DNA of 41,640 nt from the NCBI GenBank assembly GCA_023473595.1, contig JAMCYV010000010.1, positions 1 to 41,640 of the forward strand, written 5' to 3'. How positions within the stretch are numbered: the first letter of the stretch is position 1; every line of letters begins with the position of its first letter. The position numbers were made by a program, and so were the translations under genes. Source of the DNA: Patescibacteria group bacterium. GTDB taxonomy: Bacteria; Patescibacteriota; CPR2; UBA1875; JAMCYV01. The notes under the pieces are model-generated. The model ran no database searches. It saw only the letters and a list, made by a program, of their open reading frames with translations, and was not told where the DNA came from. Below, piece after piece: positions 1-41,640 of this stretch.

Positions 1-115
1 AGCACAGCTTTGCCCCTTCGAAAAGGCAAATTTTGAGTTTATTTTCAAATTGTGCAAGCCTTACTTGTAGGGTTAATAAGATAACACAAGAGAAAAGCTC
101 TGTCAAGCATTTATA

Positions 116-144
116 TTGAAGAAAGGCCGGATTTAAGGTATAAT
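116..144 (+). promoter_or_regulatory. sigma70-type promoter upstream of tRNA-Arg
   Basis: TTGAAG (116-121), a 17-bp spacer and TATAAT (139-144). No protein gene follows, so the likely transcript is the tRNA-Arg region starting near 151. Two GC-rich hairpins and a partial tRNA copy lie between this promoter and the tRNA. Confidence 0.6.
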
Positions 145-184
145 TTACAAGTAAAATTGTTTTCTGCACCCGTGGTGAAAAGGA

Positions 185-214
185 CCCGCCGACGCCAAGG
201 CTTTGTCGGGCAGG
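185..214. repeat. GC-rich hairpin repeat (family 2), copy 1
   Basis: Imperfect inverted repeat, CCCGCCGACGCC followed by a complement ending GTCGGGCAGG. It resembles the hairpins at 256-287, in tsaD near 27871 and in comF at 41118-41147, all built on CCCGCC...CTTCGG...CGGGC. Much more GC-rich than its surroundings. Confidence 0.5.
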
Positions 215-243
215 TATCACGACAGGCGGAATGATTCATTTAT

Positions 244-256
244 GCGCCCTTAGCTC
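244..256 (+). repeat. 5' fragment of tRNA-Arg
   Basis: GCGCCCTTAGCTC is identical to the first 13 nt of the complete tRNA-Arg at 330-342, 86 bp downstream. It is followed directly by a GC-rich hairpin instead of the rest of the tRNA, so this is a truncated copy. Confidence 0.7.
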
Positions 257-287
257 CCGCCTTCGTATTCACTTCGGACGGGCAGGC
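256..287. repeat. GC-rich hairpin repeat (family 2), copy 2
   Basis: CCCGCCTTCG pairs with CGGACGGGC; the loop is AT-rich. It abuts the truncated tRNA-Arg copy, which suggests insertion into or next to a tRNA copy. Confidence 0.55.
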
Positions 288-329
288 AGCGGATTTATTT
301 GGTACAATATTTTGCGGAGTTTATCCCGA

Positions 330-406
330 GCGCCCTTAGCTCAATTGGATAGAGCGTGTGGCTTCGGACCACAAGGTTGGGGGTTCGAGTCCTCCAGGGC
401 GCACCA
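330..406 (+). tRNA. tRNA-Arg(TCG)
   Basis: Full cloverleaf with encoded CCA. The acceptor GCGCCCT pairs perfectly with AGGGCGC. The anticodon loop CTTCGGA sits on stem TGTGG/CCACA and gives anticodon TCG (CGA codons). T arm GGGGG-TTCGAGT-CCTCC; discriminator A; CCA at 404-406. A copy of its 5' end lies upstream (244-256) and a near copy of its 3' end downstream (519-534). Confidence 0.95.
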
Positions 407-489
407 TGGCGCTTCGGGAGACCAGGAGGTCGTGGGCGAATCCTACAGGGTACCATATGGGCAAATAACGGAAGACCTGTTGGGGATTT

Positions 490-506
490 CCCGACGTAAA
501 GTCGGG
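490..506. repeat. hairpin between tRNA-Arg and its 3' copy
   Basis: CCCGAC-GTAAA-GTCGGG, a perfect 6-bp stem with a 5-nt loop and no T-run after it. It lies just before the 3' tRNA-Arg copy. Confidence 0.5.
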
Positions 507-518
507 ATAAACTAAACC

Positions 519-534
519 CCTCCGGGGCACACCA
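519..534 (+). repeat. near copy of the tRNA-Arg 3' end
   Basis: CCTCCGGGGCACACCA matches the tRNA-Arg 3' end (391-406) at 14 of 16 positions, including ACCA, 128 bp downstream. Similar 3'-end copies follow tRNA-His and tRNA-Ser(GCT), so it looks like an attachment-type scar. Confidence 0.5.
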
Positions 535-631
535 GAAATTGCGGAGCAATTTCAAATCCCAAGCTCTAACTTTTTGGAATTTCAATTTGTTTAGAAATTA
601 GTGATTAGGATTTTAAAAATTAAACTAATAT

Positions 632-707
632 GGTGGCCATGGTGTAGTGGTTAACACTAGAGGTTGTGGTCCTCTCGACACGGGTTCGATTCCCGTTGGC
701 CACCCCA
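632..707 (+). tRNA. tRNA-His(GTG)
   Basis: Loop TTGTGGT on stem AGAGG/CCTCT gives anticodon GTG. An encoded G at -1 (632) faces discriminator C (704), the histidine identity pair. Acceptor GTGGCCA/TGGCCAC; CCA at 705-707. Its 3' end is repeated exactly at 875-898. Confidence 0.95.
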
Positions 708-746
708 AAGAAAGGTCCTCGTCTTTTTAGGCGGGGATCTTTCTTT
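708..746 (+). terminator. hairpin after tRNA-His, possible terminator
   Basis: An 11-bp stem, AAGAAAGGTCC (708-718) with GGATCTTTCTT (735-745), starting right after the CCA. The T-run is short, so the terminator role is tentative. Confidence 0.4.
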
Positions 747-874
747 CGAGGGATTGGTTAATGGGATGAGAACCCGTGAAAAAGATGCGGAGAAGCCTCT
801 AATTTATTTATCTAAAATAACTTTCAAGCTATTATCTAAGCCTTTATTAAAAACCAGAAAAAGCATCTGGATGC

Positions 875-898
875 TTCGATTCCCGTTGGCCACCCCAA
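875..898 (+). repeat. exact copy of the tRNA-His 3' end
   Basis: These 24 bp are identical to 685-708 (T loop, T stem, acceptor and CCA of tRNA-His), exactly 190 bp downstream. A small hairpin (AGCATC-TG-GATGCT) ends at its left edge. The 707-1010 stretch has no convincing gene: it holds this copy, the hairpin above and AT-rich sequence. The arrangement resembles direct repeats left by integration at a tRNA 3' end. Confidence 0.75.
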
Positions 899-1010
899 GA
901 TTTGACACTTAAAAAATACTTACAGAAGGGAGTTTTATATTTTATCTTATGCTTTCCACACACGAGGTTTGAGCTTTTTGTGTTAATATTAAGTTATCTT
1001 TTTACATAAA

Positions 1011-1907
1011 ATGGAGATAAAGTTGCACGACCAATCGCATCATCATTCAGAATCATCTAAAAATATAGGTATCGCGCTATTCCTTAATCTTGGGTTCGCC
1101 ATTGCTGAAATCTTTATTGGGATTTGGACAAACAGTTTGGCAGTCCTTTCAAATTCATTGCACGACTTTGGCGATAGTTTCTCTCTCAGTCTTTCTTGGT
1201 ATTTTGATAAAGTTTCCAAGAAAGAGCGAAGCGATTCTTTCACCTATGGGTATAAACGGTTTTCAATTGTGCCAGTTGTTATAAACAGTTTAATATTACT
1301 TTTCGGTTCACTTTACATCCTGTATGAAGCGGTTATCAGGATAATGAACCCCCAAACAATTAAGGCTGATGGAATGATATTATTCGCTTTAGCAGGAATG
1401 ACTATTAACTTAATTGCTTTTCTTAGATTAAGAAGAGGCGAAACACTCAATGAAAGGTCGGCATCACTACATTTGCTTGACGATGTTCTCGGTTTATTTT
1501 CCATTTTGGTCGTCAGCATAGTGATGAAATTCTACAATGTGCCGATACTTGACCCAATTCTTTCCATGCTAATAACGCTTTTTGTTCTTTCCAAAATATT
1601 CCAGAACTTGAAATCAGCAAACTCAATATTTCTACAAGCGATTCCAAAAGAAATTGACATTAAGGGGTTGGAAGAAAAATTAACGCGAATAGAAGGGGTT
1701 ATCTCTATTCACGACTTTCACGCTTGGTCTTTGGACGGGATAAACCATATTCTCACAGTTCATTTGCTAACAAAGAAAGATTTAGACTTCAAGCAAGCGA
1801 CTGCTATTAAATGTGAAGCAAGAACCTTGATTGAAGAATTTGGTATAAATCACCCAACTATAGAGGTTGAAAATCAAAGCGAAAGTTGTGAGTTAAAGGC
1901 CTGCTAA
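1011..1907 (+). CDS. cation diffusion facilitator transporter (Zn2+-type)
   Basis: This is a CDF-family metal/proton antiporter of the inner membrane, 298 aa, about the usual length. The N-terminus is His-rich (HDQSHHH). TM2 carries HDFGD (about 51-55) and TM5 carries HLLDD (about 149-153), the HxxxD pair typical of zinc-type CDFs such as ZitB/CzcD. The last ~90 residues form the usual cytoplasmic ferredoxin-like metal domain, with HDFHAWSLD and HLLTKKD. The ATG has no clear ribosome site upstream. An in-frame TTG at 1023, with GGAG 6 nt before it, is a possible alternative start. A second CDF-like gene follows after 7 nt, so they are probably co-transcribed. The metal is inferred. Confidence 0.9.
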   Translation: MEIKLHDQSHHHSESSKNIGIALFLNLGFAIAEIFIGIWTNSLAVLSNSLHDFGDSFSLSLSWYFDKVSKKERSDSFTYGYKRFSIVPVVINSLILLFGSLYILYEAVIRIMNPQTIKADGMILFALAGMTINLIAFLRLRRGETLNERSASLHLLDDVLGLFSILVVSIVMKFYNVPILDPILSMLITLFVLSKIFQNLKSANSIFLQAIPKEIDIKGLEEKLTRIEGVISIHDFHAWSLDGINHILTVHLLTKKDLDFKQATAIKCEARTLIEEFGINHPTIEVENQSESCELKAC

Positions 1908-1914
1908 CTATAAT

Positions 1915-2535
1915 ATGGAAAAGGATAATATGAAACAAAAAAATAAACCGTTAATGTTGGCAATTTTCACTGCCGCATACAATATTATTGAGGGCGTAGT
2001 GTCCATAGTCGCAGGTAGTATCGCAAAAAGTTCTTCATTAGTAGGTTTTGGTGTGGATAGTTTTATTGAGTCACTATCTGCTTTCGTAATGATTTGGCGA
2101 TTTACAGGTGTAGATAAAATTACCAAAGAAAAAGAAGAAGAAATAGAGCAGAAGGCAGTTAAACTGGTAGCCATATCGTTTCTTATCTTGGGTTTATATG
2201 TCCTTTTTGAATCGGTTAAGAGTTTGTATTTGAGAGAAGCACCAGAACCAAGTTTGATTGGTATTATCATCAGTATTCTTTCCATCATCATAATGCCAAC
2301 ACTATTTTTGGCAAAAAATAAAACTGGTAAAAAGATAAACAGTAAAAGTTTGATAGCAGATTCAAAGCAAACATTCGCCTGTTTGATGCTGTCTTTCTCG
2401 TTGCTTGTAGGGTTGAGTTTGAATTATTTCCTTGGTTTATGGTGGGCAGACCCCGTTGCAGGAATTATTATCGCAATTTTAGTTTTCAGAGAAGGCTATA
2501 AAACCTGGAACGAGAAAGACCTTTGCGAGTGTTAA
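1915..2535 (+). CDS. CDF-like cation transporter, TM domain only
   Basis: A membrane protein of 206 aa with about six hydrophobic segments, matching the transmembrane half of cation diffusion facilitators but without a C-terminal cytoplasmic domain. Putative metal-site motifs are DSFIES in TM2 (about residues 48-53) and DSKQT in TM5 (about 149-153). It begins 7 nt after the preceding CDF, which supports joint expression. Start choice is uncertain: ATG 1915 has no good ribosome site, while ATG 1930 (MKQKNK) has AAGGA 4 nt upstream. It ends Cys-Glu-Cys. Substrate unknown; a partner role with the upstream transporter is inference. Confidence 0.8.
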   Translation: MEKDNMKQKNKPLMLAIFTAAYNIIEGVVSIVAGSIAKSSSLVGFGVDSFIESLSAFVMIWRFTGVDKITKEKEEEIEQKAVKLVAISFLILGLYVLFESVKSLYLREAPEPSLIGIIISILSIIIMPTLFLAKNKTGKKINSKSLIADSKQTFACLMLSFSLLVGLSLNYFLGLWWADPVAGIIIAILVFREGYKTWNEKDLCEC

Positions 2536-2668
2536 GAATACTATAAAACTATAAGTTAAGTTCAGGTATGTAGACATAGCCTTCAGACATTGCAATATTA
2601 GTTCTTACAAGATTGACAATCCGACCCCAAAAAGAAGGTCTTTGTCTTCTGGCAAAAGACTTTTTTGA

Positions 2669-2674
2669 TATAAT
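2669..2674 (+). promoter_or_regulatory. -10 box of HD gene (leaderless)
   Basis: TATAAT preceded by TGA (extended -10). The ATG at 2682 follows after 7 nt, so the mRNA would start at or next to the start codon. No ribosome site fits in that space. Confidence 0.6.
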
Positions 2675-2681
2675 TTTACTA

Positions 2682-3239
2682 ATGGATATTGTCAAAGAAG
2701 TCAGAGATTTTGTTGAAAAGGAATGCAAAAAGCCGACTAGCAAATACGGATCGGAACCTTTTGAGTTTCATTTTAAACCAGTAGTAAAATACGCGGTAAA
2801 AATGGCAGGTGAACTTGGCGCTGACAAAGAAGTCGTTGAGATCGCTGCTTGGCTTCATGATATAGGCTCTATAATTGAAGGCCGAGGGAAGCACCACTTA
2901 GAAGGGGCAAAAATTGCTGAATCAAAACTTAAAGAGCTAGGTTATCCAAAGGCAAAAATTGAACTTGTTAAAAGATGTATTTTAAGCCACAGAGGTTCAG
3001 AGAAAGTAAAGCCTAAAACTTTGGAAGAAAAAATTATTGCCGAAGCAGATATAATGAGCAATTTTGAAAATATCGGCGGAATTTTTAAAGCAGCCTTTAT
3101 CTTTGAAGGATTAAACCAAGAGGAAGCCAAAAAGTCGGTTAGGAAAAAACTTCAGAACAAATACCATCAGCTAAATTTTGAAGAGTCAAAGAAGGAGGTT
3201 AAACCAAAATATGAGGCAGCGATGCTGCTTTTAAAATAA
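2682..3239 (+). CDS. HD-domain phosphohydrolase-like protein
   Basis: A 185-aa protein of the HD superfamily (metal-dependent phosphohydrolases of nucleotides or RNA ends). The motif set is present in order: FHFKPVVKYA near residue 29, AAWLHDIGS near 60, HHLEGAKIA near 73, ILSHRG near 100 and an AEADIMSNF segment near 122. The ATG at 2682 is chosen because it starts the family alignment and sits 7 nt after a strong -10 box; extending upstream adds a non-conserved leader. A terminator at 3342-3366 follows. Substrate cannot be told from sequence. Confidence 0.85.
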   Translation: MDIVKEVRDFVEKECKKPTSKYGSEPFEFHFKPVVKYAVKMAGELGADKEVVEIAAWLHDIGSIIEGRGKHHLEGAKIAESKLKELGYPKAKIELVKRCILSHRGSEKVKPKTLEEKIIAEADIMSNFENIGGIFKAAFIFEGLNQEEAKKSVRKKLQNKYHQLNFEESKKEVKPKYEAAMLLLK

Positions 3240-3277
3240 ACAAGTCTCATGCATTTTTTTAAAATCTTTTTGAAGGA

Positions 3278-3315
3278 GTCACCAAAAAGTGTGCGATCGT
3301 TAGAAAAATGGTGAC
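3278..3315. repeat. hairpin with conserved CGATCGTTAG loop, copy 1
   Basis: Arms GTCACC/GGTGAC enclose an A-rich loop with CGATCGTTAGAAAAA. A second copy lies at 37236-37272 with the same arms and the same 15-nt loop core. This copy follows the HD gene, just before its terminator. Confidence 0.7.
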
Positions 3316-3341
3316 ATAATATAAATTAATTATACAATCAA

Positions 3342-3366
3342 GGGCAGGATAAATCCTGCCCTTTTT
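3342..3366 (+). terminator. intrinsic terminator after HD gene
   Basis: GGGCAGGAT-AAA-TCCTGCCC then TTTTT. It ends plus-strand transcription of the HD gene; the minus-strand RNase III gene converges on it from 3373. Confidence 0.85.
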
Positions 3367-3372
3367 GACTTC

Positions 3373-4026
3373 TTACTTTGGTACATAACGGTCAAAAACT
3401 AAGTTGATGACCTCTTCTCGTGCTTTTTCCTGTCGGCCACTTTTTGCTCGGCCGTATTCCCTGCCGTTTAAACTCATAACGGCCGTCCATTGAACTTTGC
3501 CACCCCCGGTTTTTTTGTAAAAATCAATTTTTGGTTTTTTGCCGAGGACCTCCACAATAAGATCAAACTTTTGTCTTATGAGTTCTTTTTGGTGATTAGG
3601 ATTTGTTGAATAGCCATTCACCAGGAAATCATCAACCATTGGGAAGATAAATTTCTTGATGAAAGCTACTGCTACTTCATAACCTTGTTCAGCGTAAATT
3701 GTCCCGATTAAAGCCTCTAGTCTATCGGCTAATGGCTTTAGCGTCTCAGAGGGCTTGAGCGGGAATGCGCCTAGTCCAATATCCTCAGAGACTTTAGCTA
3801 AAACAAAGTTGCTTGAAATAGCAGAGGCAAACATTGAGAGTTGCCCTTCATTCAAACCTAGCGGATGGCAGAAGAGATAATCGGAGATCACAAACCAAAG
3901 TAATCTGTCTCCTAGATACTCAAGCCGTTCTCCTTCGGGGCTTAACACTTCTCCCAATATCTTATCTAAGATAGTTGGGTCTTTGAGTTGCAAGTCTAAC
4001 TTCTCAAGAAGTTCGGTCTTGTTCAT
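3373..4026 (-). CDS. rnc: ribonuclease III
   Basis: Endonuclease for double-stranded RNA (rRNA and mRNA processing), 217 aa, close to the usual ~225. The catalytic domain carries the signature ERLEYLGD (about 33-40) and ADRLEALIGTIY (about 100-111), so the four acidic metal ligands expected of the family are present. The last ~65 residues form a double-stranded RNA-binding domain (KTGGGKVQWTA, then GREYGRAKSGRQEKAREEV). The start is set by AGGAGG 7 nt upstream of ATG. The stretch between it and the gene at 4159 holds no other gene. Transcribed alone. Confidence 0.92.
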   Translation of the reverse strand: MNKTELLEKLDLQLKDPTILDKILGEVLSPEGERLEYLGDRLLWFVISDYLFCHPLGLNEGQLSMFASAISSNFVLAKVSEDIGLGAFPLKPSETLKPLADRLEALIGTIYAEQGYEVAVAFIKKFIFPMVDDFLVNGYSTNPNHQKELIRQKFDLIVEVLGKKPKIDFYKKTGGGKVQWTAVMSLNGREYGRAKSGRQEKAREEVINLVFDRYVPK

Positions 4027-4158
4027 AATAGCCTCCTAGGCTAAGAGAATTCTTAAGGTTCTTGGGCAAATATACCAAAGAAACTTATTTTTGTCAAAGA
4101 TAAAGTACTTTCTTTTCTTTCTTTTTAAATGATAAGATTTAATTAAAAGGGAGGAAAT

Positions 4159-4791
4159 ATGGCAGATGAAAAAAATCAAACACCGGAGGGAACTCCGGAA
4201 GAAAAAACTCCGGAAACTAAAGCGCCAGAACAGCCGGCACCAGAACAACCAACTCCAGCGCCACAACCCCAGCAGCCGGCCCAACCAGCACCGCAGAAGA
4301 AATCATCTTGCGTGCCAGTGCTTCTTATTATTTTGATTATTCTAGTTTTAGGGATCGGCGGACTTATCGTTGGCGGGGGATATTTAGTTAGAAGGTTTGT
4401 AAATAAGCAAGCTGATGACATTAAAAGCGGCAATCTTAATTTCAATATCGGCGGAGCCTCGGTTCAAACCGGAGAGAATGCTAAATGGCCTGATGATCTA
4501 ACGATTATTGCCAAATTTTCCAGAGGAAAGATAAAAAGCGCTGTCAAATGGGGAGATGTCTGGACTATTATTGTTTCCGACGTCACACCATCTGACATTG
4601 CAAACTATAAAAATACTCTCCAACAACAAGGCTGGATCTTTACTGAAGACAGCACAACTGATGCTGGGTTTGTCCAAACCCAAACTGGTAAAAAAGGCGA
4701 CTATCAAATCACTTTAGCCTATACTCCAAGCGATAAATCACTTCTTCTCACTGTAAATAAGACTCCAACAGAGTCAACTCCAACTGAATAA
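4159..4791 (+). CDS. single-pass membrane protein with Pro/Glu-rich N-terminus
   Basis: Not assigned to a named family. It has 210 aa: residues 1-50 are a low-complexity Pro/Glu/Gln segment (repeats such as APEQP and PAPQ), about 52-78 is one transmembrane helix (VPVLLIILIILVLGIGGL), and the rest is a soluble domain probably outside the membrane. A disordered cytoplasmic tail, one helix and a small outer domain is common in CPR hypothetical proteins. The start is clear: GGGAGG 6-7 nt upstream of ATG. Monocistronic by spacing. No catalytic motif seen. Confidence 0.8.
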   Translation: MADEKNQTPEGTPEEKTPETKAPEQPAPEQPTPAPQPQQPAQPAPQKKSSCVPVLLIILIILVLGIGGLIVGGGYLVRRFVNKQADDIKSGNLNFNIGGASVQTGENAKWPDDLTIIAKFSRGKIKSAVKWGDVWTIIVSDVTPSDIANYKNTLQQQGWIFTEDSTTDAGFVQTQTGKKGDYQITLAYTPSDKSLLLTVNKTPTESTPTE

Positions 4792-4858
4792 AAATCTTAG
4801 GCTTGAACTACACTTAATATTCTTTCATAATGCCTAAAATTAGTTTTTTGGAGGTATT

Positions 4859-4999
4859 ATGTTTGGTTTAATGCATTATGGAATTTTAGGCAAAGGGCTC
4901 TTATGGGGTCTTGGTTCAACGATGATTTTCAGCCATTTGGCTTTAACACTCGTTCTTATTCTTACAATTTTTGCCTTGGTGAAATATTTGAAAAGCTAA
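4859..4999 (+). CDS. small membrane protein (46 aa)
   Basis: A short ORF with GGAGG 5 nt upstream of its ATG. The product is one hydrophobic helix (SHLALTLVLILTIFALVKYL) after a Gly/Leu-rich start (GILGKGLLWGLG) and a basic end (KYLKS). Its stop lies 50 nt before the histidine phosphatase start, on the same strand, so they may share a transcript. No family assigned; the ribosome site and codon pattern make it more than a chance ORF. Confidence 0.6.
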   Translation: MFGLMHYGILGKGLLWGLGSTMIFSHLALTLVLILTIFALVKYLKS

Positions 5000-5049
5000 G
5001 TTTAAGTTTAGTCGGAAAACTGTTAAACTTTATTAAAAGGAGCAGTTTT

Positions 5050-5859
5050 ATGGCGATGCCAACTGATTTAGTTTTAGTTCGACATGGCGAATCGGAAGGA
5101 AATGTCGCTAATAGACATTCGAGAGAAGGCGATAATACGCTTTTTACCAAAGAGTTTAAATCGCGTCATAGTTCCCTTTGGAGATTAACGGACAAAGGGA
5201 TTGAACAGGCAAAAATTGCTGGAAAATGGATTAAAGAGAATATTAGCGAAAATTTTGACGTCTATTTTACCTCTGAATATATTAGAGCAATGGAGACTGC
5301 TACTTATCTTGATTTAAAGAATGCAAACTGGCTTTGCGATTTTTATCTCCGGGAACGAGAAATTGGGGATCTAGAGAGGACAACCTTTGAAGAGCGAGAA
5401 AAAAATTTTTCAAATGTTTTGAAACTTAGGGCAAACGACTCCTATTATTGGGTCCCAGCGAACGGAGAGTCTATAGCTAACCTTTGTACTAGATTAAAAT
5501 GGGTCCTAGATAGATTGCATAGAGAGGCGGAAAATAAAAAAGCGATTATCATTTGTCATGGAGATGTTATCTGGGGATTTCGGGTTCTCCTTGAAAGAAT
5601 TTCTCAAGAAGAGTTTTCAAAATTAGACAGTTCAAAAGATCCACTAGATTGGATTTACAACGGCCAGGTTTTTCATTATTCAAGAAAAAATCCTGTAACA
5701 GGCGAAATTTCCCCGTGGCTTAGATGGATGAAGTCGGTTTGCCCGAATAATTTATCACTTTCAAGGAACGAATGGGTGGAGATAAATAGACCTAGGTTAA
5801 CTAACAAAGAGCTTTTAAACAAAGTTAATAAGGTAAAGCGAATAATTAAACAAGGTTGA
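5050..5859 (+). CDS. histidine phosphatase superfamily protein
   Basis: A 269-aa protein of the phosphoglycerate mutase-like histidine phosphatase family. The phosphohistidine motif is LVRHGESEGN (His 12), followed by SEYIRAMETA and a second catalytic histidine in IICHGDVIWGF, so it should be an active phosphatase or mutase. The last ~70 residues extend past the core. ATG 5050 is chosen because AAAAGGAGCAG lies just upstream and the family alignment starts there; in-frame sequence further upstream overlaps the small membrane ORF. The broken Nudix gene follows after 18 nt. Substrate unknown. Confidence 0.88.
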   Translation: MAMPTDLVLVRHGESEGNVANRHSREGDNTLFTKEFKSRHSSLWRLTDKGIEQAKIAGKWIKENISENFDVYFTSEYIRAMETATYLDLKNANWLCDFYLREREIGDLERTTFEEREKNFSNVLKLRANDSYYWVPANGESIANLCTRLKWVLDRLHREAENKKAIIICHGDVIWGFRVLLERISQEEFSKLDSSKDPLDWIYNGQVFHYSRKNPVTGEISPWLRWMKSVCPNNLSLSRNEWVEINRPRLTNKELLNKVNKVKRIIKQG

Positions 5860-5877
5860 AAAAACTAATAACAGGTA

Positions 5878-6294
5878 ATGGAGAATACAGTAGTTGACAA
5901 AAGAGGCTATATCTTGGAGGCCGGAGGGGTGATCGTTAAAGAGGAAAAAGGAAAAACTTTTATTCTTGTGATTTATAGAGGGAAATATGGCGACTACACT
6001 TTCCCCAAAGGTCATATCGAGCCGGGAGAAAACCCGAAAATAGCTGCCGAAAGAGAAATCGAAGAAGAGACCGGGCTTGATATAAAGATAATAAAGAGAC
6101 TGCCCGGTGATTGTTTTTACAATCATATTGCCGGCACTAAAAAATGTACCAAAATGTTTTTAATGATTCCTCTAAGCGATAATTTAAGGGTCGAAAACGA
6201 AAACGACCAGCTTATCTAGTTAGAAAAGTCAAAAGCTTACCGAAAGCTTACCTATCCCGGACTTAAAGATTACTTCAAAAAATCGAGCCTTTAA
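5878..6294 (+). pseudogene. Nudix hydrolase interrupted by in-frame TAG
   Basis: Nudix hydrolases cleave nucleoside diphosphates linked to another group; the box is intact here (GHIEPGENP...EREIEEETG, about 45-67). The frame stops at TAG (6217-6219) after 113 aa. The same frame continues with LEKSKAYRKLTYPGLKDYF to TAA at 6292-6294, which reads as the normal C-terminal part of this fold. The TAG stands where such proteins usually have Trp (TGG), so one G-to-A change explains it. Full length would be 138 aa. It is a fresh nonsense mutation or a readthrough site; a truncated product would lack the last helix. The gene follows the histidine phosphatase by 18 nt. Confidence 0.75.
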
Positions 6295-6405
6295 TCTAAA
6301 ATTATTCGATTGATTTTTCTTAAAAGTGTTTTAAAATCATCTCTAATAGGCAATAGAGGGTCTGATTTAAATCAGGCTTATTTTGTACCTGGAGGTGTTA
6401 ATAAA

Positions 6406-6810
6406 ATGGCTGATGTGACAGCTCAGGAAGAGACCAGATGTTGCCCCGTTTGTCATGGAAGTGGCGGTGACGAGTATGAGCGCGGTGATGGCATGCTGGC
6501 GACTGGAGATTGTGACTATTGCGAAGGCACTGGTCAGCAACCAGTCACTAATGAGATCTGTCCGGTCTGTGGGGTGACCACGCCACTTCGCTCTGACGCG
6601 ATAGCTCACTTTCTTTCGAGAGAACACAACAACGATCCTCATAAGCATTGCATTGAGGTCTTAAAAGTTCAGCTCAGGGTTGCTCTCGAGTTTCTAACAC
6701 CGGGCCAAAGGGCGGAGTACGAGAAGAAGAGGGTGACTATCAACTATAGCTGGCATGACGACCGTCCCTCTACTCCTACTATCAAAGTTGAAACGGTCAA
6801 AACCGCGTAA
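6406..6810 (+). CDS. zinc-finger protein with DnaJ-like cysteine motifs
   Basis: A 134-aa protein. Two DnaJ-type repeats, CPVCHGSG (about 14-21) and CDYCEGTG (about 40-47), are followed by a third zinc site, CPVCG with downstream His residues (HFLSREH, HKHC). The remaining ~60 residues are mixed charged. The paired repeats suggest one or two bound zincs and protein or RNA binding; no J domain is present. ATG 6406 has GGAGG 8-9 nt upstream. Codon use is visibly more GC-rich than in neighbours and it has its own strong terminator, which hints at transfer. Family not recognised. Confidence 0.75.
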   Translation: MADVTAQEETRCCPVCHGSGGDEYERGDGMLATGDCDYCEGTGQQPVTNEICPVCGVTTPLRSDAIAHFLSREHNNDPHKHCIEVLKVQLRVALEFLTPGQRAEYEKKRVTINYSWHDDRPSTPTIKVETVKTA

Positions 6811-6820
6811 CACGTCCAGA

Positions 6821-6845
6821 AAAGGCGCCCTACGGGCGCCTTTTC
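6821..6845 (+). terminator. intrinsic terminator of zinc-finger gene
   Basis: GGCGCCC-TAC-GGGCGCC followed by TTTTCT, 10 nt after the stop codon. It also lies just past the 3' end of the convergent response regulator gene. Confidence 0.85.
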
Positions 6846-6860
6846 TCATAAAATAACTTC

Positions 6861-7250
6861 TCATTTCTTATAAATCTTCAAGAGTTCTTTGACCTTGTCC
6901 GTGACTTGCATTGGGGTCATTTCAGCTTTGACGATGTATTCAGTGGCGCCGTATTTATAGATCTCCTCGGCGGTCGATTCGCTCGAAAGATTAGTAAGCA
7001 TTACGACAATAAGATCGGCAGTAGCTAGATCTCCCCGGATTTGCTTTAAAACCTCGATCCCATTAACCTGGGGGATCATAATATCAAGAAGAACAATATC
7101 TGGATTAAAGGCTTTCAAAACTTCCATCGCTTTGATGCCGTCTTCGGCAATGGCGACTTCAAATCCTTCCATCTCGAATTTCCGCTGATACATATCAATC
7201 AGCTGAAGATCATCTTCTACTAAAAGAATTTTTTTCTTTTGCTCGGCCAT
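6861..7250 (-). CDS. single-domain response regulator (CheY-like)
   Basis: A 129-aa receiver domain with no output domain. The acidic pair is D13-D14 (LLVEDD), the phosphoacceptor is D56 (VLLDIMIP), then MLTNLS with the conserved Thr and VKAEMTP with the conserved Lys. It should be phosphorylated by a histidine kinase and act by protein contact. No kinase is encoded in the window, so its partner is elsewhere. Start supported by GAGGTGAGG upstream of ATG. Transcribed alone, convergent with the zinc-finger gene. Confidence 0.92.
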   Translation of the reverse strand: MAEQKKKILLVEDDLQLIDMYQRKFEMEGFEVAIAEDGIKAMEVLKAFNPDIVLLDIMIPQVNGIEVLKQIRGDLATADLIVVMLTNLSSESTAEEIYKYGATEYIVKAEMTPMQVTDKVKELLKIYKK

Positions 7251-7303
7251 TTTAACCTCACCTCTATCTTAAAGTTTTTAAATTCCTAAGTCAATTTAAA
7301 ATA

Positions 7304-7332
7304 TTTACTTAAGGCTCTTTTTGTGGTATTAT
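7304..7332 (+). promoter_or_regulatory. promoter of rpsT
   Basis: TTTACT (7304-7309), a 17-bp spacer, TATTAT (7327-7332). Transcription would start near 7339, leaving a ~20-nt leader with AGGGAG before the ATG at 7359, so this gene is not leaderless. Confidence 0.75.
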
Positions 7333-7358
7333 ACAAAGGTTAATAATAAAAGGGAGCC

Positions 7359-7655
7359 ATGCCAATTACCAAGTCAGCTATAAAACGGGCAAGACAGAAT
7401 AAGAAAAGAAGAGAACATAATAGGGAGCTTAAGGAAGCTTTCCGTATTAAAGTTAAAGATATTTTGAAAAAGGGGCGAGCGAATAATTTGAAGGAAGCCG
7501 AAAAGTTAATTCCGGAAGCTTATAAAGCTTTAGATAAAGCAGCTAAGAGAGGAACGATCCACAAAAATGCCGCAGCTAGGAGAAAATCAAGATTAGTAAA
7601 GAAACTGAATGCTCTTCAAGCGAAGAAAAAAGAAACACCTAAAAAAGAAAAATAA
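7359..7655 (+). CDS. rpsT: 30S ribosomal protein bS20
   Basis: Ribosomal protein S20, a small basic helical protein that binds 16S rRNA early in 30S assembly. 98 aa, against a usual ~87. It starts with the family signature MPITKSAIKRARQNKKRREH, and its middle carries AYKALDKAAKRGTIHKNAA and RRKSRLVKKLNAL. The Lys/Glu tail is a short extra. It has its own promoter and a terminator, and stands alone between two minus-strand genes. Confidence 0.95.
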   Translation: MPITKSAIKRARQNKKRREHNRELKEAFRIKVKDILKKGRANNLKEAEKLIPEAYKALDKAAKRGTIHKNAAARRKSRLVKKLNALQAKKKETPKKEK

Positions 7656-7682
7656 AAATTCCCCTTTTTAAGGGGATTTTTT
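7656..7682. terminator. bidirectional terminator between rpsT and holA
   Basis: TCCCC-TTTTTA-AGGGGA followed by TTTTTT on the plus strand; on the minus strand the same stem is followed by ATTTTTATTTTT. It serves both convergent genes and touches the holA stop. Confidence 0.85.
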
Positions 7683-8604
7683 AAACCTCTTGAATTAAAA
7701 GATCAAGGGCCAGGTCTGGTTCCAAAATACCGGATTTTATAGCGAAGTCCGTATCAACCAGTTTTTGATAAACTCTTTTTAAATCTTTAAATTCAAAATT
7801 GTGCGATTGCTCAAGGCACTTTTTAACGGCGAAAGGATGGAGGGGAATAATTCTCGCGATCTCGTCCTTTGACTTCCCTTGGGAAGAGAGATCCTTTACA
7901 AGGAGGATGTTTCTTATCTGGCGAATAATCATAGTTAAAATATAAAGTTCGTTTTCCCCCGCTTCCAAAAGATCTTCTATCTTCTTAAAAGCATTTCTTT
8001 TGTTTCTTAAACCCAAAGCGTCGACAAGGTCGAAGATGCTGGCATTAATTTTTGCTTCTACCAGGGTTTTTATGTCATTTGCAGTAATTTTCTTATTAAA
8101 ACTTAAAAGCTTTTCTATTTCTTGATTCATTTGCCAAAGATCGTTTCCGACAAAATCGGCTAGAAGATTTATCGATGCGCTATCAGCTTCTCCTTCTTTT
8201 CTAGCTATCTCTTTTTTAATCCAATTTTTAAGTTCAATCCCCAAAAGAAGCGAGAATTCTTGGACTAATTTCTCTTTTACTAATCTTTTAAAGAGGCTCT
8301 CTCTTTTGTCTGGAACCCCTTCTTCAAAAATTATTAAAATAGTCTCCTCAGGCACTTTTTCGATAAACTCTTGGAAGTTTTGGAGTACTTCTTTTTTTAA
8401 TTTAAAAACGTTTTTTACAACGACCATTCTTTTTTCAGCTAGAAACGGCGCTGCCAAGACTTCGCTTTTGATCTTTTCTACGTCTAGATCCTCGTCAAAA
8501 ATCGAAAGATTGACATCACTGTATTTCTGGCAGTAATTTTCTTTTAGGATATTCAACCTTTCTTTGGCTCTATAAGTATCTTCGCCGTAGATGAAAATAA
8601 TCAT
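7681..8604 (-). CDS. holA: DNA polymerase III subunit delta
   Basis: The clamp-loader delta subunit, which opens the beta sliding clamp. 307 aa, slightly short for the family (~330). It starts MIIFIYGEDTYRAKE, the degenerate P-loop region typical of HolA, followed by FLAEKRMVVVKNVFKL, a KEIARKEG segment of domain II and the C-terminal collar helices (AGENELYILTMIIRQIRNIL). The upstream sequence is a TAGC-rich repeat with no obvious ribosome site. It is last in the minus-strand run from mutM. Confidence 0.9.
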   Translation of the reverse strand: MIIFIYGEDTYRAKERLNILKENYCQKYSDVNLSIFDEDLDVEKIKSEVLAAPFLAEKRMVVVKNVFKLKKEVLQNFQEFIEKVPEETILIIFEEGVPDKRESLFKRLVKEKLVQEFSLLLGIELKNWIKKEIARKEGEADSASINLLADFVGNDLWQMNQEIEKLLSFNKKITANDIKTLVEAKINASIFDLVDALGLRNKRNAFKKIEDLLEAGENELYILTMIIRQIRNILLVKDLSSQGKSKDEIARIIPLHPFAVKKCLEQSHNFEFKDLKRVYQKLVDTDFAIKSGILEPDLALDLLIQEV

Positions 8605-8610
8605 TGTGTA

Positions 8611-8640
8611 TGTAGCCAGTAGCTTGTAGCAAGTAGCTAG
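8611..8640. repeat. short TAGC-type direct repeat
   Basis: Degenerate tandem units based on AGTAGCTTGTAGC fill the space between holA and the four-helix-bundle gene. Simple interspersed repeat; no function seen. Confidence 0.4.
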
Positions 8641-8646
8641 GGATAG

Positions 8647-9000
8647 TTATTTTAGTTTTCTAATTAAACCGAAAATCAAGCCTCCGACTTCCTTTCGTTT
8701 CTCTTCTAATTGATTGAAATTTGTTTTATTAATATAACCTAACTTTAAAGCTAAGAAAAGGTAAGTCTCCACTTCTCCTAGAGAGTCTTTAGTGATATAT
8801 AAGAACTGTAAATATTCTTTATTATGTTGTTTCTCATATCCTTCAGCTATATTAGCAGGTACAGAGATGGCGGACCTTCTTAACTGGCTGGTAAAACCAA
8901 ACAGTTCTTCCTTTGGAAAATCTTTTGTTGTTCGATATATCTCTTCACTAAATTCTAAAGCCTTTTGCCAGGCGATTAAACTTTTGAAGCCATCTTTCAT
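8647..9000 (-). CDS. four helix bundle protein (S23/IVP family)
   Basis: A 117-aa helical protein of the family first found as ORFs in 23S rRNA intervening sequences. The signature runs LIAWQKALEFSEEIY near the start, then TSQLRRSAISVPANIAEG (about 41-58), YLQFLYITKDSLGEVETYL and a Lys-rich end. Members form pentameric bundles; the role is unknown. ATG 9000 is chosen because AAGGAGG lies just upstream and the alignment starts there; a longer frame would run into mutM. It follows mutM by 14 nt, and is not in an rRNA gene here. Confidence 0.9.
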   Translation of the reverse strand: MKDGFKSLIAWQKALEFSEEIYRTTKDFPKEELFGFTSQLRRSAISVPANIAEGYEKQHNKEYLQFLYITKDSLGEVETYLFLALKLGYINKTNFNQLEEKRKEVGGLIFGLIRKLK

Positions 9001-9014
9001 AAACCTCCTTGCTA

Positions 9015-9902
9015 CTATTGCCTTTGGCAAGCTGGGCAGAAGTGGGTGCCCCGGCCGCCAACTGAAATTCTCTCGACCTTTCCGCCACAATCATAACATG
9101 GAAGACCGGTTCGACGATAAACATTGCGGATAAGATCATAACTTCCTCTTTGCCCAGAAGCATCCCTGTAGTCGCTTATCGAAGTTCCTCTTTTTTCAAG
9201 AGCAAGCGCCAAAATCTTTTTTATGGCATCAAAAATTTTCTTTAACTCCCCTTCCCTTAAATCTTCTACTTTTTTCAAAGGATGGATTTTTGCTTCGAAT
9301 AGGATCTCATCGGCATAAATGTTCCCGATGCCGGCGATAGTTGCCTGATCCATAAGAACTTTTTTAATCGGCCCCTTCTTTCTTCCAAGCCTTTCTTTAA
9401 AAACCTCAAAAGTAAAATCTTTTTCCAAGGGTTCGGGGCCATATTCAGCCAAAAATTTTTCTAAAGTTTCATCGTCCACTAATTTTATGTAGCCAAATTT
9501 TCGGAGGTCCGAGAATGCCATTATTTTTCCTTCGCTTAAATAAAAAATGAAACGGACAAATCGGTTTTGGACATCCTTTAGAAGCTCTTCTGGGCCACTT
9601 TTCCAGTTTCCTAAGCTATCGATTTCATTTTTTTCATCAGTAATAATTAAGTGCCCTGTCATTTTCATGTGCAAAAGCAAATGTTTTGGGAGATTACCTC
9701 TTGGTTCTAGCTCAATGATCAGATTTTTGGCTCTTCTTCTTATGTCTACAATTTCTCGGTTTTTTACTTTTTCTTCGAGCTCTTCAGTCGTCATTCCCTG
9801 GATCATTTTTGGCCATAGAGATTTGACCCTTATTATTTTTTTCCCAATAATAAGGTTTCTCAAATCATTTTTGATTGTTTCGACTTCTGGTAATTCAGGC
9901 AT
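9015..9902 (-). CDS. mutM: formamidopyrimidine-DNA glycosylase
   Basis: Base-excision repair glycosylase/AP lyase for oxidised purines. 295 aa. It begins PELPEVETI, where the N-terminal Pro is the catalytic nucleophile and Glu the partner. Central motifs include LLHMKMTGHLI, FSDLRKFGYI and a helix-two-turn-helix (DQATIAGIGNIYADEILF). It ends with an intact zinc finger, CYDCGGK...CPACQRQ. Ending exactly at CPACQ-R shows TAG is a genuine stop here. Ribosome site GAGG precedes ATG. It starts 2 nt after the DJ-1-like gene ends. Confidence 0.95.
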   Translation of the reverse strand: MPELPEVETIKNDLRNLIIGKKIIRVKSLWPKMIQGMTTEELEEKVKNREIVDIRRRAKNLIIELEPRGNLPKHLLLHMKMTGHLIITDEKNEIDSLGNWKSGPEELLKDVQNRFVRFIFYLSEGKIMAFSDLRKFGYIKLVDDETLEKFLAEYGPEPLEKDFTFEVFKERLGRKKGPIKKVLMDQATIAGIGNIYADEILFEAKIHPLKKVEDLREGELKKIFDAIKKILALALEKRGTSISDYRDASGQRGSYDLIRNVYRRTGLPCYDCGGKVERISVGGRGTHFCPACQRQ

Positions 9903-9904
9903 CT

Positions 9905-10453
9905 TTACCTCAAATAACTATGTTTTTGAGACCGCCAGCTTAAAGCCTTGACCACTGCAGCTGCAAATTCTGGGCTTGAATCCGGGCCATTTCCGGTAAT
10001 AAGTTCGCCGTCTTGTTCTACTAAACGCCCGGTGTAATAGCCGCCGCATGTCTCTATAATATTTTGTTCGTGAGGATAGCCGGTGATCTTCTTCCCGGCG
10101 ATAATACCGGCGTAAGCGAGAATAGAAGGTGTTCTTCCAATAGCAGCCAGAAGAATTCGTTCGAAAAAAGCGTCGCGAACGATCTGCATAACCGTGCCGT
10201 TCTCATAATATTCTTTAGCTCCCGGACCCCCAACCAAGATGACGGCATCATAATCTCTCGCATTGACTTGGTTTAAGAGGACATCCGGATTTACTAGCGA
10301 ATTATGGGTGCCCTTAGCTTCAGTTAGCGAAGAAGAAGCGACAATGACTTTGATTTTTGCTTCATCTAGGGATTTTCTTACAACCTCATACTCTTCATCT
10401 CTAAATTCGAAATGTGGCAGGATCATTAAAGCTTTGATTTCATTCGTTTCCAT
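9905..10453 (-). CDS. DJ-1/PfpI-like protein lacking the nucleophilic Cys
   Basis: A 182-aa protein of the class I glutamine amidotransferase-like (DJ-1/PfpI) fold. Seen: FEFRDEEYEVV, LTEAKGTHNSLVNP, then DYDAVILVGGPGAKEY at the nucleophile-elbow approach. The elbow reads AAIGRTPSILA where active members have AxCHGP, so the Cys is Gly and the His is Arg. The later GNGPDSSPEFA block is conserved. A non-catalytic, perhaps binding or regulatory, role is likely. Start set by AGGAG 5 nt upstream. It sits between mutM and the rpiB-like gene on one probable transcript. Confidence 0.85.
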   Translation of the reverse strand: METNEIKALMILPHFEFRDEEYEVVRKSLDEAKIKVIVASSSLTEAKGTHNSLVNPDVLLNQVNARDYDAVILVGGPGAKEYYENGTVMQIVRDAFFERILLAAIGRTPSILAYAGIIAGKKITGYPHEQNIIETCGGYYTGRLVEQDGELITGNGPDSSPEFAAAVVKALSWRSQKHSYLR

Positions 10454-10478
10454 TTGCTCCTATTTTAACATAGTCTAT

Positions 10479-10928
10479 TTAAAGTTTCTTAATTCTTTCA
10501 ATGTCTTGTTTTTCTTCAACAATTTTTGATGGCTTTGTTAAAAACCAGGCATCAAGTATACTCTTCAGTTTTTTCTTTTCTGTATAACCATTGCTTATAG
10601 CTAAGATGTTAGCATCATTCCATTTTCTAGCACCTTCGGCAACGCCTTTGTCAAAACAAAGGGCTGCTCTTATTCCCTTTGTTTTATTAGCAACGATTGA
10701 AATTCCGGTACCTGTCCAACATAAAAGAATACCCTGATCAAATTCTTTTGCGGCTACTTTTGCGGCAACTTTGTGTCCAATCTTGACCCAATTTGAATCA
10801 TCTCCTTTTTTTAAGGCTCCAAATTTTTGGTAGGAGTAATGATTTTCATCTAAGTATTTAAGCACTAAATTGCAAATTTCAGAGGATTCATCACTCCCTA
10901 TAGCAATGTTTAGTTTTTCTTTTTGCAT
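10479..10928 (-). CDS. RpiB/LacA/LacB-family sugar-phosphate isomerase
   Basis: A 149-aa protein of the RpiB family, which interconverts ribose 5-phosphate and ribulose 5-phosphate or related sugars. It begins LNIAIGSDE, the phosphate-binding start, and has ILLCWTGTGISIVANK (about 67-82) with the catalytic Cys position and the anion hole, then GIRAALC and WNDANILAIS. The last ~20 residues are a charged helix. It begins 3 nt after the polA stop with no clear ribosome site, so translation may be coupled. Exact sugar substrate unknown. Confidence 0.88.
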   Translation of the reverse strand: MQKEKLNIAIGSDESSEICNLVLKYLDENHYSYQKFGALKKGDDSNWVKIGHKVAAKVAAKEFDQGILLCWTGTGISIVANKTKGIRAALCFDKGVAEGARKWNDANILAISNGYTEKKKLKSILDAWFLTKPSKIVEEKQDIERIKKL

Positions 10929-10930
10929 TT

Positions 10931-13678
10931 TTATTTAATCTTTTTCAGTTCGCCCCAATTTTCACCAACCCTTATCTCGGCCTTTATAGGCGACTTAAGG
11001 CTGACAACATTTTCCATCCGATCCTTAACAAATTCAGCGACTTTATTCACATCCTCTTTCGGAACCTCGAAAACTAATTCATCATGAACTTGTAAAAGCA
11101 TTTTTGTTTTCTTGCTTATAGATTTTAGGTTTTTATCGATGTCAATCATGGCGAGCTTCATAAGGTCGGCGGCACTTCCCTGAACCGGCATATTGATAGC
11201 CATTCTTTCAGCAGCAGCTTTTATGATATGATTAGGGGAATTAATTTCTGGCAAAAAGCGCTTTCGGCCAAAAATAGACTCGACATATCCGCTTTCTTTG
11301 GCGATTTCCAAAGTTTCTTTGGTATAGTTGGCGATCCCTTTGTAATGCTCAAAGTACCTATCAATATATTCTTTGGCTTCCTCCCTACTCATTCCTGTCG
11401 CTTCCGAAAGCCCATGCGGACTCATGCCATAAAGAACGCCGAAATTTATCACCTTGGCAGCTCTTCTCATACTGTGGTCGACTTTCGTCTCCGGGACATT
11501 GAAAATGAAAGAAGCAGTTCTAGTATGGATATCAGCGTCTTCGTTTAAGGCTTTAAGCATTTCTTTATCCTCTGCGATATGGGCGACAATCCTTAGCTCG
11601 ATTTGAGAATAATCAGCTGAAAGAAGCTTTTGTCCTCTACCGGCGATAAAAGCTTTCCTAATTTCGTTGCCAATGTCAGTTCTTATCGGAATATTTTGCA
11701 GATTCGGATTGGACGAGGAAAGCCGACCGGTAGTGGTAATTGTTTGATTGAAACTAGTGTGAACTCGGCCAGTTTTTTTATTGATAAGAAGCGGCAAAGC
11801 ATCGATATAGGTAGATTTTAACTTTGTTAACTCTCTATATTCCTGAATCTGGTTAATAATCGGGTGAAGATTTCTTAATTTTTCCAGTTCCCCGGCTGCT
11901 GTCGAGAAACCGCCTGTCTTTACTTTCTTTAGATTTTTTCTAATTTCCGGGTTTTCAGCTAATTTCAATTTATCAAAGAGAATTTCTTTTAATTGGATGG
12001 GAGACGCGATATTAAATTCGCTGCCTGCTTCTTTCCAAATCATTTGTTTTAGGGCTTTAACTTTTTTTTCAAACTCGACCGACATTTTCTTAAGGAAGCT
12101 CTCGTTAACTCGGACTCCTTCAAACTCCATTTCGGCCAGAACCGGAATAAGAGGCATTTCGATGTCCTGCATTAGTTCCCAGAGACCTTCTTCATTTATC
12201 TTCGGTGAAAGATGGTTGTAAAGCCTTAAGGCGATATCAGCATCTTCGGCGGCATATTGAGTGGCATCTTCGATAGCAACTTCGCTAAAGCAGATTTGAT
12301 CCTTGCCCTTACCAATAAGATCAGTAATGGGGACCATTTCGATTCCTAATTCGGAAAAAGAAAGCTCACTTAAGCTTTGGGCCCTAAGATTTGGATTCAA
12401 AATATAGGCGGCCACCATAGAATCGAATAAGAGCGGTGCAAGGTTTACCCCGTATTTCTTCAGTATCTTGTAGTCATATTTGAGGTTATGGCCGACTTTT
12501 TGAATCGAGTTATCCTCAAGTGTTGGCTTTAGCTCGGAAATTGCCTCCTTTAAATCTATCTGGCAGCTTTTATCTTCCTTATGGTCAATCGGAATATAAT
12601 AGCCTTCTTTCTCTTTAATGGAAAAGCATAAGCCAACCAACTCGGCTTCCATTTCATCAAGAGATGTTGTTTCAGTATCTACTGAAAGAATCTTTACTTT
12701 TCTTATCTCTTCTTTAAGTTTTTTTAATTTATTTAAATCATCAACTATATAATAATTTCCGTTGACCGCTTTATTTTTAGATACTTTTTCTTCAGATATT
12801 CTCTCGCCTTTTGCTTGCGGTACTTTGTTGAGTAAGGATTTGAATTCGAACTTCCTGAAGGTTTCAAATATCTTTTGCCGATCAAAGCCTTTCAGTTTTA
12901 CTTTTTCTAGGTCAAAATCAAACTTCATATCAGTAACAATCGTGCTTAATCTCTTGCTTAAGAATGCTTGCTCTTTTTTTTCTGTCAAAACTTTTCTAGT
13001 TTTTTCCGGCAACTTATTAAGATTCTTGTAGATTCCTTCAAGGTCTTTATTATCCTGAATTAGGGCGACCGCCGTTTTTTCGCCTATTCCTGGGACTCCT
13101 GGTATATTATCTGAAGGGTCGCCTTTCAGAGCTTTAAAGTCAATGAACTCTTTTGGAGTCAAGCCGTAGCGCTCTTTTACCATCTTCTCATCGTAGATAA
13201 CAGTATCGGTGAAGCCTCTCCTCATGGTATATACTTTGGTATTTTCATCGACAAGCTGAAGCTCATCCAAATCCCCGGTTACAATAATTGTCTCCAAACC
13301 CTTGCCTTCGACTTTTCTCGAAAGAGTACCAATGATATCATCCGCTTCATAGCCTTTCTGGGTATAATAAGGGATATCAAAAGCATCTAAGACCTCATAT
13401 ACATGTCTAAACTGGGAGCTTAGGTCTTCGGCTGTCTTCTCTCTAGTTGCTTTGTACTCTTTATATTCCTTATGGCGGAAAGTCGGTTCGGCAAGATCGA
13501 AAGCCATCGCTAAATAATCAGGCTTAAGTTCGTCAATGACTTTGAGGAGTATCATCGTAAAGCCGTAAACCGCGTTCACCACTTCACCATCTTTAGTCGT
13601 TAAGGGTGGGAGAGCGTGATAAGCCCTATGAACGACGGCATTGCCGTCAAAAATAACAAAACGCGGTTTCTTAGCCAT
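10931..13678 (-). CDS. polA: DNA polymerase I
   Basis: Gap filling and Okazaki fragment maturation. 915 aa, full length. Residues ~1-290 are the 5' nuclease (VIFDGNAVVHRAYHALPPL, GYEADDIIGTL, GDPSDNIPGVPGIGEKTA). About 320-500 is a 3'-5' exonuclease with all metal ligands (SVDTETTSLD, HNLKYDYKIL, YAAEDADIALRLY), so proofreading should work. The polymerase has motif A (LLSADYSQIELRIVAHIAED), the O-helix (RRAAKVINFGVLYG) and motif C (LLQVHDELVFEV). An extended -10 lies 6 nt before ATG, suggesting a leaderless mRNA. The rpiB-like gene follows after 3 nt. Confidence 0.97.
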   Translation of the reverse strand: MAKKPRFVIFDGNAVVHRAYHALPPLTTKDGEVVNAVYGFTMILLKVIDELKPDYLAMAFDLAEPTFRHKEYKEYKATREKTAEDLSSQFRHVYEVLDAFDIPYYTQKGYEADDIIGTLSRKVEGKGLETIIVTGDLDELQLVDENTKVYTMRRGFTDTVIYDEKMVKERYGLTPKEFIDFKALKGDPSDNIPGVPGIGEKTAVALIQDNKDLEGIYKNLNKLPEKTRKVLTEKKEQAFLSKRLSTIVTDMKFDFDLEKVKLKGFDRQKIFETFRKFEFKSLLNKVPQAKGERISEEKVSKNKAVNGNYYIVDDLNKLKKLKEEIRKVKILSVDTETTSLDEMEAELVGLCFSIKEKEGYYIPIDHKEDKSCQIDLKEAISELKPTLEDNSIQKVGHNLKYDYKILKKYGVNLAPLLFDSMVAAYILNPNLRAQSLSELSFSELGIEMVPITDLIGKGKDQICFSEVAIEDATQYAAEDADIALRLYNHLSPKINEEGLWELMQDIEMPLIPVLAEMEFEGVRVNESFLKKMSVEFEKKVKALKQMIWKEAGSEFNIASPIQLKEILFDKLKLAENPEIRKNLKKVKTGGFSTAAGELEKLRNLHPIINQIQEYRELTKLKSTYIDALPLLINKKTGRVHTSFNQTITTTGRLSSSNPNLQNIPIRTDIGNEIRKAFIAGRGQKLLSADYSQIELRIVAHIAEDKEMLKALNEDADIHTRTASFIFNVPETKVDHSMRRAAKVINFGVLYGMSPHGLSEATGMSREEAKEYIDRYFEHYKGIANYTKETLEIAKESGYVESIFGRKRFLPEINSPNHIIKAAAERMAINMPVQGSAADLMKLAMIDIDKNLKSISKKTKMLLQVHDELVFEVPKEDVNKVAEFVKDRMENVVSLKSPIKAEIRVGENWGELKKIK

Positions 13679-13684
13679 ACCTAA

Positions 13685-13690
13685 ATTTTA
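13685..13690 (-). promoter_or_regulatory. extended -10 box of polA (leaderless)
   Basis: TGG-TAAAAT on the minus strand, 6 nt before the polA ATG. The resulting mRNA would begin at the start codon. It separates polA from rpoD transcriptionally. Confidence 0.55.
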
Positions 13691-13728
13691 CCACCGCAAA
13701 GGGCTATTTACAGCAAAGGATTTAACAA

Positions 13729-15045
13729 TTATTTCAAGTATCCTTTTAACTTTTTCCCTTCACGGTGCTTTTTGATCTTTTGAAGAGCCTTGGCTTCAAT
13801 CTGCCTGATTCTTTCCCTGGTAACCCCGAACTCATTGCCGGTCTCCTCTAGGGTGTGGGCGCGGCCGTCATCAAGTCCGAATCTCATTCTGATAATCTTT
13901 TGCTCTCTGGGAGAAAGAAAGCCTAAGACTTCAACGATGTGTTCTTTCAAGAGCTCGGCTGTCGCTTCCTCTTCCGGAGTTTTGGATTCGGTATCGGCCA
14001 CAAAATCAGCAAGAACCGAATCCTCTTCTTCGCCGATAGGCGCTTCCAAAGGAACAGTATCCTGATTGATCTTTAAAATATAATTAACTTTCGAGACATC
14101 CATTTTCATTTCAGCCGCCAGTTCTTCCGGCAAAGGTTCTCTCCCAAGTTCCTGCACCAGATTTCTCTGAGTTCTTATTAGCTTATTGATAGTCTCAACC
14201 ATATGGACCGGGATTCGAATGGTCCTTGCCTGGTCGGCAATGGCTCTTGTTACCGCCTGCCTAATCCACCAAGTAGCATAAGTCGAAAACTTATAACCCT
14301 TTTTGTAGTCGAATTTCTCAACCGCTCTTAGAAGCCCGATATTTCCCTCTTCAATCAAGTCCAGGAGATCAAGATTGCGGCCGACATATTTTTTGGCGAT
14401 AGAAACGACAAGTCGGAGATTGGCTTCTGCCAGTTGTTTTTTGGCTTGCTTATCCCCTTTTTCGATTCTTTTGGCATAAGCGACTTCTTCTTCTTGAGTA
14501 AGCAGCTGGATTTTTCCGATTTCTTTAAGATAAGTCCTAATTGAATCATCCATCTCGCTTCCGGTCTCAACCACTTTTTCTACATCGTCATCATCTTCCC
14601 CCCAAATCATATCTTCTTTTTTGTCGATTACTTCAATGCCCTCATCAAGGAAGGAAGCATAAAGTTCGTCTAGCTTATCGATGTCATTTTCCATTTCGGG
14701 GAAGGTTGTCAAAATCTCTTCTTGAGTAACAAAACCCCGATCCTTCCCCTTTTTTATAAGAGTTGAAGCTTCCACTTCGACGTCACCGTCTCCTCCGTCG
14801 ACTATGACCGGTCTTTCTTTCTTAACTTTCGGTTTTTTCACCTCTTTTACTTGGGCTTTTTCTTTCTTTATTAGCTTTGCTTTTGACGCAGTTTCAGTTT
14901 TTTTAATAGTTTTAACTTTTGGACTAGTTTTGGTTTTTAGGTCTACTTTTGTTTTTGAAACATTCTTAGCTTTAGGGATAGCTTTGGCTTTTGTGACAAC
15001 CTTAACCTTCTTTATGATTTTCTTTTTTTCCTCTTTTTTAGCCAT
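13729..15045 (-). CDS. rpoD: primary sigma factor (sigma-70)
   Basis: Housekeeping sigma factor, 438 aa. The first ~70 residues are a Lys-rich low-complexity leader ([13 protein letters not shown]) in front of a short region 1.1. Region 1.2/2 follows ([56 protein letters not shown]), then region 3, and region 4 with the helix-turn-helix [20 protein letters not shown]. The -10 reading residues in 2.4 look standard, in line with the TATAAT-like boxes in this window. AGGAG precedes ATG. It sits 4 nt downstream of dnaG, as in the classic dnaG-rpoD pair. Confidence 0.96.
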
Positions 15046-15049
15046 AATT

Positions 15050-16780
15050 TTAGTTAATCTCCTGTTCTTTAATAATTGTATTTAATTTCGTCAGAAGTTC
15101 TTTGTGAATTTTAATGTCTTTTTTCTCCGTTTCTACCATTTTCTTCTCAATTTCCTTCTTCTCCTCGCCTAGTCTGATGCTTTTTAATCTCTTAAGACAG
15201 AAAATAATTTCTTCTTCCAAATCTTCATTTGTGAAGTCGGCAAATTCTTCCTCAATTTTAAGCTCGATAATATTCAAAATATTCTTGGCTTCCTTAGTCA
15301 GCTCTTTTTTGAAGCCTTTTTTATACTCTTTTATCTTGCCTACAATTTCTTTTACCAGATCGTTCTTGAGGTATCGGGACTTTAAATTTCTAAGAATATA
15401 ATTTCTAAAATCAGGAAAGACAGCGGCAAATCCCGCAATTCTTTCTTCCAAAAGGAGACCGATATCAGCTTTTTCTTTTGGTGTTGGCTTTTCTCTATCG
15501 GGCAAATTAGCGGCGTTCTTACTTCTATCTAGGGCCTCTTTTAAAATTTGTTCGCTTGTGCCAAGATCGAGGGAAAGTTTTTTTAAATAATGTTCCTGTT
15601 CAATTTCTTCAGGAATCCTTTTTATAACCCCCAGTAGCTCTTTGGCAATCTCTTTTTTCCCTAGCGCCGTTTCCCGATTATGTTTAGAAAAGCTCTTGTC
15701 AAAAAGATAATCTATCACATACTTTGCCCTTTTGCAAGCATAAGCCCAGATTTTTTTATCCTTTAGGGCGGCATCAGCCGGATCTTTTCCTTCCGGGATC
15801 TCAATAACCTTCAGATTAAATCCCATTTTCATGGCTTCATCGATTGCTCTTTTAGTGGCTTCACTTCCGGCCGAATCGATATCGAATGCCAACTTTAAAT
15901 TGCTGGTGAATCTTTTTAAAAGATTTAGTTGATGTTCAGTAAGAGCGGTTCCTGAAGTGGCAATGGCGTTTTTAACTCCGACCTGGTGAGAAGCGACTAC
16001 GTCCATGTTGCCCTCGACAATGATAGCGTGGTCGAGCTTCCTTATGGCGCTTTTGGCCTTATCCATCCCAAAAAGGATGTTTGATTTGTGATAAATCTCT
16101 GTTTCAGGGGTATTCAAATACTTCGGCAAGGAATCGTCTAAGACTCTGGCCGAGAAGCCGACGATGCTTCCGGAATGATCGGAGATCGGAAAAGTAATCC
16201 TCTCTATAAACTGGTTTACAACTTTGCTGTCTTTTACTTTGCCGACACCGGCGGCCGCGATCTCCTGGTCTGAAAAACCGATCTTTCTTAGGTCATCCAA
16301 AAGAGTGTTATTTCTGTAAGGAGCAAAACCGATTCGAAAATCCTTAATTATTTCAGTAGTTAATTTACGTTTTTTAAGGTAATCCAAAGCTGCCTCTCCT
16401 TCTTTGGAAAAGAGCATTTTCTCAAAATACTCGCTGGCCATTTCATTAATCTCAAAAAGCTTTGCTTTTCTTTCTTTGTCTTTTCCATAGTTTTCACTTT
16501 GTTTTTGAAGAGTAACGCCGGCTTTCTCGGCTAAGATTTTAAGGACGCTTGGGAAATCTAGACCTTCCATTTTCATTACAAAAGAAAAGACATCGCCGCC
16601 TTCATTGCAGCCGAAGCAATGCCAAATCTGCTTTTCAGCTGAAACCATGAAAGAGGGGGTTTTTTCAGTATGGAAAGGGCAGCAGGCCTTAAAATTTCTG
16701 CCCGACTGCTTCAAAGGCAGGTAGCCGTTTACGACTTCCACAATATCCAATTTTTCTTTAATTTGCTCCAGCTCGTTCAT
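15050..16780 (-). CDS. dnaG: DNA primase
   Basis: Synthesises RNA primers at the replication fork. 576 aa. The N-terminal zinc finger has [12 protein letters not shown]...[11 protein letters not shown] (about 35-65). The RNA polymerase core runs through FRIGFAP and [12 protein letters not shown], and the Toprim domain has [15 protein letters not shown] and LAFDIDSAG. The C-terminal helicase-binding part is long and Lys/Glu-rich. Its ATG overlaps the stop of the acetyltransferase gene by 4 nt (ATGA), so translation is coupled. No ribosome site is seen. Confidence 0.96.
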
Positions 16781-17256
16781 GTTTTAAGATAGTAATAGGT
16801 AAACTTTGGTTCAAATTTATTTTTTATGAAGAGATTTCTTGATCCCAAGTTAAATTCATAAATCCTAGCATTTATAAGATTTATTTTATTTTTTTTAGCG
16901 AAACCAATACATTCATTAATTAATTTAGTGGCGATTCCATTATTTCTGAACCCCTCTTTTACTACTAGGTCAGTAATATAGATTTCCTTTTTTTCATTAT
17001 AAAAACGAGGAGTTTTTTGAATACCTGCACTTATTGTACCAACTATTTCATTGCTAATTTCTGCAACAAAGAATCTTTTATTATCCTTATTTATAAATTT
17101 TGAAAAAACCCTTTTAAAATTTGTTTTCTGTAAATTTTCCCAGTTTAATAAACTAGGTTCTTTTTGAACATGGTTCATAAACATTGAAAGAAGTAATTCT
17201 TTGACTTGACAGAAATCTTTCTCCTCAATTTGACGTATAGTAATCTTAGAATTCAT
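16777..17256 (-). CDS. GNAT-family N-acetyltransferase
   Basis: A 159-aa GNAT acetyltransferase. The acetyl-CoA-binding segment reads ITDLVVKEGFRNNGIATKLI (motif A, with the R/QxxGxG/A pattern as RNNGIA), preceded by FFVAEISNEIVGTISAG and followed by INARIYEFNLGSRNLFIKN. Substrate cannot be told; RimI-type protein targets and small molecules are both possible. It overlaps the dnaG start by 4 nt, so it is translated with dnaG. Confidence 0.85.
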   Translation of the reverse strand: MNSKITIRQIEEKDFCQVKELLLSMFMNHVQKEPSLLNWENLQKTNFKRVFSKFINKDNKRFFVAEISNEIVGTISAGIQKTPRFYNEKKEIYITDLVVKEGFRNNGIATKLINECIGFAKKNKINLINARIYEFNLGSRNLFIKNKFEPKFTYYYLKT

Positions 17257-17265
17257 AATTTTTCT

Positions 17266-17883
17266 TTAATTTGCTCTAATTCGTTCATCTAACTCTTTTT
17301 TAAAATTATCTATCAAATCATTAAATATTTCTTTTGTCGACTGACAGCAAAGCGGGCGGTTTATAAGCTTCTCTTCGGTAGTAATAAAATGCTCAAAGGA
17401 TTCCCTTATCTCTTCCCCCAGTCCGTCAGAGATCGCTTGGAAAAGGTTATAGCTTATAAGGGGAAACATATAATCAAGGTCTGTAAAGACAGCAAGATCT
17501 TTTGATTTCTTATAAGGTTCATTGTCGCCCAAAGCCCAGTTGTCATGGATAGAAATTAATTCTACTACTTTCTCTTTTTTTTCTGTAGGGAGGTCAAAGG
17601 ATTGCAGAATTTTTTTGGCGATTTTAGCCCCTTTTATCATATGATCTCTTTTTATTTCAGCGTCTTTGACATTTGGCGCTTTCTCTTCTATTCCAGTATA
17701 GCCAATATCATGAAGGATGATTAAAGGGATAAATACCTCTTCATCGAGCTTTTCATTTTTAATAACCTTTTGGGCTACTTTAAGCATCCATTCAATTTGG
17801 GGAATGTCAAAAACTCGCCCGTCTTCATAATGTGGCTTTGCCACCTTCCACATTTTTTGGTAGATTGATTTGAGTTTTGTCAT
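17266..17883 (-). CDS. HD-domain protein
   Basis: A 205-aa HD-superfamily protein, unlike the one at 2682 in sequence. Metal-site motifs: PQIEWMLKVAQKVI, then LIILHDIGYTG (about 54-64), RDHMIKGAKIAKKIL (about 79-93), ISIHDNWALGD and VFTDLDYMFPL. Likely a phosphohydrolase on a nucleotide or phospho-compound; substrate unknown. Its ATG shares one base with the stop of the upstream MBL gene (TAATG), a coupled pair. Confidence 0.85.
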   Translation of the reverse strand: MTKLKSIYQKMWKVAKPHYEDGRVFDIPQIEWMLKVAQKVIKNEKLDEEVFIPLIILHDIGYTGIEEKAPNVKDAEIKRDHMIKGAKIAKKILQSFDLPTEKKEKVVELISIHDNWALGDNEPYKKSKDLAVFTDLDYMFPLISYNLFQAISDGLGEEIRESFEHFITTEEKLINRPLCCQSTKEIFNDLIDNFKKELDERIRAN

Positions 17884-18512
17884 TAAAAGTTATATTCTTT
17901 TCCTAATTCTAGAACTTCAAAATTAATTCCTTTTTCAGGCAAAACAGCCTTGGGTGATTGAGACCAGCTTGGGTCAATGACCGGACCATCATGAACTGGG
18001 AAGCAATGTTTGGGCCTTAGAGCAATCGCATAATCAATGGCTTCTCTGGCTCTGACCCACGGGCCTAGTAAAGGCAAGGCCAAAATATCAATAGGCTTGT
18101 CTATCACTGTTAATTTGTCACTCGGATAAAAGAACTTACCAATGAGGTATCCAGTAGCCTTTACAGGAGGAAAAATTGGATATACTGGCTCGTGATATTC
18201 GCCGAAAGCTTCTATAGTTGACCCTTTAATTTCCATTTTCTGGCCATTCTCTAAAAGCTCAAAGGTTATCCCTTCTTTCTTTAGTTCCTCCCCAACTTCC
18301 TGATTGGTAAAGATTCTAATATTAGAATTATTTTTTAAAGTGGCTTTAATGTTTTCTAGATTAAAATGATCTGGATGAATATGGGTCAGGAGAAGAACAT
18401 CAAGGTCTTGCAAGTTATTTTGAGCAGTTGAAAACTTTCCGGGATCAATTAAAATTCGAACCTTACCTTCTTCAATTAGCATACAACAATGGGCAAATTT
18501 AGTAATTTTCAT
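17883..18512 (-). CDS. MBL-fold metal-dependent hydrolase (UlaG-like)
   Basis: A 209-aa metallo-beta-lactamase-fold hydrolase. The metal motif is LLLTHIHPDHFNLENI (THxHxDH, about 40-55), preceded by HCCMLIEEGKVRILIDPG. Later ligands appear in FGEYHEPVYP and HCFPVHDGP. This matches the UlaG-like/L-ascorbate 6-phosphate lactonase-type group, a broad class. It is first in the minus-strand run that continues with the HD protein, with a 1-nt overlap. Confidence 0.88.
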   Translation of the reverse strand: MKITKFAHCCMLIEEGKVRILIDPGKFSTAQNNLQDLDVLLLTHIHPDHFNLENIKATLKNNSNIRIFTNQEVGEELKKEGITFELLENGQKMEIKGSTIEAFGEYHEPVYPIFPPVKATGYLIGKFFYPSDKLTVIDKPIDILALPLLGPWVRAREAIDYAIALRPKHCFPVHDGPVIDPSWSQSPKAVLPEKGINFEVLELGKEYNF

Positions 18513-18570
18513 TTAAATAATTAATTGCATTGCCATATATCGGGTCTCAATTTCATTAAGCTGCGGTACA

Positions 18571-18660
18571 TGGCGGAGAGGGGGAGATTCGAACTCCCGA
18601 TACCCTTGCGGATATACTGCCTTTCCAAGGCAGCGCACTAGTCCACTATGCGACCTCTCC
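18571..18660 (-). tRNA. tRNA-Ser(GGA)
   Basis: A class II tRNA with a long variable arm. Acceptor GGAGAGG/CCTCTCC, anticodon stem CTGCC/GGCAG with loop TTGGAAA giving GGA (UCC/UCU codons). Discriminator G and encoded CCA (18571-18573). Confidence 0.94.
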
Positions 18661-18741
18661 TAAATTATATTTCTGCAAAATCTCTTTTGCCAGCAAATTT
18701 TAACATTTTAAACTCAATAAATAAATACTTTAAGTCCCAGT

Positions 18742-18770
18742 TGCCATAGACCAAAATTTGGTCTATGGCA
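18742..18770. repeat. perfect palindrome overlapping the wHTH stop codon
   Basis: Two 14-bp arms, TGCCATAGACCAAA and its complement, around one central A. It has the same 23-bp core as the operator at 19046-19070, on the other side of the gene. The last two codons and the stop (18763-18765) of the winged-helix gene lie in it. It could be a second binding site or part of a terminator. Confidence 0.75.
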
Positions 18771-19038
18771 GTTTTTTAATGATTGATTCAAACTCGTCAA
18801 AAAAAGCAAACTTCTTATCTAAGAGATAAAATGTTTTTGTTGGGGTTAGTTTTTTGTCTAAAAGTCCTACAGCTGTTAATCTTCTCAATTCATTCATCGT
18901 TGTTGTTCGTGGCAATTTCGTTTTATCCGCAACCTCGAGTTCGTAAAATGAAGTATTATTATTGCTAAAGAAAAGCTTTAGGATCTTTACTCTCGCTTTT
19001 GAATTAAATATTATCGATAAGTTTTTATCTTTACTCAT
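18763..19038 (-). CDS. winged-helix transcriptional regulator
   Basis: A 91-aa DNA-binding protein. The sequence reads SIIFNSKARVKILKLFFSN, then the helix-turn-helix SFYELEVADKTKLPRTTTMN and a wing (TAVGLLDKKLTPTKTFYLLD), like ArsR/MarR-type single-domain regulators; no effector domain or metal Cys pairs are seen. ATG 19038 is chosen because it sits 6 nt after a promoter -10; a TTG start 18 nt upstream would lie inside the operator. A palindrome fills the promoter spacer and a sister palindrome covers the stop codon, so autorepression is the simplest reading. Confidence 0.8.
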   Translation of the reverse strand: MSKDKNLSIIFNSKARVKILKLFFSNNNTSFYELEVADKTKLPRTTTMNELRRLTAVGLLDKKLTPTKTFYLLDKKFAFFDEFESIIKKLP

Positions 19039-19044
19039 AAAATA

Positions 19045-19073
19045 ATCATAGACCAAATTTTGGTCTATGACAA
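19045..19073 (-). promoter_or_regulatory. promoter with palindromic operator for the wHTH gene
   Basis: Minus strand: TTGTCA (19068-19073), 17-bp spacer, TATGAT (19045-19050), then 6 nt to ATG. The palindrome at 19046-19070 (12-bp arms TCATAGACCAAA around one T) fills the spacer and overlaps both boxes, so a bound dimer would block RNA polymerase. Confidence 0.75.
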
Positions 19074-19094
19074 CATTAAATATTTTTTAATATG

Positions 19095-19850
19095 TTATTG
19101 GAAATACTTCTCTGGGTTAACTAAAAGATCGAATTTTTCAGGGTTCTCGACAACCTGCTGGTAAAGAGGTTTTGCTGAATCAATATCAAACTTTGATTGA
19201 AATTCTTCTGGTTGGGAGATCTTTGGTTCAAATGGAATTTCATAATTTTTGTTTTTAACAAATTCGCCGCCAAGCAGTTCGTAGATGCAGCCGCCAGATA
19301 GTTTTTCTAAGGGTTTGTAAATAGACTTAAAGGTTGAATCGGTAACATTTGCCATCACCAAGGTCTCTGTCCCTGGGTTTATCGTAATATGGCCGTAACC
19401 AGGGGGGATGAGGACCTTGTCTCCAGGATTAGCTTCGATAATTTTATAATCGACAACTTTAGCATCTTCAACTTTCTGAATAAGATAATGGGCTTTCCCG
19501 AAAATTACTTCATAGATTTCAGGAAAAGTTACTTTGGTTCTTACTTTAAAAGGATGATAATGGCCGACAGTCTTAATATATTCTTGACCAATCGTTCCGT
19601 CTAGAGCAACCGTTATGTCATAGCGGAGGTTTCTTTCTCCTAATTTCTTTAAACCTTCAGGAAAACCAACGCCTCGGAACATAGAGTAGGCGATTTCAGG
19701 TCCGGCAAGCTCTGAACCAGGCATTAAGACTTTCCTAAAATCTTCTAACCGGCGGAAATCAGGTTCGGGAAGTTCAAACCCTTCTTTGCCTTTTATAACC
19801 TCTCCGTTTAAAAGTATCGGCAGGCCGCATTTTTCTTCCAAATCGATCAT
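19095..19850 (-). CDS. pgi: glucose-6-phosphate isomerase, archaeal cupin type
   Basis: Interconverts glucose 6-phosphate and fructose 6-phosphate. It belongs to the cupin family of archaeal-type isomerases, unrelated to the usual bacterial enzyme. 251 aa. The metal-binding motif is KTVGHYHPFK with PEIYEVIFGKAHYLIQ (His, His and Glu ligands), and the second cupin motif is VLIPPGYGHITINPG with the fourth His. N- and C-terminal extensions surround the single cupin barrel (about 80-190). The ATG lies 6 nt after TAAAAT, so the mRNA is probably leaderless. Confidence 0.92.
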   Translation of the reverse strand: MIDLEEKCGLPILLNGEVIKGKEGFELPEPDFRRLEDFRKVLMPGSELAGPEIAYSMFRGVGFPEGLKKLGERNLRYDITVALDGTIGQEYIKTVGHYHPFKVRTKVTFPEIYEVIFGKAHYLIQKVEDAKVVDYKIIEANPGDKVLIPPGYGHITINPGTETLVMANVTDSTFKSIYKPLEKLSGGCIYELLGGEFVKNKNYEIPFEPKISQPEEFQSKFDIDSAKPLYQQVVENPEKFDLLVNPEKYFQ

Positions 19851-19856
19851 ATAGGT

Positions 19857-19862
19857 ATTTTA
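19857..19862 (-). promoter_or_regulatory. -10 box of pgi (leaderless)
   Basis: TAAAAT on the minus strand, 6 nt before the ATG at 19850, the same spacing as at polA, tsaD and pilB. Confidence 0.5.
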
Positions 19863-19909
19863 GCAGTTATTTTAAAAGATTTACTATATTTTAAACTAAA
19901 TACAGTGAA

Positions 19910-19940
19910 GGCCAACTCGAAGAGTTGGCCTTTTGTTTTC
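19910..19940. terminator. hairpin terminator at end of structured region
   Basis: GGCCAACTC-GAA-GAGTTGGCC, 9-bp perfect stem. The plus strand continues TTTTGTTTT; on the minus strand only TT follows, so for the minus-strand island it is weaker. No plus-strand gene precedes it. Confidence 0.6.
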
Positions 19941-19941
19941 T

Positions 19942-20183
19942 ATGCGGTGAGCGAACCCATCGTTTTCGTTCACCGCATTAGGGCAGCCGCCTTACTTATT
20001 TTCCCGCCTTTTTCTGTTAGCGAGGTTCCTTTCTGACAGCTAGCCAAGAGAAGTGCCGATGTCCTAGGGTAATCGGCAACTTCCCTTTAGAGGGATGTCC
20101 CCCTAAGATAGCAGGGGTTGCCGTACAGGGAAAGGTAGCTGGACAATAATGGACATTGTCACTTACACTTTGGCAACCCCTTG
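19942..20183 (-). ncRNA. structured region downstream of the odd tRNA, possible ncRNA
   Basis: No credible ORF. The minus strand has several nested stems: GGGGTTGCC with GGCAACCCC (20172-20180 and 20114-20122), TTAGGGGGA with TCCCTCTAA, AGTTGCCGAT with ATCGGCACT, and ATGCGGTGAACGAA with TTCGCTCACCGCAT near the end. It starts 0-4 nt after the odd tRNA and ends in a hairpin at 19910-19940. It does not match what I recall of RNase P RNA, tmRNA or SRP RNA. Confidence 0.35.
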
Positions 20184-20258
20184 CGGAGAGAGGAGGATTC
20201 GAACCCCCGAAAAACGGGTTTAGAAGCCCGTCGCCTTGAGCCGCTCGGCCATCTCTCC
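20184..20258 (-). tRNA. atypical Ser-like tRNA, 8-nt anticodon loop (CTA or TCT)
   Basis: The acceptor GGAGAGA/TCTCTCC is perfect. The first 26 nt match tRNA-Ser(TGA) closely (GGAGAGATGGCCGAGCGG), and the T arm is GGGGG-TTCGAAT-CCTCC. Anticodon stem ACGGG/CCCGT encloses 8 nt, CTTCTAAA. Depending on which T is U33, the anticodon is TCT (Arg codons) or CTA (UAG). The variable region is only ~5 nt, unlike real tRNA-Ser. The 3' end is G-CAA, with no encoded CCA. It may be a broken tRNA-Ser or a suppressor-type tRNA. Confidence 0.65.
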
Positions 20259-20321
20259 AACGACTTTCTCGCCTTACAGAAACGGAATTGTTCTGACTGC
20301 CTAGGCGGGGCAAGTCACTTG

Positions 20322-20564
20322 TTACATTGGTGGCTTAGGCGACCAGGTCCACCACATCCGGTTATAATCCCACCAGAGGTGAGTGCTTACCTGGTATATT
20401 GCATAACCGCCTGCCAGAATCAGAAGAGCAATAAGAGTCATGCCTCTGGCCCTGGTTGCCTTCTTTGTTCGGGCGAAAAAGAACGCCCAAACGGTTAGGA
20501 GGATTATCGAGACTTTAATCCATAGATTGGTAATCGGATCCTCCTTGAGGCAAATTGCTCCCAT
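20322..20564 (-). CDS. small membrane protein (80 aa)
   Basis: Not recognised. Two hydrophobic helices, about residues 14-30 (LWIKVSIILLTVWAFFFA) and 43-61 (MTLIALLILAGGYAIYQVS), separated by a basic loop (RTKKATRARG), then a Trp-rich tail (WWDYNRMWWTWSPKPP) probably near the membrane surface. The ribosome site is AAGGAAGGAG, 9 nt upstream. It follows the 30-aa ORF by 3 nt. The pair shares one promoter. Codon use is more GC-rich than in neighbouring genes, like the zinc-finger gene at 6406. Confidence 0.65.
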   Translation of the reverse strand: MGAICLKEDPITNLWIKVSIILLTVWAFFFARTKKATRARGMTLIALLILAGGYAIYQVSTHLWWDYNRMWWTWSPKPPM

Positions 20565-20567
20565 AGT

Positions 20568-20660
20568 CTACTCCTTCCTTAGAAGAGACCGTGCCTTATA
20601 GCCAATGTACAAGGCACTTACTGTGACTGCTCCTGCGTAGATTAACAAATAGATTATCAT
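20568..20660 (-). CDS. micro-membrane protein (30 aa)
   Basis: A 30-aa ORF: one hydrophobic helix (MIIYLLIYAGAVTVSALYIG) and a basic tail (YKARSLLRKE). AGAGG lies 7 nt before ATG. It precedes the 80-aa membrane protein by 3 nt and its 3' end holds that gene's ribosome site, so the two are translationally linked. A hairpin (20682-20727) sits in its leader. Confidence 0.5.
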   Translation of the reverse strand: MIIYLLIYAGAVTVSALYIGYKARSLLRKE

Positions 20661-20681
20661 AGTAATCCTCTTTCTCAGGAT

Positions 20682-20727
20682 GTCCACCGAATTAAAGACA
20701 AGAAAATTTATCTTCAATTCAGTGGAC
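20682..20727. repeat. inverted repeat in leader of the small-membrane-protein operon
   Basis: GTCCAC...GTGGAC with inner GAATT/AATTC pairs, ~34 nt between the outer arms. It lies between the promoter at 20760-20788 and the first ribosome site, so it could affect translation or bind a regulator. Confidence 0.5.
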
Positions 20728-20759
20728 ATTTAATTTTTCAACGTTCAAAACTAAGGGCA

Positions 20760-20788
20760 ATGATACCATAAGAATTAAAAAAAGTCAA
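20760..20788 (-). promoter_or_regulatory. strong promoter of the odd island
   Basis: Minus strand TTGACT (20783-20788), 17-bp spacer, TATCAT (20760-20765). It points into the two small membrane ORFs and, further on, the atypical tRNA and structured region. Confidence 0.75.
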
Positions 20789-20828
20789 GCATGGTTAAGC
20801 ATAGCTTTATTTTGGCTTAAAGATATGC

Positions 20829-20834
20829 TAAATT
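20829..20834 (+). promoter_or_regulatory. extended -10 box of trpS (leaderless)
   Basis: TGC-TAAATT ending 6 nt before the trpS ATG at 20841. No ribosome site is seen. Confidence 0.5.
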
Positions 20835-20840
20835 GTCCTT

Positions 20841-21965
20841 ATGGCAAAGAAAAGAATATTTTCAGGGATCCAGCCCTCGGGGAATCTGCATATCGGTAAT
20901 TACCTTGGGGCGATCAAAAACTGGGTTGAGTTACAAGATAATTACGAAAGCATTTTTTGCATTGTTGACCTTCACGCGATTACTGTGCCTAAAGAAGCAA
21001 ATGAACTTAAAAAGAACATCAAAGAGTTGGCCAAAGTTTATATTGCAGCCGGCATAAACCCTAAAAAATCAACAATTTTCGTTCAATCCGACCGTCCGGA
21101 GCACTCGGAACTAGCCTGGATTTTGAATTGCTATACTTCTTTAGGTGAACTTTCCCGAATGACGCAGTTTAAAGATAAGGCAGGTCTAATTCCGGGTAGA
21201 CTGGGCAGTTTACCAGACACAAGAAATTTATCTGCATATACCAGAGAGCAATTAGAATTTATTATCCGAGATATTGAGGCTGAATGGGAAGAGTCGGATA
21301 CTTTTCGTAATTCAAATAGAAGAAAGGAAGAATCTGTTACTGCAGGCCTTTTCGACTATCCAGTTCTTATGGCGGCGGATATTCTCCTTTATGATACGGA
21401 GCTTGTACCGGTTGGGGAGGACCAGAAACAGCACGTTGAGTTTACTCGAGATATCGCCGAGCGATTTAATAAAAAATATGGACAGACATTTGTCGTACCA
21501 AAGCCGGATATTCGAGAAGCCGGAGCACGGATTATGGGCTTAGATGACCCTGCGAAAAAGATGTCGAAAACAGCTCCTAGCGAATATAACTGGATCTCAC
21601 TTCGAGAAAAACCGGAGGATATAAGGAAAAAAATTGCTAAAGCTGTTACCGATTCAGGTAATGAAGTTAAATTTGATAAAGACAAAAAATCAGCGGTCGC
21701 TAATTTATTGACTATTTATAGTCTTTTTTCAGGTAAAAGTATGACAGAGATCGAAAAGATGTATGCCGGCAAAGGGTATGGTGACTTCAAAAAAGATCTG
21801 GCCGAGGTTATTATTGCCGGTTTGAAACCGATCCAAGACAAACTATCCGAACTAGATAAAAACCCTGATTATATTGAAAAAATCTTAAAAGAAGGCGCCG
21901 AAAGAATTCGGCCGATCGCCCAAAAGACCTTGGCGGAGGTTAAAAGTAAGGTTGGGTTAGGATAG
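20841..21965 (+). CDS. trpS: tryptophanyl-tRNA synthetase
   Basis: Class I synthetase charging tRNA-Trp. 374 aa, longer than the common ~330. The HIGH-like motif is IQPSGNLHIGNYLGAIKNW (about 8-26), the tryptophan pocket includes VDLHAITVP and VPVGEDQKQHVEF, and the KMSKS motif reads AKKMSKTAPSEY. The extra length is mostly a loop around GRLGSLPDTRNLSAYTREQL. Start fixed by family alignment; the -10 lies 6 nt upstream. It is followed by a cluster of palindromic repeats. Confidence 0.95.
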   Translation: MAKKRIFSGIQPSGNLHIGNYLGAIKNWVELQDNYESIFCIVDLHAITVPKEANELKKNIKELAKVYIAAGINPKKSTIFVQSDRPEHSELAWILNCYTSLGELSRMTQFKDKAGLIPGRLGSLPDTRNLSAYTREQLEFIIRDIEAEWEESDTFRNSNRRKEESVTAGLFDYPVLMAADILLYDTELVPVGEDQKQHVEFTRDIAERFNKKYGQTFVVPKPDIREAGARIMGLDDPAKKMSKTAPSEYNWISLREKPEDIRKKIAKAVTDSGNEVKFDKDKKSAVANLLTIYSLFSGKSMTEIEKMYAGKGYGDFKKDLAEVIIAGLKPIQDKLSELDKNPDYIEKILKEGAERIRPIAQKTLAEVKSKVGLG

Positions 21966-21971
21966 AGAAAG

Positions 21972-22107
21972 AGATTCCTCGGCAAGCCCGGAATGACAAC
22001 TATAATTCCTCTGTCATACCGGGCTTGATCCAGAATTCTTCACTTGTCATCCCAAACTTGATTTGGGATCCAGCGGATATAGATTCTGAATCAAGTTCAG
22101 AAAGACA
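21972..22107. repeat. cluster of family-1 palindromic repeats
   Basis: Three adjacent copies: a right half ending GGAATGACA (21972-21998), a left half TGTCATACCGGGCTTGATCC (from 22012), and a whole unit 22045-22107 that starts TGTCATCCC and ends with GATTCTGAATCAAGTTCAG plus AAAGACA. The latter right half is the same as that after the GIY-YIG gene at 40436 and in comF. Confidence 0.8.
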
Positions 22108-22149
22108 TTTAAATGTTATATATAAATATAGTGGTCGCTGGAAAAGTGA

Positions 22150-23484
22150 CTAAGTTCTTATAAATTTTAAGAGTTCTAAAGTTTTTTCTTTCAGAAGCTC
22201 TTTATTTTTGGCTTTGACATTTAACCTTATTGCGGGTTCAGTATTGGAAGTTCTCAAATTAAACCACCAGTCGCCGAAATCGCAAGTAAGACCGTCAAGG
22301 AAATCCTGCTTTCCTTTTTTATACCTATCTTTCATTTTTCTAATAAGCTCTTCGGCTCTTGCAAACTTAGTATTTATCTCTCCGCTTTCATAGAAGACTC
22401 TGTAAGAGTTAACGAGCCTTGAGATTTTTCTTCCATCCTTTGAGAGCAAATGCAAGACTAAGAGACTTGTGATAATCCCGCTGTCAGCATAGAAATTATC
22501 TCTATAGTAATAATGGCCACTAAGCTCGCAGCCAAAGGCAGCATTATTCTCCCTCATTACTTCTTTGATATTGGCATGGCCGACTTTGCTTCGGATTCCT
22601 ATCGCTTTGTGTTTATTAAGGACGACCGGAATGATCTTATCCGACCGGACGTCGTAAACAATGATTTCTTTTGGGTTTTTGCCCAGAATATAGTCTGCGA
22701 TAAGAGCAGCGATCAAAGACGGAGAAATCTGCTCGCCTTTTTCATCTACAAAGATTACTCGGTCGGCATCTCCGTCAAAAGCCAGACCCAAATCCGCTTT
22801 TTTTTTAATGACCTTTTCTTTCAAATTCTTTAGATTATCTTCTTCTGCAGGGTTCGGCTCGTGGTTGGGGAAGCTTCCGTCTATCTCAAAATACATTGGG
22901 GTGACTTGGAAGGGCAAAGATTTAAAGACTTCGGGAATCATCTTTCCTGCCATTCCATTTCCGGCGTCGATTATGACTTTCAAAGGCTTTAAGGCTTTAA
23001 TATCAATAAATCTTAAAACATAATCTGCAAAGTCTTTGTAAATATCTTTCTCTTCCAAGTAGCCTTTGACATCTGATTCTAAAAAGTCGCCTTTTTCAAT
23101 AATCTCTTTTAAAGTGAACATTCCTTCAGCCTCCCCAAAAGGCTTAGCGTTTTCCTTGCAGAATTTGACGCCGTTCCATTCTTTAGGATTGTGCGAGGCG
23201 GTGAACATGGCTCCGCCATCGAGTTTGAAATAACCGACGGCAAAGTAAAGCATGTCAGTTGAGACAAGACCGATATTTAAGACGTTCACTCCTGATTCAA
23301 TTAGTCCTTTTATAAATAAGTCAGCCAGGGCCGGCGAAGAGATTCGTCCGTCATGGCCAATGGCGACTCTCTCAGGACCCGTAGCTTTTGCGAATGCTTT
23401 CCCTAGCTGGTAGGCATCGCCCTCATCCCAATCCGCGCCGTAAATTCCCCGGATATCGTAATTTTTGAAGATATCGTAATTGAT
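22150..23484 (-). CDS. phosphomannomutase/phosphoglucomutase, ATC start
   Basis: A phosphohexomutase that moves phosphate between C6 and C1 of mannose or glucose. 444 aa counted from ATC at 23484, the normal family length. The N-terminus IFKNYDIRGIYG is the family start. The phosphoserine loop reads FTASHNPKEWNGVKF, the metal loop GLAFDGDADRVIFVDE, the sugar loop GCELSGHYYY and the C-terminal phosphate site RTSNTEPAIRL. Between the in-frame upstream TGA and codon 66 there is no ATG, GTG or TTG; AGGAGG lies 4 nt before ATC. Starting at the GTG at 23289 would remove ~65 conserved residues. Confidence 0.9.
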   Translation of the reverse strand: MNYDIFKNYDIRGIYGADWDEGDAYQLGKAFAKATGPERVAIGHDGRISSPALADLFIKGLIESGVNVLNIGLVSTDMLYFAVGYFKLDGGAMFTASHNPKEWNGVKFCKENAKPFGEAEGMFTLKEIIEKGDFLESDVKGYLEEKDIYKDFADYVLRFIDIKALKPLKVIIDAGNGMAGKMIPEVFKSLPFQVTPMYFEIDGSFPNHEPNPAEEDNLKNLKEKVIKKKADLGLAFDGDADRVIFVDEKGEQISPSLIAALIADYILGKNPKEIIVYDVRSDKIIPVVLNKHKAIGIRSKVGHANIKEVMRENNAAFGCELSGHYYYRDNFYADSGIITSLLVLHLLSKDGRKISRLVNSYRVFYESGEINTKFARAEELIRKMKDRYKKGKQDFLDGLTCDFGDWWFNLRTSNTEPAIRLNVKAKNKELLKEKTLELLKFIRT

Positions 23485-23488
23485 GTGC

Positions 23489-23494
23489 CCTCCT
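23489..23494 (-). promoter_or_regulatory. ribosome binding site that fixes the ATC start
   Basis: Perfect AGGAGG on the minus strand, 4 nt before the ATC codon (23484-23482). It is the only ribosome site near the family-predicted N-terminus. Confidence 0.7.
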
Positions 23495-23520
23495 ATCTTT
23501 ATTCAATTATAGCAAATAGA

Positions 23521-24855
23521 TCAGGCGAGGGCTTTCTCTATGATCCCTCTTTCATCCCAAGGAGTCTGGATCCCTTTTATAAGCCTAAACTTTTGGTGGC
23601 CGATTCCGGAGACAACGATTGTATCTCCAGTTTCGGCATTTTTAATAGCTTCTATAATCGCTTTTTCCCTATCTAAAATTTTATAGTAATTCTTGTCTTC
23701 CTTTTTGCCGGCTTTCAAAATCCCCGGAGCAATCTCTTCTATGATAGTTTCCGGCTCTTCGCTCCCCGGCTCTTCGTCAGTTAGATATACAATGTCCGCC
23801 ATCCTGCCGGCTATCTCCCCCATTACCGGTCTTTTTGCCTTGTCTCTGTCTCCGGTAGCGCCAAAAACAGCAATCAAATTTCCTTTGGTAAATTCCCTGA
23901 CAGTCGAATAAATATTCTCTAAGGCGTCCGGAGTATGGGCATAGTCGATAACGACCGTTCTTCCTCTTCCTCTTACGACTTCCAGCCGCCCGGGGATCCT
24001 TCTTACTTTTTCCAAAGCTTTCTTAATCGTCTCCGGTTTTATGTCTTGGGAAAGGCCGACAGCCGTTGCAGCTAAAGCATTGTAGACATTAAAGAGCCCG
24101 GTTAATTTGAGATTGAAATCGATGTTTCCTCGATAGCTTATAAGCTTAAAGTTTACGCCGTCTTCTTTTATTTCGATCTCTTTGGCTAAAAGCGAAGCTC
24201 TCTTGTTTTTGGTGCTGAAGGAGATATTTAAGTCGGCCCGGTTTTTATTAAATCGACCGTATTGGGGGTCGTCGTGGTTTAAGATAATGAACTTTTTTAC
24301 TTTAGCTTTTTTGCCCGATCTATCCCTTAGCTTTTTATGAGAGCTTGAAGCAGCATTCTTAAAGAGTCGTTCCTTGGTTTTTACATAATTTTCGAAGGTC
24401 TTGTGGTAATCGAGATGGTCGTGGGTAATGTTAGTTAAAACAGCGGCATCGAAAAGGACTCCCCAGACTCTGAATTGGGCAATGCCGTGGGAAGGGACTT
24501 CGATAACTGCATAGTCGCATTTGGCATTTACCATTTGGCGAAGGAGCTTTATGGTAGCAAAGCGGCCGGCCATTGTTCTATCGATCTCATTGTCCCATTT
24601 CTTCGCCCCGATCTGAAAGTTAGTCGTCGAAGAAAGGCCGACTTTATAACCAGCCTCCTCTAAAATTGCGACTGCCAGGTTGGAAGTTGTCGACTTTCCA
24701 TTGGTCCCGGTAATCCCGATTGCTTTAATTTTTCGGCCGGGGAATCTATAAATAACATTGGCTATAAAAGCCAAGCAAAAATGATAGAATGGCTGGCCTA
24801 ATCTAAAAAGTTTTTTGGGGATAATCTTCCTGCCTAAGGCTAATATTTTTTCCAT
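23521..24855 (-). CDS. MurE-like Mur ligase (lacks usual N-terminal domain)
   Basis: ATP-dependent amino-acid ligase of the MurE type, which adds residue 3 of the peptidoglycan stem peptide. ~444 aa. The P-loop reads AIGITGTNGKSTTSN only ~50 residues from the start, while MurE normally has ~100 before it, so the UDP-binding domain is reduced. Other motifs: TNITHDHLDYH (central domain), IDYAHTPDALENIYS and GATGDRDKAKRP. The diaminopimelate-specific DNPR box is replaced by DEEPGSEEP, so the added residue is unknown. ATG 24855 is preferred over 24867, which lies in the repeat of the adjacent GIY-YIG element. Confidence 0.85.
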   Translation of the reverse strand: MEKILALGRKIIPKKLFRLGQPFYHFCLAFIANVIYRFPGRKIKAIGITGTNGKSTTSNLAVAILEEAGYKVGLSSTTNFQIGAKKWDNEIDRTMAGRFATIKLLRQMVNAKCDYAVIEVPSHGIAQFRVWGVLFDAAVLTNITHDHLDYHKTFENYVKTKERLFKNAASSSHKKLRDRSGKKAKVKKFIILNHDDPQYGRFNKNRADLNISFSTKNKRASLLAKEIEIKEDGVNFKLISYRGNIDFNLKLTGLFNVYNALAATAVGLSQDIKPETIKKALEKVRRIPGRLEVVRGRGRTVVIDYAHTPDALENIYSTVREFTKGNLIAVFGATGDRDKAKRPVMGEIAGRMADIVYLTDEEPGSEEPETIIEEIAPGILKAGKKEDKNYYKILDREKAIIEAIKNAETGDTIVVSGIGHQKFRLIKGIQTPWDERGIIEKALA

Positions 24856-24862
24856 AGTAATA

Positions 24863-25239
24863 GTCATTCTGGCTTGTCCAGAATCCTTTCATAAAGATCC
24901 ATTAGATTTGGGTTTTCTTTCTTTATTAATCTTAATTTTTCTTCTCTTTTCATATTTTTTATCTGCTTCTCTCTTATAATCGCTTCTAAAGGAGTTTTAA
25001 AGCATTCAAAATAGACTAATTTGTGTATATGATATTTTTCTGTAAAACCTTTAACAACCTCTTTTTTGTGTTGGTAAACCCTCTTTATTAAATCATTTGT
25101 CATGCCGGTATAAAGCGTTGGCCTCTGGTTGGCCATTATGTAGGTGTAATATATTTGGCTCTTCATATTCTGTCGCCTGGTTTGTCTGGGATCTTGATTC
25201 TGGTCTCTCCCGACTATCATCGGGATCGCCAGAATGACA
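24863..25239. mobile_element. palindromic element carrying a GIY-YIG gene, copy B
   Basis: The GIY-YIG gene is bounded on one side by a half palindrome (TCATTCTGG...CCAGAATCC, 24864-24886) and on the other by a longer palindrome ending GATCGCCAGAATGACA (~25170-25239). The same outer sequences without any gene occur inside femX at 25427-25498. The ORF's last codons (ILDKPE) and stop are encoded by the repeat. Confidence 0.65.
24864..25166 (-). CDS. GIY-YIG endonuclease, copy B
   Basis: A 100-aa stand-alone GIY-YIG nuclease domain (UPF0213/COG2827-like). The motif pair is YYTYIMA (6-12) and LYTG (17-20), then NDLIKRVYQHK with the catalytic Arg, LVYFE, and AIIREKQIKNMKR with the catalytic Glu. 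All nuclease core residues are present; no DNA-binding domain. ATG 25166 is chosen; upstream codons come from the repeat. It is 40-50% similar by eye to copy C at 40145 and sits in the same palindrome context. A role in moving the repeats is inference. Confidence 0.88.
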   Translation of the reverse strand: MKSQIYYTYIMANQRPTLYTGMTNDLIKRVYQHKKEVVKGFTEKYHIHKLVYFECFKTPLEAIIREKQIKNMKREEKLRLIKKENPNLMDLYERILDKPE

Positions 25240-25241
25240 TA

Positions 25242-26288
25242 TCAACGCATAATCTTTCTTACCCTGTTAACTAAAGTAAACATTTTATACCAAAACTGAT
25301 TTAAAATCAAGTCATAAGCGCCTGGAAACTTGACAACCTCCCCTGTCTCTCCTATTTTTGCAAATCCCATTTTGAATTTGGTGATGCCGGCCCAGGGATG
25401 GTTTTCGTCTATGGCCCAGCTAATATTGTCATCCTGGCTTGTCCAGGATCTATTTGATTCTGGTCTCTCCCGATTAGCATCGAGATCGCCAGAATGACTA
25501 GTTAGGGGCATTCTTTCAGCCGCAATTCCCCAGAAATCATAGTATTTGCAGTCTCTTTTCTTTGCCTCTTTTATGGCTTCCCATTGGGCTAAGTGGTTCG
25601 GCATAAATTCTCTTAAGTCGTTTGAAGAAGCGCCGTGCAGGTAAATGGTGGTGTCATTATAGAAAAGAATAATAAGAGAAGAGAGCGGTTTTTTTCCTAA
25701 ATAAACGGTTAGTATTATTAAATTATTGTTTGGACCAAGGATCTCGGCCATCTTTTCATAATATTCCTTGGGATGAGGGCTATAGGTCTTATCTCTTTCC
25801 GAAATTTCCAACGAAAGCTTATAAAAATCATCAACCTCTTCCTTGGAATAACCGGACTTTACTGTTAAGCCTTTCTTTTCAGCCAAGCGGGTATTGTAGC
25901 GGTGTTTGGATTTCATCCCTGCTAAAAGCTCTTCTTCTGTTTTGGTTAAATCTAAGACAAGGGTTTGTTTTGGTGAGTATTGCTGGGAAAGCGGCGAATA
26001 TTTATTAACTTTTTTTAAATTTTCTGATTCTAGAGCTTGGCTAGGTTCGATTCTGGTAAAAATTAACGATTTGTCTTTTGAAAAGTTGTTTACTGTTAAT
26101 TGTTTACTGTTTACTGAAACTGGTCCTTTTGGGCAGAAAAAGTAACTTTTTCCCTTCAAGAGCTTTCCCTTATAAAAAAAACTGCCGTCTAACTCTATCA
26201 CTTCTCGGCCAACGGCTTCCTGAAAATCAGCCCAAGCTCTAGATTGAAAGATATTGTTCTCTTTAGAATAAAGATTTTTCATATCCAT
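25242..26288 (-). CDS. FemAB-type aminoacyltransferase with repeat-derived insertions
   Basis: FemX/FemAB-family enzymes add amino acids from tRNA to peptidoglycan precursors, or act on related acceptors. ~348 aa. Family landmarks: IFQSRAWADFQEAVG (about 10-24), LDLTKTEEELLAGMKSKHRY and YYDFWGIA, then HPWAGITKFKMGFA and YDLILNQFWY. Two stretches look foreign: VNSKQLTVNN (simple repeat at 26085-26120) and a 24-residue insert with HSGDLDANRERPESN between WGIA and the HPWAG motif, which is a family-1 palindrome read in frame. Start ATG 26288 lies 7 nt after TAAAAT. The short longer frame upstream is not conserved. Confidence 0.85.
   Translation of the reverse strand: MDMKNLYSKENNIFQSRAWADFQEAVGREVIELDGSFFYKGKLLKGKSYFFCPKGPVSVNSKQLTVNNFSKDKSLIFTRIEPSQALESENLKKVNKYSPLSQQYSPKQTLVLDLTKTEEELLAGMKSKHRYNTRLAEKKGLTVKSGYSKEEVDDFYKLSLEISERDKTYSPHPKEYYEKMAEILGPNNNLIILTVYLGKKPLSSLIILFYNDTTIYLHGASSNDLREFMPNHLAQWEAIKEAKKRDCKYYDFWGIAAERMPLTSHSGDLDANRERPESNRSWTSQDDNISWAIDENHPWAGITKFKMGFAKIGETGEVVKFPGAYDLILNQFWYKMFTLVNRVRKIMR
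25427..25498. repeat. family-1 palindromic element inside femX
   Basis: 72 bp (24 codons), left half TGTCATCCTGGCTTGTCC, right half ending GATCGCCAGAATGAC. Both halves match the flanks of the GIY-YIG element 200-600 bp away. Frame is kept, so the protein gains an in-frame insert. Confidence 0.8.
26085..26120. repeat. GTTTACTGTTAATT simple repeat inside femX
   Basis: Units of TGTTTACTG/TTAATTG, read as VNSKQLTVNN in FemX. A similar stretch lies between comF and the transposase (41468-41495). Confidence 0.55.
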
Positions 26289-26295
26289 ATAGCTT

Positions 26296-26301
26296 ATTTT
26301 A
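26296..26301 (-). promoter_or_regulatory. -10 box of femX (leaderless)
   Basis: TAAAAT on the minus strand, 7 nt before the ATG at 26288. Confidence 0.45.
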
Positions 26302-26324
26302 GCATAGAAGCATCTGCTTAAAAA

Positions 26325-26356
26325 TCTAAAAGGCGAACAAAATGTCCGCCTTTTAA
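26325..26356 (-). terminator. terminator of the gene at 26353
   Basis: AAAAGGCGGACA...TGTTCGCCTTTTAGATTTTT on the minus strand; the stem includes the last codons and runs into the femX promoter region. Confidence 0.65.
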
Positions 26357-26991
26357 TAGGAAAAATACCAGGGGTCTGCGCCTTTTCCTTCTTCTCTGGC
26401 TTTCTTTGGCGGTGTGTACTCAGGTGGAACAACAATCCTAAGTTTGGTTAACCAAAAGTCCGCCAGTAACTCAAAGGCTCTATTGAAACGTCCATAGGTC
26501 TCATCATAAAGACCTTGGAAAAATAACCTCGACCCCTTTTTGCCTATAGCTTTAAGCTTATCAATGGAATCCATGCCTTGTAGCGAAACGTCGAATCGGC
26601 CTTCTTGCAGCCTGATTTCTTCTGAAGTTTTAGGCTTTAGCCCCATCTGATAGTAAGATAGCCACTCAAACTCCAGCTCATAGTTAGGCCTGTCTTCGGA
26701 AGACATTATGCCATCTTCCAAGGCGATGAAGCTAAACCCAGCGAGCATTGATTTAAGGTCATCTAGAAATATATTGCTCCGGGGGTTTTTTGCGTCCAGG
26801 TAAAACGAAAAGCCGGAATGGTAAAGACCTATCTTTGGCTTGATATGGCCACCACAAGAATAGTCGCTTATAAAGAAAGGCAGGGAATTCAGCTTTACTA
26901 TGAGAGATCGAATATTCCTGTCAACTCCCAGCATTATCTCTTCTACCTGCTCCTTATTTGGGCAGGCTTTCATAGATAGTTTAATAAGCAT
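26353..26991 (-). CDS. hypothetical protein (212 aa)
   Basis: Not recognised. A soluble protein. It begins LIKLSMKACPNKEQ, has a possible small motif ISDYSCGGHIKP (about 40-51) and FSFYLDAKNPRSN, then an acidic stretch ELEFEWLSYY. The C-terminus is Pro-rich and basic (PPEYTPPKKAREEGKG). ATG 26991 is chosen because GGGAGG lies ~6 nt upstream; a longer in-frame extension is Lys/Leu-rich and lacks a ribosome site. Divergent from tsaD, and followed by its own terminator. No transmembrane helix or signal peptide. Confidence 0.7.
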   Translation of the reverse strand: MLIKLSMKACPNKEQVEEIMLGVDRNIRSLIVKLNSLPFFISDYSCGGHIKPKIGLYHSGFSFYLDAKNPRSNIFLDDLKSMLAGFSFIALEDGIMSSEDRPNYELEFEWLSYYQMGLKPKTSEEIRLQEGRFDVSLQGMDSIDKLKAIGKKGSRLFFQGLYDETYGRFNRAFELLADFWLTKLRIVVPPEYTPPKKAREEGKGADPWYFSY

Positions 26992-27087
26992 TTTCAGCCT
27001 CCCAAGGTGCGAGCAATAACAGTAATTTAGCAGTTTAGCATTTTTTAGCTTATAAATCAAGACCTCGATATTTGGTAGGATCTTTTT

Positions 27088-27093
27088 TATAAT
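27088..27093 (+). promoter_or_regulatory. -10 box of tsaD (leaderless)
   Basis: A consensus TATAAT, 6 nt before the ATG at 27100. No ribosome site can fit. Confidence 0.6.
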
Positions 27094-27099
27094 CAAGAT

Positions 27100-28218
27100 A
27101 TGAAATCGGTTAAAATCTTAGCTATCGAGACAAGTTGCGATGAGACGGCGGCAGCAATTTCGAAAAACAATCAAATTCTTTCCAGCGTTGTTACCTCGCA
27201 AATAGAAACCCACAAAGGTTATGGCGGAGTGGTGCCGGAACTGGCGGCGAGAATGCATATTGAAGCCATTATTCCCGTTATCGACAAAGCTTTAAGAGAC
27301 GCCAAAACTAATTGGGATGAGATTGATGCCATTGCCGTTACCCAAGGGCCTGGCCTTCTAGGCTCGCTTCTTATAGGGGTTAATACGGCCAAAAGTTTGG
27401 CTTATTTAAAGAAAAAACCGATTATCGCGATCAATCATATCGAAGGGCATATATACGCGAATTTCATTCGCGAAATTCCAAATTCCAAATTCCAAATTCC
27501 AAAATTCCCGTTGATTGCTTTGGTAGTTTCTGGCGGGCATACCAGCCTAATTTATATGAAAGACCATTTAACTTATAAAGTAGTCGGCCAAACGATAGAT
27601 GATGCTGCCGGGGAGGCTTTTGACAAAGTTGCCAAAGTTTTGGGGCTTGGCTACCCTGGAGGGCCGATCATAAGCAAACTAGCCGAAAAAGGTAATGAGA
27701 AAGCTTTCGATTTTCCTAGAATCGATCTCACTCCCCCGCCTCAAAGGGACGATAGGGGATACCTTGTCCAGCCAACACCAAGCTTAAATTTTAGTTTTTC
27801 CGGACTTAAAACAGCAGTAATTAACGAAGTACGAAAGCTAAGTATTAGTGATAAACGATCAGCGACCCAACTTCGTCCTTCGGACTCCGCCGGGCGAGTA
27901 AGCGATAAGCTGAAGGCCGATGTTTGCGCTTCTTTTCAAAAAGCCGTTATTGATGTTTTAATCAGAAATTCTGCGACCGCTATAAAAATGTATAAACCCA
28001 AGTCCTTCCTTCTTTCCGGAGGGGTTGCAGCTAACTTAGAATTGAAAAAACAACTTAAGGGCTATTTGGCGAAAGAAAAAGTTAAGTTTTGTGTCCCAGA
28101 ACCGGCGCTTTGCACTGACAATGCTGCGATGATCGCTGTCGCTGGCTACTGGCATTACTTAAAAAGGGATTTTACAGTTGCTGATGCCTTAGAAGCCGAC
28201 CCAAACATAAAACTTTAA
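27100..28218 (+). CDS. tsaD: tRNA threonylcarbamoyltransferase TsaD with inserted peptides
   Basis: Makes the t6A modification of ANN-decoding tRNAs together with TsaB and TsaE (not seen in this window). 372 aa, versus the usual ~340. ILAIETSCDETAAAI at the start, MHIEAIIPVID, INHIEGHIYANF and VVSGGHTSLIYM (metal-binding His), DDAAGEAFDKVAKVLGLGYPG, FSFSGLKTAV, and LSGGVAANLELK are all in place. Extra residues are seen at REIPNSKFQIPK (an AATTCC tandem repeat) and at SDKRSATQLRPSDSAGRVSD (a GC-rich hairpin with flanking duplication). Both stay in frame. The -10 is 6 nt before ATG. Confidence 0.93.
   Translation: MKSVKILAIETSCDETAAAISKNNQILSSVVTSQIETHKGYGGVVPELAARMHIEAIIPVIDKALRDAKTNWDEIDAIAVTQGPGLLGSLLIGVNTAKSLAYLKKKPIIAINHIEGHIYANFIREIPNSKFQIPKFPLIALVVSGGHTSLIYMKDHLTYKVVGQTIDDAAGEAFDKVAKVLGLGYPGGPIISKLAEKGNEKAFDFPRIDLTPPPQRDDRGYLVQPTPSLNFSFSGLKTAVINEVRKLSISDKRSATQLRPSDSAGRVSDKLKADVCASFQKAVIDVLIRNSATAIKMYKPKSFLLSGGVAANLELKKQLKGYLAKEKVKFCVPEPALCTDNAAMIAVAGYWHYLKRDFTVADALEADPNIKL
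27470..27508. repeat. AATTCC tandem repeat inside tsaD
   Basis: About five units of (C)CAAATT after a small palindrome CGCGAAT-TTC-ATTCGCG. It is read in frame and adds ~12 residues to TsaD between the HIYANF and FPLIALVVSGGHT motifs. Confidence 0.6.
27846..27908. repeat. family-2-like hairpin insertion inside tsaD
   Basis: CTTCGTCCTTCGGACTCCGC and CGGGCGAG lie between near-repeats TAGTGATAA (27846-27854) and AAGCGATAA (27900-27908), 54 bp apart (18 codons). This looks like an insertion with a target duplication in a surface loop. Confidence 0.5.
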
Positions 28219-28249
28219 GTTTAGTCTTAAAAAATCAAGCATTTTCTGC

Positions 28250-28255
28250 TATAAT
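28250..28255 (+). promoter_or_regulatory. -10 box of valS
   Basis: TATAAT, with 23 nt to the ATG at 28279. The -35 (TTAAAA, 17-bp spacing) is weak. Unlike its neighbours, valS keeps a short leader. Confidence 0.55.
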
Positions 28256-28278
28256 CAGACTAATACGAACGAACTAAT

Positions 28279-30645
28279 ATGAACGAAAAACCAAAAACTT
28301 ATGACTTTAAAGAGCGCGAGGAACATTGGCGCAAATTTTGGGAAGAAAAAGATGTTTACCGGTTCGACGAGGACTCAAAAAAGCCGATCTATTCAGTAGA
28401 TACACCTCCTCCTTATGTTTCGGCCGAGCATCTGCACACCGGACATATTATGAGTTATAGCCAGGCAGAATTTATCGTCCGCTTCAAGAGGATGCAGGGC
28501 TTTAACGTCTATTATCCAATGGGATTTGATGACAATGGTCTTCCCACCGAAAGATTCGTTGAGCAAAAATATGAAATCGATAAGTCAAAGATAACTAGGA
28601 AAGAATTTGTTGAGCTTTGTTTGAAAGAAACAAAGCTCGGTTCCCAGAACTATCGAGATTTATGGCGGTCGCTTGGAATTTCAGTCGATTGGTCAAAAAC
28701 CTACAGCACCATTAATAAGCTTAGTCAAAAAATCGCCCAGTGGTCTTTTCTTGATTTATATAAAAAAGGGAAGATTTATAAAACAAAAATGCCGACTCTT
28801 TGGTGTGTTCATTGCCAGACAGCCATTGCCCAAGCCGATCTTGAAGCCGAAGAGCGCAAGAGCAAACTTAATTACATAGAGGTTGAAGTAGAAAATGGTG
28901 AAAAGCTTACTTTTGCCACGACCCGGCCAGAGCTTTTACCAGCATGTATGGGGATCTCTGTTCACCCAGATGACAAAAGATATAAGCGCCTTATAGGCAA
29001 AAAAGCTAAATTACCTCTAATCGGTAGAGAAGTTTTGATCTTTGGCGACGAGACAGTTGATCCTAAATTCGGCACAGGAGCCGCTTATTTCTGCTCTTAT
29101 GGAGGTGCCGAGGATATAGAGTGGCTTCATCGCCACCCTGAAGTTGAGTCTTTCCATATTTTAGGCCCCAATGGCCGATTCAATGAGCTAGGCGGGAAGT
29201 ATGCTGGACTTAAGGTTTCGGAAGCGAGAGAGAAGATTCTGGCTGATCTTAAAACGAGCGGCGCTCTTGTTAAACAGGAAGAGATAGAAAATGTTACCTA
29301 TGTCCATGAACGTTGCGGTACGGATGTCGAGTATATCTCTACCGAACAGTGGTTTATTAAGATCGTGGAAGCGAAAGATGAATTCTTAAAGCGAGGAAAA
29401 GAATTAAACTGGTTTCCCAAGAAAATGTATCGCATATACGAAGATTGGGTTAAATCCTTGAAATGGGACTGGTGCATCTCCCGCCAAAGATACTATGGCG
29501 TGCCTTTTCCGGTCTGGTATTGCGCTGACTGCAGAGAGATAATTTTACCCGACAAAAATGATTTACCGGTCGACCCCACGGCTGATAAACCTAAAAAAGG
29601 GTGTTTAAAATGCAAATCAAGCAAAATTAAGCCTGAAACCGATGTCTTTGACACCTGGATGACATCATCTTTAACACCATTAATCGGATTGCGATTGGTC
29701 AAAGAAGACCTTTGGGAAAAGTTATATCCAGAAAACCTGCGACCGCAGGCTTTTGAGATAATTAGAACCTGGCTTTTCTATACCGTGGTAAAATCGTATT
29801 ACCATTTCAAAGGTTTACCCTTTAAGGACGTTATGATTTCTGGGCATGGTTTAGACGAAAAAGGAAGGAAGATTTCCAAAAGACTAGGGAACTATATAAT
29901 TCCGGATCGAATTATTGAACAGTTTGGAGCTGACGCACTTCGTTATTGGGCTACTGGAGCCAAATTGGGCGGAAATATGCGCTGGAACGAAGACGAGGTT
30001 AAAAAGGGCAAGAGAACGGTTACGAAGCTTTGGAATGCCGCTCGATTTGTTTTTGACACAGTTGGTTCGGCTATTCCTGCTACAGTACCTGCTCTTGAAG
30101 AGGCGGATCTCTGGCTGCTTCACAATTTGAACAAGACGGTCCACGAGGCGACAGCATATTTTGAGGCCTATGAATATTCTTTAGCACGAAATGAAATAGA
30201 CGATTTTTTTTGGAAGATTTTTACCGATTACTATATTGAATTTGTAAAGCATCGAGTTTATGGTGAGGATAAAAAGAGTAAAGAGGTGGCCGCTTATACT
30301 CTTTATAATGCAATTTTAACACTTGTTAAGCTTTATGCGCCAATTATGCCTTTTATTACCGAAGAGATTTATCAGGAGTTCTTTAAAGAAAGAAGTAAAA
30401 CAGAAAGCATCCATCTTTCTAATTGGCCAGAAACGGTAAAGGAATGGCATTATCCGGAAAAAAAACACAGAGAATTTCAAAAGGTTTTAAGTGTTATTGA
30501 CGCGGTGCGAGCATATAAAACTCAAAATGGTATTTCGTTAGGCAAAGAGATCGAAGGTTTCACGACAAACAAAAAACTAACTTCGGAAGAAAAAGAGTTC
30601 ATCCAGAAAACCCAGAGAGTAAAAAGAATTACTTGTGCAAAATAG
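28279..30645 (+). CDS. valS: valyl-tRNA synthetase, archaeal/rickettsial type
   Basis: Charges tRNA-Val. 788 aa, short compared with E. coli ValRS (~950). The HIGH region reads PPPYVSAEHLHTGHIMSYSQ, followed by GFDDNGLPTERFVE, typical of the archaeal-like ValRS form. The editing domain starts near residue 205 (ATTRPELLPACMG). Other motifs: EQWFIKIVEAKDEF, DVFDTWMTSSLTPLIG, and the KMSKS site SGHGLDEKGRKISKRLGN, where the last Ser is Arg. The C-terminal coiled coil is absent or very short. It stops at TAG; the 14 codons after it do not look conserved. Confidence 0.93.
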   Translation: MNEKPKTYDFKEREEHWRKFWEEKDVYRFDEDSKKPIYSVDTPPPYVSAEHLHTGHIMSYSQAEFIVRFKRMQGFNVYYPMGFDDNGLPTERFVEQKYEIDKSKITRKEFVELCLKETKLGSQNYRDLWRSLGISVDWSKTYSTINKLSQKIAQWSFLDLYKKGKIYKTKMPTLWCVHCQTAIAQADLEAEERKSKLNYIEVEVENGEKLTFATTRPELLPACMGISVHPDDKRYKRLIGKKAKLPLIGREVLIFGDETVDPKFGTGAAYFCSYGGAEDIEWLHRHPEVESFHILGPNGRFNELGGKYAGLKVSEAREKILADLKTSGALVKQEEIENVTYVHERCGTDVEYISTEQWFIKIVEAKDEFLKRGKELNWFPKKMYRIYEDWVKSLKWDWCISRQRYYGVPFPVWYCADCREIILPDKNDLPVDPTADKPKKGCLKCKSSKIKPETDVFDTWMTSSLTPLIGLRLVKEDLWEKLYPENLRPQAFEIIRTWLFYTVVKSYYHFKGLPFKDVMISGHGLDEKGRKISKRLGNYIIPDRIIEQFGADALRYWATGAKLGGNMRWNEDEVKKGKRTVTKLWNAARFVFDTVGSAIPATVPALEEADLWLLHNLNKTVHEATAYFEAYEYSLARNEIDDFFWKIFTDYYIEFVKHRVYGEDKKSKEVAAYTLYNAILTLVKLYAPIMPFITEEIYQEFFKERSKTESIHLSNWPETVKEWHYPEKKHREFQKVLSVIDAVRAYKTQNGISLGKEIEGFTTNKKLTSEEKEFIQKTQRVKRITCAK

Positions 30646-30966
30646 GATTTCACAGCGGGGAATTTACGTATTATAAAAAGAAGCTGATAAACTGTAACGA
30701 GGGTGGACCAATCTAAATAGCTTTTGTATTTACTTTTTGGCACCAAAAAGTAACAAAAAGTGCCGACAAAAACAGCTTTTCAAAGTGTCGTTCGTACGCT
30801 CACTCAAATTTGCAAAAATCCGACAAGTCCGATACCGGAAAGTATTTTCCCAAATGTTCGTTCGCTTCTCACTCCCTTTGAAAACTGATTGTCGGAGGAA
30901 GTAAACTGGGAATTGGGGATAAAAATGTGGATGAGCGTACTTAAAAGGGGATAAGTGCTTAATGTT
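30646..30966. other. gene-free repeat patch
   Basis: No ORF. Contents: a palindrome TACTTTTTGG-CA-CCAAAAAGTA (30731-30752), pieces repeating GTTCGTTCGCT/GTTCGTACGCT with CTCACTC (30788-30872), and three TTATCC-like words (minus strand) near 30915-30956. It looks like decayed interspersed repeats. Confidence 0.5.
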
Positions 30967-30978
30967 TCACGAGAAACG
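30963..30978. promoter_or_regulatory. parS-like palindrome
   Basis: TGTTTCACGAGAAACG matches the ParB-binding consensus TGTTTCACGTGAAACA at 14 of 16 positions. It covers the stop codon of the methyltransferase gene. No parA/parB is in the window, so a role in segregation is only a possibility. Confidence 0.4.
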
Positions 30979-31646
30979 ATCGGCAATTAAAATAATAAAA
31001 TTGCAATTTAATTTGTAGGGCGGGTTAGCACCTTGAAAAGTTCCCTCAATTTTTGCCTCATATATGTTTAATTTATAATTCTTAAAATTTTCTTTTAAAA
31101 CCTTTTTTGCATGTTGTAATCTGTATAATGGTTCTTTGCCAAATATAATAAGCTTACCGTTTGTATCAATTCTTTTAATATCTGTAGCGAAATCGATTAA
31201 CACCCTTCCGTTTGATTTAAGAACCCTGTCTATTTCAGTAATTATTTTTCTTAGGACTTTCTCAGGAAAAAGGTGTAAAGTTCCAGTGCAGAATACACCA
31301 TCAAAACTACTATCTTTAAAAGGAAATTTTTTTGTTATGTCAAAATCTTTTATAGTTAATTTGTTTCTGAATTTAGGGGGTGTATAATCTCTTAATTTAA
31401 CCAATGCAGACTTGTCAATATCAGAAGCAAAAACATGGTCAGCTTTCTTAAGCAATTCGAAATTATAACGACCATCGCCTGCAGCAAGATTCAGCCATTT
31501 ACCGCTATTTTTAAGCCTTTTAAAAGCTGTAATGTTTCCTTATCGCCCTCTCCCCATATAGAAACATTCCCCGTTACTGAATAATCAATTCCTTCAGTAT
31601 AAATATATTTATCTTCATTTGGTTTATAAATTTTATTATTATTCAT
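30967..31646 (-). pseudogene. SAM methyltransferase split by a -1 frameshift at T TTA AAA
   Basis: Class I SAM-dependent methyltransferase in two frames. The first frame (ATG 31646) reads NNKIYKPNEDKYIYTEGID...LLKG and soon hits TGA. The -1 frame continues RLKNSGKWLNLAAGDGRYNF, which is SAM motif I, then VFASDIDKSALVKL and FDGVFCTGTLHLF to a stop at 30967. The crossover lies on T TTA AAA (31518-31524), a classic -1 slippery heptamer. Combined length is 226 aa. It is either a one-base deletion in an A run or a programmed frameshift. Its neighbour is also broken. Substrate unknown. Confidence 0.75.
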
Positions 31647-31683
31647 AATTTATCCATGATTCAAGCGATAGCAGATTATTTAA

Positions 31684-32358
31684 TTATTTCTTAGCTCTAT
31701 AAATCACTTCATTATTATAAAGCCAGAGTAATTCTACTTTAAAACCGACTGATTGTAAAAGGTTTATTTGTTTTGAGAGTGACATTGGTTTATCTTCCTC
31801 TTTTACATGCTTTAGTCAGCATTCTAATTCTTTGCCTTTCAGGTTTGATTTGAGATAATTACAATATAATTCCAAAAGGCGCTTGTCTATCAGCTTGGAA
31901 TCTGTCTTAAAGAAATCTCCGTTTATAAAATAACCGCCTTTTGGCAGAGAGTCATAGATCTTTTTATACAGCTTTTCCTTCTGGATATCGGTGGAATTAT
32001 GGATAGCAATTGCTGATAAGATTACATGATATTTCTGGTCTGAAAAATCGTAAAAATTAAAATCCTTTTTTAAAAGTTTGATTCTCTCCGTGTATTTAGA
32101 AAGGTTTTGTCTAGCTTTCTCAATCATCTTAGGAGAAAAATCAATTCCAGTAACTGCAGAATTTGGATATTTTTCAAGAGCCAGCTTCATTCCATGGCCG
32201 GTCCCAGAACCCAAATCCAATATTTGAAGTTTCTTCTCTTTTTTAGTAGGCATAGCTTCTATCAGCAACTGATGTAGTTCGTCGTTTTTAAAAACAACTT
32301 TATCGGCTACTGTGTCATAATCGCCTACTGTTTTTGCAAAATGAGTATAAACGGTCAT
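31684..32358 (-). pseudogene. SAM methyltransferase interrupted by in-frame TGA
   Basis: Class I methyltransferase. Motif I is ILDLGSGTGHGMKLAL (about 46-61), then AVTGIDFSPKMIEKA and a post-I stretch (ILSAIAIHN). The frame stops at TGA (31816-31818) after 180 aa. It reopens immediately as LKHVKEEDKPMSLSKQINLL, then VGFKVELLWLYNNEVIYRAKK to TAA at 31684, the expected C-terminal domain. TGA stands where this family has Trp. Full length would be 224 aa. TGA serves as a normal stop in other genes here, so a nonsense mutation is likely; the context TGA-CTA is a leaky one. Confidence 0.78.
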
Positions 32359-32420
32359 ATAAATTATTTACATAAGTATTTTACTATTTATACTTAATAA
32401 TATAAAGCTCTTATTTAGGA

Positions 32421-32449
32421 TTGAAATTTTGGCTATTTTAAGCTATACT
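32421..32449 (+). promoter_or_regulatory. promoter of the tRNA-Ser pair
   Basis: TTGAAA (32421-32426), a 17-bp spacer and TATACT (32444-32449), 18 nt before tRNA-Ser(TGA). Both Ser tRNAs probably share it. Confidence 0.75.
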
Positions 32450-32467
32450 TGAATGGTAAAACTTTTT

Positions 32468-32557
32468 GGAGAGGTGGCCGAGCGGTTGAAGGCGACAGTC
32501 TTGAAAACTGTTATACCGGCAACGGTATCGTGGGTTCGAATCCCACCCTCTCCGCCA
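32468..32557 (+). tRNA. tRNA-Ser(TGA)
   Basis: Class II. Acceptor GGAGAGG/CCTCTCC, anticodon stem ACAGT/ACTGT with loop CTTGAAA giving TGA (UCA/UCG codons), long variable arm TATACCGGC...GGTATCG, discriminator G, encoded CCA. Confidence 0.96.
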
Positions 32558-32601
32558 GGTTACTTAGCTAATTTACAAGCTATAGCAATAATATTGTATA
32601 C

Positions 32602-32695
32602 GGAGAGGTACCCAAGTGGTTGAAGGGGCGGGTTTGCTAAACCTGTAGGTCGGAGTATTTCCGGCGCGGGAGTTCGAATCTCCCCCTCTCCGCCA
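32602..32695 (+). tRNA. tRNA-Ser(GCT)
   Basis: Class II. Loop TTGCTAA on stem CGGGT/ACCTG gives GCT (AGC/AGU codons). Encoded CCA at 32693-32695. It follows tRNA-Ser(TGA) by 44 nt. Its 3' end is repeated at 32852-32871. Confidence 0.95.
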
Positions 32696-32851
32696 TGGTT
32701 CGGCAAGCTCACCATTGCATGAGGTTGACGGACCAAGGAGCAAGGGGAGTGAAAACTCCCGAATTGAAAAAGACCCTAAGACAACTAAAATCAAAAGAAG
32801 AGAAAGTGTTCAAAGAAGCCTCTTTATTTATGCAGCATATGAATGCAGTGA

Positions 32852-32871
32852 GAATCTCCCCCTCTCCGCCA
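32852..32871 (+). repeat. exact copy of the tRNA-Ser(GCT) 3' end
   Basis: GAATCTCCCCCTCTCCGCCA is identical to 32676-32695, 176 bp downstream. The space between holds a palindrome GGTTCGGCAAGCTCACC next to the CCA and AT-rich sequence with no supported gene. Confidence 0.75.
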
Positions 32872-32890
32872 GAAACCAATTTAGATTTTT

Positions 32891-33439
32891 ATGATTCAGT
32901 ATCAAGAATATTTTTCAGAAAACGGCGATAAGGTCGATAGCTCTAACTTAGCTGTTATTAACCTTGATATAGAGGAATACAAGGTTGCACATCGAAATCT
33001 TATTATTGTCTGTCATGACGTATTTATTTTATATAAAGGCGGTATTTTGTTAGTAAAACGAAAGAATTACCCAGACAAAGGCATCTACTGGCCAATTGGA
33101 GGAAGAATTAAAAAAGGGATAACAACCGAAGAATCATTAAAACAAAAAGCAATGGAAGAATGTAACCTTTGCTTGGATAATATTACTTATATAGGGACAT
33201 CCCGAACTGTTTTTAAAACAGATCCCTTTGGGCATGGTAGAGGGACAGATACGATTAACCTTATTTACACTGCCAAAGGGACGGGAGATCTAATACTTAA
33301 TGAGTCACACAGTGAGCCAATCATTGTCACTAAGGCTAATTATAAAAAAATACGCGATAGTTTACACCCTTTTACGCAAGATATTTTAGATCAATTGTTT
33401 AAAATTAAAGGGAAGAAACTGCTAATAACTAAAACTTAA
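32891..33439 (+). CDS. Nudix-like hydrolase (GDP-mannose hydrolase-like)
   Basis: A 182-aa Nudix-fold protein. Core: FILYKGGILLVKRKNYPDKG then YWPIGGRIKKG and SLKQKAMEECNL (about 90-101). Compared with the canonical box, the REUXEE glutamates are only partly kept (KQKAMEE), as in the GDP-mannose mannosyl hydrolase group, so sugar-nucleotide hydrolysis is a guess. No clear ribosome site. It converges with the Cas2-like gene and overlaps its 3' end by 11 nt. It lies just beyond the tRNA-Ser(GCT) 3' copy. Confidence 0.75.
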   Translation: MIQYQEYFSENGDKVDSSNLAVINLDIEEYKVAHRNLIIVCHDVFILYKGGILLVKRKNYPDKGIYWPIGGRIKKGITTEESLKQKAMEECNLCLDNITYIGTSRTVFKTDPFGHGRGTDTINLIYTAKGTGDLILNESHSEPIIVTKANYKKIRDSLHPFTQDILDQLFKIKGKKLLITKT

Positions 33440-33950
33440 TATCAAATTTTTCTATTAGTTCTTTTTCGCCGGAGATCTGGTCGGCAAGAACAAAGTGAAC
33501 ATATTTATCCAGGCCATAAGTCTCTGTAAGAAGTTTTATTACTCCCTGTACGTCAAGAGGGGTAATCCAAACACTATTCTGAATTTTTTTAAATCCTAGC
33601 TCCATTAGCTTCCCCCTAAAGTTTTCTCTCAAGTTCTTATGGTGTTCCGGAATATCAAAGACAACTATCCGCCATTTGCCATCCCATCTTGGCTTTTCGT
33701 TAATATAAGCTTTAAAAATCCTGACTTTGCCTTTGGGTGTCAACCTATAGACAGCTTTGTCGTCGATTTTAACCTCTTCGACGCAACCAGTATGTTTTAG
33801 TCTATTAAGAGTACAAATGACCGAATGCTTGTTGTGCTTTTCAAGAATTTCATGCATTTTTCCATCTTTTGGCAAGCCGTCGTAAAAAACATCGGCCATA
33901 TCCTTTATGACTAAAAGGATCTTTTCCGCTAAGGAACTTTCAGTTTTCAT
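33429..33950 (-). CDS. winged-helix protein with Cas2-like C-terminal domain
   Basis: A 173-aa protein. Residues ~5-80 look like a winged helix of the PaaX type (EKHNKHSVICTLNRLKHTGC, then AVYRLTPKGKVRIF). Residues ~95-165 match the Cas2-like ferredoxin fold: WRIVVFDIPEHHKNLRENFR, ELGFKKIQNSVWITPLD, KYVHFVLAD. No CRISPR array or other cas genes are present. Such stand-alone genes are common in CPR genomes and are often annotated as Cas2. A transcriptional or nucleic-acid role is likely. ATG 33950 follows AGGAGG by 6 nt; an overlapping GTG would be too close. Confidence 0.8.
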   Translation of the reverse strand: MKTESSLAEKILLVIKDMADVFYDGLPKDGKMHEILEKHNKHSVICTLNRLKHTGCVEEVKIDDKAVYRLTPKGKVRIFKAYINEKPRWDGKWRIVVFDIPEHHKNLRENFRGKLMELGFKKIQNSVWITPLDVQGVIKLLTETYGLDKYVHFVLADQISGEKELIEKFDIKF

Positions 33951-34070
33951 GGTCACCCTCCTTTAAGTGCTAACAATTATATTATTATTCACTTTTTCTG
34001 TGACCGCAAGTATTTTGTTTTAAAATGTCAAGAGTTTTATATAAAATAGCGGTGGTAGCCCAGGAATTGA

Positions 34071-35687
34071 TTATTCCTTGATTGCCCGCATTAGTTCCTG
34101 AATGGTTGTGACCCCTTGAGAGACTTTAATGAGGCCGTCCTGCTCCATGGTCATCATGCCGTTTTCGATGGCTAATTGCTGAAGATTATAAATTGGCATT
34201 TTAGCAATTATCGCTCTTTGAAGTTCAGGAGTGATGCCTAGGAGTTCAAAAATACCGACTCTTCCTTGATAACCAATATGATTGCATTTCTCGCATCCCT
34301 CTCCCTTGAAAAATTCCATTTTGATATCCTGCTGTTTTTCCGCCGGAAAAGTCTTTAAAATCCGATTGATTTCTTGATTTTCAATTTCTGTCGGAGTGTA
34401 GCTTGTCTTGCAATGGATGCATACTCTCCTTACTAGCCTCTGAGCGACAATTAGATTTAAGACTGTCGTTATCGTGGCCGGGTCGCTCGAAAGGTCAGCT
34501 AACCTAACTATGGAAGTGATAGCGTTGTTGGCGTGAAGGGTAGAAATAACCAAATGCCCGGTCAAAGCTGCTTGAAGGGCAGTTTCAGCGGTTTCTTTGT
34601 CTCTAATTTCTCCAACCATGATAATGTCCGGGTCTTCTCTAAGAACTGCCTTCAAGCGGTCGGCGAAACTTTCCCCTTCATTTATTTGGCTTTGGACAAC
34701 TCCTGTTAAAGCATACTCAATAGGATCTTCTAAAGTAACAATCTTCACCTCTGGAGTATTTAATTTATTAAGCATTGCATAGATGGTTGAGGTTTTGCCT
34801 GAACCGGTCGGTCCGACAACCAGAATCATCCCGTGAGGCCTGGCCAAAGATTCATTTATGATATGAAACTTCTCATCTAAGATTCCAAGGTTCTTAAGAT
34901 CAAGCATGCTGGCCCTCGTATTAAAAATTCTAATCACGATATCGTCGCCATATAAAGATGGCAAAGTTTCAATTCGGATGCTTAGTTCCCCGCTTTCGGA
35001 GATGACTTCAAAGCGTCCCTTTTGGGGAAAATTTGCTCCTAGCTTGACGCCGCTTTTAAGCTCGATCTGGGAAAGAAGAACTTTAAATCTTTCATTGTCT
35101 AACCTGGCGATTTCATGCAGGAGGCCGTCTATTCGAAAGCGGATCAAAGCGTCTTTTTCCTGGGGCTCTATGTGGACATCTGAAGAATTGGCGCTGACCG
35201 CCGAAAAAAGTATTAGCTTCAAAAGTTCCTGGATTGGCGCTGTCTGAAGCCTTTGATTTAGTTCTTCAAAAGAAGCAACCTTAATATCTAGACTTATAGT
35301 ATTATCTCTTTTATCTAGCTCGATTTTAGTAATGTTTTGGTATTTGCTTAAAAGCTCATTGAAACTCGGTTCGGAAATTAAGGCTAACTCGATATTTTTG
35401 AAATGACTTTTTAGAGATTCAAATAAATCGTTTAAGAATTCGCTGTGAGGATTTAAGCTTCCTAGTATTAAATGTGGTCCTTTTGAGTGAAGGGGGATCG
35501 TTTTATATTGTTCAACTTCTTCTTTAGAAAAAAGAGCTAGAGTATCAGAGGGAATTTCCAATTTCCTGGCGTCAAAATATTTAACTCCCATTTCGAAAGC
35601 CCGATCCCGAATAACTCTTTCCTGTCCGTCGCGATATAACTCTTGCGTTTTGGCCTGAGCGTTTTTCTGATTATTTTGGTCTAACAT
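34071..35687 (-). CDS. pilB: type IV pilus/type II secretion ATPase PilB-like
   Basis: Cytoplasmic ATPase that powers pilus extension or pseudopilus assembly. 538 aa. An N-terminal GspE-N domain (EVEQYKTIPLHSKGPHLI) precedes the ATPase: Walker A GPTGSGKTSTIYAML, Asp box TLEDPIEYAL, Walker B DPDIIMVGEIRDKETAE, His box GHLVISTLHANNA. A zinc finger follows (CIHCKTSYTPT...CEKCNHIGYQGR). No pilC, pilT or major pilin is adjacent; the VirB2-like array 2-4 kb away belongs to a different family. The -10 (TATTAT) is 6 nt before the ATG. Confidence 0.94.
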   Translation of the reverse strand: MLDQNNQKNAQAKTQELYRDGQERVIRDRAFEMGVKYFDARKLEIPSDTLALFSKEEVEQYKTIPLHSKGPHLILGSLNPHSEFLNDLFESLKSHFKNIELALISEPSFNELLSKYQNITKIELDKRDNTISLDIKVASFEELNQRLQTAPIQELLKLILFSAVSANSSDVHIEPQEKDALIRFRIDGLLHEIARLDNERFKVLLSQIELKSGVKLGANFPQKGRFEVISESGELSIRIETLPSLYGDDIVIRIFNTRASMLDLKNLGILDEKFHIINESLARPHGMILVVGPTGSGKTSTIYAMLNKLNTPEVKIVTLEDPIEYALTGVVQSQINEGESFADRLKAVLREDPDIIMVGEIRDKETAETALQAALTGHLVISTLHANNAITSIVRLADLSSDPATITTVLNLIVAQRLVRRVCIHCKTSYTPTEIENQEINRILKTFPAEKQQDIKMEFFKGEGCEKCNHIGYQGRVGIFELLGITPELQRAIIAKMPIYNLQQLAIENGMMTMEQDGLIKVSQGVTTIQELMRAIKE

Positions 35688-35693
35688 AACTCA

Positions 35694-35699
35694 ATAATA
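35694..35699 (-). promoter_or_regulatory. -10 box of pilB (leaderless)
   Basis: TATTAT on the minus strand, 6 nt before ATG 35687. No ribosome site. Confidence 0.5.
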
Positions 35700-35752
35700 A
35701 CATAAGTGAGTAGACTTGAAGAGATCTTACAGATACTAAAATAGTTATACTT

Positions 35753-36376
35753 TTAATTTTGTTTACTTAGCATTTTAATACTAATTGCAACTGTTTTATC
35801 TAAATAGGTTTCCGGAATCATAATTTTACCAGGCTCTAAACTAATTTTTTTAGAGTATGTTTTTGTCCACGGGACATGGAAAAAGATAAATGGAATCTGC
35901 TTATAGTTAGATGAAAGTTTCTTTCCGAGAAGATAAATTAATGAGTTACAGATAAAACCTTCGGCATCAACTGAAACTTCGCTATTAATCCCAGCCCTAT
36001 TTAATTCCTTAGCCAGACTGTCAGCTTCAACCGAAGTATAATAATATTCCCTAGAACCTGGGCAGATTGGGGTACCGAAGAATTGCTGGCCATCGATATC
36101 TGTGTATTGACTGTCCATTATATTTCGACCCCTGGTTTCCAACCGAATGGCAGGAACACGTGAAGCAAGCCCAAATGAAAGTACCATGTCTGGTTGATAT
36201 TTTTCTACTAAATCAAAGGCAATTTCAGCAGCCTTTTTATATGAACAAGGCAAAATTTGACCGATAATGAAAGCATTTGATAACTTTCTACCATTAAGTC
36301 TCTGTACTAAATCCTTAGTTGGGTTGTATTGATAATGACCAAAGGGCCCAAATCCAGTAAGTAAAACTTTTCTCAT
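35753..36376 (-). CDS. pcp: pyroglutamyl-peptidase I
   Basis: Cysteine peptidase (C15) that removes N-terminal pyroglutamate. 207 aa, normal length. It starts LLTGFGPFG, the family signature. Catalytic residues: Glu in SRVPAIRLETRGRN, Cys in GFICNSLIY (about 144) and His in IFFHVPWTK (about 167). Transcribed alone, downstream of tRNA-Ser(CGA) on the same strand. The ATG follows an AT-rich stretch without a ribosome site. Confidence 0.92.
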   Translation of the reverse strand: MRKVLLTGFGPFGHYQYNPTKDLVQRLNGRKLSNAFIIGQILPCSYKKAAEIAFDLVEKYQPDMVLSFGLASRVPAIRLETRGRNIMDSQYTDIDGQQFFGTPICPGSREYYYTSVEADSLAKELNRAGINSEVSVDAEGFICNSLIYLLGKKLSSNYKQIPFIFFHVPWTKTYSKKISLEPGKIMIPETYLDKTVAISIKMLSKQN

Positions 36377-36393
36377 ATTACATATATTTTATC

Positions 36394-36483
36394 TGGCGGA
36401 GGCGGGAAGATTCGAACTCCCGATACTCTTGCGAGTATACCTGATTTCGAGTCAGGTCCATTCAACCACTCTGGCACGCCTCC
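36394..36483 (-). tRNA. tRNA-Ser(CGA)
   Basis: Class II. Acceptor GGAGGCG/CGCCTCC, stem CCTGA/TCAGG with loop CTCGAAA giving CGA (UCG codon), long variable arm, encoded CCA. With GGA, TGA and GCT it completes the serine set within this window. Confidence 0.95.
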
Positions 36484-36484
36484 T

Positions 36485-36561
36485 TGGTACCCACGGCAGG
36501 ATTCGAACCTGCGACCTTATGGACCGCAACCATACGCTCTAATCCCCTGAGCTACGTGGGC
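36485..36561 (-). tRNA. tRNA-Arg(GCG)
   Basis: Stem TATGG/CCATA with loop TTGCGGT gives anticodon GCG (CGC/CGU). Acceptor GCCCACG/CGTGGGT, encoded CCA. It begins one base before the end of tRNA-Ser(CGA), an almost fused pair. Most bacteria use ACG (inosine) here. Confidence 0.93.
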
Positions 36562-36568
36562 AGATAAC

Positions 36569-36590
36569 AAAAAAGCCGTTTCAAAGGCTT
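36569..36590 (-). terminator. terminator of the gene at 36621
   Basis: Minus strand AAGCC-TTTGAAAC-GGCTT followed by TTTTG, just past the gene's end and before tRNA-Arg(GCG). Confidence 0.7.
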
Positions 36591-36620
36591 AATTTCAATT
36601 CTAAATCTACCTTATTTAGG

Positions 36621-37127
36621 CTAAAACTTCAATATCCGAGTCAGCTTGTCAGTATAACCTTCTTCTCTTTCCAATTCTTTCAAGGATTTCTTTAAAATGC
36701 TTTTAATGAGGACAGGATCTTGATCGTCCAGAAGAATCATTAGAGCCGGCAGATACTTCTTCTTGAAAATTAGATTTAAGGTTTTCACCTTCTCATTATA
36801 AATAATCCAAAAGGCATTTAAATTTTCATAGGGGTAAAATACGCCGTCGATCTCGATACCTACTCTGGAGATGGCATAATGTTTTATCTTTGGAGCGGTA
36901 TTTAGATAAATAAATGTACCGATTGAAGCTAAAGTAAGGATAATTATAAAAAACCAATCGCCGGTATAAACCGAAATTCCTAAAAGCGCTAAAAGAATTA
37001 TTCCAGCCGAGATGTACCACTTGACATTCCTCTGGTGGTGGACGAATTCCGGAGCCTCCCAGGAAAGGAGAATTTCCTGCGGAGCTATTTTGACCGGCTC
37101 TGCTATCTCTTCCTTTTTCTCTGCCAT
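36621..37127 (-). CDS. conserved membrane protein with PH-like domain
   Basis: Resembles hypothetical proteins I know from CPR genomes, but function is unknown. 168 aa: a polar start, the motif LLSWEAPEFVHHQRNVKWYI, two transmembrane helices (about 38-55 and 60-76), then a cytoplasmic domain with ISRVGIEIDGVFYPYENLNA and FWIIYNEKVKTLNLIF that looks like a bacterial PH domain. The C-terminus is a charged helix. A TGA-TATAAT box ends 6 nt before ATG (leaderless). Own terminator. Confidence 0.8.
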   Translation of the reverse strand: MAEKKEEIAEPVKIAPQEILLSWEAPEFVHHQRNVKWYISAGIILLALLGISVYTGDWFFIIILTLASIGTFIYLNTAPKIKHYAISRVGIEIDGVFYPYENLNAFWIIYNEKVKTLNLIFKKKYLPALMILLDDQDPVLIKSILKKSLKELEREEGYTDKLTRILKF

Positions 37128-37133
37128 AAAAAA

Positions 37134-37139
37134 ATTATA
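37134..37139 (-). promoter_or_regulatory. extended -10 box of the 36621 gene (leaderless)
   Basis: TGA-TATAAT on the minus strand, 6 nt of T before the ATG at 37127. Confidence 0.6.
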
Positions 37140-37188
37140 TCACAAAAACAATTTTAGTTTTCATGTTCTATTATTTCTATTTAAAAAT

Positions 37189-37216
37189 AAATGTAAGGCT
37201 TATAAGCCTTACATTT
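37189..37216. repeat. perfect 28-bp palindrome
   Basis: Arms AAATGTAAGGCT and complement around TATA. It lies just upstream of the 36621 gene's promoter region and 20 bp from the CGATCGTTAG hairpin. Terminator-like, without a strong T-run. Confidence 0.6.
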
Positions 37217-37235
37217 CGTATTTCCGTTTTTATTT

Positions 37236-37272
37236 GTCACCAAAAAATAAACGATCGTTAGAAAAAGGTGAC
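37236..37272. repeat. hairpin with conserved CGATCGTTAG loop, copy 2
   Basis: Arms GTCACC/GGTGAC enclose CAAAAAATAAACGATCG-type sequence with the same CGATCGTTAGAAAAA core as copy 1 at 3278-3315. It is in the 37128-37414 gap, which has no gene. Confidence 0.7.
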
Positions 37273-37368
37273 AAAATGGATTTTTTTTAAAAAGTGTTTT
37301 GATAGATTATTAACTGTCATGGAAAAATCAATGCAGTATTTTGATATTATAGCCGTAGGTTTTAGACC

Positions 37369-37394
37369 AAAAACCCGCCTTAAGGCGGGTTTTT
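37369..37394. terminator. terminator of the hsp20-pilin operon
   Basis: Perfect palindrome AAAAACCCGCC-TTAA-GGCGGGTTTTT, 20 nt after the last pilin gene on the minus strand. Confidence 0.85.
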
Positions 37395-37414
37395 GAAACG
37401 ATAAGTTTTTTATC

Positions 37415-37768
37415 TTATTGTCCTGGGATAACTGTTGCGACCTGGTTCTTGACGAAGGTAACTATTACGAATGAAAGGACGATGACAACAAGCCCGATAA
37501 CGGCCGCGAAAATTGTCTGTTTAGCTGCACCAGTAGCTTTCTCGTCACCGCCGGCGATGATGTATCTAATACCGCCATAAATGAGGAAAAGGACGGCAAT
37601 CGCGGCTGAAAACCCAAGAATATAGTTAACAATATTAGCTAAAATACCTGCTACAGTGTATTCTCCGACTGGCTGAATCGGGTTAACATCAGTAGGAACA
37701 TTGGCTGCCAAAACGGCTCCTGGGACCAGAGCTAAACTTGCTGTGACTGATTTTATAATTTTCTTCAT
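37415..37768 (-). CDS. VirB2/TrbC-like pilin, paralogue 5
   Basis: A 117-aa member of the T4SS pilin family widespread in CPR. A Sec-type signal peptide (cleavage likely at VLAA-NVP, about 22) is followed by two transmembrane helices: IVNYILGFSAAIAVLFLIYG and TIFAAVIGLVVIVLSFVIV, joined by the loop IIAGGDEKATGAAKQ. The GGDEK loop occurs in several copies. Last gene of the array; AGGAGG 5 nt upstream; terminator 20 nt downstream. Confidence 0.88.
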   Translation of the reverse strand: MKKIIKSVTASLALVPGAVLAANVPTDVNPIQPVGEYTVAGILANIVNYILGFSAAIAVLFLIYGGIRYIIAGGDEKATGAAKQTIFAAVIGLVVIVLSFVIVTFVKNQVATVIPGQ

Positions 37769-37800
37769 CTTTCCTCCTTTGAAATATATTTTAAATTATA

Positions 37801-38166
37801 TCACGGATTTGTGCCAACCAAGGCGTTCTGTGTCGTCGTAGTAACGAAATTGACAATTACCAAGGCGAGAATCAGGATGACAAGGCCGATAATAGCAGAA
37901 AAAAGAATCTTTTTGGCGTTTGCTGTCCTTTTTTCATCGCCTGATGAAGTCATATAAATTATACCACCATAAATAATGAAAAGTACAGCTAAAGCGGCGG
38001 AAAATCCTAAGATGTAATTAATAATATTGGTAATAAGCTTGGCGATATTGATATTAGAATTGATAGGCATTGGTGTCGGCTTAATCTCGTCAGAATTAAC
38101 TGCCAAGGCAGCGCCTGGGATAAGTGACATTAGAGCTAAAGTAATACCGGTGATTTTCTTTTTCAT
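37801..38166 (-). CDS. VirB2/TrbC-like pilin, paralogue 4
   Basis: 121 aa. Signal peptide ending AALA, then a short polar segment (NSDEIKPTPMPINSN) and two helices, IINYILGFSAALAVLFIIYG and ILFSAIIGLVILILALVIV. The loop is TSSGDEKRTANAKK. It is closest to paralogue 3 and separated from paralogue 5 by 32 nt. Confidence 0.88.
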   Translation of the reverse strand: MKKKITGITLALMSLIPGAALAVNSDEIKPTPMPINSNINIAKLITNIINYILGFSAALAVLFIIYGGIIYMTSSGDEKRTANAKKILFSAIIGLVILILALVIVNFVTTTTQNALVGTNP

Positions 38167-38174
38167 TTTTTCTC

Positions 38175-38510
38175 CTATTTAACAAATTCTACCGCTTGGT
38201 TTTGGATAACATTAACGATTACCAAAGCCAAAATCACAAGCACTAATCCTATTATAGCATAAGTTAAAGTTTTTTTAGCAACAGCTGTTCTTTTTTCGTC
38301 TCCGCCGGATGTCATATATTGGATTCCCCCAATAGCGATAAAAAGGACAGCTAAGGCAGAAGAAAACCCAAGGATATAATTGATGAAATTGTTAACGATG
38401 AAGTCTTTCAAAGTATAGCCTTGCGGTGGTTGAAATTCATTAATCTTTTCGGCTAAAGCTAGAGAAGGAATGAAAATGAAAAACCATAATTTATAGATTA
38501 CTTTTTTCAT
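38175..38510 (-). CDS. VirB2/TrbC-like pilin, paralogue 3
   Basis: 111 aa. Signal peptide ending LALA, mature start EKINEFQPPQGYTL, helices FINYILGFSSALAVLFIAIG and TLTYAIIGLVLVILALVIVN, loop TSGGDEKRTAVAKK. Its ATG overlaps the previous stop by 4 nt (ATGA), so it is translationally coupled to paralogue 2. Confidence 0.88.
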   Translation of the reverse strand: MKKVIYKLWFFIFIPSLALAEKINEFQPPQGYTLKDFIVNNFINYILGFSSALAVLFIAIGGIQYMTSGGDEKRTAVAKKTLTYAIIGLVLVILALVIVNVIQNQAVEFVK

Positions 38511-38860
38511 GAATAGCTTCCTCCCAAAACTCTGGCAAATATCGACAAAATTATTTTTGCTAAGACTACAAGCAAAAGGCCGATAATAGCGTAAGTTAAA
38601 AACTGTTTTCCTTTCTGTGCCTGCTTCTCGTTGCCGGCGGATGTAATGTATGTAACGCCGCCGATTACGATCATAAGCACTGCAATCGCTCCTGCCGTAT
38701 TTAAGACAATAGCTTGAACATTTCCTACCAGAGCTTCGATGGCTTGCCTTGAGTTAGCTTGGTTTTTATTCGGGTCATTTAGGCCGTTTAAAAGCGGCTC
38801 AGCCAAAGCTATCTGGGGTAAAAAGGGGATTACATAAACTAATTTTCTTAACGTTTTCAT
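38507..38860 (-). CDS. VirB2/TrbC-like pilin, paralogue 2
   Basis: 117 aa. Signal peptide ending IALA, a longer mature N-terminus (EPLLNGLNDPNKNQANSRQA) and helices IVLNTAGAIAVLMIVIGGV and FLTYAIIGLLLVVLAKIIL, loop TSAGNEKQAQKGKQ. The ATG shares one base with the stop of paralogue 1 (TAATG). Confidence 0.86.
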   Translation of the reverse strand: MKTLRKLVYVIPFLPQIALAEPLLNGLNDPNKNQANSRQAIEALVGNVQAIVLNTAGAIAVLMIVIGGVTYITSAGNEKQAQKGKQFLTYAIIGLLLVVLAKIILSIFARVLGGSYS

Positions 38861-39534
38861 TAGAAAAATCCATTAGGCGCATTTACGCCGACAACATTAA
38901 CAATAAAGAACCTAGCCAAAATGATAAGGGCCACCCCGGCAAGGGCGTTAAAAATAAGCATCTTGGCAGTTTTTATCCTGCCAGGATCGCCGCCAGAGAC
39001 CATATAGAGTATTCCACCAACACTGATAACGACTACTGCAATGGAACCTAGAATGATTTGTGCCCAATTGAAAGCTGACTGAAGCCAAGTATTAAGAGCG
39101 CTTTCATTTCTCGGGATATATTTATTGAAAGTCGTAGAGAAATATGCCTTCGATTGATAATCAGTGTTTTTTACTCCTTCTCCTATAGAAGCGCTGTCAT
39201 CCCAGTAAGTTATGCTTTTAATCCCGCAAGAGCTAATAGTCTGATTCCAATAATCAGGGTTATTTGCGGCACTATTAGGATCTACGCAAAAGGTAATCTT
39301 CTCACCCACTTTTCCTGGGTATAAGGGATTGCTGGCGTAAAAATTAGCATAATCATTTGTAATATTAGCTGTTCTTACAGCACCATCGCTAGTTCCGTAT
39401 TGGGCCTCAACTTTTGTACCCGGTTCAAAAAAAATTATTCTCCCATTTACATAGGTATTAGCGGCATAAGTATAATTAAAATAGAAAAAGAGCCCTAATA
39501 GCGCGAGAGAGATTATGAAAAATATTTTTTTCAT
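38860..39534 (-). CDS. pilin-like protein with extra exported domain, paralogue 1
   Basis: 224 aa. Unlike its four neighbours, about 110 residues lie between the signal sequence (ISLALLGLFFYFNYTYAA) and the pilin part, with TYVNGRIIFFEPGTKVEAQY and two Cys (FCVDPN, SSCGIKS) that may form a disulfide. The C-terminal half is the two-helix pilin: WAQIILGSIAVVVISVGGIL and NALAGVALIILARFFIV, loop VSGGDPGRIKTAKM. It may be an adhesive or tip subunit (inference). It starts 4 nt after hsp20. Confidence 0.82.
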   Translation of the reverse strand: MKKIFFIISLALLGLFFYFNYTYAANTYVNGRIIFFEPGTKVEAQYGTSDGAVRTANITNDYANFYASNPLYPGKVGEKITFCVDPNSAANNPDYWNQTISSCGIKSITYWDDSASIGEGVKNTDYQSKAYFSTTFNKYIPRNESALNTWLQSAFNWAQIILGSIAVVVISVGGILYMVSGGDPGRIKTAKMLIFNALAGVALIILARFFIVNVVGVNAPNGFF

Positions 39535-39538
39535 TTGA

Positions 39539-39967
39539 TTATTCTTCGGTTACCTTGAGTTTCCTAAGCTTGCTTTGGCTAGCTTTGGGCACTCTTATAG
39601 TTAAAATTCCGTTTTTAAAAGTAGCTTTGGCTTTGTCGGGGACGACTAGAACTGGCAGGTTGATTGTTCTCGCAAAGCTCCCCCAGTAACACTCCTTAGC
39701 AGTATATCTCGATTCGTGGACTTCTTTTTCTTCTTTGCGACTTCCTTTCACAGAAATCATTTCATCAGTGACGGTGATGTCGAGGTCAGTTGATTTTACT
39801 CCGGCAATCGGCGCCTTTAGAACCAAATCTTTGTCTGTCTGATAAAGATCGACTGCAAGCTGGCCCATTACTTCTTCTTCAAGTGGATCATAGCTGTTTT
39901 CTAGAGAGTCCAGTTCGTAAGTATCGGTGCTCTCAAAAACCTCTTTGATATCATTTTTCGGTGCCAT
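39539..39967 (-). CDS. Hsp20/alpha-crystallin small heat-shock protein
   Basis: ATP-independent holdase chaperone. 142 aa. An acidic N-terminus (about 1-35) precedes the alpha-crystallin domain: LAVDLYQTDKDLVLKAPIAG, ITVTDEMISVKGSRKEE, then GSFARTINLPVLV and the domain-closing ATFKNGILTIRVPK. The usual IxI-type tail is replaced by a short Lys-rich end. AGGAGGG precedes ATG. It is the first gene of the operon that continues with five pilin-like genes. Confidence 0.92.
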   Translation of the reverse strand: MAPKNDIKEVFESTDTYELDSLENSYDPLEEEVMGQLAVDLYQTDKDLVLKAPIAGVKSTDLDITVTDEMISVKGSRKEEKEVHESRYTAKECYWGSFARTINLPVLVVPDKAKATFKNGILTIRVPKASQSKLRKLKVTEE

Positions 39968-39977
39968 AGTCCCTCCT

Positions 39978-40068
39978 AGATAGTTAATTAGTTAAATAGG
40001 CAAATAGTTGATCAGGAAAAGCCTAATTCACTAATCAACTGATTAACTAATTACCTATTTATAATTAT
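39978..40068. repeat. imperfect inverted repeat upstream of hsp20
   Basis: TAGTTAATTAGTTAAATAGG and its near complement CCT-AATTCACTAATCAACTGATTAACTAATTACC units. AT-rich; no operator family recognised (no CIRCE). The hsp20 promoter should be here but is not clear. Confidence 0.4.
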
Positions 40069-40111
40069 AATAAAGAAAAATGGTAATGCAAGTTGAATCT
40101 TCAGCCACTAT

Positions 40112-40461
40112 TGTCATTCCGGACCTGATCCGGAATCTAAAGATATGAAAACTTATTACGTTTACATGATGGCAAATAGGAAGCAAGGTGTTATTTATAT
40201 TGGTGTAACTTCTAATATTATTAAGAGAACTTATCAACATAAAGAAAAGTTAATTGAAGGTTTTACCAAGAAGTATAATCTAGACAAATTGGTATATTTC
40301 GAAGCGACTTCAAGTGTTGAAGAGGCAATTAAAAGAGAAAAACAGCTAAAGAATTGGAAAAGAGGTTGGAAAACTAATCTCATAGAGAAAACAAACCCTA
40401 AATGGCAGGATTTATATAATAATTTATTAAGATAAGATTCTGAATCAAGTTCAGAATGACA
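40112..40461. mobile_element. palindromic element carrying a GIY-YIG gene, copy C
   Basis: A left half TGTCATTCCGGACCTGATCC (to 40138), the GIY-YIG ORF, and a right half GATTCTGAATCAAGTTCAG to TGACA (40436-40461), which begins one base after the stop codon. The same two halves without the gene occur in comF 0.6 kb away. Left and right halves together form the short element. Confidence 0.7.
40145..40435 (+). CDS. GIY-YIG endonuclease, copy C
   Basis: 96-aa stand-alone GIY-YIG nuclease. YYVYMMA and IYIGVTSN hold the two core tyrosines, IIKRTYQHK the Arg, LVYFEATSS and AIKREKQLKNWKR the Glu, ending NPKWQDLYN. No other domain. It is homologous to copy B at 24864 and similarly framed by half palindromes. 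Upstream there is no ribosome site; the ATG follows AATCTAAAGAT of the repeat. Likely cuts DNA; its target and any role in repeat movement are inferred. Confidence 0.88.
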   Translation: MKTYYVYMMANRKQGVIYIGVTSNIIKRTYQHKEKLIEGFTKKYNLDKLVYFEATSSVEEAIKREKQLKNWKRGWKTNLIEKTNPKWQDLYNNLLR

Positions 40462-40483
40462 AAAATGACAAATAAGAAAGGTA

Positions 40484-41365
40484 ATGATTGAAGAACAGTC
40501 GTTAACTATGAAAGCTAAAGATTTTCTCCTTGACCTCTTTTTCCCTAAGAAGTGCGTCTCTTGTGGGAAAATCGATACTTTTTTATGCGATAAATGCCTT
40601 AGAAAAATCGTCTTTATCAAATCGCCTGTTTGCCTTGGGTGCGGGAGATTATCAGAAAATGGTAAGTTTTGCCCTAGATGCCGGCCAAAAAACCATTTGA
40701 AAGGAGTCGTTATCGCCGCTCACTTTGAAGAAGGACCTCTAAAGGAGTTAATCCACAGTTTTAAATATGAATCTTTGAAAGGATTAGATCAAACATTAGC
40801 CAACTTTCTTGCGGCCGCTCTGAAAAGGTATAATTTTAAAACCGACTATTTGATTTCATACGTTCCATTGCATCGGTCAAGATACCATTGGCGGGGCTAT
40901 AACCAATCGGAGCTTTTAGCCAAAAAAACAGCGGAAGCAATGAATATGTATTTTCTTAAAAACTTGCTCAGGAAGAAAAAGAAAACTAAGTATCAAATTC
41001 AGCTTAAGAGGAAGGAAAGGCTCCTAAACTTAAATGGGGTTTTTGAAGTTAATAAAAAAGTTGCTTTAAACTGTCATTCCGGGCTAGACCCGGAATCTAA
41101 GAACAAGATTCTGAATCCCGCCTTCGCCCAGCTTCGGCCGGGCGGGCAAGTTCAGAATGACAAAACAGTTAGCTGCTCTTCTTGTCATTCCGACCCCATT
41201 CGAATTTCTCAAGGTAAATTCCATGGAGGAATCTTTTTAAAAAACAAAAAAATAATCATAGTTGATGACGTTGTAACAACCGGGACTACCCTAAACGAAT
41301 GCGCCAAGGTCCTAAAGGAAGCCGGCGCTAAGGAAGTCTGGGGATTGGTTTTAGGCAAACACTAG
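40484..41365 (+). CDS. comF: ComF-like phosphoribosyltransferase with repeat-derived insert
   Basis: ComF-family protein linked to DNA uptake in competent bacteria. 293 aa against a usual ~230. An N-terminal zinc-ribbon region with four Cys pairs (CVSCG, CDKC, CLGCG, CPRC) is followed by the core: FKYESLKGLDQTL, ISYVPLHRSRYHWRGYNQSELL, RKERLLNLNGVF and the PRPP loop KKIIIVDDVVTTGTTL. Between FEVNKK and GGIFLKNKK ~45 residues (NCHSGLDPESKNKILNPAFA...) are encoded by palindromic repeats (41072-41215), in frame. Start ATG 40484 has AAAGG upstream; ATG 40508 is an alternative. Confidence 0.88.
   Translation: MIEEQSLTMKAKDFLLDLFFPKKCVSCGKIDTFLCDKCLRKIVFIKSPVCLGCGRLSENGKFCPRCRPKNHLKGVVIAAHFEEGPLKELIHSFKYESLKGLDQTLANFLAAALKRYNFKTDYLISYVPLHRSRYHWRGYNQSELLAKKTAEAMNMYFLKNLLRKKKKTKYQIQLKRKERLLNLNGVFEVNKKVALNCHSGLDPESKNKILNPAFAQLRPGGQVQNDKTVSCSSCHSDPIRISQGKFHGGIFLKNKKIIIVDDVVTTGTTLNECAKVLKEAGAKEVWGLVLGKH
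41072..41215. repeat. nested palindromic elements inside comF
   Basis: A family-1 unit (left half TGTCATTCCGGGCTAGACCC, right half GATTCTGAATC | AAGTTCAGAATGACA) is split at the bar by a 30-bp GC-rich family-2 hairpin (41118-41147). A second partial family-1 left half (TGTCATTCCGACCCC) follows near 41182. The reading frame of comF stays open throughout. Confidence 0.8.
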
Positions 41366-41412
41366 GCTAGTTAATAAGTTTTAAGTTTCTAAGTTGCTAA
41401 GGAATGATTCTC

Positions 41413-41444
41413 AAGGTCTGTCCTTTGTACAAAGGACAGACCTT
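41413..41444. terminator. 32-bp perfect palindrome after comF
   Basis: Arms AAGGTCTGTCCTTTGT and complement, no central gap, followed by TGTAAAGCC. Probably comF's terminator or another mobile repeat. The rest of 41366-41525 holds no gene: a GTTTACTG-type simple repeat (41468-41495) also found in femX. Confidence 0.6.
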
Positions 41445-41525
41445 TGTAAAGCCTTCTTGTTTTATTTGCTAATTGTTTACTGTTTTCTGTTTGCTGTCTT
41501 TCTTTTGGCATAGGAGGTGCAGGGT

Positions 41526-41639
41526 CTAGACATTTAGGACACTAAAATCCAACTTTGAGTTTTCAAATCCTTCTAAACTATTTAAATACTGTAATGGGGT
41601 TTTCATTGCCAATGATTCATGGGGTCTAAAAGTATTGTA
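41526..41639 (-). CDS. transposase C-terminus (integrase core), cut by window end
   Basis: Minus strand, 37 codons plus TAG (41526-41528): YNTFRPHESLAMKTPLQYL then a short tail. The YNxxRPHxxLxxxTPxxY pattern is the C-terminus of DDE integrase-core transposases of the IS3/IS481 kind. The 5' part lies beyond the window. The IS end should lie between the stop and ~41495, but its inverted repeat cannot be set with only one end visible. Confidence 0.85.
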   Translation of the reverse strand, partial: YNTFRPHESLAMKTPLQYLNSLEGFENSKLDFSVLNV

Positions 41640-41640
41640 G

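Follow-up and report, generated by a model that had tools for sequence, protein, structure and literature searches.

GIY-YIG nuclease genes of one clade lie between outward-facing CGTC-REP hairpins and may form a minimal REP/RAYT-like mobile element

ORF-bearing and ORF-less units in the window

The window, the whole stretch of 41,640 nucleotides that was analysed, derives from a Patescibacteria-like genome. It contains two complete elements in which a short GIY-YIG nuclease gene is enclosed by hairpins (copies A and B), together with ORF-less two-hairpin units and single hairpins:

21972–21998, minus strand: single CGTC-REP hairpin
22012–22040, plus strand: degenerate single CGTC-REP
22045–22107, plus strand: ORF-less two-hairpin unit, intergenic; right half identical to that of copy A at 26/27 nt (D17)
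24862–25239, minus strand: copy B, complete ORF-bearing element upstream of murE
24864–25166, minus strand: family-A GIY-YIG nuclease gene of copy B, likely start MKSQIYY
25427–25499, plus strand: ORF-less two-hairpin unit in femX, in-frame insertion; both ends match copy B
40112–40461, plus strand: copy A, complete ORF-bearing element, ORF between outward-facing end hairpins
40112–40137, plus strand: left terminal CGTC-REP hairpin of copy A, TGTCATTCCGGACCTGATCCGGAATC
40145–40435, plus strand: family-A GIY-YIG nuclease gene of copy A, 96 aa, catalytic residues complete
40436–40461, minus strand: right terminal CGTC-REP hairpin of copy A
41072–41162, plus strand: ORF-less two-hairpin unit in comF, in-frame insertion; nested palindrome in its right half
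41183–41215, plus strand: further left-half fragment of the same comF insertion (a third left half)

Copy A is bounded by TGTCATTCCGGACCTGATCCGGAATC ... GATTCTGAATCAAGTTCAGAATGACA, and the AlphaFold model of its nuclease had a pLDDT of 94.5. In copy B, the annotated ORF extends into both hairpins, and the longer reading frame reaches position 25220 by read-through of the hairpin. A first-pass annotation had placed a GIY-YIG ORF between palindrome halves at both loci, which was confirmed. It had also described the ORF-less units as the same unit without the gene. This wording is exact for the femX insertion, which matches copy B at either end (repeat families D20 and D6; 88% over 26 nt on the left and 93% over 45 nt on the right), and for the right half of the intergenic unit at 22045–22107. 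The left half of the latter is a different hairpin from that of copy A (69%, D2), and otherwise the form is common to the units but the sequence is not.

The hairpin class and the nuclease family

The genome encodes six GIY-YIG proteins of a single clade (family A), and all six genes lie between hairpins of the form [C/T]GTCAT-stem-loop-stem-ATC that face outward on both sides. The pattern GTCATYSCN{6,26}GSRATC gave 57 matches in the 775-kb genome versus 0 for the reversed control; the hairpins are therefore not chance occurrences. At the inner stem positions that the pattern leaves free, base pairing occurs in 24, 27, and 32 of the 41 distinct copies (shuffle means 12, 17, and 17). With a CGTC or TGTC tag, a stem of 8–9 bp starting with AT, and a loop of approximately 4–5 nt (longer-loop variants occur), the hairpins have the features of CGTC-REPs, and as in that superfamily they are predominantly inverted dimers (16 outward versus 3 inward-tag pairs). 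The sizes of the outward pairs are bimodal, with 12 pairs of 54–79 bp without an ORF and four of 348–376 bp that all contain a GIY-YIG gene; overall, ORF-bearing pairs measure approximately 350–400 bp and gene-less ones approximately 54–79 bp. The proposed count of copies with and without an ORF was carried out, and gene-less units outnumber ORF-bearing ones.

One universal flanking sequence, as the first-pass annotation had worded it, was rejected because stems vary between elements of the same genome. The flank instead belongs to a structural class, CGTC-REP, whose stems are of many types and usually match within an element; left–right matching was significant in this genome alone (P = 0.009).

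GIY-YIG was the only Pfam match for family A, and the nearest folds were UPF0213 and Slx1, an enzyme that cuts branched DNA. The catalytic residues Y7, Y18, G20, R28, H32, E65, and N84 were invariant in 142 family-A proteins. With dN/dS values of 0.02–0.19 the family is under strong purifying selection, which could be a sign of a host function.

Family A and its flanks across bacteria

The pattern is real and extends far beyond the window. A strict finder applied to 80 family-A loci from more than 10 phyla detected hairpins on both sides of 47, on one side of 25, and at none of the remaining 8; the corresponding numbers for 144 control regions were 0, 6, and 138. When the eight loci scored as "none" were re-read, seven bore tagged hairpins on both sides and one (L112) on one side. 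Some of these seven have long loops or a reversed orientation. Family A is monophyletic (one clade, support 98/98), and 72 of its 142 genes were flanked on both sides versus 1 of 62 other short GIY-YIG genes. The sole flanked "other" gene is a truncated family-A gene. The proposed link to GIY-YIG genes accordingly holds for this one clade, while short GIY-YIG genes from outside it in these genomes lack the flanks.

In 320 kb of other genomes, none of 23 hairpin pairs of 40–100 bp contained an ORF, whereas 12 of 13 pairs of 300–450 bp contained family A; no pairs fell between 450 and 1560 bp. Among three pairs above 200 bp without a called GIY-YIG gene, one proved to be a family-A gene whose left end had been misplaced, and two had no match. 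The left and right ends of one element lie a median distance of 0.19 apart, compared with 0.56 for ends from different elements (p = 1e-18), and the hairpin type tracks the protein tree (partial Mantel r = 0.29, p = 0.0005). Locus L001 has the ends GTCATTGCGAG..GAAGCAATC, and the sole pattern matches to them in its genome flank the L001 gene; in other lineages, this hairpin type recurs with L146, a related protein, and with the neighbouring L153. Read only against the reversed control, since the loose hairpin pattern is noisy in GC-rich genomes, the hairpin excess had a median of 39 copies in genomes with family A versus 8 in those without (p = 9e-15, odds ratio 8.2). Of the 192 genomes in which family A was not detected, 51 had an excess above 20, and of the 83 that have it, 21 had an excess of 20 or less. 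Family A, with more than 580 loci in all, is distributed patchily (95 of 287 phylum genomes, usually 1–8 copies per genome), and its tree mixes phyla.

These data bear on the reading of the hairpins as terminators or ordinary repeats that stand by chance beside a neutral gene. REPs are frequent at the ends of genes and, according to the literature, can influence termination, but the flanks here are limited to one GIY-YIG clade and face outward on both sides, such hairpins also lie in frame within comF and femX, pairs of 300–450 bp hold almost nothing but family A, and not one of the control regions was flanked on both sides. Chance proximity is thus highly improbable. A terminator function of the hairpins as such was rejected because they face outward on both sides, occur within genes, and track a single gene clade. 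Two weaknesses anticipated in the first-pass annotation, that GIY-YIG genes elsewhere might lack the flanks and that the flanks might be terminators present regardless of the ORF, did not materialise: family A keeps its flanks in more than 10 phyla, and these flanks are not distributed without regard to the ORF.

A phage-cargo origin was rejected, as no family-A match was found among 50,697 phage records. A role as defence genes was likewise rejected; PADLOC gave no convincing match, the single weak one scoring 17.8 bits.

Mobility, proposed mechanism, and significance

In one genome, two element copies were identical at 409 of 410 positions; the identity stops exactly at the hairpins, and the flanks are unrelated. 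No target-site duplication was evident at this single precise duplication. At three alphaproteobacterial sites (Azospirillum sufB-sufC, Sphingobium fnrL, and Sinorhizobium gltA), one strain carries the element, and relatives have an empty site or a solo hairpin. Empty alleles in Azospirillum and in Sphingobium TomTYG72 are free of any REP. A solo hairpin, which bears two tags in the Sphingobium alleles, may be what a deletion left behind or a target that preceded insertion. Intergenic flanks at empty sites were diverged or REP-bearing. One family-A copy is frameshifted. The comparison of orthologous loci proposed earlier thus yielded empty alleles in relatives. Together with flanks on every family-A gene of this genome, gene-less and gene-bearing units, and a precise recent duplication, it bears out both the filled and empty versions of the unit and the analogy to REP/RAYT.

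Homing into resident palindromes would account for filled sites differently: CGTC-REPs would spread by other means, and a parasitic nuclease gene would cut gene-less pairs and be copied in by repair. GIY-YIG enzymes are indeed the classic homing nucleases, REPs are present in genomes without detected family A, and solo hairpins occur at orthologous sites. The ends, however, travel with the gene, as seen for L001, L146, and L153, left and right ends match, and some empty alleles carry no REP, all of which renders homing unlikely. Alternatively, a domesticated nuclease might trim, resolve, or limit REP cruciforms for the host and rarely move them, as proposed for many RAYTs. The strong purifying selection, the invariant catalytic residues, the low copy number, and the structural closeness to Slx1 would fit such a role; near-identical copies with new flanks, the empty alleles and the frameshifted copy, the patchy presence, and the phylum-mixing tree speak against it, and we consider it quite unlikely.

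Most probably, the unit is a REP/RAYT-like element with the GIY-YIG nuclease as its enzyme, a minimal mobile unit of approximately 350–400 bp. In it, two CGTC-REP hairpins that face outward would enclose one gene for a single-domain, structure-specific family-A nuclease. Because the palindrome flanks one specific nuclease gene, this nuclease is likely the engine of its spread. From the sequence comparisons, we infer hairpin cleavage by the nuclease and copying driven by that cleavage: once the hairpin with its [C/T]GTCAT tag is extruded, either as a single strand or as a cruciform, the enzyme would recognise it and nick at or close to the tag, whereupon replication or repair would place a copy of the unit elsewhere. 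Pairs without a gene (54–79 bp) would be non-autonomous derivatives, formed by internal deletion or mobilised in trans, and would correspond to the CGTC-REPs described in many bacteria (dRS3, RPE-4/6).

REP/REPIN–RAYT systems share with family A the tetranucleotide-tagged hairpins, the inverted non-autonomous pairs, and a gene flanked by cognate hairpins; as in a REPtron, the gene lies between cognate inverted REPs, and gene-less pairs occur elsewhere in the genome. However, RAYT (TnpA-REP) is an HUH tyrosine transposase related to IS200/IS605, whereas family A is a GIY-YIG protein without HUH motif or RAYT homology, and the tag is GTAG there and [C/T]GTC here. The homing endonucleases I-TevI and I-BmoI likewise bring a GIY-YIG domain with its catalytic residues onto a mobile unit, but the family-A unit is bounded by hairpins and has no separate DNA-binding domain. 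No intron or intein was seen around it: an Rfam search found no intron within the window, and the complete elements seen are intergenic; free-standing homing nucleases do exist. UPF0213/YhbQ-like single-domain GIY-YIG proteins and Slx1 share fold and catalytic residues with family A, which differs in forming a clade apart and in having hairpin flanks of its own. As in IS/MITE pairs, autonomous and gene-less versions have common ends; in contrast to these, there is no DDE/HUH transposase, and the ORF-bearing unit measures only approximately 350–400 bp. No target duplication was seen beside the two near-identical copies.

The hairpins agree with the CGTC-REP superfamily, which includes dRS3 of Neisseria and RPE-4 and RPE-6 of Rickettsia (PMC3733652): both have a CGTC/TGTC tag, an AT-starting stem of 8–9 bp with a short loop, and a CCA-like tail, and both occur mostly as dimers and in some cases within genes. 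CGTC-REPs were reported in 2013 to "apparently lack a dedicated transposase", with no association with transposase genes, and their mechanism of spread was left open (PMC3733652), whereas here a family-A nuclease gene lies between the hairpins. Family-A genes with such flanks were found in Azospirillum lipoferum and Sinorhizobium meliloti, two species of that study, and in its genera Neisseria and Bradyrhizobium; N. aromaticivorans has one such flanked gene with the tag CGTCG. No earlier report of the association was found in the open-access library searched.

We lean towards a new class of self-mobile elements in many phyla, whose sole protein would be a single-domain GIY-YIG nuclease processing hairpin ends. 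Few autonomous transposable elements would be smaller than such a unit of approximately 350–400 bp, and it would supply the engine so far lacking for the CGTC-REP/dRS3/RPE repeats. CGTC-REPs rank with the most frequent repeats of bacteria, including Neisseria dRS3 and the Rickettsia palindromic elements within protein genes, and a nuclease clade with its own hairpin type makes their spread directly testable. If true, two unrelated folds, HUH and GIY-YIG, would each have been paired with tagged palindromic repeats, and a likely function would be gained for hundreds of genes whose sole annotation is now "GIY-YIG nuclease family protein" or "excinuclease ABC subunit C".

Hairpin-bounded elements in the window

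The window is one complete contig of the 775-kb genome (33 contigs), whose size and relatives are Patescibacteria-like. In two elements of this contig, a GIY-YIG gene is bounded by outward-facing hairpins, with a TGTCAT/AGTCAT tag opening the left hairpin and the reverse complement of the tag closing the right one; three further units have no ORF:

40112-40461, copy A, GIY-YIG gene between two hairpins
24862-25239, copy B, GIY-YIG gene between two hairpins
22045-22107, ORF-less unit
25427-25499, ORF-less unit in femX
41072-41162, ORF-less unit in comF

The first-pass annotation held that filled and empty versions share their ends. This is true of the femX unit, which matches copy B at both ends, whereas the 22045 unit resembles copy A in its right half only. 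The hairpin pattern of this genome is beyond chance: GTCATYSCN{6,26}GSRATC gave 57 matches (reversed control, 0), and across the 41 distinct matches the non-fixed stem positions pair far more often than in shuffles. The terminal hairpin of copy B (24862-24884) overlaps the 3' end of the GIY-YIG ORF and the annotated murE start, and may supply codons or alter where murE starts. Two copies of another palindromic repeat, CATAGACCAAAATTTGGTCTATGGCA, lie inside a 64-nt inverted repeat (18745-18770 and 19047-19072).

Outward pairs came in two sizes. The fetched stretches of this genome contained 12 pairs of 54-79 bp without an ORF and four of 348-376 bp, all four with an ORF of family A, one clade of short GIY-YIG genes. 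In 320 kb of other Patescibacteria, 23 pairs of 40-100 bp had no ORF, 12 of 13 pairs of 300-450 bp contained family A, and no pairs of 450-1560 bp were found; these stretches were picked around family-A genes, which biases the filled-to-empty ratio and leaves the size gap unaffected.

Association of family A with tagged hairpins

The 13 GIY-YIG matches in this genome comprise uvrC, six family-A genes and six other short genes. The family-A HMM splits the two short groups widely (≥113 bits versus at most 61-76 bits), and family A forms a single clade (support 98/98). All six family-A genes of this genome have outward hairpins on both sides; stems vary from element to element, and within an element the left and right ends tend to match (P = 0.009 versus random hairpin pairs of the genome). 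Flanking on both sides was found for 72 of 142 family-A loci, despite the inclusion of 20 picked for their hairpin-poor genomes, versus 1 of 62 other short GIY-YIG genes of the same phylum, the lone case being a truncated family-A gene.

Scanning a single genome for each bacterial and archaeal species yielded at least 580 relatives, of which the closest 80, from more than 10 phyla, were kept. A strict hairpin finder detected hairpins on both sides of 47, on one side of 25 and at none of 8; control regions 1.1 kb away gave 0, 6 and 138, respectively. Closer reading showed tags at both ends of seven of these eight exceptions, whose loops are long, stems degenerate or orientation reversed; the eighth (L112) has a tagged end on one side. 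To the question whether GIY-YIG genes elsewhere lack these flanks, the answer is that family A keeps them across phyla and other short GIY-YIG genes rarely have them. Among 287 genomes of the phylum, the median hairpin excess over control was 39 with family A versus 8 without (p = 9e-15), and an excess above 20 was associated with family A at an odds ratio of 8.2, both values ignoring kinship. For 63 elements, protein distance tracked hairpin distance (Mantel r = 0.34; partial r = 0.29 with GC controlled; p = 0.0005), a correlation that vanishes when restricted to pairs below ~55% identity. The sister proteins L001 (this genome) and L146 (another class), and the nearby L153, all have GTCATTGCGAG hairpins.

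CGTC-tagged palindromic repeats, mostly dimeric, were described in a 2013 survey (PMC3733652). They have a CGTC/TGTC tag, short loops and 8-9 bp stems that start with AT; the survey treated Neisseria dRS3 and Rickettsia RPE-4/6 as the same repeats and reported no association with transposase genes. The window unit fits this description. Hairpin-flanked family-A genes were found in Azospirillum lipoferum, Sinorhizobium meliloti and Neisseria gonorrhoeae, the flanks in the last being dRS3 sequence; Novosphingobium aromaticivorans has one such gene, whose hairpins carry a CGTCG tag. No report linking GIY-YIG to REP, REPIN, RAYT, dRS3 or palindromic repeats was found among the open-access papers searched.

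Another group of short GIY-YIG genes in Patescibacteria, outside family A (L233-L260, L005, L007, L009, L013), very often adjoins a tRNA or tmRNA gene, at ≤~320 bp in roughly 17 of 28 fetched loci and at 12-17 bp (tRNA) in L009 and L013 of this genome; around the family-A genes of this genome, no tRNA lies within 1.5 kb. A truncated GIY-YIG gene at L013, broken by a stretch of N, has next to it a tRNA-like sequence (L013:1690-1830) that contains two palindromic inserts, CTTGCCC..GGGGTGAAG in form. At L003, the 16S 3' end and tRNA-Ile of the rRNA operon have a short GIY-YIG gene between them, and this gene is surrounded by the inverted repeat CCCGCACCTTTTAGCCC / GGGTTAAAAGGTGCGGG.

Signs of movement

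A related genome (G173) contains two 410-bp element copies differing by one base; identity runs from TGTCATT to GAATGACAGAGA, with unrelated sequence on either side. Orthologous loci, which the first-pass annotation had proposed to compare for empty sites, were empty or held a solo hairpin in relatives in three cases. In A. lipoferum, the interval between sufB and sufC contains a unit; in A. ramasamyi, A. oryzae and strain B510, whose surrounding sequence is 94-95% identical, it is a short gap with no hairpin of the CGTC kind. The Sphingobium site beside fnrL is filled in TomMM7A and, with a frameshifted gene, in TomTYG73; a single two-tagged hairpin is present in TomTYG64 and TomTYG74, and none in TomTYG72. 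Between gltA and lpxB, S. meliloti Ak57 carries a full unit and, directly upstream, an internally deleted one (L174:2155-2330) in which the final codons of the gene remain between two hairpins; Sinorhizobium strain K101 has one two-tagged hairpin there (flanks 96% identical). Such a solo hairpin is the expected product of a deletion between 8-bp stem arms, and may be a scar or a target. The main alternative, in which REPs spread by other means and the family-A gene homes into them, is weakened because element ends move together with the gene and some empty alleles lack any REP.

In this genome, the comF and femX insertions are in frame. The former is absent from all eight aligned comF relatives; at the place of the latter, only L280 among the relatives has an insert, which is unrelated. 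A family-A gene also adjoins comF in G173 (contig C40, 14041-15042), on the opposite side of the gene, which may be coincidence or a common hotspot.

The family-A nuclease

All seven catalytic residues are invariant in the 142 family-A proteins, and dN/dS is 0.02-0.19 for close pairs. The confidently predicted fold (pLDDT 94.5) is closest to the solved structures of UPF0213 proteins and Slx1. Slx1 is a nuclease for branched DNA, and the similarity of the modelled fold is consistent with an enzyme that would act on extruded hairpins. Sequence evidence supports the element as such, along with its ends, gene-less derivatives and mobility. As to the earlier proposal that the nuclease mobilises the palindrome, we infer from the specificity of the association, the matched ends, co-occurrence and conservation that the family-A nuclease cuts the hairpin and thereby spreads it.

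Follow-up and report, generated by a model that had tools for sequence, protein, structure and literature searches.

Based on the window (the whole stretch of DNA analyzed, 41,640 nucleotides of contig JAMCYV010000010.1 from a Patescibacteria group bacterium) and on comparisons with other genomes, a mobile-element origin was proposed for a 72-bp palindromic unit that is read in frame inside a gene for a FemAB-type enzyme (FemX). The unit is likely to be the gene-less (MITE-like) form of an element composed of a REP, a GIY-YIG nuclease gene, and an inverted REP, in which the nuclease moves the REP-bounded units. Judged by sequence comparison, the GIY-YIG nuclease is the leading candidate for the enzyme that the CGTC-tagged REPs have so far lacked. 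On balance, though with less assurance, a wider reading is also favored, in which this GIY-YIG subgroup would be the dedicated mobilizer of the whole CGTC super-family, including the Rickettsia-type palindromes, and a GIY-YIG REPtron would exist in most phyla and would still be adding peptides to housekeeping proteins.

Table 1. Coordinates of REP-bounded elements, in-frame REP units, and the genes carrying them in the window.
Feature	Position	Strand	Remarks
REP-GIY-YIG-REP element, 376 bp	24863-25238		Putative gene-bearing version of the FemX unit
Short REP arm of this element	24863-24885		GTCATTCTGGCTTGTCCAGAATC
GIY-YIG nuclease gene of this element	24864-25166	-	Last codons read from the short REP arm
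Long REP arm of this element	25196-25238		
Second REP-GIY-YIG-REP element	40112-40461		Arms 40112-40138 and 40435-40461
GIY-YIG nuclease gene of the second element	40145-40435	+	
REP head-to-head dimer, in frame in the FemAB-type gene	25427-25498		Arms 25428-25450 and 25456-25498; absent from homologues
FemAB/FemX-type aminoacyltransferase gene carrying the insert	25242-26288	-	First ATG at 26288; frame open to 26435
REP dimer, in frame in the ComF gene	41072-41162		Without counterpart in ComF homologues of 12 other genomes
ComF-type phosphoribosyltransferase gene with in-frame insert	40484-41365	+	Sequence and domain matches
Four degenerate REPs clustered between genes, similar in type to the FemX unit	21972-22107		Repeat matches

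The ORF at 25242-26435 on the minus strand was assigned to the FemAB family by PF02388 (E 1e-27) and PF13480 (E 5e-17). The insert comprises 72 bp, or 24 codons, in frame and without a stop, and positions 25428-25498 encode SHSGDLDANRERPESNRSWTSQDD, which is flanked by the motifs YDFWGIA and HPWAGITKF. The repeat matches, the open frame, and the hairpin arms bear out the sequence-only reading, which had placed an in-frame unit of this length between the two motifs. The unit is built of a REP, a 5-nt spacer (TATTT), and an inverted REP, with a hairpin fold in each arm. Positions 25454-25498 have a counterpart at 25194-25238 (93% over 45 nt), as do 25425-25450 at 24860-24885 (88% over 26 nt). 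The same reading had noticed the repeat DNA around the neighboring GIY-YIG gene, which was true but understated; the two halves of the unit bracket that gene, and both arms of the FemX unit recur in unchanged order in the 376-bp element, where the gene occupies the position of the spacer. The gene is a neighbor of the repeats, as had been said, but not a bystander, since it lies within the unit and probably serves as its mobilizing partner.

Bacterial REPs were sorted in 2013 by Di Nocera, De Gregorio, and Rocco into GTAG- and CGTC-tagged super-families (PMC3733652). According to the available text of that survey, CGTC REPs possess an unpaired CGTC tag, often TGTC, a stem of 8-9 bp that begins with complementary AT, a loop of 4-5 nt, and a tail that is mostly CCA, and they occur mostly as head-to-head dimers. 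The super-family includes the neisserial dRS3 as well as two elements of Rickettsia conorii, RPE-6 (CGTC-1) and RPE-4 (CGTC-4). The hosts given there span five phyla and are mostly Alphaproteobacteria, with no CPR (Candidate Phyla Radiation) host named; this text assigns no dedicated enzyme and leaves the spreading agent open (PMC3733652). Of 121 arms of GIY-YIG elements, 111 have T or C just before GTC, and in the arms of the window GTC follows T or A. One arm in genome G011, ATTCCCGC-GCAG-GCGGGAAT, is an exact fit to the stem and loop of the super-family; the short arms of the window have a 7-bp stem starting with AT and a 5-nt loop, and the long arms have a larger loop. The tails mostly start with C (CTC, CTA, CCA, or CTT), CCA itself being a minority in the sample. 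By their (T/C)GTC tag, AT stem start, C tail start, and head-to-head dimer, the units appear to match the CGTC super-family. Because they fit the super-family that contains RPE-4 and RPE-6, the likeness to Rickettsia palindromic elements that the sequence-only reading had suggested holds in tag, stem, start of the tail, and dimer. Its further statement that such elements are known mainly from Rickettsiales has to be dropped, since intragenic REPs are recorded in the available survey text for Opitutus, Thauera, Stenotrophomonas, and further bacteria, with UvrD, TruB, and excinuclease genes hit in several groups (PMC3733652). Protein-invading REPs outside Rickettsiales are therefore already known; a 2024 review still goes no further than "conceivable" for protein evolution of the RPE type in other prokaryotes (PMC10969869).

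Twelve small GIY-YIG genes are present in the genome. Six of them form one subgroup and are nested in REP-gene-REP elements of 348-404 bp, and every one of the six REP-gene-REP elements of the genome carries GIY-YIG. None of the six genes outside the subgroup lies in REPs; they stand beside tRNA or rRNA genes (L002, L003, L005, L007, L009, and L013). At L007, the partial 5' half of a tRNA-Asn gene lies upstream of the GIY-YIG gene, the stop of which overlaps an intact tRNA-Asn, as though tRNA genes were the target of another GIY-YIG lineage. The nested gene belongs to PF01541 and not to PF01797 (HUH/Y1), and proteins of the subgroup have one domain of about 95 aa, beyond which Pfam found none. 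The catalytic Tyr, Tyr, Arg, His, Glu, and Asn are 96-100% conserved among 73 sequences, and the closest solved structures are PDB 1zg2 and 1ywl (E 2e-6 and 0.0016, respectively). Two further palindromic arrangements were observed in the window: an imperfect inverted repeat of 40 nt (73%) at 39977-40061, just upstream of the second GIY-YIG element, and, at 18740-19074, a small winged-helix-like ORF (18763-19056, minus strand) between two copies of the palindrome CATAGACCAAA(A/T)TTTGGTCTATG, which could be read as another palindrome-wrapped gene or as an autoregulated operator pair.

The nested arrangement recurs far beyond this genome. A search for the subgroup over the genomes of 84,980 species yielded at least 579 relatives, of which the best 80 were kept and provided 76 usable loci. 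Among these 76 (best 80 of at least 579 relatives), a tagged REP upstream with its inverse downstream was found in 46 loci from many phyla, compared with a both-arm rate of 0.2% at 890 control places in the same loci, and the inverted repeat between the upstream and downstream sides exceeded the 99th percentile of the controls in 44. One or both recognizable arms are missing in a third or more of the nuclease relatives. Within the CPR, both tagged arms are present at 17 of 27 nuclease loci, as against one of 12 Y1 transposases (the best Y1 matches, mainly IS200-like). Conservation at the element ends begins at (T/C)GTCATT, with none outside. An annotated plasmid collection shows clear nested copies from Rhizobium, Shinella, Sinorhizobium meliloti, and Azospirillum lipoferum; S. 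meliloti, A. lipoferum, and Neisseria are among the hosts named in the available text of the 2013 survey (PMC3733652). On plasmid AZO_p3 of A. lipoferum 4B (L305), a REP-bounded GIY-YIG gene lies in the Suf operon, with sufB on one side and sufC on the other. A link of GIY-YIG to REP or palindromic elements in bacteria was not found in the openly searchable literature, outside of which subscription papers and preprints lie; as far as this literature shows, the REP-nested GIY-YIG nuclease is an undescribed REPtron variant.

Signs of movement were seen in several genomes. In G011, a 414-bp stretch is shared at 99.5% identity by two copies of the element that lie in unrelated surroundings; it begins at TGTCATTCC, and its other end falls within 4 nt of GGAATGACA, i.e. 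at the outer REP ends. The G011 pair points to recent copying of a whole element bounded by the outer REP ends. In a second pair, from G161, the copies face opposite ways and share 94% identity over 483 bp, and the right end extends about 10 bp past the REP. Furthermore, the same intergenic place holds a REP dimer in G009 and G011 and a REP-bounded nuclease gene in G010, which could reflect homing into a resident dimer, gene loss, or separate insertion. The G011 copies showed no target-site duplication, and a search for clean empty sites by comparing G009 with G011 turned up only small indels, located at REPs.

The number of repeats varies with the nuclease. Among 192 genomes of the phylum, the median excess of TGTCATTSYSR sites is 22 in the 61 genomes with the nuclease subgroup and 2 in the 131 without it (Mann-Whitney P 2e-17, kinship between genomes ignored), and the odds ratio of an excess of at least 15 given the nuclease is 21 (192 genomes, kinship likewise ignored). 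The presence of Y1 transposases has no effect on REP number within either nuclease group (P 0.32 and 0.11). Repeat number tracks the presence of the nuclease, not of tyrosine transposases, and a RAYT/Y1 transposase as the REP driver was not supported by this result or by the rarity of REP-flanked loci among the best, mainly IS200-like, Y1 matches given above. Across phyla, REP type changes 11 times on the nuclease tree, compared with a shuffle mean of 26.9 and with none of 400 shuffles as low, and the REP type around the nuclease is the commoner of the two repeat types of the host genome in 28 of 31 cases. This tree agreement is part of the claim and not independent proof of recognition, because repeats traveling with the gene follow its tree by inheritance.

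The REPs could instead have been spread by other means, such as RAYT-like or other transposases or gene conversion, with the GIY-YIG gene as a homing-type parasite that uses REP dimers as a safe and abundant landing site. GIY-YIG domains are those of classic homing nucleases, the PHROGs matches of P0003 are homing endonucleases, and the presence or absence of the gene inside a REP dimer (G010 versus G009 and G011) is the expected trace of homing into resident REPs; such a parasite would also agree with the eleven REP-rich genomes of the phylum that are without a strong nuclease match. Against it stand the roughly tenfold rise of REPs with the nuclease and the match of the nuclease arms with the dominant REP type of the genome; Y1 transposases do not account for REP number once the nuclease is known, and the available text of the 2013 survey reports no transposase beside CGTC REPs (PMC3733652). 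A landing-site role is accordingly regarded as unlikely.

The preferred reading remains a dedicated mobilizing role of the nuclease, which is likely, cutting at REPs followed by copying repair being the most likely form. The single-domain nuclease would recognize (T/C)GTC-tagged REP hairpins and cut them or the DNA close by, and during repair the REP-bounded unit, with or without the gene, would be copied to new places. Its target may be a short palindrome bound by a nuclease dimer or a hairpin formed by single-stranded DNA at replication forks; a short palindromic or hairpin target is plausible because the single-domain nuclease has no recognizable extra DNA-binding modules. The process could resemble homing, or transposition in which GIY-YIG takes the role that the HUH tyrosine transposase (RAYT) has for GTAG REPs. 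Homing proper rather than transposition is a tentative and somewhat doubtful choice; to our knowledge, GIY-YIG enzymes are not known as transposases. The gene-less dimers would be MITE-like derivatives moved by the same nuclease, and those that add whole codons to a permissive loop could survive inside proteins.

A host housekeeping role of the nuclease, for example in hairpin-processing repair, with the surrounding REPs serving as regulatory or terminator hairpins, is highly improbable. Although the strong conservation of the catalytic residues and the common location of REPs at gene ends, as described in the available survey text (PMC3733652), would suit such an enzyme, the subgroup has 0 to 15 matches per genome, some copies contain stops, and the copies lie in unrelated places that differ between close relatives. 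The arms are inverted repeats, the outer ends of which bound the duplicated unit, and no single-copy nuclease location conserved throughout a clade was seen.

The gene-less units are numerous in the genome, where the pattern GTCATYCYNG occurs at 105 sites, compared with 15 for a reversed-pattern control. Inspection of the stretches around these sites revealed 12 genes with in-frame REP units: besides FemX and ComF, these encode prepilin peptidase, XerC/D, MiaB (two units), 3-methyladenine glycosylase, dihydroorotase, PEP synthase, DinB, UvrD, TruB, and UvrC. Of the two-armed units found by the pattern, 9 of 15 lie inside ORFs, and those in frame are oriented head to head. Pfam and NCBIfam domains continue on either side of the inserts, which suggests that about a dozen apparently working genes contain in-frame REP units. 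Five of the 12 genes (L173, L181, L198, L228, and L230) function in DNA repair or recombination (UvrC, XerC/D, MPG, DinB, and UvrD), and genes of this kind are among the REP insertion targets of other species too, according to the available survey text (PMC3733652).

For FemX, 16 genomes of the class were compared, and homologues were found in all 15 others. The linker between the two motifs comprises about 6-8 residues in the class homologues with a readable junction. The nearest relative, the FemX of G006 (L015, 58% identity), has its own 31-residue linker at the insert site, without a REP hairpin, and the site tolerates different insertions. As the sequence-only reading had expected, no repeat-free homologue with the insert residues was found; SHSGDLDANRERPESNRSWTSQDD is present in none of the class homologues, the G006 linker included. 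Since the linkers of the homologues are short or unrelated and without REP, the FemX insertion is real, in frame, and lineage-specific, its coordinates being the limits of the REP unit and not mapped insertion ends. A CGTC-tagged REP dimer would have been inserted where the homologues have a short variable linker, and it would have been retained since it adds a whole number of codons and can be read in one frame without a stop. Single-sequence AlphaFold gave a pLDDT of 32 for the insert, and no target-site duplication was seen at the FemX or ComF inserts. That the segment is a native loop, or the gene a pseudogene with a frame open by chance, is scarcely credible: the long linker of G006 would allow for a loop, but the DNA of the segment belongs to a family repeated elsewhere in the genome, its residues are those of no homologue, and a dozen genes carry like units with intact domains on both sides. 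Taken alone, the FemX insert is a further member of an already known phenomenon.

CGTC REPs are widespread, and a named candidate enzyme makes the question of their spread testable. If the proposal is true, the protein-invading palindromes of Rickettsia would gain a possible source of movement, and palindrome-made protein segments would be extended to the Candidate Phyla Radiation. It was asked in 2006 whether other GIY-YIG proteins are molecular parasites (PMC1564403), and this question would be answered for one GIY-YIG subgroup.

Among known systems, the small UPF0213/YhbQ-like GIY-YIG proteins (PDB 1zg2 and 1ywl) share size and fold family with the nested nuclease; they differ in that no tie of GIY-YIG proteins to bacterial palindromic repeats is reported in the searched literature. 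Free-standing GIY-YIG homing endonucleases of the I-TevI type share the catalytic domain and, in one reading of the G009/G010/G011 site, target-splitting insertion. In contrast to them, the present nuclease has one domain only (about 95 aa) and is encoded outside introns between palindromes of its own, and no phage match was found for the GIY-YIG elements. With the CGTC super-family, the units share the (C/T)GTC tag, the AT stem start, a short loop, a tail mostly starting with C, head-to-head dimers, and in-frame insertions (UvrD, TruB, and excinuclease); the difference is that the arms here bracket a GIY-YIG gene, in the CPR and in many phyla, whereas the 2013 survey, in its available text, gave the super-family no enzyme. 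With the Rickettsia palindromic elements, they share a palindrome in frame in unrelated functional proteins, here in 12 genes, the link running via the published identity of RPE-4 and RPE-6 with CGTC-4 and CGTC-1 and not via direct sequence comparison. The closest parallel in design is offered by the REPtrons, formed by GTAG REPs and RAYT/TnpA-REP: in both, one gene for a small DNA-cutting enzyme lies between inverted REPs, many gene-less REP dimers (REPINs) are found elsewhere in the genome, and enzyme and repeat form repeat-specific pairs, but here the enzyme is GIY-YIG instead of HUH/Y1 and the tag is (C/T)GTC instead of GTAG.
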